This document shows, piece by piece, positions 1-64,000 of a DNA stretch of 64,000 nucleotides; position 1 is the first letter of the stretch; every line of letters starts with the position of its first letter. The translations under genes were made by a program, and so were the position numbers. The DNA comes from Eunapius fragilis (lineage: Eukaryota > Porifera > Demospongiae > Spongillida > Spongillidae): contig OY811972.1 in NCBI GenBank assembly GCA_963681505.1, positions 16,872,173 through 16,936,172 of the forward strand, in the 5' to 3' direction. Below the pieces are notes generated by a model. It did no database searches. It was not told the origin of the DNA and saw only the letters and a list, made by a program, of their open reading frames with translations.

Positions 1-2117
1 TCCCTCCTCCTGGGGGAGGCCTACATGAACGTTGGAGAGGTGTGTGGGAAGGGGAGGGTACAGGGTCAGTGGGAGGTGAAGTCTGATGTTAAGATAGAAA
101 TATGCCTCCACTCATCATTCACACCTCCACTCATCAAACACACCTCCACTCATACACACCTCCACTCATACACACCTTCACTCATATACACCTTCACTCA
201 TACACACCTCCACTCATACACACCTTCACTCATACCACCTCCACTCATACACTCCTCCACTCATCATACACCCCTTCACTCATACACACCTCCACTTGTA
301 CACACCTCCTCTCATACACACCTCCACTCATACACACCTCCACTCATCATACACACCTTCACTCATACACACCTCCACTCATACACACCTCACTCATCAC
401 ACTCCTCCACTCATCCACACCTCCACTCATACACACCTCCACTCATCATACTCACCTCCACTCATACACACCTCCACTCATACACACCTTCACTCATCCA
501 CATCTCCACTCATCATGCTCACCTTCACTCATACACACCTCCACTCATACACACCTCCACTCATACACACCTCCACTCATACACACCTCCACTCATACAC
601 ACCTCCACTCATACACACCTTCACTCATACACACCTCCACTCATACACACCTCCACTCATGCACACCTCCACTTATCATACACACCTACTCATCATACAC
701 ACCTCCACTCATACATACCACCACTCATACACACCTACTCATCATACACACCTCCACTCATCCACACCTCCACTCATACACACCTCCACTCATACACACC
801 TCCACTCATACACACCTCCACTCATACACACCTCCACTCATACACACCTCCACTCATCATACACACCTCCACTCATACACACCTCCACTCATACACCCCT
901 TCACTCATCATACACACCTCCACTCATCATACACACCTCCACTCATACACACCTCCACTCATACACACCTCCACTCATCATATACACCTCCACTCATACA
1001 CACCTCCACTCATACACACCTCCACTCATACACACCTCCACTCATACACACCTCCACTCATACACGCCTCCACTCATCATATACACCTCCACTCATACAC
1101 ACCTCCACTCATACACACCTCCACTCATACACACCTCCACTCATACACACCTCCACTCATACACGCCTCCACTCATACACACCTCCACTCATTCACACCT
1201 CCACTCATCATACACGCCTCCACTCATACACACCTCCACTCATACAGTCTCCACTCATATACACCTACTCATCATACACACCTCCACTCATCCACATCTC
1301 CACTCATACACACCTCCACTCATACACACCTCCACTCATCATACACACCTCCACTCATCATACACACCTCCACTCATACACACCTCCACTCATACACACC
1401 TCCACTCATACATACCTTCACTCATACATACCTCCACTCATACACGCCTCCACTCATACACACCTACTCATCATACACACCTCCACTCATCCACACCTCC
1501 ACTCATACACACCTCCACTCATACACACCTCTTCTCATACACACCTCCACTCATACACACCTCCACAAATGGCTGTGATGTACATTCCTGAACACTATCC
1601 CAAATAATGCTGCCCTCCTTCGAACAGGTTGACCTCGCCTTGGAGATCTACGAGGCTGGTCTGAAGCAAAACCCTGGTGATGCCATACTGGCCACCAAGA
1701 TAGGCCAGGCACTGGTCAACACCCACAACTACAATAAGGTGTGATGTCACATCTCCTCCCCCCTCCCATGCTCACGTGATTAATATACCTCCTCCCCAGG
1801 CCATCACCTACTACGAGGCAGCCCTGAAGGAGGAGAGCCAACGTTTCCTTCGCTGTGACCTGGTGGAGCTCTACATCAAGCTGAGGCAGTGTGACAAAGC
1901 TGAGAAGACACTGGTGGCAGCCCTGGGGCATCTCTCACAGGAGGCTGGTGAGTGTGGGGAGGTGTGAGGGTGTGGTGGTGCCCCCTCTCTGTGCAGAGCT
2001 CTCCCAGCTGATGGAGAACACCAAGTACCTCCTCCTGCTGGCTAAGGTGTACCTGAGGTCATCACAGCAGACACAGACCATCCAGACCCTCACCAAGGCC
2101 AGGGAGGTCCAGTCCAG
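1..2117 (+). CDS. TTC21A/B-like TPR protein (IFT-A component THM1/IFT139 family), internal exons only
   Basis: Four exons are visible: 1-39 (reads LLGEAYMNVGE), 1628-1738 (VDLALEIYEAGLKQNP), 1800-1947 (AITYYEAALKEE, then LYIKLRQCDKAEKTL) and 1997-2117 (LSQLMENTKYLLLLAKVY, then TKAREVQS). All have GT/AG boundaries and compatible phases. The residues match the consecutive TPR helices in the second half of TTC21B, a scaffold of the intraflagellar transport A complex acting in retrograde ciliary transport. The gene enters from the left edge, so upstream exons lie outside the window. It stops after 2117 at a phase-2 donor, and the following TPRs, which should supply several hundred more residues, are not found. 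The next coding sequence belongs to RNF113. A poly-G run sits just after the last donor. This is therefore a fragment: either a truncated gene or an assembly collapse. Family assignment is confident; TTC21A versus TTC21B is not resolved. Confidence 0.85.
100..1570. repeat. 16-bp minisatellite in TTC21 intron
   Basis: About 90 copies of a 16-bp unit with core CTCCACTCATACACAC, and frequent variants with an added CAT or a TTCACT change. It fills almost the whole first visible intron of the TTC21 gene (40-1627). It lacks stop codons in all three plus frames, giving false ORFs of about 430-517 codons. On the sense strand it is pyrimidine-rich, unlike the G-rich arrays in most later introns. Confidence 0.95.
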
Positions 2118-2370
2118 GTGAGGGAAGGGGGGGGGGGGGGGGGGAGAGGGAGGTGTGTAGTGGAGGGTGAGTCCAGTCCAGGTGATCATGGGGAGGGATC
2201 AAGGACAGGTTCATCATCATCACAGGGTGGGGTGAGCCAGGGAGGATGTGCAAAATACAAATGCTGGTATTTTATGATACGGAATATTTAATATCTTAAC
2301 TTGCTTCCTTCAACATCCTCCTCCCCTGCATCGCACATATCCTACCTTCCTTCCCTCCCTCCTCCCCCAG
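2118..2370. other. Junction between TTC21 and RNF113 coding sequence
   Basis: This stretch separates the last TTC21 exon from the first visible RNF113 exon. It holds a donor, a run of about 18 G near 2,128, a repeated GTCCAGTCCAGGTGA motif and a pyrimidine tract ending in CCCCCAG before 2371. I see no stop codon or poly(A) site finishing TTC21 and no start exon for RNF113, so real sequence is probably missing here. Confidence 0.6.
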
Positions 2371-8803
<6,433 letters not shown>

Positions 8804-9065
8804 TGGAAGGGGAATAGTTTTAATCATGTTTATGTGCACTATGGCAACCATCTAATAATACCTCACTCTGTACTTTGTGCTGGAGTTCCTTTATCTCTGT
8901 ATATGGAGTGGGCAGTGTGGTACAAGTTGAACATGATGTCCCAGTAAATATTGGTCTCCCTTATAAATAGAATATCTTTTTCTATTATTGGTACGTAACG
9001 TTAATAATAGAGCAAAGCTTTAATTGAAGTGTTCGCCATCGATCGCATTTCCCTTTATCAGCCAC

Positions 9066-9176
9066 TAGTCTCGTACCCAGACCCACATCGCAGCTGCGGA
9101 TGGAATACATCACCTACTCGCGTAGGCGGTGATGTATTCCATCCGCAGCTGCGATGTGGGTCTGGGTACGAGACTA
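9066..9176. mobile_element. 111-bp palindromic MITE, TAGTCTCG family, with 9-bp target duplication
   Basis: The element starts TAGTCTCGTACCCAGAC and ends with the exact complement, with arms of about 49 bp almost perfectly paired around a 13-bp loop (TACTCGCGTAGGC). It is flanked by the direct repeat ATCAGCCAC at 9057-9065 and 9177-9185. A 9-bp target duplication is typical of Mutator-like elements. It lies downstream of RNF113; 8,804-9,056 shows nothing else. Confidence 0.92.
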
Positions 9177-9619
9177 ATCAGCCACCATGTGTAAGTTACT
9201 GTGTATACGTACCTGTACTAGACACACCAATAGATTGATATAGGCCAGACATCGATATAGATCGTTAATTGTGCGCTAGGCAGATCAATGTCGAGTGGCT
9301 TGAGAGATTATGTATCATTTGTATGATAATGTCTCATCATTTACATGTGTGTGTGTGCGTGCGCGTTTTCACGCACGAATCATAGATGGTATTTATATTT
9401 ACCTGGAAACAGCTTTTCTATACTATTAGCAGCTACATGTATTCCAGGTGGTACCGTAGTTTTTTTTTTTAATTCTTTTTTTTTTAAATGTGCGAGCCGC
9501 TAGTAAAATACATACAATCACATACCAAAATCAGGTTTATCGATAGAGAAGTAGATATCTGGCGTGTCTGATGTTTGTTTGTTTGCGGGTTTCTAAGCAT
9601 CACGTGCCGCGTTTGTTGT

Positions 9620-10680
9620 AATATTGGCTAATACACAGCAATAATTTTTACAACCTGTATGTACGGTGGCCCGGTAGGTCGCGTACCAAAACATTAGACA
9701 TAAGAGCGATTTGGCGTAAAACCAAATCGGATTTGGCGCAAAACGTTTTTGGGCGTTGCCCCGGACCGGATGTCGGACAACGGAAGTAGATATATACGGC
9801 AGACAAATGTAAGGGATGGTAGAGGTGTGTGTATGGGATGGTAGAGGTGTGTGTATGGGATGGTAGAGGTGTGTGTATGGGATGGTGGAGGTGTGTGTAT
9901 GGGATGGTGGAGGTGTGTGTATGGGATGGTGGAGGTGTGTGTATGGGATGGTGGAGGTGTGTGTATGGGATGGTGGAGGTGTGTGTATGGGATGGTAGAG
10001 GTGTGTGTATGGGATGGTAGAGGTGTGTGTATGGGATGGTAGAGGTGTGTGTATGGGATGGTGGAGGTGTGTGTATGGGATGGTAGAGGTGTGTGTATGG
10101 GATGGTGGAGGTGTGTGTATGGGATGGTAGAGGTGTGTGTATGGGATGGTAGAGGTGTGTGTATGGGATGGTGGAGGTGTGTGTATGGGATGGTAGAGGT
10201 GTGTGTATGGGATGGTAGAGGTGTGTGTATGGGATGGTGGAGGTGTGTGTATGGGATGGTAGAGGTGTGTGTATGGGATGGTAGAGGTGTGTGTATGGGA
10301 TGGTAGAGGTGTGTGTATGGGATGGTGGAGGTGTGTGTATGGGATGGTGGAGGTGTGTGTAGGGGATGGTGGAGGTGTGTGTAGGGGATGGTGGAGGTGT
10401 GTGTATGGGATAGTGGAAGTGTTTGTAGAGGATGGTGGAGGTGTGTGGAAGGGATGGTAGAGGTGTGTGTAGGGAATGGTGGGGGTGTGTGGAGGAGATG
10501 GTGGAGATGTCTATGGGATAGGTGGAGGTGTGTAGGGGATGGTGGATGTGCACATGTGTTGGGTGATGCATATATCTGTGTGGCATATGTGCTTTGTACT
10601 TCACCATGTTATGTGGATCCATCCTCATCCTTCAACCCCCTCTCCACATCCTTCTCCCTCCAAGAAACATGCCAATATTA
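9620..10680 (+). mobile_element. Dispersed repeat element carrying a 22-bp minisatellite, copy A
   Basis: A unique-looking 5' part (9,620-9,805; includes ACGGTGGCCCGGTAGGTCG and AAGTAGATATATACGGCAG), an internal array of about 29 copies of a 22-bp unit (core GGGATGGTAGAGGTGTGTG; 9,806-10,540) and a 3' part (GATGTGCACATGTGTTGGG to about 10,680). The same three parts in the same order occur inverted at about 26,520-27,376. Finding both flanks and the array together in two places shows it is one transposed or duplicated unit. No coding capacity was seen. The long ORF across the array is a repeat artefact. Confidence 0.85.
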
Positions 10681-10952
10681 ATTTGAACATGGTGATTTGT
10701 ACCCATAGCTACTGTACGTATAACTACAATGTGTAAACTAAATGTATTGTAATGACACACTGACTAAATTGAAGTATTGTAAGTAGCTGCTGTGTGTACA
10801 GATTTGAGATGAGATAAACCACAAGTGTAATAGTCATCACTGCACCCCTCTACCACATAGTGCCAGCCTAGGGGAATCAGTAACAGTTATCAATAACACA
10901 GAAATTAAAAGTGGAAGCCGAAGGGGGGGGGAGTGCGCTGTAATGGAAATGC

Positions 10953-11161
10953 TGGCCCCTATAGCATGGGCCTACTATGTACGATATTGTGATATTGGTC
11001 AATAGGGATTGGTCAATAGGGATTAATCCATCTGCCACCGGATTGGAACATTTATGGAAAGGTGGCCCTAGTTCTGGCCTCTATAGCATGGGCCTACTAT
11101 GTACGTTATTGTGGTATTGGTGATAGGAATTAATCCAACTGGTACCGGATTGGAACATTTG
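10953..11161. repeat. Imperfect direct duplication of about 100 bp
   Basis: Two copies (about 10,953-11,052 and 11,074-11,161) share TATAGCATGGGCCTACTATG, TTAATCCA and CCGGATTGGAACATTT. The first copy also has an internal repeat of GGTCAATAGGGATT. From 11,165 to 12,130 I see no supported gene. An ATG-start ORF fragment at 11,436 does not resemble a kinase N-lobe. Confidence 0.85.
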
Positions 11162-12132
11162 GACTGTGCGAGCAGTGTCATTGTACACCAACCAAGGCTG
11201 CACTATGTTGTAGTAGCATACATGTGATGTTGTGCAAAGGTACACATGTACTAATATAGATGCTGGAGAGATGTATTTTATGGGTGATTGATCGGTCATC
11301 GTTTTGAGTTGGTATCGCAGGATCACTGCTCCGTGCCTTGTGCTGGCATTGTACTGTGCCTCCATTATGCCTCCATTGTCTCTTCATTGAGAAAGTGTGC
11401 TCATAGATGAAAGATGTGCCTAATACTGACAAGTTATGGCCGCCCGAATGGATGCGATAATTGAGGAGGTGGGGAATTCAGAAATCTCTGTGCCACAATT
11501 GATGTGGCTAGGGTTAGTTGGGACTTGACACAGACTACAGCACACACAACGTTATATATTGTTACCAGCTACGTGTACATTGGTGAGGTATTTGTCAAAT
11601 AAGAGGATATGCCATTGCGAAAGGGTCTGACAATGGAAAGATAGAAATGATTTTATATAGAAGCGTAAATGGCTGTAGAATAACCTGTGTCAGCTAGGTG
11701 ACAGGTTGCCTGCTAACTCTAATGAACGTGGGTAAAACGTTAGTTTACTGTGGTTTACTGGACTTTTAACCCACTCTTGGTCCTTAACTTCCGTTTGGTG
11801 GCAAGCTAGAAAGTTACGCATAATTTTCAGATGGTTTGCAATTTTCAGATGGTTTGTCTGTTGAAGGTATGAAAAATGGCATTTGGAATATGTTTGTGGT
11901 TTGGATTGATTGGGGGTGATTTTCAACTTCATCACTATGAATGTTTCGTGTTCAAAATGTTTTGTTTAGATCACTCTGTCTCTATAGTCGTGTATCTAAA
12001 ATCATTTACCATATTCCACTGACCCTTTGACCCAGTGAATATTTACACATGTAATAAGTTCCTCTATTGATTACAATATGTAATGGCGGGTGTGGCTGGA
12101 GGAATTTGCTTTGCATGGCACATGAGCACATC

Positions 12133-12134
<2 letters not shown>

Positions 12135-12191
<57 letters not shown>
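12135..12191. repeat. (TG)n microsatellite
   Basis: About 28 TG dinucleotides upstream of the assembly gap. Confidence 0.95.
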
Positions 12192-12192
<1 letters not shown>

Positions 12193-12355
12193 CCCTGTTG
12201 GTGTCCTGGTGGAGAGGCAATCAAGTGATGACGTTTGTATCATTAACCCCTTCTAGTGCCAGCGGTTATGCCTCTGTTCAAGCCATCCACCTTTAAACCA
12301 ATTGTGAGTGATGATGACTTACGTTAGGGTCCCTCCCAGGTTTGTGTCATGTCCT

Positions 12356-12555
12356 NNNNNNNNNNNNNNNNNNNNNNNNNNNNNNNNNNNNNNNNNNNNN
12401 NNNNNNNNNNNNNNNNNNNNNNNNNNNNNNNNNNNNNNNNNNNNNNNNNNNNNNNNNNNNNNNNNNNNNNNNNNNNNNNNNNNNNNNNNNNNNNNNNNNN
12501 NNNNNNNNNNNNNNNNNNNNNNNNNNNNNNNNNNNNNNNNNNNNNNNNNNNNNNN
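12356..12555. other. Assembly gap (200 N)
   Basis: Exactly 200 undetermined bases, the usual placeholder for a gap of unknown size. It lies just upstream of the first visible MAP4K exon, so the kinase N-lobe exons (glycine loop and VAIK lysine) may be hidden here. Confidence 0.99.
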
Positions 12556-12613
12556 GTATGATATGATATGATCCTCATGTACTTTGGTGACCATCTGTGT
12601 TTTAATCACACAG

Positions 12614-15600
12614 GGGAGGACTTTAACATCATTCAACAAGAGATCGCAATTCTGTCTGAATGCAAGCACCCCAACATAGTGGGTTACCATGGCAGCTACC
12701 TTAGGTAAGTGTGGGTACGTGTGTGTGTGTACATGTGTGTGTGTGTGTGTACATGTGTGCGTGCGTGTGTGTGTGCACATACTAGAAGGGTTAGATACTA
12801 GTGAGGTCAGGGAAGTCATGTGGTTAACACTGGGGTATAGAAAGTCCTGTATTATCGTTGAACCATCTCCATTTGTTCATTTGTTAGTGTGAGCCAGTAG
12901 TCACATGAGCTTGAGGGGAAGTTTGACATCCTGTGACATTGTGTATGGTTCAGTATTTAATGCTCAGATGATACATGTAGGCAGTGTGGTGTGATGGCTG
13001 TACAGCTCTTTTTGCTACACGTACATGGAGTGTTGGGAACTAATTCTACTCCACATTTCTGACACCACCATCCCTCCACAACTGCCCTCCCCGACCTCCC
13101 TCCCCTCCCCAATCTCCCCTATTCCCATCCCCAACCTCACCACCCCCCTCTCTCCCTCCCCAACCTCCCTCCTCCCCTCCCCAACCTCCCTCCTCCCCTC
13201 CCCAACCTCCCTCCTCCCCTCCCCAACCTCCTCCTCCCTCCCCAACCTCCCTCCTCCCCTCCCAACCTCCCTCCTCCCCTCCCCAACCGCCCTCCTCCCC
13301 TCCCCAACCTCCCTCCTCCCCTCCCCAACCTCCCTCCTCCCCTCCCCAACCTCCCTCCTCCCCTCCCAACCTCCCTCCTCCCCTCCCCAACCTCCCTCCT
13401 CCCCTCCCCAACCTCCCTCCTCCCCTCCCCAACCTCTCCCCCATTTTGTGATGGAGAGGTTGTAACTTAATGCATGCACACATCTCCTGTTTACACCTGT
13501 GACTTCCTGGAGTACATGTGTGTGCATATGTGTTGCATGTTGTGTGTTGTGTGTGTGTGTGTGTGTGTGTGCATATGTGTGTGTGTTGTGTGTGTGTGCG
13601 TGCGCATGTGTGTTGTGTGTGCATATTTGTGTGTTGTGTGCAATTAACAATTACATCCCATAACACCAGTTTTGAGTGGGAGGGCATCACATTTATATAC
13701 ATAAGGAAAGGAAATCTGATGACACCATAGGCAGGTGGTGTTACTATAGCACCTGATGTCACCATGGACAGGACTGGTGGTGTTACCATAACACCAGGCG
13801 GGTGTTACCATAGCACCCTGCATGGAATTTAGGTGTTAACCGCTAGAGAGCACCATAGATAAGATACACGCTAGGATGTACTAGTTGCCATGGATACATG
13901 CTAGGATGTACCTAGTTACCATAGATAATAGAGGGTTAATTGTTGTTGTGGGACCAAGCCTGCTTGTGGAAGCCTTTGGTACCAGAAATTTATGCTCAGG
14001 TGGGGATGGGTGGGCGAAGCTGTCCAGAGAATGGGTGGGGCGGATCTGTCCAGAGAATGGGTGGGCGGAGCTATCCACGCTAGGGAGGCGCCTGCTGTGT
14101 TATAGTTGCCTTGGGGATAGTGTGGAGGGAAAGCTGGCAGGTGGGCATTAATAAAAGCTCAGGTATTCTCTTCCTTCTCTCATTTGTCTGTTCGGAGAAA
14201 GTGAGGGGTATGATCCTGTCGTGGAGGAAGTCAGGTATGAAGTACAAAACGGACCTGTAGTGCTCTAATTGGAGTGCAGTGTGGTTTTCAGTGTTATGCT
14301 TGTGTGCATGGGTGTGTGTGTGTGTCACGTTGCTATGCAACAGCCTGTGTGTTTCATGTGCCTCTTATCACCACCAGGCGTGACAAGTTGTGGATTGCTA
14401 TGGAGTTCTGTGGTGGAGGTTCCTTGCAAGACATCTATCATGGTATTAGGATTGGTGGGGTGAAGGTGTGGTGAAGGTTGGGTTGAGTGTATCGGAAGGT
14501 GGGGTGAGGTGGTGAAGGAGTGTGTTGTGAGGGTTGTGTGAAGATGTGGTGAAGGTTGTGATGAAAGGCTTGTTGAGGGATGTCATGAGAAGGGGCTGAT
14601 GGGGGAAGGGTGTTTGAGGGAAGGGGTTGATGGAGGAAGGGTGTTTGAGGGAAGGGGCTGATGGAGGAAGGGTGTTGTGGGAAGGGGGTGATGGGGGAAG
14701 GGTGTTGAGGGAAGGGGCTGATGGAGGAAGGGGTGTTGAGGGAAGGGGCTGATGGAGGAAGGGTGTTGAGGGAAGGGGTTGATGGAGGAAGGGTGTTGAG
14801 GGAAGGGGCTGATGGAGGAAGGGTGTTGAGGGAAGGGGCTGATGGAGGAAGGGTGTTGAGGGAAGGGGCTGATGGGGGGAAGGGTGTTGAGGGAAGGGGT
14901 TGATGGAGGAAGGGTGTTGAGGGAAGGGGTTGATGGAGGAAGGGTGTTGAGGGAAGGGGCTGATGGAGGAAGGGTGTTGAGGGAAGGGGCTGATGGAGGA
15001 AGGGTGTTGAGGGAAGGGAGTGATGGAGGAAGGGTGTTGAGGGAAGGGGCTGATGGAGGAAGGGTGTTGAGGGAAGGGGTTGATGGGGGAAGGGTGTTGA
15101 GGGAAGGGGTGATGGGGGAAGGGTGTTGAGGGAAGGGGCTGATGAGGAAGGGTGTTGAGGAAGGGGCTGATGGAGGAAGGGTGTTGAGGGAAGGGGGTGA
15201 TGGGGGAAGGGGCTGATGGGGGAAGGGTGTTGAGGGAAGAGGGGTGATGGAGGAAGGGTGTGAGGGAAGGGCTGATGGAGGAAGGGTGTTGAGGAAGGGG
15301 TTGATGGGGGAAGGGTGTTGAGGGAAGGGGTTGATGGGGGAAGGGGCTGATGGAGGAAGGGTGTTGAGGGAAGGGGCTGATGGAGGAAGGGTGTTGAGGG
15401 AAGGGGTTGATGGAGGAAGGGTGTTGAGGGAAGGGGTTGATGGAGGAAGGGTGTTGAGGGAAGGGGCTGATGGAGGAAGGGTGTTGAGGGAAGGGGCTGA
15501 TGGGGGAAGGGTGTTATGTGATCTTGTGTAGTGGGTGTGAAGTGTTGCATTTCTTTTCTCCAGTGACTGGAACAGGGTTAAACGAGCTCCAGATTGCCTT

Positions 15601-18600
15601 TGTCTGTAGAGAGGTTCTTAGTGTAAGTACCAAAAGAGGTTTGGCTGTTGCTAAGTAACCGTTCCCTACCTGCACCTCACTTTGCACCATGGACTTGCAC
15701 TTAAAGGGACATGAGATTTGATGATTGATTTTCACTTTCTGTACTTATATTGATAACAAGTAAATAAAAACATTCTCTACGAGAAAGTTGGTGGGATATA
15801 GGATTTGATTATGACATTGGTGGTGTAAAAAGCAAGGAAACAAGGTCTTATCAGAAGGGAAAATGTCATAGTCCTATATTTAGCACATTTCTAGGACATG
15901 TGTTGTTTGTGTGCTAAATATAGGACTATGACATTTTCCCTTCTGATAAGACCTTGTTTCCTTGCTTTTTACACCACCAATGTCATAATCAAATCCTATA
16001 TCCCACCAACTTTCTCGTAGAGAATGTTTTTATTTACTTGTTTTCTTTATTTTTTTTCATACCCATTTAATTATACAAGACATTAGTCTCGTACCCAGAC
16101 CGTCTATGACGTAAGCGATTATCGCTGTAAACAGTATAATCACTACGTCCATACGTATGGACGTAGTGTTTACAGCAATAATCGCTTACGTCATAGACGG
16201 TCTGGGTACGAGACTAACAAGACATAGGAGGCTGATAGTCGATTGTATATAAAAGCGAGTCCTCCAGCCGATTCTGAAGCTATTGGTGAAATTTTCATCG
16301 CTTAGAAATGTTCCTGTCCTGAGTTATGCGTGGGCAAGAAGGAGAAGACGACCCGCCCCTTGTTCCGAGACTGGGTACGAGGACGGGCAGTACACTCTTG
16401 TTCTCAACAACCACGCGGTTCAGCGACATGAAACAAAAACGAAACTACTCATTTTTGACTTCTAGATCGATTGCTAAAACAAGCTACACGACCCGATCGT
16501 CGGGAGTGTTGTTACAGACGGGTCGCGTTTTTTTAATGACATTCATAGTCGGGGTCAAATCCTATATGGAAGTTTCTAACGAAACTTCCGATAACCATCC
16601 CAGCGTTGATAAAGATCTTTTTTTTTTTCTATGCCATGCTAAATGCATGCACACAAAAAAAAAAAAGAGTTACCTGTTTAGATTGTGTAAAATTTAAATG
16701 TGGCGTTTATTGAATATCAAAAAGCTAGCCTTAGGTACACACCTTTTCGCTACAGTGATTCATATGCAGCTGTATTTATTACACTTGTATCTAACAGCTG
16801 TACATGTATTGTACGTTGTATCATGGTACTGCAATGAATGACTTATTGGTCTTTAAAAGGATGAGCTGCATAATTTTATGGTGCAAAGCGTTAGGTCCCT
16901 TTTTGCTGCAATGGTCTCATGTCATGCTGCCATTAACCCCTTTCTCACCGCTGCTATATTATAAGATGTCGAAGACATTTTTTTAAATGTTGCCATGGTG
17001 AGCATTGTTGAAGGTGTTCTCTTCCAGGGATTGGCCTACCTTCACGAAAGAAATAAGGTTCATCGCGATATTAAGGTAAGTGCTTGACTGGTGATGGTGG
17101 TGAGGGTGACCAGTGATGGTGAGGGTGACCAGTGATGGTGAGGGGTGACCAGTGGTGGTGGGATTGGCCAGTGATGGTGGGAGTGGCCAGTGATGGTGAG
17201 GGTGACCAGTGGTGGTGGGAGTGGCCAGTGGTGGTGGAAGTGACCAGTGGTGGTGGGGGTGAGTGACCAGTGATGGTGGGAGTGACCAGTGATGGTGGGA
17301 GTGACCAGTGATGGTGGGAGTGGCCAGTGATGGTGGGAGTGGCCAGTGGTGATGGGATTGGCCAGTGGTGGTGGGGGTGAGGAGTGACCAGTGATGGTGG
17401 GAGTGGCCAGTGGTGGTGGGAGTGGCCAGTGATGGTGGGAGTGGCCAGTGATGGTGAGGGTGACCAGTGGTGGTGGGAGTGGCCAGTGGTGGTGGAAGTG
17501 ACCAGTGGTGGTGGGGGTGAGTGACCAGTGATGGTGGGAGTGACCAGTGATGGTGGGAGTGACCAGTGATGGTGGGAGTGACCAGTGATGGTGGGAGTGG
17601 CCAGTGATGGTGGGAGTGGCCAGTGGTGGTGGGAGTGGCCAGTGGTGGTGGGGGTGAGTGACCAGTGATGGTGGGAGTGACCAGTGATGGTGGGAGTGGC
17701 CAGTGATTGTGGGAGTGGCCAGTGGTGGTGGGAGTGGCCAGTGATTGTGGGAGTGGCCAGTGGTGGTGGGAGTGGCCAGTGGTTGTGGGAGTGGCCAGTT
17801 CTGATTGTTGTGGACGTAGCAAAGCTTTCACGTTTACATTTGGCAATGGATACCAGAACACAGTGGAGGGAACACAGTGGAGGGGACATAGTGGAGGGGA
17901 CATAGTGGAGGGAACACAGTGGAGGGGACATAGTGGAGGGGACACAGTGGAGGGGACACAGTGGAGGGGACATAGTGGAGGGGACATAGTGGAGGGGACA
18001 TAGTGGAGGGGACATAGTGGAGGGGACATAGTGGAGGGGACATAGTGGAGGGGACATAGTGGAGGGGACATAGTGGAAGGGACATAGTGGAGGGGACATA
18101 GTGGAGGGGACATAGTGGAGGGGACACAGTGGAGGGGACATAGTGGAGGGGACATAGTGGAGGGAACACAGTGGAGGGGACATAGTGGAGGGGACATAGT
18201 GGAGGGAACACAGTGGAGGGGACATAGTGGAGGGGACACAGTGGAGGGGACACAGTGGAGGGGACATAGTGGAGGGGACATAGTGGAGGGGACATAGTGG
18301 AGGGGACATAGTGGAGGGGACATAGTGGAGGGGACATAGTGGAGGGGACATAGTGGAGGGGACATAGTGGAGGGGACATAGTGGAGGGGACATAGTGGAG
18401 GGGACATAGTGGAGGGGACATAGTGGAGGGGACACAGTGGAGGGGACATAGTGGAGGGGACACAGTGGAGGGGACATAGTGGAGGGGACATAGTGGAGGG
18501 GACATAGTGGAGGGGACATAGTGGAGGGGACACAGTGGAGGGGACACAGTGGAGGGGACATAGTGGAGGGGACATAGTGGAGGGGACACAGTGGAGGGGA

Positions 18601-21600
18601 CACAGTGGAGGGGACACAGTGGAGGGGACATAGTGGAGGGGACATAGTGGAGGGGACATAGTGGAGGGGACATAGTGGAGGGGACATAGTGGAGGGGACA
18701 TAGTGGAGGGGACGCAGTGGAGGGGACACAGTGGAGGGGACACAGTGGAGGGGACATAGTGGAGGGGACATAGTGGAGGGGACATAGTGGAGGGGACATA
18801 GTGGAGGGGACATAGTGGAGGGGACATAGTGGAGGGGACATAGTGGAGGGGACATAGTGGAGGGGACACAGTGGAGGGGACATAGTGGAGGGGACATAGT
18901 GGAGGGGACATAGTGGAGGGGACATAGTGGAGGGGACATAGTGGAGGGGACACAGTGGAGGGGACATAGTGGAGGGGACATAGTGGAGGGGACATAGTGG
19001 AGGGGACACAGTGGAGGGGACACAGTGGAGGGGACACAGTGGAGGGGACACAGTGGAGGGGACATAGTGGAGGGGACATAGTGGAGGGGACATAGTGGAG
19101 GGGACATAGTGGAGGGGACATAGTGGAGGGGACATAGTGGAGGGGACGCAGTGGAGGGGACACAGTGGAGGGGACATAGTGGAGGGGACATAGTGGAGGG
19201 GACATAGTGGAGGGGACATAGTGGAGGGGACATAGTGGAGGGGACATAGTGGAGGGGACACAGTGGAGGGGACATAGTGGAGGGGACATAGTGGAGGGGA
19301 CATAGTGGAGGGGACACAGTGGAGGGGACACAGTGGAGGGGACATAGTGGAGGGGACATAGTGGAGGGGACATAGTGGAGGGGACATAGTGGAGGGGACA
19401 CAGTGGAGGGGACATAGTGGAGGGGACATAGTGGAGGGGACATAGTGGAGGGGACACAGTGGAGGGGACACAGTGGAGGGGACACAGTGGAGGGGACACA
19501 GTGGAGGGGACTTAGTGGAGGGGACATAGTGGAGGGGACACAGTGGAGGGGACATAGTGGAGGGGACATAGTGGAGGGGACATAGTGGAGGGGACACAGT
19601 GGAGGGGACACAGTGGTGTGTGGCCACAGGCCACACACCACTGTGCCCACTTTGCAGTCCATAAAAGATGCATGTTGACCCGTCTAGCGGAGCAGAACCA
19701 CCTTGTTGCCATGGTGACCTCGCTCTTCTGTGGATGGGAAAGTGCTATGTAGGGCATAAGCAATTTACATGGGTGTCTTGTGACGGGAAGAATTTCTTTC
19801 ATTTCTGAGTGCAGAGGCCTAATATATTCTCTGTATGGAGGGGATCCCTCTTGTGACAAGAAGAATTCCATTCATTCATGCCATTTGTAGCAATATCCTC
19901 TGTATGGAGGTGATCCTGTTAGTGGGAGGGGAATGCAGTCATGAGTATATCATGTGATGCAATAATGGTGCACTTTTACATCCAGTCATCACCCCCCCCC
20001 CCCCCCCCACCACCCCCCCTATCCCCATACTAGGGTGCCAACATATTGCTAACAGACAATGGAGATGTTAAATTAGGTAAGTGTTGAGTATCCATGGTGA
20101 TGAGTATCCATGGTGATGGGTGATACTTCTAGGCATGCTTACCAGTGTACTTGTGGTGTGGGTGAGCAGTGGGATATAGATTTTAGTACCGTAATGGTTT
20201 GAGTTCAGTGAACTAGCATCAAAGCCACTACAATCAAGTTATGGTCTCTTGGATAGTGTTTGAAAATAAGAGAATTTTAATCAATTAAAAGGAAACGTCT
20301 AGATTATTATTCTCAATGTTATGGATTATTGACAGTGCAATGTACATATGTATATGTACATATATATGTGTGCATGTGTAGATGTGTGCATGTGTAGTGT
20401 GTAGGTGTGTACATGTGTAGGTGTGTATATGTGTACATGTGTACGTGTGTACATGTGTAGGTGTGTACATGTGTAGGTGTGTATATGTGTACATGTGTAC
20501 GTGTGTACATGTGTAGGTGTGTACATGTGTAGGTGTGTACGTGTGTAGGTGTGTGTGTGTGCCTGCTGACCCAAACATTACTGGTTTTGCTGTCTGTCCA
20601 GCTGACTTTGGCTTTGCTGTACAACTAACCCAGACACTAATGATGAAGACAAAGTCGTTCATAGGCACTCCTTACTGGTGAGAGAGGGTGGAGAGGAGGG
20701 TGAAATCATTATCCATTGAGTGTGGGGGGTAATGTTGGGGTATTTACTGCAAAGAATTGTTTATTAGCCACACCCACCCCCCCACCTCCATTTTTTTTTT
20801 TAAGTTCGTGTTTAGGCATATAGTATCTTAATGCTGCAGGAAGTAAAATGAACAACGTGGTTTTGACAAAATATACACAGAGACATGTTCATGGAGATAC
20901 AATGTTTTAAACATGGGCAGAGGGAGGGAGGGAGGGAGGGAGGGAGGGAGGGAGGGAGGGAGGGAGGGAGGGAGGGAGGGAGCGAGGGAGGGAGGGAGGG
21001 AGGGAGGGGGAGGGAGGGAGGGGGAGGGAGGAAGGGAGGGGGAGGGAGGGGGGAGGGAGGGAGGGAGGGAGGGGGGAGGGAGGGAGGGGGGAGGGAGGGA
21101 GGGAGGGCTTCTAATCCATTATACCTTACTGTGTGTGGTGACAGTGATGGTAGGTGTGAGGTGACAGGGATGGTATGTGAGGGGTATGTGTGATGTGTGG
21201 TACAGTATGTGTTTTTATCCATTTGTGATATACATGTACGGGTAGTGTTGTGTGTATATGTTTTCAATATGTCCTGGTCCTCCTCCCAGGATGGCCCCTG
21301 AGGTAGCAGCTGTTGAGAAGAAAGGTGGCTACAACCAACAGTGTGACATCTGGGCTGTTGGTATTACGGCCATAGAGCTGGCTGAGATGCACCCTCCCAT
21401 GTTTGACCTACATCCAATGAGGTAGTCATCTAAACCTTCATATGGGGTAGTCATCTAAACCTTCATGGGGTAATCATCTAAACCTTCATATGGAGTAGTC
21501 ATCTAACCTTCATGGGGTAATCATCTCACCTTCATGGGGTAATCATCTAACCTTCATGAGTAAGTCATCTAACCATGAGGTAGTCATCTAACCTTCATGG

Positions 21601-23686
21601 GGTAGTCGTCTCACCTTCATGGGTTAGTCATCTAACCATCATGGTTAGTCATCTAACCTTCATGAGGTAGTCATCTAACCTTCATCTAACCTTCATATGG
21701 GGTAGTCATCTCACCTTCATGGGGTAGTCATCTAACCTTCATGGGGTAATCATCTCACCTTCATGGGGTAGTCATCTAACCTTCATGGGGTAGTCATCTA
21801 ACCTTCATGGGGTAATCATCTCACCTTCATGGGGTAGTCATCTAAACCTTCATGGGGTAGTCATCTAACCTTCATGGGGTAGTCATCTAACCTTCATGGG
21901 GTAATCATCTCACCTTCATGGGGTAGTCATCTAAACCTTCATGGGGTAGTCATCTAACCTTCATGGGTTAGTCATCTCACCTTCATGGGGTAGTCATCTA
22001 ACCTTCATGGGGTAGTCATCTAACCTTCATGGGGTAATCATCTAACCTTCATGGGGTAGTCATCTAACCTTCATGGGTTAGTCATCTCACCTTCATGGGG
22101 TAGTCATCTAACCTTCATGGGTTAGTCATCTCACCTTCATGGGTTAGTCATCTCACCTTCATGGGGTAGTCATCTAACCTTCATGAGGTAAAGTGAATAT
22201 GTGTATCACTGCACATATACTGTTAAGTATCTTTTATAAGCGTCCCCCACCCCTCTGCACCCCGTCCCATCTGGACCCCACCTATCTGTACACCCATCTC
22301 CTCTGTACCCCGCCCCCCCCCCCTACCCACTCACACCCCCGTCGAAAAGAAAAAAGGTTTTCTGTATATCCCCGTAACTGAATACTTCCATGACCTTTTT
22401 TTCACCATTTCAGGAAGTAAAATGACCGCTCCTAGATAAAAAGGTGCACACAGAAGTGTTCACAGTTATGCCCATTTGAATACATGTATGAGTCATTTTT
22501 TCTGATTGGGTTGGAGGGGGGGGGGGATATAGGGGGTGGGGGGAACTTGTGATGATGCTTGTTACATTGCTCTCCAGAGCGTTGTTCCTGATGACAAAGA
22601 GGAACTTCAAATCCCCCACGTTACAGAATAAAAACAAGTGGTCTGAAAACTTTCATGAGTTTTTGAGAACTGCTCTTCAGAAGGACCCCAAGAGACGACT
22701 GCCCGCAAGCGAACTACTTAAGGTGTGAGGGACTGTGGCTTTTGGTACTCAATGAGGGGGGCATAAGTGACAAGGGGATCGTGGTTGAGGCACATCTGTT
22801 GGAGTGGGAGCTCAATGAGTCAGTAGGGCTAAGCGTGGGTAGAAGTGCTCATTTGTTTCCCCTCTCCCCTCTCCCCTCTCCTCTCTTGAACAGCTGAGGT
22901 TGCCATAGACACTGATGATAATGTGTGTTACGCAAGGTACCCCAATCCCAGCGTTTGGATTGAGAGGGGTTGTGGTATTATTTAGCTAAAAACCTTGTTC
23001 CATCAAATCTGTAGTAATCTTCCCCCACATGCCTTGAATTACGTGGCCATTGTAATCAATTTTTACAATACTGCTTGAACTTTAGGGTTCAAGAGAAGAG
23101 GATAGGCAGGAATGGGGAAGAGGAAGGAGAGGGAAGGGAATTGTAGAATGGTTAAAATATTTCACATGAGCAAGTTCTAAAAATATGTCGTATAAATATT
23201 TTACATAGTATCCCATCATACACCTAGACCTACTGATTGTTCGGAATGTGTCCTAGAACTGAGGTAGCTTAACATAGCTATCTTTGGGGCAGTAAATGTT
23301 AGCCTTGCGTGCATCCTTACATACCTTTGCAAAACATCATGTAGACATCATGTATACATCACGTAAACATGATGTGAACACTTCCTGTACACATCTTGGA
23401 CAACTGTAGGATGCAATCCACATTGAAAGTATAACATTTAGGCTGTGGTGTAGTACAATGGAGAGAGATGTCCTGTTGCATTCACCACTAGAGATGTCCT
23501 GTTGCATTCACCACTAGAGATGTCCTGTTGCATTCACTACTAGAGATGTCTTATTGCATTCACCACTAGAGATGTCCTGTTACATTCACCACTAGAGATG
23601 TCCTGTTGCATTCACCACTAGAGATGTCCTGTTGCATTCACCGCTAGAGATGTCCTGTTACATTCACCACTAGAGATGTCCTGTTG

Positions 23687-23765
<79 letters not shown>

Positions 23766-24700
23766 GATGCAGGGGTGATATTGGAACCCCATGTGGTCAT
23801 CATAAGGCTATAAACACCAAAATATTATGGATGGTTTTTTTTCTATTTTGACAGTTGATATTTTTTTGACTTGTATTTGTGTGCGTTTGATTGTTACCAT
23901 GGTTCCCATTCAGGATCCCTATGATTGTTACCATGGTTCCATTCATCCCTTTGATTGTTACCATGGTCCCCATTCAGGATCCCTTTGTGAATCGAAGTCT
24001 ACTGTGTGCACAATTGATGTTGCCATTGGTCAAAGACATGGAGGCTCCACCCCCAAAGCCCACACCAGTAGTAGACGAAGAAGATATGGAGGAAAATGTG
24101 TGTGTCATGGCTTTGATGTCATGTGACTATCTGTATTTATTAATTTTTAAATTTTATTAGAAAAAGAATGAAGCGTTCAAACGTGTTTCATCTGTCAAGC
24201 ATCAGGGAGTGATAGACCACACAGAACAATATGTTGAAAATTTGGACAGTAAGTAGGTGTTGAGTGAGGTGATGGGTGAGGTGTTGAGTGAGGTGATGGG
24301 TGAAGTGGTGGGTGAGGTGGTGGGTGGGGTGGTGGGTGAAGTGTTGGGTGGGGTGGTAGGTGAGGTGTTGGGTGAGGTGATGGGTGAGGTGTTGAGTGAG
24401 GTGATGGGTGAAGTGGTGGGTGAGGTGGTGGGTGAATTGTTGGGTGGGGTGGTAGGTGAGGTGTTGGGTGAGGTGTTGGGTGAGGTGGTGGTGAGGTGTT
24501 GGGTGAGGTGGTGGGTGAGGTGTTGGGTGAGGTGTTGGGCATAGTGTGGGGTGAGGTGTTGGGTGAGGTGGTGGGTGAGGTGGTGGGTGAAGTGTTGGGT
24601 GAGGTGATGGGTGAGGTGGTAGGTGAGGTGGATAATTGTGTGATGTGATTTTTTTTTTCCCTCAGTACAAAATGACAATCGGAGTCAAGATTCAAGTGAG
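12614..24700 (+). CDS. MAP4K3/5-like (GCK-I) Ser/Thr kinase domain, 5' and 3' ends not found
   Basis: Exons: 12614-12704 ([19 protein letters not shown]), 14378-14442 ([19 protein letters not shown]), 15564-15622, 17028-17075 ([16 protein letters not shown]), 20034-20076 ([14 protein letters not shown]), 20602-20677 ([18 protein letters not shown]), 21290-21421 ([19 protein letters not shown]), 22578-22722, 23978-24097, 24161-24248 and a short 24666-24700. Present motifs are HRDIKGAN (split by an intron), [26 protein letters not shown] and the C-lobe arginine region ([12 protein letters not shown]). The kinase should therefore be catalytically competent if its N-lobe exists. Family members phosphorylate MAP3Ks upstream of JNK or act in amino-acid/TOR signalling. 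The glycine loop and VAIK lysine are missing, possibly in the gap at 12,356. After the kinase the tail is short and acidic/polar ([18 protein letters not shown]). No CNH domain, stop or poly(A) site is seen before the Kelch exon at 28,295. Confidence 0.88.
13080..13438. repeat. 21-bp C-rich minisatellite in MAP4K intron
   Basis: About 17 copies of a 21-bp pyrimidine-rich unit containing CCTCCCCTCCCCAACCTC. It is followed by TG-rich sequence at 13,515-13,640. The sense strand is C-rich, the opposite bias to most arrays in this gene. Confidence 0.93.
14590..15515. repeat. 30-bp minisatellite in MAP4K intron
   Basis: About 30 copies of a 30-bp unit containing GGAAGGGTGTTGAGGGAAGG and GCTGATG, with single-base indels that break frame. 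It begins roughly 150 bp after the donor at 14,443. The donor-proximal sequence is itself a looser GGTGAAGG-rich repeat. Confidence 0.95.
15756..16041. mobile_element. 286-bp foldback element, ACAAGTAAA family, copy A
   Basis: Starts ACAAGTAAATAAAAACATTC and ends with its complement. The arms, about 128 bp each, pair nearly perfectly around a short loop near 15,900. The inner arm reads GTGCTAAATATAGGA. A second copy of exactly the same length lies at 48,879-49,164. No clear target duplication is seen. It is located in the MAP4K intron between exons 15564-15622 and 17028-17075. Confidence 0.9.
16084..16216. mobile_element. 133-bp palindromic MITE, TAGTCTCG family, with 9-bp target duplication
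   Basis: Begins TAGTCTCGTACCCAGACC and ends with the complement. Arms are nearly perfect except for an extra 8 bases (AGTATAAT) in the left arm. It is flanked by ACAAGACAT at 16075-16083 and 16217-16225. The outer 18 bp match the element at 9066-9176, while the cores are unrelated. It lies only 34 bp after the 286-bp foldback, in the same intron. From 16,230 to 17,027 I see no further feature. Confidence 0.92.
17085..17800. repeat. 19-bp minisatellite in MAP4K intron
   Basis: About 37 copies of a unit with core CCAGTGATGGTGGGAGTG, alternating GTGACC and GTGGCC and GTGAT and GTGGT. It starts about ten bases after the donor GTAAGTGC that closes the exon ending at 17,075. Confidence 0.95.
17865..19615. 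repeat. 14-bp minisatellite of about 1.75 kb in MAP4K intron
   Basis: About 125 copies of GTGGAGGGGACATA with CACA, CATA and CGCA variants. Units are very uniform, and the 42-bp (3 x 14) period gives stop-free frames of up to 863 codons on the minus strand. These are not genes. The intron then runs to 20,033 with a C-run at about 19,992-20,008. Confidence 0.97.
20340..20560. repeat. TG-rich 12-bp tandem repeat
   Basis: Repeated GTGTGTACATGTGTAG units in the intron before the ADFG exon. Confidence 0.9.
20915..21108. repeat. (GGGA)n purine tract
   Basis: Nearly pure GGGA/GGAGG repeats on the sense strand, about 190 bp, in the intron before the exon starting at 21,290. Confidence 0.95.
21409..22192 (+). 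repeat. 22-bp minisatellite seeded on a MAP4K splice donor
   Basis: About 34 copies of a unit with core GGTAGTCATCTAACCTTCAT start directly at the exon end (CCAATGAG/GTAGTC, donor at 21,422). Several internal copies read CATGAGGTAGTCATCT and so recreate the exon-donor junction. Confidence 0.93.
23465..23761. repeat. 26-bp minisatellite followed by (CA)n
   Basis: About nine copies of a 26-bp unit (core CACTAGAGATGTCCTGTTGC), then a CA run of about 36 dinucleotides at 23,690-23,761. From 22,723 to 23,460 the intron has no supported feature. Confidence 0.95.
23885..23985 (+). repeat. Tandem triplication across a MAP4K splice acceptor
   Basis: Three copies of GATTGTTACCATGGT followed by CCATTCAGGATCCCT or CCATTCATCCCT. 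Copy 1 (acceptor AG at 23,913) and copy 3 (acceptor used, exon start 23,978) both give CAG/GATCCC. Copy 2 has lost the AGG. Use of the upstream site would shift the frame by one. Confidence 0.85.
24250..24635 (+). repeat. GGTGAG-rich minisatellite at a MAP4K donor
   Basis: Repeats of GTGATGGGTGAGGTGTTGAG-type 9/18-bp units begin within ten bases of the donor GTAAGTAG (24,249). Each unit contains GGTGAG, a good match to the animal donor consensus. Confidence 0.92.
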
Positions 24701-25089
24701 GTATGTATGGCTCAGGCTATCTAAAGATGCTGGGGAGGAGGGGGAAGCTATCTACAGATTAGACTAACATCACACCACAGGATGTGATAATATCAACCTA
24801 AGTAGTGATAATCCCTGTCCCTCTTAAGTCAGCAGTAGTGTGGTCTCTTAGACCAGCAGTAGTGTGGTCTCTTAGGCCAGCAGTAGTGTGGTCTCTTGTG
24901 TAACTCAGTGTGCATGTGAAGTGCTCCTGGTCTTGCAGTTAACCCTGTTGTTATTGTAATGTACTCTAGAGCACAGTGTTGGACCCATTTCTTCCATTTG
25001 GCATATCTCATGCAATACAAATAAGAGGGGCTTGTTTTATCACTGCCCAGTGGAAAGGGGTGGAGCAAGGGAATGGTTCGATAGTATAC

Positions 25090-25620
25090 ATTGGAGCTCT
25101 TGATACAAAGGACCAGGGGCCCTTGATTCAAAGGACCAGAGGCCCTTAATACAAAGGACCAGAGGCTCTTGATACAAAGGACCAGAGGCAAAGACCAGAG
25201 GCCCTCAATAAAAAGGACCAGATACTCTTGATACAAAGGACCAGAGGCTCTTAATACAAAGGACCAAAGGCACTTGATACAAAGGACCAGAGGCTCTTGA
25301 TACAAAGGACCAGAGGCTCTTAATGCAAAGAACCAGAGGCCCTTGATACAAAGGACCAGGGGCCCTTGATGCAAAGAACCAGATACTCTTGATACAAAGG
25401 ACCAGAGGCTCTTAATACAAAGGACCAAAGGCACTTGATACAAAGGACCAGAGGCCCTTGATACAAAGGACCAGAGGCCCTTGATACAAAGGACCAGGGG
25501 CCCTTGATGCAAAGAACCAGAGGCCCTTGATACCAAGGACCAGGGGCCCTTGATGCAAAGAACCAGAGGCTCTTGATACAAAGGACCAGAGGCTCTTAAT
25601 ACAAAGGACCAGAGGAAAGG
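25090..25620. repeat. 23-bp minisatellite
   Basis: About 23 copies of a unit with core CTTGATACAAAGGACCAGAGG, with TTAATAC and GATGCAAAG variants. From 25,625 to 26,500 I see a TG run (26,279-26,320) but no supported gene. Confidence 0.93.
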
Positions 25621-26276
25621 ATTGGAGGCCCTTCAATCTCTTCTGGTACATTAACATCACTTTAACAGTTTGCTTCATTCAAGCGGATTATTACTTTTGC
25701 TGTTGAAAGCCCTGGTCAAGCGATACGTTGAAGTTCTGATGGCTACGAATGGCATTGTTATATTAGTGCGTTGTAAGGAGAATAAGGTCATGAATGAGAG
25801 AAGGATGCCATATATCAATAAGTGGATTTCATTTTGCTACGAGGAATACATCTCATTAGGAGTGTCAACTGCTGGATGGCATAGGCCTTGGTATTTACCT
25901 CATGACTTTTGATATTTGCAATGGAAGTGGGCAAAGTTCCACATATTATATTACAATCATGAAACTAAATTGAAGCAAACTTAAAAAAAAAGGACAGCAT
26001 TGATGATGATTTCAGTTCCATTACAAAAAGGGGCATGGTGTGGTTAGAGTGGAGTCAAAAGGGTGACGGGGGCATTATATGTCAATGTTGACGTGGGCAT
26101 CAGTTTTTGGTGGCCATGTTGTTCACATCTTCATACATTGGCTGGCCCCACGCATACCGCCCAAGGTTGCCATGCGACCCATGGACCTTACCCGGGAAGA
26201 GGTGGGAGGCAGCTGCTGTGGACAGAACCCCCTTGACGTAACGATGGAGGGAGGCTGAGGCTATAACCTCTGTCTC

Positions 26277-26322
<46 letters not shown>

Positions 26323-26519
26323 CGTGCATGCATGGTGAATGGCATATGGTATGGAAGTAGGCATTTCAAAAATCCAAATGGAGCACACCACACCTGAGAT
26401 GGCTATCTGGAACTTCCTTCATGCCCCAAGGGTTAACACACCAATCTCTTTGAGATCTTCCCCTGTCTGAGTGTCATGGTCAGGAAAGTGGTGAAATCCA
26501 CCTGTAGGGCCCAAGGAGG

Positions 26520-27376
26520 GGGAATGGAGAGGTGAAGGGTGTTGAGGGGTGAAGGATGGGGAGGAGAGGGGTGAAGTATGTGGAGGGAGGGGAGATGGAG
26601 AGGGGGAAAGATATGGAGGGGAGGGGAGAAGGATGGGGAGGGGAGGAGTAAAGGATGAGGATGGATCCACATAACATGGTGAAGTACAAAGCACATATGC
26701 CACACAGATAATATGCATCACCCAACACATGTGCACATCCACCATCCCCTACACACCTCCACCTAACCCATAGACATCTCCACCATCTCCTCCATACACC
26801 CCCACCATCCCTACACCTACACCATTCTCTGCACACACCTCTACCATCCCTTCCACACACCTCCACCATCCTCTACACACTTCCACCATCCCCTACACAC
26901 ACCTCCACTATCCCCTACACACCTCCACTATCCCTACACACACCTCCACCATCCCTTACACACACCACCATCCCTTACATATACCTCCACTATCTCATAC
27001 ACACACCTCTACCATCCCATACACACACCTCTACCATCCCTTACACACACCTCTACCATCCCTTACATTTGTCTGCTTGTCTGCCGTATATATCTACTTC
27101 CGTTGTCCGACATCCAGTCCGGAGCAACGCCCAAAAACGTTTTGCGCCAAATCCGTCATACGTTTTGCGTCAAATCCGATTTGGTTTTACGCCAAATCGC
27201 TCTTATGTCTAATGTTTTGGTATGCGACCTACCGGGCCACCGTATGTATCAGGACGAATTTCCCAACAGAGTATGTACATGTACTGGGTATGATGTAACC
27301 ATGAATATGATTGGTACATACTCTGTTGGGAAATTCGTCCTGATACAGGTTGTAAAAAATTGGCTGTGTAACAGTA
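26520..27376 (-). mobile_element. Dispersed repeat element carrying a 22-bp minisatellite, copy B (inverted)
   Basis: Reverse-complement counterpart of 9,620-10,680. The flank with CCGTTGTCCGACATCC and ACCGGGCCACCGTA lies at about 27,070-27,245. The shortened and diverged 22-bp array is at about 26,735-27,065, and the other flank (AACACATGTGCACATCCACC) is at about 26,640-26,740. This copy has an extra tandem unit in the GCGCCAAATCCG segment and carries a small MITE at 27,249-27,343. Confidence 0.82.
27249..27343. mobile_element. 95-bp MITE with perfect 30-bp inverted ends and TA target duplication
   Basis: Starts TCAGGACGAATTTCCCAACA and ends with the exact complement; 30 bp on each side pair without mismatch. 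It is flanked by TA at 27,247-27,248 and 27,344-27,345. The empty site can be seen in copy A near 9,655, where the host repeat runs on without the insert. The TA target suggests a Tc1/mariner-type origin. Confidence 0.9.
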
Positions 27377-27636
27377 TATGGCAAACCCGAACGTCTGTAA
27401 ACTTGTTTGCATGGTTCTATGATTCCAAAGCACAGCGCTACTGCCCGTCTTTGGTTGACCTAGGCTATATAGGCTAAGTACAACGGCTGTGATACTGATT
27501 TTAAGAGTTACTGTCCAACGTGGAGTCAGTAAGCGCTAGCGTTTAGGTGTACGTGTGACCTTGGGTCAGACCGTTTTCAGCCGTCTATTATTTTTAAATT
27601 ATTTCAACAGCCCATAGATATTTTATAGCATATCAC

Positions 27637-27797
27637 AGGAAAAAGTTTCGTGTTCCCATCCTTGGATTTTGATCCGCATTCCCAGGACGGAATGGCTTAT
27701 GTCAACATTGTACCTTAGATGTGGTTAGCGAAGAAAACTGCAAACCTGGGAACATGGATCAAAATCCAAGGATATATATGGGAACAGAAACTCTTTC
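27637..27797. repeat. Inverted repeat with about 47-bp arms
   Basis: Left arm includes CCTTGGATTTTGATCC and CATTCCCAGG. Right arm includes CCTGGGAAC and GGATCAAAATCCAAGG, then GGGAACAGAAACTC. The arms are imperfect and separated by about 60 bp. A foldback or MITE-like origin is likely; no target duplication was identified. From 27,800 to 28,290 nothing else is supported. Confidence 0.75.
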
Positions 27798-28294
27798 CTC
27801 TATGGACAGGCCTAGCGCTCATGCATATATGACTTGGATCACGTGGTGCATGATGCGAGTGTGTTTCTGAATTGATCTAGTAAACCTTCGTAGTATTTTA
27901 ATCAGCAGGATAGACGTATGACAGGACAAATGCAAATAACACAGACAAAATTGTATCCTTGACAGATGGCCATTTATATATAATATCCAGAAAAATGAAA
28001 AATGAAAATATTTATGGCCATGATTGCAGCCAAGAGATTCATAAGATAGATTACGTGGTCCTAGCAAATACCACATACATGTACATGTATGGAGGCTATG
28101 AAAATCATGTTACACCCACTGGTTCAAGGTTTCAGACCACTGATTCAAGCCAGTTCCCTTGCTTACACATACATGTTTGTTCATTTGGCGTTGCATAAAG
28201 TGTGTGGTGTGGACCTGTTGTGTGTATGATTTAGCTCTAGAGGTCCCTAAATGTATTGTCTGAACTTAACTATAAATAATTCCTTTTCTCCCAG

Positions 28295-29487
28295 ATGATG
28301 AAAATGTTTAGCTTCCAAATACATACTCCACTACCAGTGCAAGGTGGTCGGCTGTTTGGAGGTGGTCTTGTGGAGGTGGAGGGTAGGGTTGTGTGGGGTG
28401 GACAAAGGGGAGTGTATGTTTTGGATGAAGTTGATTCACAGTGGAAGAGGTTGGCTGATGGTGGTGAGGTGGGGGCCACACTTGCTACATGTGGAGGAGA
28501 GTTGGTGTGTATTGGAGGTGTGAGAAATGAAGTGTGTAGAAAGGAGGTGATGGTACGGAGAGGAGGGAGGTGGACCTCCATGTCTGATATGTTGGTAGGG
28601 TCTGCAAGGTCCTGTGCAGTTATTGTTAGTGGAGGAGTTATGGTGATAATGGGAGGAGAAGGTGATAGAGGAAGGTACTTGAATGATGTGCAGATCTTTG
28701 ATGGTCGGACATGGCACTTGGGACCACCACTTCCTCAGCCATGTTGTGCCATGTCATCTGTCGCCCATGGAGATCTGATCTTTGTGATGGGGGGTAGCGG
28801 AATGGACAGAGCTGTGTGGTCTGCCAACATCACTGACCTGGTGAGCCACTGGACATTGTGTAACATCTCTAAGGGTTTAGTAGAGATAAATCACAAGGGT
28901 GGGGGGATCCCCAATCCTAGATAAAATTTGTGTCCCTGTGCATGCATGTAGCTAAAATTCCATCAACTCTGATCATGTAGAGTATTGTGTGCAGTGTATA
29001 CCTAGTGTTTTGTTACACTCACTTGCTCACATGGTCACATGATGGTCACACGGTTCTATCCACCTTCACCTATTTTCAACATGCATACTCACTAGACCAC
29101 TGCACATACCCATAACAATCAGCCATCTGTCTGGAGGCAGCTACCAGATGTACCATACTACTACTCATCTGTATGTGTGGTTGATGGTGTGCTCCTTGCC
29201 ATTGGAGGATCAGAGGATAGTGATGGCTCAAAGAAGACCTCTGCCATCTATGCCTTCCTCCATGTTGATCAGAAGTGGCAGCATGTTGGAGACATGCCAT
29301 TTCAGTGTACCAGGGTGGACTCACTACTTCTGTCAGGGGGAGGGCTGTTGGTGGTTGATGTGAGTAGTCGCCACGTGTTGGAGATCACTGTGGAAGGTTA
29401 TTCATACTTCAGTAGAACTGTGCTAACCAGAGTATTTTCAGGTCTGGCTAAGCTCTTCACCCCAAGCCTAAAGGAAGCAGATGAAAG
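28295..29487 (+). CDS. Kelch-like beta-propeller exons
   Basis: Two exons, 28295-28840 and 29096-29487, joined in phase 0. The first reads MMKMFSFQIHTPLP, then blocks ending in W: VDSQWKRLADG, RRGGRWTSMSDM, FDGRTWHLGPPLPQP, separated by glycine pairs (VWGGQRG, VCIGGV, VIMGGEGDRG, VMGGSG). The second reads VWRQLPDVPYYYSSV, LLAIGGSEDSDG, KWQHVGDMP and LLSGGGLLVVD. This is the Kelch pattern (hydrophobic strand, GG, then W and a P-rich turn), giving about four or five blades, usually a protein-binding platform. The first exon opens at an AG acceptor directly before ATGATG, so it may continue from an upstream exon. The nearest upstream in-phase exon is the kinase exon ending at 24,700. The second exon ends in phase 2 (KEADE plus AG), which fits the NTPase exon at 42,217 after a 12.7-kb intron. 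Confidence 0.78.
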
Positions 29488-29551
29488 GTGTGTGGGCCAT
29501 GCATGAGGGTACAAGCATCTAACATGTAATGTAATGCATGACTACTTTCAA

Positions 29552-32500
29552 GGGAGGGTGTGTGGAGGTGTACCTGGGGTGTGTGGAGGTGTACCTAGGG
29601 TGTGTGGAGGTTGTACCAGGGGTGTGTGGAGGTGTACCTGGGGTGTGTGGAGGTGTACCTGGGGTGTGTGCAGGTGTACCTGGAGTGTGTGGGGGTGTAC
29701 CTGGGGTGTGTGGAGGTGCACCTGGGGTGTGTGGAGGTGTACCTGGGGTGTGTGGAGGTGTACCTGGGGTGTGTGGAGGTGTACCTGGGGTGTGTGGAGG
29801 TGTACCTGGGGAGTATGGAGGTGTACCTGGGGTGTGTGGAGGTGTACCTGGGGTGTGTGGAGATGTACCTGGGGTGTGTGCAGGTGTACCTGGAGTGTGT
29901 GGGGGTGTACCTGGGGTGTGTGGAGGTGTACCTGGGGTGTGTGCAGGTGTACCTGGGGTGTGAGGAGGTGTACCTAGGGTGTGTGGAGGTGTACCTGGGG
30001 TGTGTGCAGGTGTACCTGGAGTGTGTGGGGGTGTACCCGGGGTGTGTGGAGGTGTACCTGGGGTGTGTGGAGGTGTACCTGGGGTGTGTGGAGGTGTACC
30101 TGGGGTGTGTGGAGGTGTACCTGGGGTGTGTGGAGGTGTACCTAGGGTGTGTGGAGGTGTACCTGGGGTGTGTGGAGGTGTACCTGGGGTGTGTGGAGGT
30201 GTACCTAGGGTGTGTGGAGGTGTACCTGGGGTGTGTGGAGTGTACCTGGGGTGTGTGGAGGTGTACCTAGGGTGTGTGGAGGTGTACCTGGGGTGTGTGG
30301 AGGTGTACCTGGGGTGTGTGGAGGTGTACCTAGGGTGTGTGGAGGTGTACCTGGGGTGTGTGGAGGTGTACCTGGGGTGTGTGGAGGTGTACCTGGGGTG
30401 TGTGGAGGTGTACCTAGGGTGTGTGGAGGTGTACCTGAAGAGTGTGGAGGTGTACCTGGGGTGTGTGGAGGTGTACCTAGGGTGTGTGGAGGTGTACCTG
30501 GGGTGTGTGCAGGTGTACCTAGGGTGTGTGGAGGTGTACCTGGGGTGTGTGGAGGTGTACCTGGGGTGTGTGGAGGTGTACCTGGGGTGTGTGGAGGTGT
30601 ACCTGGTGTGTGTGGAGGTGTACCTAGGGTGTGTGGAGGTGTACCTGGGGTGTGTGGAGGTGTACCTGGGGTGTGTGGAGGTGTACCTAGGGTTTGTGGA
30701 GGTGTACCTGGGGTGTGTGGAGGTGTACCTGGGGTGTGTGGAGGTGTACCTGGGGTGTGTGGAAGTGTACCTGGGGTGTGTGGAGGTGTACCTGGGGTGT
30801 GTGGAGGTGTACCTAGGGTGTGTGGAGGTGTACCTGGGGTGTGTGGAGGTGTACCTGGGGTATGTGGAGGTGTACCTAGGGTGTGTGGAGGTGTACCTGG
30901 GGTGTGTGGAGGTGTACCTAGGGTGTGTGGAGGTGTACCTGGGGTGTGTGGAGGTGTACCTGGGGTGTGTGGAGGTGTACCTGGGGTGTGTGGAGGTGTA
31001 CCTAGGGTGTGTGGAGGTGTACCTGGGGTGTGTGCAGTGTACCTGGGGTGTGTGGAGGTGTACCTAGGGTGTGTGGAGGTGTACCTGGGGTGTGTGGAGG
31101 TGTACCTAGGGTGTGTGGAGGTGTACCTGGGGTGTGTGGAGGTGTACCTGGGGTGTGTGGAGGTGTACCTAGGGTGTGTGGAGGTGTACCTGGGGCGTGT
31201 GGAGGTGTACCTGGGGTGTGAGGAGGTGTACCTGGGGTGTGTGGAGGTGTACCTGGGGTGTGTGGAGGTGTACAAAGGGTGTGTGGAGGTGTACCTGGGG
31301 TGTGTGGAGATGTACCTGGGGCGTGTGGAGGTGTACCTGGGGTGTGTGGAGGTGTACAAAGGGTGTGTGGAGGTGTACCTGGGGTGTGTGGAGGTGTACC
31401 TGGGGTGTGTGGAGGTGTACCTGGGGTGTGTGGAGGTGTACCTGGGGTGTGAGGAGGTGTACCTGGGGTGTGTGGAGGTGTACCTGGGGTGTGTGGAGGT
31501 GTACAAAGGGTGTGTGGAGGTGTACCTGGGGTGTGTGGAGGTGTACCTAGGGTGTGAGGAGGTGTACCTGGGGTGTGTGGAGGTGTACCTGGGGTGTGTG
31601 GAAGTGTACCTGGGGTGTGTGGAGGTGTACCTGGGGTGTGTGGAGGTGTACCTGGGGTGTGTGGAGGTGTACCTGGGGTGTGTGGAGGTGTACCTAGGGT
31701 GTGTGGAGGTGTACCTCGGGTGTGTGGAGGTGTACCTAGGGTGTGTGGAGGTGTACCTGGGGTGTGTGGAGGTGTACCTGGGGTGTGTGAAGGTGTATCT
31801 GGGGTGTGTGGAGGTGAACCTAGGGTGTGTGGAGGTGTACCTGGGGTGTGTGGAGGTGTACCTAGGGTGTGTGGAGGTGTACCTGGGGTGTGTGGAAGTG
31901 TACCTGGGGTGTGTGGAGGTGTACCTGGGGTGTGTGGAGGTGTACCTAGGGTGTGTGGAGGTGTACCTGGGGTGTGTGGAGGTGTACCTGGGGTATGTGG
32001 AGGTGTACCTAGGGTGTGTGGAGGTGTACCTGGGGTGTGTGGAGGTGTACCTAGGGTGTGTGGAGGTGTACCTGGGGTGTGTGGAGGTGTACCTGGGGTG
32101 TGTGGAGGTGTACCTGGGGTGTGTGGAGGTGTACCTAGGGTGTGTGGAGGTGTACCTGGGGTGTGTGCAGTGTACCTGGGGTGTGTGGAGGTGTACCTGG
32201 GGTGTGTGGAGGTGTACCTGGGGTGTGTGGAGGTGTACCTAGGGTGTGTGGAGGTGTACCTGGGGTGTGTGGAGGTGTACCTGGGGTGTGTGGAGGTGTA
32301 CCTGGGGTGTGTGGAGATGTACCTGGGGCGTGTGGAGGTGTACCTGGGGTGTGAGGAGGTGTACCTGGGGTGTGTGGAGGTGTACCTGGGGTGTGTGGAG
32401 GTGTACAAAGGGTGTGTGGAGGTGTACCTGGGGTGTGTGGAGATGTACCTGGGGCGTGTGGAGGTGTACCTGGGGTGTGAGGAGGTGTACCTGGGGTGTG

Positions 32501-35500
32501 TGGAGGTGTACCTGGGGTGTGTGGAGGTGTACAAAGGGTGTGTGGAGGTGTACCTGGGGTGTGTGGAGGTGTACCTAGGGTGTGAGGAGGTGTACCTGGG
32601 GTGTGTGGAGGTGTACCTGGGGTGTGTGGAAGTGTACCTGGGGTGTGTGGAGGTGTACCTGGGGTGTGTGGAGGTGTACCTGGGGTGTGTGGAGGTGTAC
32701 CTGGGGTGTGTGGAGGTGTACCTAGGGTGTGTGGAGGTGTACCTCGGGTGTGTGGAGGTGTACCTAGGGTGTGTGGAGGTGTACCTGGGGTGTGTGGAGG
32801 TGTACCTGGGGTGTGTGAAGGTGTATCTGGGGTGTGTGGAGGTGAACCTAGGGTGTGTGGAGGTGTACCTGGGGTGTGTGGAGGTGTACCTAGGGTGTGT
32901 GGAGGTGTACCTGGGGTGTGTGGAGGTGTACCTGGGGTGTGTGGAGGTGTACAAAGGGTGTGTGGAGGTGTACCTGGGGAGTGTGGAGGTGTACCTGGGG
33001 TGTGTGGAGGTGTACCTAGGGTGTGTGGAGGTGTACTTGGGGTGTGTGCAGGTGTACCTGGGGTGTGTGGAGGTGTACCTGGGGTGTGTGGAGGTGTACC
33101 TGGGGTGTGTGGAGGTGTACCTGGGGTGTGTGGAGGTGTACCTGGGGTGTGTGGAGGTGTACCTAGGGTGTGTGGAGGTGTACCTGGGGTGTGTGGAAGT
33201 GTACCTGGGGTGTGTAGAGGTGTACCTGGGGTGTGTGCAGGTGTACCTGGAGTGTGTGGGGGTGTACCTGGGGTGTGTGGAGGTGTACCTGGGGTGTGTG
33301 GAGGTGTACCTAGGGTGTGTGGAGGTGTACCTGGGGTGTGTGGAGGTGTACCTGGGGTGTGTGGAGGTGTACCTAGGGTGTGTGGAGGTGTACCTGGGGT
33401 GTGTGGAGGTGTACCTTGGGTGTGTGGAGGTGTACCTGGGGTGTGTGGAGTGTACCTGGGGTGTGTGGAGGTGTACCTAGGGTGTGTGGAGGTGTACCTG
33501 GGGTGTGTGGAGGTGTACCTGGGGTGTGTGGAGGTGTACCTAGGGTGTGTGGAGGTGTACCTGGGGTGTGTGGAGGTGTACCTGGGGTGTGTGGAGGTGT
33601 ACCTAGGGTGTGTGGAGGTGTACCTGGGGTGTGTGCAGTGTACCTGGGGTGTGTGGAGGTGTACCTAGGGTGTGTGGAGGTGTACTTGGGGTGTGTGCAG
33701 GTGTACCTGGGGTGTGTGGGGGTGTACCTGGGGTGTGTGGAGGTGTACCTGGGGTGTGTGGAGGTGTACCTGGGGTGTGTGGAGGTGTACCTGGGGTGTG
33801 TGGAGGTGTACCTGGGGTGTGTGGAGGTGTACCTAGGGTGTGTGGAGGTGTACCTGGGGTGTGTGCAGTGTACCTGGGGTGTGTGGAGGTGTACCTAGGG
33901 TGTGTGGAGGTGTACCTGGGGTGTGTGGAGGTGTACCTAGGGTGTACCTGGGGTGTGTGGAGGTGTACCTGGGGTGTGTGGAGGTGTACCTGGGGTGTGT
34001 GGAGATGTACCTGGGGCGTGTGGAGGTGTACCTGGGGTGTGAGGAGGTGTACCTGGGGTGTGTGGAGGTGTACCTGGGGTGTGTGGAGGTGTACAAAGGG
34101 TGTGTGGAGGTGTACCTGGGGTGTGTGGAGATGTACCTGGGGCGTGTGGAGGTGTACCTGGGGTGTGAGGAGGTGTACCTGGGGTGTGTGGAGGTGTACC
34201 TGGGGTGTGTGGAGGTGTACAAAGGGTGTGTGGAGGTGTACCTGGGGTGTGTGGAGGTGTACCTAGGGTGTGAGGAGGTGTACCTGGGGTGTGTGGAGGT
34301 GTACCTGGGGTGTGTGGAAGTGTACCTGGGGTGTGTGGAGGTGTACCTGGGGTGTGTGGAGGTGTACCTGGGGTGTGTGGAGGTGTACCTGGGGTGTGTG
34401 GAGGTGTACCTAGGGTGTGTGGAGGTGTACCTCGGGTGTGTGGAGGTGTACCTAGGGTGTGTGGAGGTGTACCTGGGGTGTGTGGAGGTGTACCTGGGGT
34501 GTGTGAAGGTGTATCTGGGGTGTGTGGAGGTGAACCTAGGGTGTGTGGAGGTGTACCTGGGGTGTGTGGAGGTGTACCTAGGGTGTGTGGAGGTGTACCT
34601 GGGGTGTGTGGAGGTGTACCTGGGGTGTGTGGAGGTGTACAAAGGGTGTGTGGAGGTGTACCTGGGGAGTGTGGAGGTGTACCTGGGGTGTGTGGAGGTG
34701 TACCTAGGGTGTGTGGAGGTGTACTTGGGGTGTGTGCAGGTGTACCTGGGGTGTGTGGAGGTGTACCTGGGGTGTGTGGAGGTGTACCTGGGGTGTGTGG
34801 AGGTGTACCTGGGGTGTGTGGAGGTGTACCTGGGGTGTGTGGAGGTGTACCTAGGGTGTGTGGAGGTGTACCTGGGGTGTGTGGAAGTGTACCTGGGGTG
34901 TGTAGAGGTGTACCTGGGGTGTGTGCAGGTGTACCTGGAGTGTGTGGGGGTGTACCTGGGGTGTGTGGAGGTGTACCTGGGGTGTGTGGAGGTGTACCTA
35001 GGGTGTGTGGAGGTGTACCTGGGGTGTGTGGAGGTGTACCTGGGGTGTGTGGAGGTGTACCTAGGGTGTGTGGAGGTGTACCTGGGGTGTGTGGAGGTGT
35101 ACCTTGGGTGTGTGGAGGTGTACCTGGGGTGTGTGGAGTGTACCTGGGGTGTGTGGAGGTGTACCTAGGGTGTGTGGAGGTGTACCTGGGGTGTGTGGAG
35201 GTGTACCTGGGGTGTGTGGAGGTGTACCTAGGGTGTGTGGAGGTGTACCTGGGGTGTGTGGAGGTGTATCTGGGGTGTGTGGAGGTGTACCTGGGGTGTG
35301 TGGAGGTGTACCTGGGGTGTGTGGAGGTGTACCTGGGGTGTGTGGAGGTGTACCTGGGGTGTGTAGAGGTGTACCTAGGGTGTGTGGAGGTGTACCTGGG
35401 GAGTGTGGAGGTGTACCTGGGGTGTGTGGAGGTGTACCTAGGGTGTGTGGAGGTGTACCTGGGGTGTGTGCAGGTGTACCTAGGGTGTGTGGAGGTGTAC

Positions 35501-38500
35501 CTGGGGTGTGTGGAGGTGTACCTGGGGTGTGTGGAGGTGTACCTGGGGTGTGTGGAGGTGTACCTGGGGTGTGTGGAGGTGTACCTAGGGTGTGTGGAGG
35601 TGTACCTGGGGTGTGTGGAGGTGTACCTGGGGTGTGTGGAAGTGTACTTGGGGTGTGTGGAGGTGTACCTAGGGTGTGTGGAGGTGTACCTGGGGTGTGT
35701 GGAGGTGTATCTGGGGTGTGTGGAGGTGTACCTGGGGTGTGTGGAGGTGTACCTGGGGTGTGTGGAGGTGTACCTGGGGTATGTGGAGGTGTACCTGGGG
35801 TATGTGGAGGTGTACCTGGGGTGTGTGGAGGTGTACCTGGGGTGTGTGGAAGTGTACCTGGGGTGTGTGGAGGTGTACCTAGGGTGTGTGGAGGTGTACC
35901 TGGGGTGTGTGTAGGTGTATAGGTGTACCTAGGGTGTGTGGAGGTGTACCTGGAGTGTGTGGAGGTGTACCTGGGGTGTGTGGAGGTGTACCTGGGGTGT
36001 GTGGAAGTGTACCTGGGGTGTGTGGAGGTGTACCTGGGGTGTGTGTAGGTGTACCTAGGGTGTGTGGAGGTGTACCTGGAGTGTGTGCAGGTGTACCCGG
36101 GGTGTGTGGAGGTGTACCTGGAGTGTGTGGGGGTGTACCTGGGGTGTGTGGAGGTGTACCTGGGGTGTGTGGAGGTGTACCTAGGGTGTGTGGAGGTGTA
36201 CCTGGGGTGTGTGGAGGTGTACCTGGGGTGTGTGGAGGTGTACCTAGGGTGTGTGGAGGTGTACCTGGGGTGTGTGGAGTGTACCTGGGGTGTGTGGAGG
36301 TGTACCTAGGGTGTGTGGAGGTGTACCTGGGGTGTGTGGAGGTGTACCTGGGGTGTGTGGAGGTGTACCTAGGGTGTGTGGAGGTGTACCTGGGGTGTGT
36401 GGAGGTGTATCTGGGGTGTGTGGAGGTGTACCTGGGGTGTGTGGAGGTGTACCTGGGGTGTGTGGAGGTGTACCTGGGGTGTGTGGAGGTGTACCTGGGG
36501 TGTGTGGAGGTGTACCTAGGGTGTGTGGAGGTGTACCTGGGGAGTGTGGAGGTGTACCTGGGGTGTGTGGAGGTGTACCTAGGGTGTGTGGAGGTGTACC
36601 TGGGGTGTGTGCAGGTGTACCTAGGGTGTGTGGAGGTGTACCTGGGGTGTGTGGAGGTGTACCTGGGGTGTGTGGAGGTGTACCTGGGGTGTGTGGAGGT
36701 GTACCTGGGGTGTGTGGAGGTGTACCTAGGGTGTGTGGAGGTGTACCTGGGGTGTGTGGAAGTGTACCTGGGGTGTGTGGAGGTGTACCTAGGGTGTGTG
36801 GAGGTGTACCTGGGGTGTGTGGAGGTGTATCTGGGGTGTGTGGAGGTGTACCTGGGGTGTGTGGAGGTGTACCTGGGGTGTGTGGAGGTGTACCTGGGGT
36901 ATGTGGAGGTGTACCTGGGGTATGTGGAGGTGTACCTGGGGTGTGTGGAGGTGTACCTGGGGTGTGTGGAAGTGTACCTGGGGTGTGTGGAGGTGTACCT
37001 AGGGTGTGTGGAGGTGTACCTGGGGTGTGTGTAGGTGTATAGGTGTACCTAGGGTGTGTGGAGGTGTACCTGGAGTGTGTGGAGGTGTACCTGGGGTGTG
37101 TGGAGGTGTACCTGGGGTGTGTGGAAGTGTACCTGGGGTGTGTGGAGGTGTACCTGGGGTGTGTGTAGGTGTACCTAGGGTGTGTGGAGGTGTACCTGGG
37201 GTGTGTGGAGGTGTACCTAGGGTGTGTGGAGGTGTATCTGGGGTGTGTGGAGGTGTACCTGGGGTGTGTGGAGGTGTACCTAGGGTGTGTGGAGGTGTAC
37301 CTGGGGAGTGTGGAGGTGTACCTAGGGTGTGTGGAGGTGTACCTGGGGTGTGTGGAGTGTACCTGGGGTGTGTGGAGGTGTACCTAGGGTGTGTGGAGGT
37401 GTACCTGGGGTGTGTGGAGGTGTACCTGGGGTGTGTGGAGGTGTACCTGGGGTGTGTGGAGGTGTACCTAGGGTGTGTGGAGGTGTACCTGGGGTGTGTG
37501 GAGGTGTACCAAGGGTGTGTGGAGGTGTACCTGGGGTGTGTGGAGGTGTACCTGGTGTGTTTGGAGGTGTACCTAGGGTGTGTGGAGGTGTACCTGGGGT
37601 GTGTGGAGGTGTACCTGGGGTGTGTGGAGGTGTACCTAGGGTGTGTGGTGGTGTACCTGGGGTGCGTGGAGGTGTACCTGGGGTGTGTGGAGGTGTACCT
37701 GGGGTGTGTGGAGGTGTACCTAGGGTATGTGGAGGTGTACCTGGGGTGTGTGGAGGTGTACCTAGGGTGTGTGGAGGTGTACCTGGGGTGTGTGGAAGTG
37801 TACCTGGGGTGTGTGGAGGTGTACCTGGGGTGTGTGGAGGTGTACCTGGGGTGTGTAGAGGTGTACCTGGGGTGTGTGGAGGTGTACCTGGGGTGTGTGG
37901 AGGTGTACCTAGGGTGTGTGGAGATGTACCTGGGGTGTGTGGAGGTGTACCTGGGGTGTGTAGAGGTGTACCTGGGGTGTGTGGAGGTGTACCTGGGGTG
38001 TGTGGAAGTGTACCTGGGGTGTGTGGAGGTGTACCTGGGGTGTGTGGAGGTGTACCTAGGGTGTGTGGAGGTGTACCTGGGGTGTGTGGAGGTGTACCTG
38101 GGGTGTGTGGAGGTGTACCTGGGGTGTGTGGAGGTGTACCTAGGGTGTGTGGAGGTGTACCTGGGGTGTGTGGAGTGTATCTGGGGTGTGTGGAGGTGTA
38201 CCTAGGGTGTGTGGAGGTGTACCTGGGGTGTGTGGAGGTGTACCTAGGGTGTGTGGAGGTGTACCTGGGGTGTGTGGAGTTGTACCTAGGGTGTGTGGAG
38301 GTGTACCTGGGGTGTGTGGAAGTGTACCTGGGGTGTGTGGAGGTGTACCTGGGGTGTGTGGAGGTGTACCTGGGGTGTGTGGAGATGTACTTAGGATGTG
38401 TGGAGGTGAACCTGGGGTGTGTGAAGGTGTATCTGGGGTGTGTGGAGGTGAACCTAGGGTGTGTGGAGGTGTACCTGGGGTGTGTGGAGGTGTACCTAGG

Positions 38501-41500
38501 GTGTGTGGAGGTGTACCTGGGGTGTGTGGAGGTGTACCTGGGGTGTGTGGAGGTGTACTGGGGTGTGTGGAGGTGTACCTGGGGAGTGTGGAGGTGTACC
38601 TGGGGTGTGTGGAGGTGTACCTGGGGTGTGTGGAGGTGTACTTGGGGTGTGTGCAGGTGTACCTGGGGTGTGTGGAGGTGTACCTGGGGTGTGTGGAGGT
38701 GTACCTGGGGTGTGTGGAGGTGTACCTGGGGTGTGTGGAGGTGTACCTGGGGTGTGTGGAGGTGTACCTAGGGTGTGTGGAGGTGTACCTGGGGTGTGTG
38801 GAAGTGTACCTGGGGTGTGTGGAGGTGTACCTGGGGTGTGTGGAGGTGTACCTGGGGTGTGTGGAGGTGTACCTGGGGTGTGTGGAGGTGTACCTGGGGT
38901 GTGTGGAGGTGTACCTAGGGTGTGTGGAGGTGTACCTGGAGTGTGTGGAAGTGTACCTGGGGTGTGTGGAGGTGTACCTGGGGTGTGTGGAGGTGTACCT
39001 AGGGTGTGTGGAGGTGTACCTGGGGTGTGTGGAGGTGTACCTAGGGTGTGTGGAGGTGTACCTGGGGTGTGTGGAGGTGTACCTGGGGTGTGTGGAGGTG
39101 TGCCTAGGGTGTGTGGAGGTGTACCTGGGGAGTGTGGAGGTGTATCTGGGGTGTGTGGAGGTGTACCTGGGTGTGTGGAGGTGTACCTGGGGTGTGTGCA
39201 GGTTTACCTAGGGTGTGTGGAGGTGTACCTGGGGTGTGTGGAGGTGTACCTGGGGTGTGTGGAGGTGTACCTGGGGTGCGTGGAGGTGTACCTGGGGTGT
39301 GTGGAGGTGTACCTAGGGTGTGTGGAGGTGTACCTGGGGTGCGTGGAGGTGCACCTGGGGTATCTGGAGGTGTACCTGGGGAGTGTGGAGGTGTACCTGT
39401 GGTGTGTGGTGGTGTACCTGGGGTGTGTGGAGGTGTACCTGGGGTGTGTGGAGGTGTACCTGGGGTGTGTGGAGGTGTACCTGGGGTGTGTGGAGGTGTA
39501 CCTGGGGTGTGTGGACGTGTACCTGGGGTGTGTGGAGGTGTACCTAGGGTGTGTGGAGATGTACCTGGGGTGTGTGGAAGTGTACCTGGGGTGTGTGGAG
39601 GTGTACCTGGGGTGTGTGGAGGTGTACCTGGGGTGTGTGGAGGTGTACCTGGGGTGTGTGGAGGTGTACCTGGGGTGTGTGGAGGTGTACCTGGGGTGTG
39701 TGGGGGTGTACCTGGGGTGTGTGGAGGTGTACCTAGGGTGTGTGGAGGTGTACCTGGGGTGTGTGGAGTGTACCTGGGGTGTGTGGAGGTGTACCTGGGG
39801 TGTGTGGAGGTGTACCTGGGGTGTGTGGAGGTGTACCTAGGGTGTGTGGAGTGTACCTGGGGTGTGTGGAGGTGTACCTGGGGTGTGTGGAGGTGTACCT
39901 GGGGTGTGTGGAGGTGTACCTGGGGTGTGTGGAGGTGTACCTGGGGTGCGTGGAGGTGTACCTGGGGTGTGTGGAGGTGTACCTAGGGTGTGTGGAGGTG
40001 TACCTGGGGTGCGTGGAGGTGCACCTGGGGTATCTGGAGGTGTACCTGGGGAGTGTGGAGGTGTACCTGTGGTGTGTGGTGGTGTACCTGGGGTGTGTGG
40101 AGGTGTACCTGGGGTGTGTGGAGGTGTACCTGGGGTGTGTGGAGGTGTACCTGGGGTGTGTGGAGGTGTACCTGGGGTGTGTGGACGTGTACCTGGGGTG
40201 TGTGGAGGTGTACCTAGGGTGTGTGGAGGTGTACCTGGGGTGTGTGGAAGTGTACCTGGGGTGTGTGGAGGTGTACCTGGGGTGTGTGGAGGTGTACCTG
40301 GGGTGTGTGCAGGTGTATCTGGGGTGTGTGGAGGTGTACCTGGGGTGTGTGGAAGTGTACCTGGGGTGTGTGGAGGTGTACCTGGGGTGTGTGGACGTGT
40401 ACTTGGGGTGTGTGGAGGTGTACCTAGGGTGTGTGGAGGTGTACCTGGGGTGTGTGGAAGTGTACCTGGGGTGTGTGGAGGTGTACCTGGGGTGTGTGGA
40501 GGTGTACCTGGGGTGTGTGCAGGTGTATCTGGGGTGTGTGGAGGTGTACCTGGGGTGTGTGGAGGTGTACCTGGGGTGTGTGGAGGTGTACCTGGGGTGT
40601 GTGGAGGTGTACCTGGGGTGTGTGGAGGTGTACCTAGGGTGTGTGGAGGTGTACCTGGGGTGTGTGGAGTGTACCTGGGGTGTGTGGAGGTGTACCTGGG
40701 GTGTGTGGAGGTGTACCTGGGGTGTGTGGAGGTGTACCTAGGGTGTGTGGAGGTGTACCTAGGGTGTGTGGAGGTGTACCTGGGGTGTGTGGAGGTGTAC
40801 CTGGGTGTGTGGAGGTGTACCTGGGGTGTGTGAAGGTGTATCTGGGGTGTGTGGAGGTGTACCTAGGGTGTGTGGAGGTGTACCTGGGGTGTGTGGAGGT
40901 GTACCTGGGGTGTGTGGAGATGTACTTGGGATGTGTGGAGGTGTACCTGGGGTGTGTGGAGGTGTACCTAGGGTGTGTGGTGGTGTACCTGGGGTGTGTG
41001 GAGGTGTACCTAGGGTGTGTGGTGGTGTACCTGGGGTGTGTGGAGGTGTACCTAGGGTGTGTGGAGGTGTACCTGGGGTGTGTGGAGGTGTACCTAGGGT
41101 GTGTGGAGGTGTACCTGGGGTGTGTGGAGGTGTACCTGGGGTGTGTGGAGGTGTACCTGGGGTGTGTGGAGGTGTACCTGGGGTGTGTGGAGATGTACCT
41201 GGGGAGTGTGGAGGTGTACCTAGGGTGTGTGGAGGTGTACCTAGGGTGTGTGGAGGTGTACCTAGGGTGTGTGGAGGTGTACCTGGGGTGTGTGGAGGTG
41301 TACCTGGGTGTGTGGAGGTGTACCTGGGGTGTGTGAAGGTGTACCTGGGGTGTGTGGAGGTGTACCTAGGCTGTGTGGAGGTGTACCTAGGGTGTGTGGA
41401 GATGTACCTAGGGTGTGTGGAGGTGTACCTGGGGTGTGTGGAGGTGTACCTGGGTGTGTGGAGGTGTACCTGGGGTGTGTGAAGGCGTATCTGGGGTGTG

Positions 41501-42130
41501 TGGAGGTGTACCTAGGGTGTGTGGATGTGTACCTGGGGTGTGTGGAGGTGTACCTGGGGTGTGTGGAGATGTACTTGGGATGTGTGGAGGTGTACCTGGG
41601 GTGTGTGGAGGTGTACCTAGGGTGTGTGGAGGTGTACCTGGGGTGTGTGGTGTACCTAGGGTTGTGGAGGTGTACCTGGGGTGTGTGGAGGTGTACCTGG
41701 GGTGTGTGGAGGTGTACCTAGGGTTGTGGAGGTGTACCTGGGGTGTGTGGAGGTGTACCTTGAGTGTGTGGAGGTGTACCTAGGGTGTGTGGAGGTGTAC
41801 CTGGGGTGTGTGGAGGTGTTCCTGGGGTGTGTGAAGATGTACCTAGGGTGTGTGGAGGTGCACCTAGGGTGTGTGGAGGTGTACCTGGGGTGTGTGAAGG
41901 TGTACCTAGGGTGTGTGGAGGTGTACCTATGGTGTGTGGTGGTGTACCTGGGGTGTGTGGAGATGTACCTGGTGTGTGGTGAGGTGTACCTAGGGTGTGT
42001 GGTGGTGTACCTGGGGTGTGTGTAGGTGTACCAAGGGTTGTGTGGAGGTGTACCTGGGGTGTGTGGAGGTGTACCTAGGGTGTGTGGAGGTGTACCTGGG
42101 TGTGTGGAGGTGTACCTGGGGTGTGTGGAG
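29552..42130. repeat. 12.6-kb minisatellite, 21-bp unit, inside the Kelch-to-NTPase intron
   Basis: Roughly 600 head-to-tail copies of a 21-bp unit with core GTGGAGGTGTACCTGGGG. The most common variant is CTAGGG for CTGGGG. Others are GTACAAAGGG, GAGGAGG, GGGGCGTG, GTGCAGG, GTGGAAG and TGTATCTGG. Because 21 is a multiple of three and no unit carries a stop, all three plus frames and minus frames are open for up to 676 codons (repeats of VEVYLGC, CGGVPGV or WRCTWGV). Scattered 20-bp units (GTGTGGAGTGTACC) shift the frame, the three frames are equally open, and true coding exons with splice sites flank it at 29,487 and 42,217. It is therefore intronic and not a protein gene. Larger blocks are themselves duplicated. 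Confidence 0.96.
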
Positions 42131-42216
42131 GTGCATCTAGAGCAATGTCCATGTACTTTTTGCATATCGCACTTTGAAATGATCAATTCTACATGTTATG
42201 GTTATCTTCCATTCAG

Positions 42217-44430
42217 ACGTCTCTATGATGAAGCCATGACCAAGGGATATGCGGAAACATCAGTGACCAAGTGCCTCATTGTTGGAGCAGCTGGTGTTGG
42301 AAAGACTCACCTCAAACACCTCCTTCTGAAGAAGGACCCTCCAGAGCAACGTGTCAGTACAGGGCTGGCTGACAACCCTGTTCGAGCCATCTCATTCACA
42401 CTGGCAGGTGTGGGTGGACAAGAGGAGGATGACTGGTTTGTGGTTGAAGATGAGCAGGCATTGATGAGTCTGATTATCCATGGTTAGGGACGAGATTTAA
42501 CTCTTCTTACCTATGCTTATCCCGTTTCCCTCTGCAGAAAGGAGAAGGCTTTTTAATCTAAAGTTGGTCCAGTTCATTGACAGTGGTGGTCAACTGCAAT
42601 ACCATGATATCCTTCCATTGTTTATTCAGAACCCTGGTGTGATTGTTTTCGTTCTAAACTTGTCAGAAGATCTGTCTCATCATCCTATCACGGAGTACTA
42701 TGGAGCAGATGGCAAGCCTGTTGGTATACCATATCGATCATCTCTCTCTCACAAACAGATCCTCCAACACTGTCTTCAATCACTACACTCCCAGGAAGCT
42801 CGTCCTCTGATCATCACCGTGGGAACACATAAAGATGTTGCCAGCAAAGAGGACATCAGTGAGAAGAACAGACAGCTCAAGGAGTTACTGGAGTTACTGG
42901 ACCCTGACCGTTCTAGCACGGTGTTTACAGATCAGAACATGAAAGAAGTTATATTTGCTGTAAATGGCAAATTTCCTCAGGATGGGGACAGACATATTGC
43001 TAAGGTACTCAGGCAGATAATCATGTCTGCATCCACTCAGTCCATGAAGATGCCTCTAGCATGGTTTGGGCTAGAAATCCATCTCCAAAGGTCATCTGAA
43101 GATGGAATCTTGAGTCTTGTGCAATGCCAAGTGATTGCTACAAAGTTGCACATGGAGGGAGATGCATTCTCTGCTGCATTGCATCACCTAGTCCAGCACA
43201 ATGTGTTCTTATATTACCCCAAGGTTCTGCCCCAGATAGTGTTTTGTGATCCTCAGGTAGTCCTCAATAAGGTGACAGAACTAGTGCAGTACCACCACAA
43301 GCTGAGGGATAATCCAGATGAAGATGTAGCAGCTGGTGACCTGGTCATGTTCAGGGATCGTGGACTGGTGACAGTGAAGCTGCTGAGAAAGTTTCCAAAG
43401 CACTACAAAGAGGGTCTGTTCACTCCACAAGATCTGATGGCTCTACTGGTGAGTGTGCGTGCGATTGCTATGATCAGAGATGGTGAGTACTTGATGCCTG
43501 CACTACTGCCCCACATGGAGTGTGAGCAAGTGTCCCAGTACCTTCACCAAAGTACCTCCCTGATAATCAGGCCCACCCAGGGCTATATTCCTATTGGTCT
43601 GTTTTGCTGTCTTGTGGCTCATCTGTTATCCCCAACCAACCCATCCCCTTGGAAGGTGTGCATTATACGAAACAAGCCATTGCGTCTTTATCGTAACTGT
43701 ATCTCATTTGAACTAAAGGATACTGTTGGAGTAGTTACCCTTGGTGACATGTTCTCCTATATTGAAGTAAATGTTAGTGATGCCTCCGGTGAGGTGTGTA
43801 GAGAGATAAGGAACAGTGTGTACAGTGGTATCAAGAGTGCTTGTAGTGTGCTCAAGTACCATGGTGTCCAGTTTGAAGATGCCTTCATGTGTGCAGGACC
43901 AAGGTGTACCTCAGACCCTCCTCATGTAGCTGTGGTAGTACATAAAGGACTAACATACAAGTGGAATTGTACCATTGTATATCACCAAACGGGTGACCTG
44001 AGTGAGGACCAGTTGAAGTGGCTGCGTGAGAGTGCTGTCAACAAACAAGATGCTACTTCATCAGGCGATTCAGGTGCGTGATGACTGCCATCTTTACCTC
44101 TTCTCCATTCCACTGATTTTTTTCTCATTCCATTAGCCACTCCTTCTATCATGCGTCTGATGTCCATTTCTGTTGGTCAGTTGAACATCATCCAAAGTAT
44201 TGGTACCAGGTACTACAACTTGGGGATACTACTGCTGGAAGATGACAATGGAGTGTTGATGGATGCACTCAGATCTGAACACCTGCTCAATGCTGAAGCA
44301 ATCACACGGGCCATCTTCCAGAGGTGGATTACTGGTACTGGAAGGAAACCTACAACATGGAGGACACTGGTTGATGTCCTTAGACAGTGCCAGTTGGCTG
44401 CCCAGGCTGATGCCATTGATGCTTACTATT
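42217..44430 (+). CDS. ROCO-like P-loop NTPase plus Death-like domain exons (NTPase 1)
   Basis: Exons 42217-42482, 42538-44073 and 44137-44430. G1/Walker A is GAAGVGKTHL (about 42,281-42,310), the G3 region is FIDSGGQLQYHDILPLF (about 42,577), and G4 is GTHKDV (about 42,823). This is the small-GTPase-like arrangement seen in Roc domains and in a large invertebrate group of related NTPases. A COR-like region follows, with ALLPHMECEQ and TQGYIPIGLFCCLVAHLL, ending near HQTGDLSEDQLKWL. The last exon reads LNIIQSIGTRYYNLGILLLE, EAITRAIFQRWITGTG, TWRTLVDVLRQCQLA, a helical Death-fold pattern ending in the typical W-x-L-V-x-x-L-R helix. The Death exon is phase 1 at both ends. The donor GTTAGG at 42,483 is weak, and the intron there is only 55 bp. 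If the chain is continuous, upstream is the Kelch exon and downstream the FN3 exon at 46,830. The frame also reads on past 44,430 to a stop at 44,664, an alternative end. Confidence 0.85.
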
Positions 44431-45239
44431 GTAAGTGGGACTATTCACTAAATGCTTGTCTGGCAATATGCACTCACCAGCTTACCATGGTAACAACAAC
44501 TATCTATTCTAACATATTCCTTGTTCACAGTCCGTGTTCAGAATATAGTGTATATCATCATACATGTACTGCTAATAATAGCTACGCCAGTTTGTTTTTC
44601 CATGTTATGTACGTAGATCATGGGGTTGTAGGCTATGTGCCTTATATCCATCATCTGGAAATGTGATTTATTCTTGTACTGTCGGTCACTATTTGTAGTG
44701 ATAATGTGTTAGAAGAGCAGCGTGTTTCCCCTCTCCCTCCCCTTGCTCCCAGTACAGCACTACCCCTTAACCACACATATGCATAGAGTCATTGTGCACG
44801 CCTGCAAACACAAAGCAACAAACAAAACACACACACACAAGACCAATAGCATTACAACACATCAATAACATATGGAGCGAGGGTCAGCTAAACACATATA
44901 TTACACCACACACTCTCAAGGGAAAAAACCTGATGCACACCTTTGTGAAAAATTCTGCACTCAGGAAAAGCCTTTTTTTTAAGCACGCTCCCTAAACATC
45001 TTTAGAATCACTATCACAGTCAGATTCTTCCTCCACATCATGATCTGATAGGCTGCCAAGGAAACCTCAACTAAGAACTGTTCTGAACACACACAACACC
45101 AACAAAAAGTTTGCAGCACGTGCACGACACTTAGACTGAGCCAAAAGCCACGCTCATACCTATTTAAACCCCCCCACCACGTGGCTATCACGTGCCGTAC
45201 AACCAATCACATATGGAGGGAGCATAGTTTCTGTCTAAT

Positions 45240-46230
45240 TCACCTTGTTCAACTAACAGAAATGTATATTTCTCTTGTCAAGGGTAATTTAACACTTTTT
45301 GGTGTTCAAATGTTCCAGTTCAGTAGTACCTGTCACTAAAATTTCATCCACATAAGCTGCCCTCAGGAAATTTCCTTCAACAGTGTTTCTGTAGTCTTTT
45401 TGAAAAATAGCAGGAGAAGTCCTCATATGTAAACAACTGGACATAAGCATGACTGAGATCTAACTTAGTAAAGGTCTTCCCCAAGGAAAACAAATCTCTT
45501 CGTTTGATAGGTTAGCTTGCATTGTATAGTCACCACAGATTCAATGAATCCATCCCCCTGGATGTCCCGTAACAGGGGTCAGATACAACCAAAATCTAAC
45601 TATAGGCTCTTGAATGCGTACTGTTTGCCATAAACCAAATCATTTCTCAGTAGAGTATGGCGCCAAAGGCGCCGGTTGAGAGCCAAGAAGGCATTTATTA
45701 AGGGGAGAGGAGTTAGTGAGTTTCAATGAAGTGTGTCGGGAGGGAGGAACGGAGTGTGGATTCGGAGAGGGGGTGAAAAGTTGAAGGGCATAGCGGGCCT
45801 TCGGCCCCCCCCCTCCCTACCCTAAGCCCTAATTTTTACTATCTAACACTCGCAGTCCATCGGACTGCTTATTAGTATGGTCTTTCAATGTACATGGAGC
45901 TTTTTACAAAACCCCGCTGTACTGCTGGACATAAACCGAATCATTTCTCCATCTTTAAAAGGTTTACATGTACCTTCCTCCTTATGGTTGTACAGCTGCT
46001 TGTGCTTATGCTACTCTGACTTCAGATGTTGCCTTACTTCATTATGGGCTTCTGCCAAGTGTTGAAGATCTTTGCATACCTCTCAGTGTTACCTGTTTTC
46101 CAAGATGACCAGGAAGTAGGCTACTTCCCTTGAAGTCTTCATACTGCCGGTACAATACTCCGTCCTTCAAAACCAACTGGTCCCACTGTTCAATCAGCTG
46201 CAGTAGTTATCAACAGCCTTCCTGTGTCAA
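45240..46230 (-). pseudogene. Degenerate Ty3/gypsy-type retroelement mosaic
   Basis: Minus-strand fragments with many stops. A reverse-transcriptase piece reads GKTFTKLDLSHAYVQL (about 45,420-45,470) and, further on, AYVDEILVTGT. An integrase zinc-finger-like piece reads QLVLKDGVLYRQYEDFKGS (about 46,120-46,190), followed by an integrase C-terminal-like piece (AEAHNEVRQHLKSE, FKDGEMIRF; about 45,920-46,070). The integrase pieces lie upstream of the RT piece on the coding strand, the reverse of the normal order, so at least two fragments or a rearrangement are present. A hairpin-rich insert at 45,655-45,885 interrupts it. Non-functional. Confidence 0.7.
45655..45885. mobile_element. Hairpin-rich short insert
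   Basis: Contains three perfect hairpins, each with a three-base loop: GGCGCC-AAA-GGCGCC (45,659-45,673), GGGCC-TTC-GGCCC (45,795-45,807) and GCAGTCC-ATC-GGACTGC (45,852-45,868). The base composition between them (purine-rich, GGGAGGGAGGAACGGAG) differs from the AT-rich surroundings, and the block lies between two retroelement fragments. It is probably a non-autonomous element. No ends or target duplication could be proved. Confidence 0.45.
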
Positions 46231-46829
46231 TTGGAGCCCTGGTTTCAAATTGACCTGCACCACCTGGTACAGTAATCTTAGGTACCTTTGAAATTCTGTC
46301 CACTGTGGTTGGAGTTCTTGCACTGTGGTTGGAACAAGGTCTGAATATCTAGTGCCTTTATATGAGGTTCTGCACAAAGGGTCAAGTAGCACCGGGAAAA
46401 ACAACAGGAAAGGGCATTTCTAAAACAGATGCTACAGTCCTCTAAACTATTAGTGCATTTTTACCATAGGAAACAAAAATTGCTGTTATCTTGTGGCACC
46501 TCTCCATATGAGTTAACAAGTTTTTTGCCTTAAGCAAGTGTGAGACAGTGGGGTTGGTAGCCCTCATAGCTGAAGATAGCTGACGTTGGCCATGTGAGTG
46601 TCAATTTCTGAGGCTGGTAGACTTTCTCTCAGTTTGCACTACATGTCTTGCTCTACCAAATTTAACAAATCCAATTCCTTAGTTCTATGGCAGGTTTAGT
46701 ATGGCCCTTAATAGAGCTTATGGGAGAATTCTACTTTCTAGACATAAATTTATAGCACACATTTGATGTAATTACAAACTTGTACCATGACTATAATGAG
46801 TGGCCTGTATTGTATTTTTGCACACTCAG

Positions 46830-47159
46830 GTATGACATCCCCACCATCTTTGGGACAAAAAGCCTATCCCTCATCAGTTCCTTCTCCTCCAATTGGATTA
46901 AAAGCTGACAATATCAAAGCTACATCAATGACCATATCTTGGAAGCCACCACATGATGTAAATGGTATCATCAGAGGTTATCAAGTCAGCTACACTCCAC
47001 ATGGTGAAAGTGAATGCCTTCATGATATTGCAGGAAATACTACCAGTACTGAGCTGACTGGTCTAAGACCACACACTGAGTACACCATACGTGTGAGGGC
47101 CAAGACAGTGGATTATGGGGAGTACAGCACTTCAATCATTGCCAGCACACTTGAAGATG
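46830..47159 (+). CDS. FN3 domain exon 1
   Basis: Acceptor CACACTCAG before 46,830, donor GATG/GTGAGT after 47,159, phase 1 at both ends. Reads PSPPIGLKADNIKATSMTIS, WKPPHDVNGIIRGYQVSY, TSTELTGLRPHTEYTIRVRA, a complete fibronectin type III fold with the usual W, the Y-x-V strand, L-x-P-x-T/E-Y and A-x-T end. It is preceded by a short Ser/Pro linker (MTSPPSLGQKAYPSS). The phase-1 start fits the preceding Death exon, and the phase-1 end fits the next FN3 exon at 50,043. From 44,670 to 46,829 I see only retroelement debris, and 47,160-48,878 has no supported feature. Confidence 0.88.
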
Positions 47160-48878
47160 GTGAGTTAATAATAATTGGTTGTTTCCAAGAAGCAATTTTT
47201 ATGATGTTGGTTGCTTATGCTCCCAATAATGGTGGAAGGGAGTGGGCAGTTCATGCAAAAAAAAATGTGCATATAATATAGAGCTGTTGACATAAAGCAT
47301 AGAGCAGAGCAAGCAATGGGTGTGGTCTACTGGAGGTTCAGAGAATGAAAGTCGAATGACAATGGAAGTAGTGGGATGAATGGATTAGAGTAAAATATCA
47401 GCAGGCAGGCAAGCGTGGGATTAATAATGTTCTCCATCATGACGATATGGAAGTTAACAGTGGTTGATTTCAGTAGTGCCCTGTTGTATCAATCTGAGGC
47501 TGATAAATTTTGTCAACCTCAATCTTTACCTAGAAAGAACTGACATTGTTTGAAGCAAAATAATTTAGGATCAAAATTATCAATCTAAATGAAGTTAATA
47601 ACCATGCTTCAGTCAAATACAAACTGCAGTATTAAAAATTCAATTATATATCTTTATGGGACAGTGTCTAGCAAAATCACCCTTCTGGGAGGTTTTTCAA
47701 GTTTTCAAATTTTTGATTTTACATAAACTCCAAAGCGCTTCTATCATATGATTCTTATGCATCCTAAATTAGACTATCCATCATGAAGTTATCAGCTATA
47801 CATTTCAATGCAAGCGTTACTTTGTCCTGAAAAAGTATCACAAGGGTGATTTTGCTGGACACTGTCCCAACTGTTCAAAGGATAAAATCAAATAGCTTGC
47901 TATATTAGTGAACTTAGCAGCTTGAAATCAGTGCTGTTCTGCCACTTATAATCAGATTTTAGCGTTCATGTTAAAATCAATTATCAGCCGTATCTTAATG
48001 ATAAAGGCTTTAAATATTTGATTTGTGAGGGTTTTGATACAATGGACCCTTTGCATGAAAGATCGGATATGTGATAAACGTCACATCTAGAGTAAAAATG
48101 CCTAGCAATATTGTGTCAGATTTGCAGTCATTAGTATTTCGTTCATATTTCGGAAGTGCACGTTGTATGTGGTAGCTATACAGGATGAAAATATCTACTA
48201 CTATCTCATGTCACAGAACTCTTCACACGGAGCAGTGTGGCGAGAAGCACCTGAGCCAAGTTGAAAGACTAAGTTTGCTCGCATCACTTTGTTAATGGAG
48301 GCTGTCGATAAGGATTGCTCAACAGGTCTGCTTCAATCGTCATAGTATCTGATCCTGGTGCCAGTATGCCACTACTAGTACAGCCAACACTCTTATTGGC
48401 TTATCTTCGACCTTAGACAACCCATGCAGGCCTTCCCTCAATCGGCACTACTGGATGTAGGCCAACGTGGAGTCACCTTATGACGATATCATTGAAGCTC
48501 CCATGCTTGCTGCTAACGTTGGTAGTACTGCAGTCAAAGCTTCTTCTGGCTTCCTCAAGCCCAAATATGGATGTACCGTTGCTGGTGTCTGTTAGGTAGA
48601 GCAGGAGGCAGATCCAGGTATAGGGAAGAAGCAGGCTAGTTGGGTGTGGTACTCACTCCCACCCCAGCAAGGGGTTATGTGGGGAGTGATGTACAAGCCA
48701 CAGAAGTTGTGAAAATTAAATCAGTATCTCTTAAGTCATTGAAACTGTAGCTCTGATGTATCACGATCATTACAGTGATCCCAAACAAAAGCGGGTGTCT
48801 GCTCGTGACGGTAATTGAAGTGGGGGGTGGGGGCACTTGCCAGTATTAATAATCGTGATAATGAAAAAAATAGAGGAA

Positions 48879-49164
48879 ACAAGTAAAGAAAAACATTCTA
48901 TAACGAGAAAGTTGGTGGGATATAGGAATTGGAGGCAAAGGTGGTGTAAAAAGGAGGGGAACAAGGTTTGAGAAAAGGGTAATGAGACATAAATCCTATA
49001 TTTAGCACTTCTTTTGGTTCGTTACATTTACACGTGCTAAATATAGGATTTTTGTCTCATTATGCTTTTCTCAAAACCTTGTTCCCCTCCTTTTTACACT
49101 ACCTTTGCCTCCAATTCCTATATCCCACGAACTTTCTCGTTAGAGAATGTTTTTCTTTACTTGT
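48879..49164. mobile_element. 286-bp foldback element, ACAAGTAAA family, copy B
   Basis: Same length, ends (ACAAGTAAAGAAAAACATTC) and inner motif (GTGCTAAATATAGGA) as 15,756-16,041. The arms pair nearly perfectly with each other but differ from the arms of copy A over the middle third (for example GGAGGCAAAGGTGG against TATGACATTGGTGG). It lies in the intron between the two FN3 exons. Confidence 0.9.
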
Positions 49165-49551
49165 ATAATGATGACCTCTGTCAACTCCACATCATCACGA
49201 TGGAGCACCATTTAGAATAAATTCCCCGCCTGCCTGCCTGCCATATGTTTTGTTCCAATCCATTTATTCAACTACTTGCATTGTCATGCCCAACTTTCGT
49301 TCTTGGACCTCTGGTGGGCCACCTCAACTATGTTTCTGTGTTGACTGCTCTATGCTCTATACCACAAACAGCTCTATGCTCTGTGTTAACAGTTTTATAC
49401 ATTGTTTTGTTAGCACAACCTACTGGGCCATTGTAGTTTCCTACGAGCCATTTCAATTCATTATTGCATCCAGAAAGCCACCTAGGTGCACTTTTGCATG
49501 TCATCTGTCTCACTATAAGACACCTCCCATCACTGCTACTTCCTGTGTGCT

Positions 49552-50021
49552 CAATACTGTATCTCAGTATCTTAATGTTAAATCGACATACGTTGATGAA
49601 ATTGGTCGAAATAATCCACACGTAGACACTACTTCAAAGCAAGTTTCGGGTATTAAAAAACATTAATATTCTTTCTGAGCCATCTAAACAGGTTAAACAA
49701 CACGTGGGTAGGTAGCATTTTTTAGTTGATTTTATCGTTCGTGAAATAGTCGCTTCACTGGTTCTTGGACCTTTCATTACTTTCATTTTGACACCGATTT
49801 AAACGTTCTTAGCCATTTGAAGTGACTATTTCACGAATGATAAAACTGCTACCTACCCACGCATTGTTTAACCTGTTTAGATGGCTCTGTAAGACAATGA
49901 ATGTTTTTGCACGATATTAATACGCGAAACTTTGAAGTAGTGCCTACATCTAGATGATTTCGACCAATTTCGTCTACGTATAGATGGTCCGTCGATTTAA
50001 CATTTCTATAGATCAGTATTG
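49552..50021. mobile_element. 470-bp foldback element abutting the FN3-2 acceptor
   Basis: Left arm from CAATACTG (49,552) includes GTTAAATCGAC, GAAATTGGTCGAAAT, CACTACTTCAAAG, GAGCCATCTAAACAGG and GTGGGTAGGTAGC. The right arm carries the complements in reverse order and ends CAGTATTG at 50,021. Arms are about 220 bp, imperfect, with small indels. It ends 21 bp before the FN3-2 exon (50,043), leaving only a short pyrimidine tract. Confidence 0.85.
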
Positions 50022-50042
50022 TAATATTTTCTTCCTCCCCAG

Positions 50043-50330
50043 TTCCTTCTCCTCCAATTGGATTAAAAGCTGACAATATCAAAGCTACATCCATGACCAT
50101 ATCTTGGAAGCCACCACATGATGTACATGTAAATGGTATCATTAGAGGTTATCAAGTCAGCTATACTGTACATGGTGAAAGTGAATGCCTTCATGATATT
50201 GCTGGAAATACTACCAGTACTGAGCTGACTGGTCTAAGACCACACATTGAGTACACCATACGTGTGAGGGCCAAGACAGTGGATTATGGGGAGTACAGCA
50301 CTCCAATCACTGCCAGCACACTTGAAGATG
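50043..50330 (+). CDS. FN3 domain exon 2
   Basis: Acceptor CTTCCTCCCCAG before 50,043, donor GATG/GTGAGT after 50,330, phase 1 at both ends. The translation is almost the same as FN3 exon 1: VPSPPIGLKADNIKATSM, then a two-residue insertion (HDVHVNGII), then VSYTVHGESECLHDI and EYSTPITASTLED. The high nucleotide identity indicates recent exon duplication. The phase-1 end joins the NTPase 2 exon at 56,258 across a 5.9-kb intron that contains an LTR retrotransposon. Confidence 0.88.
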
Positions 50331-50799
50331 GTGAGTATAGTGTGCTATTTACAGCATGTTAGTCAATATCTTCACATCATCAGATCTTATTGCAATTACT
50401 TGTAGGGTTAGGTGTAATCATCAATAACCTTAAAAGTGTGGTGCTCTGAATAATTAATCTATGAATATTAATTACTTTTGTTTGTTAAACGGGTTGTAGC
50501 CCAGATTTGAAAATTAAGATCATTCCAGAGACTGAATTAATATAAATAAATATCTGTTTATTGCCAAGCTCTTTGCACAACATTGAGTTTTAAAAGTGAT
50601 CGCCAATGTTTTAAATGGTATGCAGATTATTTAGCCCTAATCTAAAGTGTTCATTTATACAGTACGTCAAAAGTGTGTTATATAAGTATCACTTAGAACA
50701 TTGGCACACAGAAATAATTTTGCAGCATCAATCCTATATGGAACCTGCTTTCTTCTGCAGTTGCTTTGCAGACTCTCGTACCGGTTTCAATGTCCCATC

Positions 50800-53700
50800 T
50801 GTAAAAATATATTAATAATGATCAGGCGCATGCGCAAGTACAACCATGACAACACTAATAATACGTGTTATGCCACATCTCCCTTTCTTGCAAGGGTTGA
50901 GTTCCATCCAAATCGTTCAGGGGGACGGATCACTGTCCCTGTCTGTGACCGTGTCATAATTCTATGAGGTTCCTGTGGTTGGTGGTCTTGCTCCTGTTCA
51001 TAGGTATTGGGTTGTTGTGGTTTCTCCGCTTGTTCGGGTTCCTGCTCCAAGGAGTCAGGTTGTTGTGGTTCCTCTGCACCTTGCCTAACAACATTAGGCA
51101 AGACGTTGAGGTAGTGTCGATTACGACGTGCTAAGCCACCCTGAGTTTCCACAATGTATGACCGCGGAGCCCCTGCCTTTCCCACCACTATACCAGGGGT
51201 CGGCTTACTCTTGTATGTTGTGATCCACACCTCAGTCTGATCTGGAATATCTGGAAGTTGGTGGACTCTGTGATGCCTGTCAAAATTGGACTTTTGGTGG
51301 GATTTAAACTCCAAGTCTTGCTCCTGAAATAGAAGCAGATAAGGCCATTCTGGTTTCAGATGTTCAAGGGTTTGTGGAAGGTTAGTGCGCAATTGCCGGC
51401 CCGTCAGCAGTTGAGCCGGTGACAGACCACACCAGGGTAGTTGTGTGGAACGGTAGGTGAGAATGGCTAGGTACGGGTAGAGACTCTGGCCCCACAATAC
51501 GCTTTTGGAAAAGAAGCAAATCGTTGTGAACTGATAGATCTCCTTGAACTTTCCAGTAAGGCTTTAGGACAGGTTCAATCTTGTGTCTCTCTGGCCATCC
51601 ACTAGACAATGCTTCATCACTGCTGAACACACAGGATCTGCTAGCTGGGCTTCCGCGTATTGTTTTAACCGCCCCTCACTGCACTGGCTGGAAGATGTTT
51701 AATGCAAACTTCCATGATATGATCTGCTTCTTCCTCTAGCCGCATGTCAGCCTTAGTGATGGGCCCTGGTGCTCGAGACAGTGTATCTGCTGTGCACAAG
51801 AGCTTACCAGGCACGTGCTGAATAGTAAAATCGAAGCGTGCTAGCCTCAGCCGAAATCGAAGAATTCGTGGTGGTAACGTATCGAGGTGCTTTGATCCTA
51901 ACAGTGGAACTAGCGGCTTGTGATCAGTTTCAATGTGGAATTTAAGTCCAACAATATAACTGGCAAACTTTTCACACACCCATACAGTAGCCAGTGCTTC
52001 TTTCTCGATTTGTGCGTACCGTTTTTCAGTATCTGACATTGACCGGGATGCATATGCCACAGGTTTCCATTCCCCATCACTTCTCTGTAGCAATACTGCC
52101 CCCAACCCATGCGATGATGCATCTGCCGAAAGTTTGGTTGGTGCATCTGGGGTATAGAAGGCAAGCACTGTTGGCTTGCAAAGCTTGGCTTTAACCTGAG
52201 CAAAGGCTTCTTCTTGAGCACAACCCCATTGCCAAGTGTGGTTTTTGCTCAAGAGTTCTCGAAGAGGCTGCGTTACCTGTCCTAAGTTAGGTGAAAACTT
52301 CCCCATTTGGTTTGCCATTCCAAGAAATCGTCTCAATTCTGTGATGTTACTGGGTGAGCTGAGACCTTCAATAGCAGACGTTTTCTCTGGATCTGCTTGG
52401 ACGCTATGTTGGTCAATGACATGCCCGAGAAAGAGTAGTTTCCCTTTCTCAAACTCACACTTCTCCCTATTTAGAGTTACTCCAGCATCACGGATTCTGT
52501 TTAATGCCGCTATGAGGCGAGCGTTATGTTCCTCTTTGTCCCTGCCAAACACTAACACATCGTCCATCTGACACAGGACCCCCTCAAGGCCTGCAAGGAT
52601 TTTACTCATTCGCTTCTGGAAGTGCTCAGGCGCACTGCAAATCCCAAACGGAAGTTTGTGAAAGTAGTAACGACCAAATGGAGTGATGAATGTGGTCAGA
52701 AGTTTGGACCTCTCAGTCAAGGGTATTTGCCAAAATCCGGAATTTGCATCGAGTTTGCTGCTCCTGCCAACTGTGCTAAGGTTTCATCTACTTTTGGAAG
52801 AGGGTATACCTCCCGGCAAACATAACGATTTAAGGGTTGGTAGTCCACACATATGCGGATTGCCCCACTCTTCTTGGGAGCAACCACCATTCCGGCACAC
52901 CATGGAGTTGGCTCATCTACTTTTGAGATGATTCCCAGTGACTCCATTCGCTCCAACTCCTGCTTGACCTTGAGACGCAATGGTAAAGGAATGTTCCGGG
53001 AGGTAAACAAAGCATAGGGCTGTGCCTCTGGTTGCAACTGAATGTCATAAGGGTCATCCTTGCTCCCCAGCCCCTGGAATAGTGTAGGATATTTTTCCAC
53101 AATAGTGTGAAGTGCAGCTTCCACTGTTTCCTCTAGCTTTGCCACCAACTTCAGAGCGAGGATAGCTGGTAGTCCCAGCAGGTTAGTTCTCAGTCCGTTT
53201 ACTACATACACATTCTGCTTGGTAGTTTTCCCTCGATAAAACAGCTCCCCTTCATACTGACCGATTACCTTTAAAAGAGTGCGTGCAGGACTGTACAGCA
53301 TCTTCTTGGGTCTGTCTAGTTTAAGCCCTTTAAAAGCTCTGAAAGCCACATCCAAAATTGCTGTTACCTCAGCTCCAGTATCTATTTTGAACTCCAACGT
53401 TTGATTCGCCAGCTTTAACTTCATTCTCCAGGTTTCAGGACTGTTTTGTGTAAGTGTGTCTAAGAATGCACTGTCAAGGTTGCTCTCGTCTGGTTGTAAC
53501 TCCGCCACTGTCTTTATAGGCACTGTGAGCCATAGTGTCCTAGCTCTCCGCTTGCATTTATGACACACAGACCACTTGGCAGGGTAAGTATACCAAGGAT
53601 GCTGGCCTTTCCCGCATTTGATACACTGCTTAGGTGTTTGTTTTGGCTTTGCAGGAGAAACACCTGCTGGTTTTGTCTTGGTGCCTTGGCCCCTAAGGAA

Positions 53701-54411
53701 GTCCATTGAGCTGTTTTCCCCCTTGAAAAAAGAGCCGCTTTCTGCCTCCTTGAGCACCTGTTGTTGTGTGTGGACCGCCTCTCTCTGCCGGATCATGGTC
53801 TTTGCTTTCTCTAAAGTGAGATCCGGATTTAGTTGAAGTCTTTCTGAGAGGGCTAGATCCCTAATACCGACAACAAGACGGCCACGGATCATTTCAGAGG
53901 TGAGCTGCCCGTATGAACACCGCTCTGCCAAGTAATATAGCTCCGTGATGTACTGGTCGCCAGACTCACCTTCCAGCTGGTCACGTCTGTTGAAGCGCGC
54001 CTGCTCGAAAATGACATTGTGTCGAACATGGAAATACTCATCCAGTTTCTCCACTACTTTCTTGTAGCTTTTCCTCTCATTGTCTGTGATACGGGGTCCG
54101 TGGACACATAAACCACTTCTGCCTCCTCGCCCATAGAATATAATAACATACTGACTTGCTTAGAGTCAGATTGTGTGTCGAGGGACGAGTCGATACGGAA
54201 CTGTTCGAACCGCCGTTTCCAGCGGGTCCAGTCGTCAGGGTTCTTGAAGTCGAACGCTTCCGGAGGTTGCAACCGAATATCTGCCATGTCCAACCGTGGG
54301 TTTCAGAGAACCGCTGCCACCATGTAAGTGTTCGTAAAATATATATTAATAATGATCAGGTGCATGCGCAAGTACAACCATGACAACACAAATAATACGT
54401 GTTATGCCACA
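50800..54411 (-). mobile_element. Ty3/gypsy-type LTR retrotransposon with 78/89-bp LTRs and CCATC target duplication
   Basis: LTRs at 50,800-50,877 and 54,323-54,411 share ATTAATAATGATCAGG and ACGTGTTATGCCACA. On the coding (minus) strand they begin TGTGGCATAAC and end in TTACA. The left copy lacks about eight bases near its end. Perfect 5-bp target duplications CCATC lie at 50,795-50,799 and 54,412-54,416. A primer-binding-site-like TGGTGGCAGCGG follows the 5' LTR on the minus strand (54,311-54,322). Internal gene order is gag, zinc knuckle, protease, RT, RNase H, integrase remnant. The two LTRs differ at several positions, so the insertion is not very recent. It lies antisense in the intron between FN3-2 and NTPase 2. 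Confidence 0.93.
50880..54293 (-). pseudogene. Broken gag-pol of the LTR retrotransposon
   Basis: Gag begins at 54,293 (MDMADIRLQPPEAFDF) and shifts frame near 54,055. A zinc knuckle follows (CIKCGKGQHPW) in which the fourth ligand appears to be Tyr instead of Cys. The protease motif IDTGAEVT is intact. RT runs across a frameshift near 52,760: the first palm aspartate motif (SKLDANSGF) lies in the downstream frame, and the second motif reads QMDDVL. RNase H (KLSADASSHGLGAVLL) is intact, ending at 51,665. After it only the end of the integrase survives (LSPAQLLTGRQLR, then a C-terminal tail), so the catalytic core of integrase is deleted. With at least two frameshifts and this deletion the copy is not autonomous. 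Description only. Confidence 0.85.
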
Positions 54412-54416
54412 CCATC

Positions 54417-55125
54417 TTCCAGTTGCAACTTCCTTAGTTTCTTTCCATGGACTCCCCAAGACTGTCATAGTTGTCCCCTCCATGTCACCACCTGGACCAT
54501 CAGTTTCCTCTTGCTCCACGTCACCATTTTTCTCAACCCCGTTGTCCTCCATCTGGGAGGCTACGTTCCTTCCTCTCCGGGATCTTCCATAACTGGCGCT
54601 GGTGACAAGCTCCTACACGTAACACCAGAGTCCTTCTTCTTCTTGGATGCACTCTCTTCCTCTTCCCTCTTCCGTTTGGCCTGAACCCTCGTCATAGCTG
54701 CCAACGCTTCCTCTACTGCAGGTTCAGATGAACAAATCCGCCCCAGCTCAGGAACGACTTCCAAGTAACAAGGACGTAGGTAGCTTCTTCACCACGGCTC
54801 CTTCCACAAAGTAGCTCTTGCATCGACAATCACCTCCACCTTGGCTAAGTGGGTGAGAGACATTGTCACCATGCACACATTACACTGACACGAATTTATT
54901 TAGATATCTATTCCTAGGCACAAGATTGTCTCGCACTAATGTTGTGGCTGCATCGGTGTCTTGAACGATGTCTCTAACTTCTTTCCCTTCTACGTAGCCT
55001 GCCCTGTGTGGAAGAGAGTTGGCCCCCTTCACTCTGGACTGCTTTGATCTCTCTCCATAGGACGTAGCCCGTGCATTCTTCAGGCATCAGCTCACCACAT
55101 GACCCACCTTACACAGCAACAAAAA
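54417..55125 (-). pseudogene. Second retroelement fragment (zinc knuckle and protease-like)
   Basis: On the minus strand one frame reads KVGHVVS, a stop, then CLKNARATSYGE (zinc-knuckle-like), and further on VEGKEVRDIVQDTDAATTLV (retropepsin-like, with D-T-D where D-T-G is expected). A lysine/glutamate-rich stretch (KRKREEEESASKKKKD) follows. It contains stops and resembles debris of a different retroelement next to the LTR element. Confidence 0.45.
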
Positions 55126-55254
55126 CAAAAAACAAAAAAAAACGCGTAGAATTAATTCTTGATTTTTAATTGATTTGTCACTTACATTCTGGTACATTAT
55201 TTGTACCAGGTATTTAGCCTATCACATGTGCGCTCTCGCGCTTCTCTTTCTCAT

Positions 55255-55395
55255 TACGTCCTTTAATTCTTCTGCTACCTCTCCCACTTACGCTCTACGC
55301 GTTCCTCCTCTCGTCTGGCTCTCTCCTGTTGCATTTCATCTTTTCGTCTGGCTCTCTCATGCTGCATTTCGTCTTTTCGTCTGGCTCTCTCAGTA
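55255..55395. repeat. 33-bp triplicate repeat
   Basis: Three copies of a unit containing CGTCTGGCTCTCTC and TGCATTTCGTCTTTT. The rest of 55,130-56,257 has no gene that I can support. Confidence 0.8.
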
Positions 55396-56257
55396 CAAAA
55401 GTCACAACGTTATGCATATTGCATAGAATAAAAAAGAGCTACCTGCTCTTTTTCTGGAGGCAGGTATACTAATGTCAAACTTAACATAGTATTTGCTTCA
55501 TTGACCGTTCAATATTAAAAGTGTGTTAAAGAAGTTTAGCAGAAATGTATTGTAGTTGAAACGGAATGTTCAACTAATGAAAAGCAGCAACATCAGATTC
55601 ACTGTTAGCAAAAACCATAAGAGCTCTAGCACCATATAGTCCTTGTTTCATGATGAGAAGCTGACTCCCATTTTTGGCTTTGTTTGTGTACCTACCTGAA
55701 TAGTTACGATAACATTAACAACCTTGCTATTCCAGCAGGCAGCATGTGTCGTGCCTTTGCAGCTCTCTGTCCAATAATAGCCTTTGAAGAAGCACAAATG
55801 TTTATCTCAATAGCCAGTCCTTTTGCCGCACGTGGTATTTAAGATGGCAGCATAAAGTGGGTGGAGGAAGATTGCGTTTCACGGTACAAATTGCGAGACA
55901 AGCATTGAAAACTGGTGTGGAGCGTAAGCCTAAGAGGTGTCTGGGTAGGACAGTAGTGCAGATGCTATTTAATAGGTGGCTTAACACCTGTCAAATTCTA
56001 CCCTAAATAAGCAGGAGAGAATACATGTAGATGTGACGGGCTAACACATAGGTTTGTAATAATACAATCCACTGCTTTTTGAATTGCAAAAAACTATTTT
56101 CATTTGATAGCAGTTGATCATCCATTTCAATGCATGTTTGTTTTTCTACACTTTTGTGTTTCAGGACCACATTTATATCAGTTCTCCTGATAATATATTT
56201 ATATTCCAATTGGTATCAACGTGTTTGCTAGATAATCTCTGTTCCTGTCGTTTGCAG

Positions 56258-58498
56258 ATATTTTAGCTCAAAAGTTGTCAAGCATCTTGGCTGACTATAA
56301 AGATATTTCATTTCATGGTTTCAAGATTGGAAAGCTTATTTTCTATGGAACCCCAAGAGCTGGGAAAACCACCCTTCGTAAACAACTTCTTAGACATACT
56401 GAAGATATGCTACAAACATGTAGCACTCCTGAACCAAGCACACCCATTGCGGAGATTGGTAGTCCTATTTTGATTGAGCGCATTTTAGCACAGAATGAAG
56501 AAAACAATGAATGGAGGTGGTCTGTCAAAGAATTAGATGACATTGCTAAAATGTTACTGCATTCCTTAGACTATGAACTGTCTAAACATGAGAACATGCA
56601 AAATGAATTACCTGAATCCAATTTTATAAGCCTGAACGTTTCACTATCGCCTAGTAGTTCAAATGCCATAACTGGGCATCTGGATTTAGGAAAGCCACAT
56701 GTACAACAAACTGCGGCTACTACGACCACTGCTAGCAGCATATCTGAAGCAGCAAAAACATCTAATTCAATGCAAACCATGGAAACCAATCAGATGACCA
56801 GTACTTCATCTGATGTAGCGGAAGTGCAAAATGATCAAACCAATTCAAACGTAGACATTCAGCAGTTGTTTAAAGATGCAGTTAAATCAGGGCAATGGTC
56901 AGAGGTATTAGATGCTCTTCATTCCCTCGATAATTCAATGCTTCTACAAGTGATTGATGGAGGTGGGCAACCCACCTTTCAAGAAATATTTCCTCTTCTA
57001 ATCAGTGGTCCTTCGGTAACACTTATAATCTTCAAGCTAACAGATGGTCTAACAGAGTCTAAACCAGTCCGGTACCAACCACGTGATGGAAAGGAGCACT
57101 CATGGCAAGACAGTTATGTGGTTAAGGAGTTCATTTTCCATGCTCTCTCCAGTGTATGTACATTTTTTGATGGTAATCCTCAGATTTTACTAGTTGGCAC
57201 ACACAAAGATAAACTGGAGGGCTCTGAAGACCAAAAGATGGCTATAATTAGAAATATTGCCACATCATTGCGTGGCTGGCTGCGAGAATCAAAACCTTAT
57301 AAATCCATGAAAATAGAAAGTATTGAAGATTTCATCATTGGTATCCACAACTTTCAAAAACAAGATATACTAAAAGTAAAAGCAGAAATTGAGAAGTTAG
57401 TATCTCATATAGCTCCTCAAGATATCCCAGCTCCTTTTCTTGTATTTGACTTTGTTCTGCACTCGTATGCCAAATCTAAACATCTTCGTAAGGTTGAAAA
57501 AGTAAAATGTTGCAAAATAGCTCAATTATGTGGTATAAAAGATGATAAGTTTGAGGCGGCCCTGGCATTTCTGTGTGATAATGCAGGCACATTGCTATAT
57601 TATGCTGATATTCCTCAGCTAAAGAATTATGTCATTACTGACTTCCAGCTAATATTTGATTCTATATCTAAAATTATTATTGAAGTGAACTACTTAGACT
57701 ACAATGAATCTCTGCGTACAAAGGGACAGTTAGAGGCTTCTGTGCTGAAAGATGTTGAAGGATGTCTTAATAAGGATGAACTACTTAGTCTATTGCAACG
57801 TCGTCATATTATATCTAAAATGGATGAAAATGTGTTCTTTATGCCTTCTGTGCTATCAAAGGCAGACCCATCATGTAACAAATCACGTTCCTTTTTAGTG
57901 ATGTTTGAATATGGCTACTGCCCTATTGGTCTGTTCTGTGCAGCAACAACTAGACTTATTGTTGAACACAAGTGGAATGTTATAAAAACTGATAACCAAT
58001 TTAGGAACAAAATAAGCTTTTATTATCGGGTTTCTGGATTGTCATACCAGATAATATTTTCATCTTTTTCTACTTATTATGAAGTACACCTGTTAGAAGA
58101 TGAAGGTGAGACAGGATCAAATACCAGGTCTGCGATCTTCAAGGCTATGAAAGAAGTGTTTACAAAAGTTGGCACTGATATGCACTGTCCATGTCCATCG
58201 TATGGATTCTACTGTCCAAAGGAGTGCACATATAATGGTGTCACTTATCCTCAATACCAGCATCCTGCCAAATGTCAATTTGATGATACGGCACTGGAGA
58301 TGAATTGTTACTATACTGATAAACGGACTAGACTGACAGACGAGCACAAGTCATGGTTTCCCAAGGTAATGTCTGTATGGACTGAGTTATGCTATTTACT
58401 GATTGATAATAGAAGTATCAGTACTAAGTGTAATTATCCACTTACAACACTGAATCAGTGGTTGCAGATAATTATGTTGTCCATTTATACCAATTCAG
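56258..58498 (+). CDS. ROCO-like P-loop NTPase exon (NTPase 2)
   Basis: One large exon begins after TTTGCAG with a phase-1 codon completed from FN3-2 (D, then ILAQKLSSILADYKD) and ends TCAG/GTGCAC at 58,498 in phase 1. G1/Walker A is FYGTPRAGKTTLRKQLL, the G3 region is VIDGGGQPTFQEIFPLL (about 56,953) and G4 is LLVGTHKDKL (about 57,190). Between G1 and G3 sits a roughly 140-residue insertion rich in Ser, Thr, Asn and Gln (residues about 75-215), absent from NTPase 1. A COR-like region follows, with LLYYADIPQLKNYVITD, FFMPSVL and FEYGYCPIGLFCAATTRL, then a Cys-rich tail (MHCPCPSYGFYCPKECTY). It aligns in order with NTPase 1, so the two are paralogous modules. An optional intron (58,366-58,467, 102 bp, in frame) could be removed. 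If unspliced, the frame runs to a stop at 58,555. Confidence 0.87.
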
Positions 58499-58745
58499 GT
58501 GCACCAGCAAGAAGTGATCAATGGTATGATGTAATGCCTTATACCTATGTTGTATGATGTAGCCGGTGTATCTTATACAAGTTAAGGGAGCATGTTCATC
58601 TGTTCCATAGTTTGTAGTTTATATGATCAAATGATCACAAGTAGCATTGTGTTACTGGCCTTTTGTATTGAGAGAATATCAATGGAATACATTTAGAATG
58701 GTACCATTAATTATGCTGGTATTATATAGTATTTAACTCTTCTAG

Positions 58746-60604
58746 ATGGTGGAAATCAAGGTAGAGATGGAGATAGAAGACAAAGTGGAGGAACTAGAGA
58801 ATGTGGGGTTGTTGATAATACAGTACCAAGTCCTCATGATGGTGATGATTTCCCAAATGTGTCTGGTGACCCTCTTGGTATGTTCAGCATATCATGTAGT
58901 GTTGTGTCTTACAAACCACACTTCTTGGGCCAGGTGAGGATCACATCATTGATATAATGGAGGCAGTGCTGGATGGAGCCGCAAGATGGCAGTCGCTGGG
59001 AACTGCCCTAAGAATTAGGCAAACGGAAATGGATATTATTTCGGCAACACATCACAATGACCCAATAGAATGTCTCAGAGATGTGCTTTATGCATGGCTA
59101 CAGCAGCGCTATGATACCATGACATATGGTCAGCCATCTTGGAAGCTGTTATGCATAGCTGTACATAAACCTGTTGGGGGTAATAACCCAGCATTGGCGA
59201 GGAGGATTGCAGGTTAGCCTGGTTGATTACATTATAAATTAATTTCTGGCCGACAGTCATGTTTTATAATAGCTGGGGGATTAGAAAAGTATTTAAAAAT
59301 CCTGTGTTTATGCAGCTTTCATTGACATGGCTTTCAATTTATGTACATGTCAGTTTAAAGAGATGCTGGCTAGGATGCTTCATTAAATTGTTGAGAAAAT
59401 GTTTATTGGTTTATCGAACAGAATGATTTCTAGTCATTCTCATGTTCGATGTAATAAACAATTGTGTATATGACACTTGCAGCTCGTGATAATCGATGTG
59501 AGGTTGATGATAACTCAGTAGCATGTACAGGTGGTGTTGATTTCTCAAATGTTCCTGGTGAACCCCTTGGTACGTTGACAACATCGTATAGTGCTCTTTC
59601 TCACAAACCACTCTCCCTTGGCCCAGGTGAGGATGACCTTGTAGATGTGATGGAGGTAGTGCTGGATATGGCAGCAAAGTGGAAGTCACTAGGAGCAGCC
59701 CTGAGGATTAGGCATGCAGAGTTGAATACAATTTCAGCAAGGCACCAGAATGACCCAATAGAATGCCTCAGAGATATACTTTGCGCTTGGCTACAGCAAC
59801 ATTATGATCACAATATTAATGGTCAGCCATCTTGGAGGATCTTGTGCCAAGCTATATACAAACCTGTTGGTGGCAATAACCCAGGATTGGCTAGCAGGAT
59901 TGCAGGTTAGCCTGATATACTAGGTTTATATATATTTTTGAGTCATAATTATATTACAAAAGCTGAGGATATAAAGCAAGAGAAAATAATCCAATGAGGT
60001 TTAAATTAAGCCTTCAGTGCATGGCATAGTTTCCAATCCATCACCAATTTATTAATACTCTAAAATAAGAAAGTCTACATTGAATGGAATTCTCATATTA
60101 GTGAACTTATAAATGACGCATGCATGTTATGACACTTGTAGATGGTGGCAATCAAGGTAGAGGTGGAGGAACAGGAGGACATGGGGTTGGAGGTAATACA
60201 GTACCTTGTACAGGTGATGATTTCTCAAGCGTGTGTGAGGACCCTCTTGGTATGTTGAGCACATCATGCAGTGTTATGTCTTACAAACCACACCCCTTGA
60301 CCCAGGTGAGGATGACTGTGACGATGTAGTGGAGGCAGTAATTGATATGGCAGCTAAATGGAAGTCCCTGGGATTGGCCCTGAGGATTAGGCATGCTGAG
60401 TTGAATACTATTTCAGCAACACATCACAATGATCCTGTCAAGTGTCTCAGAGATATGCTATATGCTTGGCTTCAAGAACATTATGATACCACAACATATG
60501 GTCAGCCAACTTGGAAGCTGTTGTGCAAAGCAGTACACAAACCAGTTGGAGGCAATAATCCAGTATTAGCGAAGAAAATACGTGATGATAGAACAATTAG
60601 TTAG
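58746..60604 (+). CDS. Three tandem linker + Death-domain exon pairs, gene 3' end
   Basis: Linker exons are 58746-58877, 59483-59569 and 60142-60249 (Gly/Asn/Arg-rich, for example GGNQGRGGGTGGHGVGG, each ending DDF...PL or VDFSNVPGEPL). Death exons are 58934-59212, 59627-59905 and 60306-60604. Each Death exon reads E-D-D/H, then AAKWKSLGLALRIRHAEL, NDPIECLRDMLYAWLQ, GQPSWKLLCKAVHKPVGG, a Death-fold six-helix pattern with the conserved W in helix 5. All borders except the last are phase 1, so units can be gained or lost without breaking frame. Linker and Death exons are separated by 56-, 57- and 56-bp introns of similar sequence. The third Death exon continues to KKIRDDRTIS and a TAG at 60,602-60,604. 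They follow NTPase 2 in phase. Death domains bind other Death domains in signalling assemblies. Confidence 0.85.
58934..59212 (+). CDS. Death-domain exon 1
   Basis: Reads EDHIIDIMEAVLDGAARW, RQTEMDIISATHHNDP, AWLQQRYDTMTYGQPSW and ends NPALARRIAG. It is 279 bases long, the same as Death exon 2, phase 1-1. Confidence 0.87.
59627..59905 (+). CDS. Death-domain exon 2
   Basis: Reads EDDLVDVMEVVLDMAAKW, HAELNTISARHQNDP, GQPSWRILCQAIYKPVGG. Same length and phase as unit 1. Its linker (59483-59569) is the shortest and lacks the glycine-rich part. Confidence 0.87.
60306..60604 (+). CDS. Death-domain exon 3 with terminal stop
   Basis: Reads EDDCDDVVEAVIDMAAKW, LALRIRHAELNTISATHH, LQEHYDTTTYGQPTW and ends in a stop instead of the usual ATTGCAG/GTTAGC donor. 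The change from donor to AAAATACGTGATG makes it terminal. Confidence 0.87.
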
Positions 60605-61094
60605 CTTAATGCATACTAAAACTACCGTCAGTACTGAGATTATGATTAAAATAGCAATCTCTAGGGCCATTCTTTCAATACTAATTGACAGTGTTGTGTG
60701 TGTGTGCACTTTCACATTGAACAAAATGACGAGGAACTCATTGGTGATGACAAAGCAGATGAAATTAAGCAATGGTGAAATTTGTATTATAGTCAGTCGG
60801 ACTGTACTAATTGTGCGCATGCGCGTGCTGTGTTGCTATGGTAACTTTTGCCAGCTTAATGGCCGAATCCAACATGAGCAACCTAAATTGTTCAACCTTA
60901 CTATGGCTGATAACGAACCAATAGCTGTTGAATGATGCTTTTAATGACGCTATTTATCCCGTACGTAGGCTTCGGTTCTGTACCACGCACGTGAAGGGTA
61001 CTTCCGCCAGGTGCAGACGGTTGATCAGGATGACCTGTTGGACTCCGAGCTAGTGGTATCAAAACCACATTCATGTCTATATCATGGGATCGGG

Positions 61095-61331
61095 TCGATG
61101 ATCCCAAAGCTATTATCAAAGCCTATCAAGTCGGCTAAAATATACACTCAACATGGTGTAAATGAATGCCTACAAGATGCTGTTGAAAATATACTACTAG
61201 CTATATATATATATATAGTACAGAGCTGACTGGTCTAAGACCACACACTGAGTACACCATATGTGTGAGGGCCAAGACAGTGGATTATGGGGAGTACAGC
61301 ACTCCAATCACTGCCAGAACACTTGAAGATG
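61095..61331 (+). pseudogene. Decayed FN3 exon
   Basis: The 3' part (61,225-61,331) is almost identical to the FN3 exons (GAGCTGACTGGTCTAAGACC onward) and keeps the donor GATG/GTGAGTATAG. The 5' part is only loosely recognisable (TATCAAGTCGGC, GAATGCCTACAAGATGCTG) and a TA run replaces ten or more bases before GAGCTGAC. The W-containing strand is lost. The intron copy after the donor also matches that after 50,330 (TGTGCTATCTACAGCATGTT). Confidence 0.85.
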
Positions 61332-61939
61332 GTGAGTATAGTGTGCTATCTACAGCATGTTAGTCAATAGCTTCACATCATCAGATCTTATTGCAACTAC
61401 TTGTATTTTATTTGGGTTAGGATAAGAGTTACAGTAGGTGTATCTTACTTGTATCATCATAAACCTTAATAATTTACAAAGTATACTGCTCTGAATAATA
61501 TTAATTACTTTTGTTGGTTTAATAACATCATGGGTTGTAGCCCAGATTTCAAAAATGAGATCATTTCCAGATTTTTTTTTTCAGGACTGAAGGAACACGT
61601 TTTTCTGAAATAAATTTCTGTTCATTGCCAAGCTCTCTGCAGCACATTGAGAATTACAAGTGATCGCCAATGTTTTAAATGTTATGTAGACTATTGTAGC
61701 CCTAATCTAAAGTGTTCATTTATATGTCACAAGTGACAATGCATCCAGTATAACCTTGTCTATAATGAGGATGTCCTCATTCGCACGACTGTAAATACCT
61801 CACCAGACCTAGTTAGTACAGCACTCCTATAACTGTCAGAACACTTGAAAATGGTGAGCAAATAGTTAAATTTGCAAAAAAAGGGGGGGGGGGGGGGGGA
61901 AGTTGTGGCAAAAGTAAAAACCTTTTTTTGTTTGGTTGT

Positions 61940-62040
61940 GCTTGCTAAATATAGGTTTCCCTATCTCAAAAACCTTGTTTCCTTTTTTTATGCCACCTTT
62001 GTCTTCAGTTTACAGGTTTCTCATTTTCTTCACTTTTCAT
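61940..62040. mobile_element. Degenerate half of the 286-bp foldback family
   Basis: Reads GCTAAATATAGG, CTCAAAAACCTTGTTTCC, GCCACCTTTGTCTTCA, in the same order as the right arms of the 15.8- and 48.9-kb copies. The left arm is replaced by a run of G (about 61,885-61,900). Confidence 0.6.
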
Positions 62041-62218
62041 ATTCAAGATCTGATTTAGTTCCTGATGTCTTGTAAAGCTTTTAACAATACTCCACCATTT
62101 CTTCCTGAATATTGAAAATTGTATGCAGAAGACTTAACTGCTACACTAATTTAAATCATACCTTTTTTAGCACTGAATACTGAACGTGCTTTTTTGTTGC
62201 ATAACAAACTCACTGCAG

Positions 62219-63131
62219 ATGGTAGAAGACAGCGAAGGAACTGGAGGACATGGGGTTGGAGATAATACAGTACCATCTACAGGTGGTGATGATTTCCCAA
62301 GTGTGTCTGGGGACCCTCTTTGTATGTTGAGCACACCATACAAAGGTGTGTCTTACAAAGCACATGATAAGGTGACCTTTCAGATCTTCCACAAAGTCTG
62401 GCTATATCCAATGGTTATATGGTTCAGATCCACAAATGCACATCACATTGTAACACATGGACCAAAGAGAAAAATTATTACTAAACTACAAATGTTGAAA
62501 TTCATCCTCTGTCACTGGGGTTTTATACACTGTGTATAAAATTGGAACTGGAAGTAGGGCAAATCATACGTGTGTGAAGTTCGAAAGTCACGACTTTTGG
62601 GGCTTCAAAAATTGTCCCTTTTTACAGGACATCAGGTGAATAGGGGTTAATTAAAAAGTTGTCATATAAATAAACATTAATTCCATTGCAGGTTACGATA
62701 ATCAAAGTAGAGGTGGAGGTAGAAGTCGAGGTGAAGGAACAGGAAACCAGAGGGTTGGAAGTAATACTCGACCAAGTACAATTGGTGATGATTTCTCAAG
62801 TGTGTCTGGGGACCTTCTTGGTATGTGAATATTATCCTATGTTGTGCCCAAAAACCACACCCCTTGTTTCAGATGAGGATCATATAATGGAGGCTGTGCA
62901 GGATATATAAATGGATGTCCCTGGCATGCAGATTTGACTATCATTAAAGCAAAACATCAGAATGACCCAATAGAATGTCTCAGAGATATGCTTTATGCAT
63001 GGATACAGCAGCGCTATGATACCACGACATATGGTCAGCCATCTTGGAAGCTGTTATGCATAGCTGTACATAAACCTGTTGGTGGTAATAACCCAGCATT
63101 GGCTAGGAAGATAGCAGAGGAGCATAGTTAG
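62219..63131 (+). pseudogene. Decayed linker and Death-domain exons of a paralogous copy
   Basis: A linker at about 62,219-62,322 keeps GGAGGACATGGGGTTGGAG and GGTGATGATTTCCCAAGTG, but is out of frame relative to a phase-1 start, and its donor is followed by unrelated sequence. A second linker, 62692-62820, is intact and phase 1 (RSRGEGTGNQRVG). The following Death exon, 62873-63131, hits a stop after MEAVQDI and has lost about 20 codons of helices 2-3. The rest (KHQNDPIECLRDMLYAW, PALARKIAEEHS, TAG at 63,129-63,131) is well kept. The terminal stop shows it copied a last unit. Confidence 0.82.
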
Positions 63132-63874
63132 CCTTAAGTACACTGTTAAACGTTAATGACATGCTACTGTAACCTTGTTGCAAGACTGATTTATATTTAA
63201 TGAGAGTGCACTGCATCAATCAGTTATCAACATAGAGGAAAATATTATTGATGACAAGGAAATGTAATTGATGACAATGAATATAAAGTTTATCAGTCGG
63301 CTATAAAAAAGGGGTGACCAAATTCCCAATGATGCAGGTTTCGATTTCAATCCAATACGAGTGGATTAATAGTGTTTTAATGTGTTTATACAGTCTATTA
63401 TACCACACGTACATGTAGGCTTCGGTTCTGTACAACGCTTGGGAGGGTAACATAAATTAAGCAATTGGTTGAAGAACGGTATAAAGATTTTCAGCAATTT
63501 CATTGACTTTTCCGATACTTCTATCTCATGTAATATTCATTATTGTTTAATCTCCTATCCTCCTTATGTAAGGAGCATGGTCCCTATAAATAAGTATGAT
63601 TATAAAAATCAGGCATCAGCTAAAAGAACTAATTAAAGTAGTGCTCTTTAATATTTTGTAGTAGTTTGTCGTGCATAATTCTGTCAGTTAGCTGTATCAA
63701 AAGTCACTGTTAAATAAAGACCGAATTCTACAGCTAAAATAGCTGGACAAAGTTGTTCAAATCAGTGTAAACCAACTGTTCTTGATATGATTTACATTAT
63801 CAATGTAGAAAAAAGGAGTGATGCCAGTACAATCGGAAAATGAAATAAGCTGCTGCTCTTTCATGTAGTTACTC

Positions 63875-63962
63875 TTCTTCATTTCCCAAGTATGTCTAGT
63901 GATCCTCATGGTATGTTGAGCACACCATGCAATGGTGTGTCTTACAAAGCACATGATAAGGT
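63875..63962 (+). pseudogene. Fragment of another linker exon and its intron
   Basis: Reads CATTTCCCAAGTATGTCTAG, then GTATGTTGAGCACACCATGC and CTTACAAAGCACATGATAAGG, matching 62,290-62,380, including intron sequence beyond the donor. It shows that the duplicated block continues past the right edge. From 63,132 to 63,870 I see nothing else except GTAGGCTTCGGTTCTGTAC at 63,416, also present at 60,966. Confidence 0.75.
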
Positions 63963-64000
63963 ACCATCCTCCAAATATATCAAATGGTTGTATGGTTATG

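Follow-up and report, generated by a model that had tools for sequence, protein, structure and literature searches.

An exon series with Kelch, ROCO-type GTPase, Death and FN3 domains in the sponge Eunapius fragilis: a Kelch-ROCO-Death gene type and its possible 3′ extension by phase-1 cassettes

DAPK1 carries an N-terminal kinase and ankyrin repeats, and NLR receptors combine a NACHT domain with LRR. ROCO proteins, the ROCO-Death arrangement, Roco proteins with Kelch motifs and exon shuffling in phase 1 are all already known: Roc-COR proteins are described as GTPases linked to dimerisation, with ROCO-Death as the DAPK1 arrangement (PMC6320773, PMC6337361), some Roco proteins bear Kelch motifs (PMC6320773), and class 1-1 exon shuffling is documented (PMC8001218). 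The window analysed here, a stretch of 64,000 nucleotides on contig C2 (C2:16,872,173-16,936,172) of a searched genome of 219 Mb in 24 contigs, carries on its + strand the order Kelch, R1 (a ROCO-type GTPase), D1 (Death), two FN3 exons, R2 (a second ROCO) and three linker-plus-Death pairs. Like the DAPK1 group, this gene series has Roc-COR followed by Death, D1 standing after R1; unlike that group, it has a Kelch N-terminus, FN3 cassettes and two ROCO modules, and neither kinase nor ankyrin is among the Pfam matches of ten window exon pieces. It likewise differs from NLR receptors in having neither NACHT nor LRR among the Pfam matches of the window pieces scanned.

Three further described systems offer partial parallels. 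As in brown algae, whose ROCO genes carry shuffled LRR exons, ROCO is diversified here by same-phase exon cassettes, although the algal cassettes are described as 72-bp phase-2 LRR exons and those of the window are whole phase-1 FN3 and Death modules on the C-terminal side (PMC11378527). The Death/TRADD-N proteins known from Amphimedon and other marine invertebrates share lineage-specific expansion, many combinations and repeated Death-like domains, whereas the set described there is based on TRADD-N, a domain not found among the Pfam matches of the window exon pieces (PMC8195603). Domain gain by the joining of adjacent-gene exons resembles the present case in that a complete gene apparently gains downstream 3′ exons after duplication, with the difference that apparent intermediates (stop kept or lost, with a donor) coexist here in one genome (PMC2926785). 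In the open-licence literature searched, neither the combination of ROCO, Kelch, Death and FN3 nor side-by-side donor-over-stop states was found, and among the open-licence titles listed for sponge, Roco, Death domain and Kelch none concerned this architecture.

A Pfam domain scan of ten exon pieces of the series supports the domains and the single-strand order proposed in the preliminary description, together with the alignment of R1 with R2 and a joint profile of both. Specifically, Kelch_1 is found in the Kelch exons (1e-15 and 2e-6) and fn3 in F1 and F2 (1e-21 and 2e-19), while COR-A on R2 (7e-7) falls under its curated cut-off, as does Death in the scanned window pieces (1.5e-4 to 2.7e-3); all 11 Death-type exons scanned give a Death match. 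A model of the Death domain built from four window exons reaches a pLDDT of 71, and its top Foldseek matches in the PDB are mostly death domains, none significant (best E 0.99); single-sequence PDB searches returned nothing useful. R1 alone has no significant Pfam match, and R1b has no Pfam COR match; the ROCO label of R1 comes from its alignment with R2 (~25% identity, tblastn 1e-26) and from a profile of nine R1/R2 proteins, three of them with Pfam COR-A (R2 included), that matches the Roc-COR region of LRRK2 chains over ~300 residues at E 6.6e-7. In this profile match Roc is followed directly by COR, as expected of a ROCO module. The translations contain a Roc P-loop, GAAGVGKT in R1a and GTPRAGKT in R2, and the Pfam Roc model matches weakly (E 0.13 and 0.026).

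Fourteen exons joined between 28,295 and 60,604, with the borders first proposed adjusted to GT-AG, yield a single open frame of 2349 aa, and the count reaches the 15 coding exons originally claimed once a 45-nt intron within the second Kelch exon is added. Exon 1 (28,304-28,840) encodes Kelch repeats and exits in phase 0; its likely start codon lies at 28,304, where Met is kept in 13/13 copies. Exon 2a (29,123-29,396, Kelch repeats) exits in phase 1 and exon 2b (29,442-29,487) in phase 2. The putative intron between them (29,397-29,441) opens with an in-frame stop in 12/12 relatives and is open only in the window; its DNA starts G|GTTAG in nine of the 12. The Kelch-to-ROCO intron holds a 12.6-kb minisatellite of 21-bp units, without strand (29,556-42,133), whose unit is also present in L039, in L040 and twice in L042. 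R1a (42,217-42,482) covers the first half of the Roc GTPase domain, P-loop included, with weak Pfam matches only, and R1b (42,538-44,073) covers the remainder of Roc plus COR. The Death exon D1 (44,137-44,430) ends in a phase-1 donor, GTAAGT; left unspliced, its frame stays open up to a stop whose last base is 44,666.

The downstream part of the series comprises the FN3 exons F1 (46,878-47,159) and F2 (50,043-50,330), whose DNA is 94% identical, followed by R2 (56,258-58,365), which is entered in phase 1. Between F2 and R2, the intron contains a retrotransposon stretch on the - strand (50,801-54,411; reverse transcriptase, RNase H), flanked by 78-bp direct repeats (96%). Three linker-Death pairs then follow on the + strand: the glycine-rich linker exon L1 (58,746-58,877) with D2 (58,934-59,212), L2 (59,483-59,569) with D3 (59,627-59,905), and L3 (60,142-60,249) with the final Death exon D4 (60,306-60,604), which carries a stop. 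Contrary to the earlier boundary, the row continues past 60,604 on the same strand, with a decayed FN3 cassette of broken frame 3′ of the Death array (61,034-61,330), two more linker-like copies (62,217-62,826, comprising 62,217-62,364 and 62,718-62,826) and a truncated Death cassette (62,877-63,131) that ends IAEEHS before a stop. An Rfam scan of 44-64 kb gave no match at the gathering score, and PADLOC gave one weak match.

Both borders are in phase 1 in D1, F1, F2, L1-L3, D2 and D3, which bears out most of the proposal that module borders from D1 onward are phase 1; R2, which exits in phase 0, is the exception. Its donor at 58,365 is conserved in 10/10 R2 copies read, and joining it to L1 brings a stop at aa 1929: the frame breaks because R2 exits in phase 0 and the linker enters in phase 1, so the assertion that every junction is phase-compatible fails at this point. 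The donor first proposed, 58,498, is a weak one, placed in a tail region where copies differ by indels of 14 nt and 7 nt. A strong phase-1 donor at 58,105, present in the window, L002 and both L020 copies, is absent from the other six R2 copies compared. In-frame routes nevertheless exist: R2 read on to 58,557 (1940 aa), passage through the unconserved phase-1 donors 58,105 or 58,498 (2184 or 2315 aa), and a route that skips R2 (1568 aa). A search of the window sequence also found micro-exon candidates between R2 and L1. A single chain uniting the two ROCO modules with the Death tail, as the preliminary description proposed, is unsupported as stated, given the phase-0 exit of R2 and the completeness of Kelch-R1-D1 elsewhere; it is possible through the unconserved donors, and is not the favoured reading.

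The series exceeds chance, as its exons belong to large families in the genome. Counted as match rows, which are lower bounds and include fragments, there are at least 84 for R1 (186 candidates), at least 62 for R2 (distant R1-type rows among them), at least 73 for D2-type Death, at least 92 for the Kelch exon, at least 150 for FN3 (the best 150 of 596 candidates) and at least 150 for D1 (the best 150 of 189). dN/dS is well below 1 for R1b, R2 and D2-D4, and not for D1. With the L003 and L005 rows left out of the comparison, R1b gives 0.33-0.38 against seven paralogues, and its end gives 0.56-0.64 against C2 copies; R2 gives 0.27 and 0.32 against L007 and L008, and 0.48 against the nearer, stop-carrying L002; D2, D3 and D4 give 0.17-0.26 among themselves and 0.23-0.44 against three other Death2 copies. 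D1, at 0.75-0.81 against C2 copies, is under relaxed constraint, which counts against the reading in which it is joined to downstream exons.

Outside C2, Kelch-R1-D1 is, on its sequence, a complete gene type. The compact gene occurs on C1, C4 and C7 with all five exon matches in 11/11 copies read, and an in-frame stop lies 98-118 codons from the D1 start in 11/11 copies read outside C2, D1 being a 97-aa module. FN3-R2-Death2 genes occur on C12, where they have no close Kelch-R1 match alongside and carry Kelch type B and Death B exons of their own, absent from the window; in one C12 gene a ZU5 exon follows R2. On C2 itself, the neighbour gene L043 joins ROCO, FN3, linker and Death within 1.9 kb in a single frame, all in phase 1 and with a stop; its ROCO, of which the 3′ part only was compared, is 34% identical to R1b. 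A decayed gene at 15.85-15.87 Mb (L041/L042) has the order Kelch-FN3-ROCO-FN3-Death, with an in-frame stop in the ROCO exon and a frameshifted Death exon; joins were found for 2/6 of its junctions, one Kelch intron not being modelled, and this copy was used for exon order only.

Whether the window holds one gene or two turns on the passage from D1 to F1. Fusion appears somewhat more likely than two genes, and the best reading, at even odds, is a fused Kelch-ROCO-Death gene that is extendable at its 3′ end, with the short Kelch-ROCO-Death form probably existing alongside the fused one. Among 27 R1 copies at ≥65% identity, FN3 on the same strand within 30 kb downstream follows 4/4 copies on C2 and 0/23 elsewhere, which counts for fusion; C1, C4, C5 and C7 have no FN3 match among the best 150 of 596. 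L043, with its phase-1 joins, also counts for fusion, as do the donors of D2 and D3 and the lack in the window of the Kelch type B and Death B exons borne by the C12 FN3-R2 genes. In 6/6 C2 copies read, the phase-1 donor that closes D1 has a score of 6.1-8.0, against a score of ≥6 in 1/11 copies outside C2 and in 5.2% of random coding stretches; the L010 D1 end has no phase-1 GT. These scores use standard donor frequencies; a matrix trained on the family's own exons was dropped, the copies being redundant. Four of the six are shown to follow R1b, while in L032 and L033 no R1b match lies within 2 kb, and the count leaves out two further C2 copies of D1, at 16,463,304 and 15,839,257. Since the copies are related by duplication, the six donors do not amount to six independent events and count as suggestive. 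L030, L031 and L033 retain the stop after D1, which is lost in the window, L029 and L032; because it falls within the donor-like site, or directly behind it, in the first three, that site could be old stop context. L033 also counts against fusion, with a donor-like D1 end followed by no downstream FN3 match and by a Death exon instead.

At the other side of the junction, the F1 acceptor at 46,878 is kept in 4/4 C2 copies and most likely marks the start of the exon, in place of the acceptor at 46,830 first put forward, which is lost in L034. In the frame before F1, codon positions 1/2/3 vary 5/5/1, where the FN3 exon shows 10/9/15 (few sites), and F1 looks like an internal exon. A start codon within the F1 exon was considered and rejected, the ATG-containing frame varying in a manner that is not coding-like, again at few sites. 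L034 aligns with the D1-F1 interval at 88-92%, and L035 does so in part.

The principal alternative, less probable yet still a serious contender, is that the Kelch-ROCO-Death gene ends near D1 and that a second gene contains FN3-FN3-R2 and/or the Death array, having lost a 5′ Kelch-Death part. The stop after D1 in all Kelch-R1-D1 genes read outside C2 and the C12 genes without a Kelch-R1 companion point this way, and so does the decayed C2 gene, in which no phase-1 donor scoring >4 was found from the ROCO exon up to the following FN3, its donors after the ROCO exon being in phases 0 and 2. This absence lowered confidence in fusion from slightly better than even to even. Against two genes stand the lost stop of the window, the non-coding-like variation of the ATG-containing frame before F1 (few sites) and the interval itself, in which no start exon of the known exon types was found at 44.7-46.9 kb of the window or in its two relatives, L034 and L035. 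That Kelch-ROCO-Death is functional and all that follows is a decaying row of duplicated cassettes is improbable: stops in several R2 relatives, the decayed tail beyond 60.6 kb and the phase mismatch of R2 with the linker would fit, but R2 is open over its full length, D2, D3 and D4 are intact, and the dN/dS of R2 against L007, L008 and L002 and of D2-D4 among themselves speaks against it.

The gain and loss of domains as exon cassettes, also suggested at the outset, is well supported. C2 bears a tandem FN3 array of ten exons spaced 768-783 bp, the linker-Death pairs are tandem copies, and L043 provides phase-1 joins. Exons also appear to have recombined internally: an FN3 tail is found on a Death exon, and, by eye, a Roc-exon start on an FN3 exon of the decayed C2 gene. 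At the Death exons, donor and stop overlap, as GGT-AGG-TRA at D1 in three C2 copies and as GCA-GGT-TAG at D2 and D3. The latter two end GCAG|GTTAGC (donor CAG|GTTAGC) with a donor score of 6.6, whereas D4 and five other D2-type copies have no good donor, the five ending in IAEEHS (three), IAEEHS plus six residues (L026) or IAIKHS (L027), then a stop. The D2/D3 donor looks like the product of nine bases lost from the end of what was once a last exon.

Under the fused, 3′-extendable reading, the base gene would combine a Kelch sensor, a Roc-COR GTPase switch and a Death adaptor, and its 3′ end would have opened to downstream phase-1 cassettes. With the C2 donor at the D1 end, a transcript would either stop near D1 or splice to FN3-FN3 and then to further cassettes, the window having additionally lost the stop after D1. 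From F2, the transcript could run into R2, ending by read-on at 58,557, or bypass R2 and enter the three linker-Death pairs. We infer this D1-F1 splicing and the isoforms from genomic sequence, in which exons, families, phases, conserved splice sites and constraint are directly observed. A splice-or-stop switch, whereby the splicing choice would set the number of Death domains (one to four) and of ROCO modules (one or two) per protein, is a speculative extension and rather unlikely. The Kelch propeller may bind a ligand, Roc-COR would switch with GTP and with dimerisation, and the Death domains, one to four in number, would recruit Death-domain partners; the protein probably senses inside the cell and in doing so drives the assembly of Death domains, the whole biochemical role being deduced and the GTPase activity predicted.

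Together, the window and its relatives present, within one genome, apparent successive steps of domain gain: a complete gene, a donor over the stop, loss of the stop, and cassettes downstream. If true, the joining of adjacent-gene exons, the usual account of domain gain in animals, would become testable by RNA-seq in a family with a probable part in cell-death or immune signalling, and the relatives suggest how a complete gene may acquire new domains from the blocks that follow it.

The intron that separates the Kelch exons from R1, the first ROCO-type GTPase of the window, is filled by a 12.6 kb minisatellite with a 21-bp unit (29,556–42,133), whereas the corresponding intron measures only about 0.5–0.8 kb in the eight relatives read on contig C1. 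The same 21-bp unit also occurs in the Kelch-to-ROCO intron stretches of two relatives on C2, the contig that carries the window (L039 and L040).

Farther downstream, the intron between the second FN3 exon and the second ROCO module, R2, harbors a retrotransposon stretch on the minus strand (50,801–54,411) with reverse transcriptase and RNase H matches, flanked by 78-bp direct repeats that are 96% identical. At two other loci, L034 and L035, the interval between the Death exon D1 and the FN3 exons contains insertions with open frames that look reverse transcriptase-like by eye, and about 2.7 kb of inserted sequence in this interval is common to both loci, with the copies approximately 95% alike.

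At the R2-to-linker junction, other R2 copies that have no ZU5 match, at L020 and L027, seem to show a phase-0 donor followed by a phase-1 linker, as in the window, and the frame clash is therefore not confined to the window. Additionally, a further large family of ROCO matches, with roughly 33–39% identity to R1, lies on C2 at 7.7–10.3 Mb, with D1-like Death matches close by.

Upstream of the main gene model, the plus strand of the window carries a TTC21-like exon (1,704–1,967) and a RING-finger exon (8,435–8,728), the latter with a Pfam match close to the cut-off. The intervening open reading frame at 4,795–5,139 has no Pfam match; by eye, it looks as though it belongs to the same gene, as its zinc-finger portion.

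At L024 (3290–3709) and L021 (1173–1592), a Death exon terminates in the final codons of an FN3 exon, apparently the outcome of recombination within exons.
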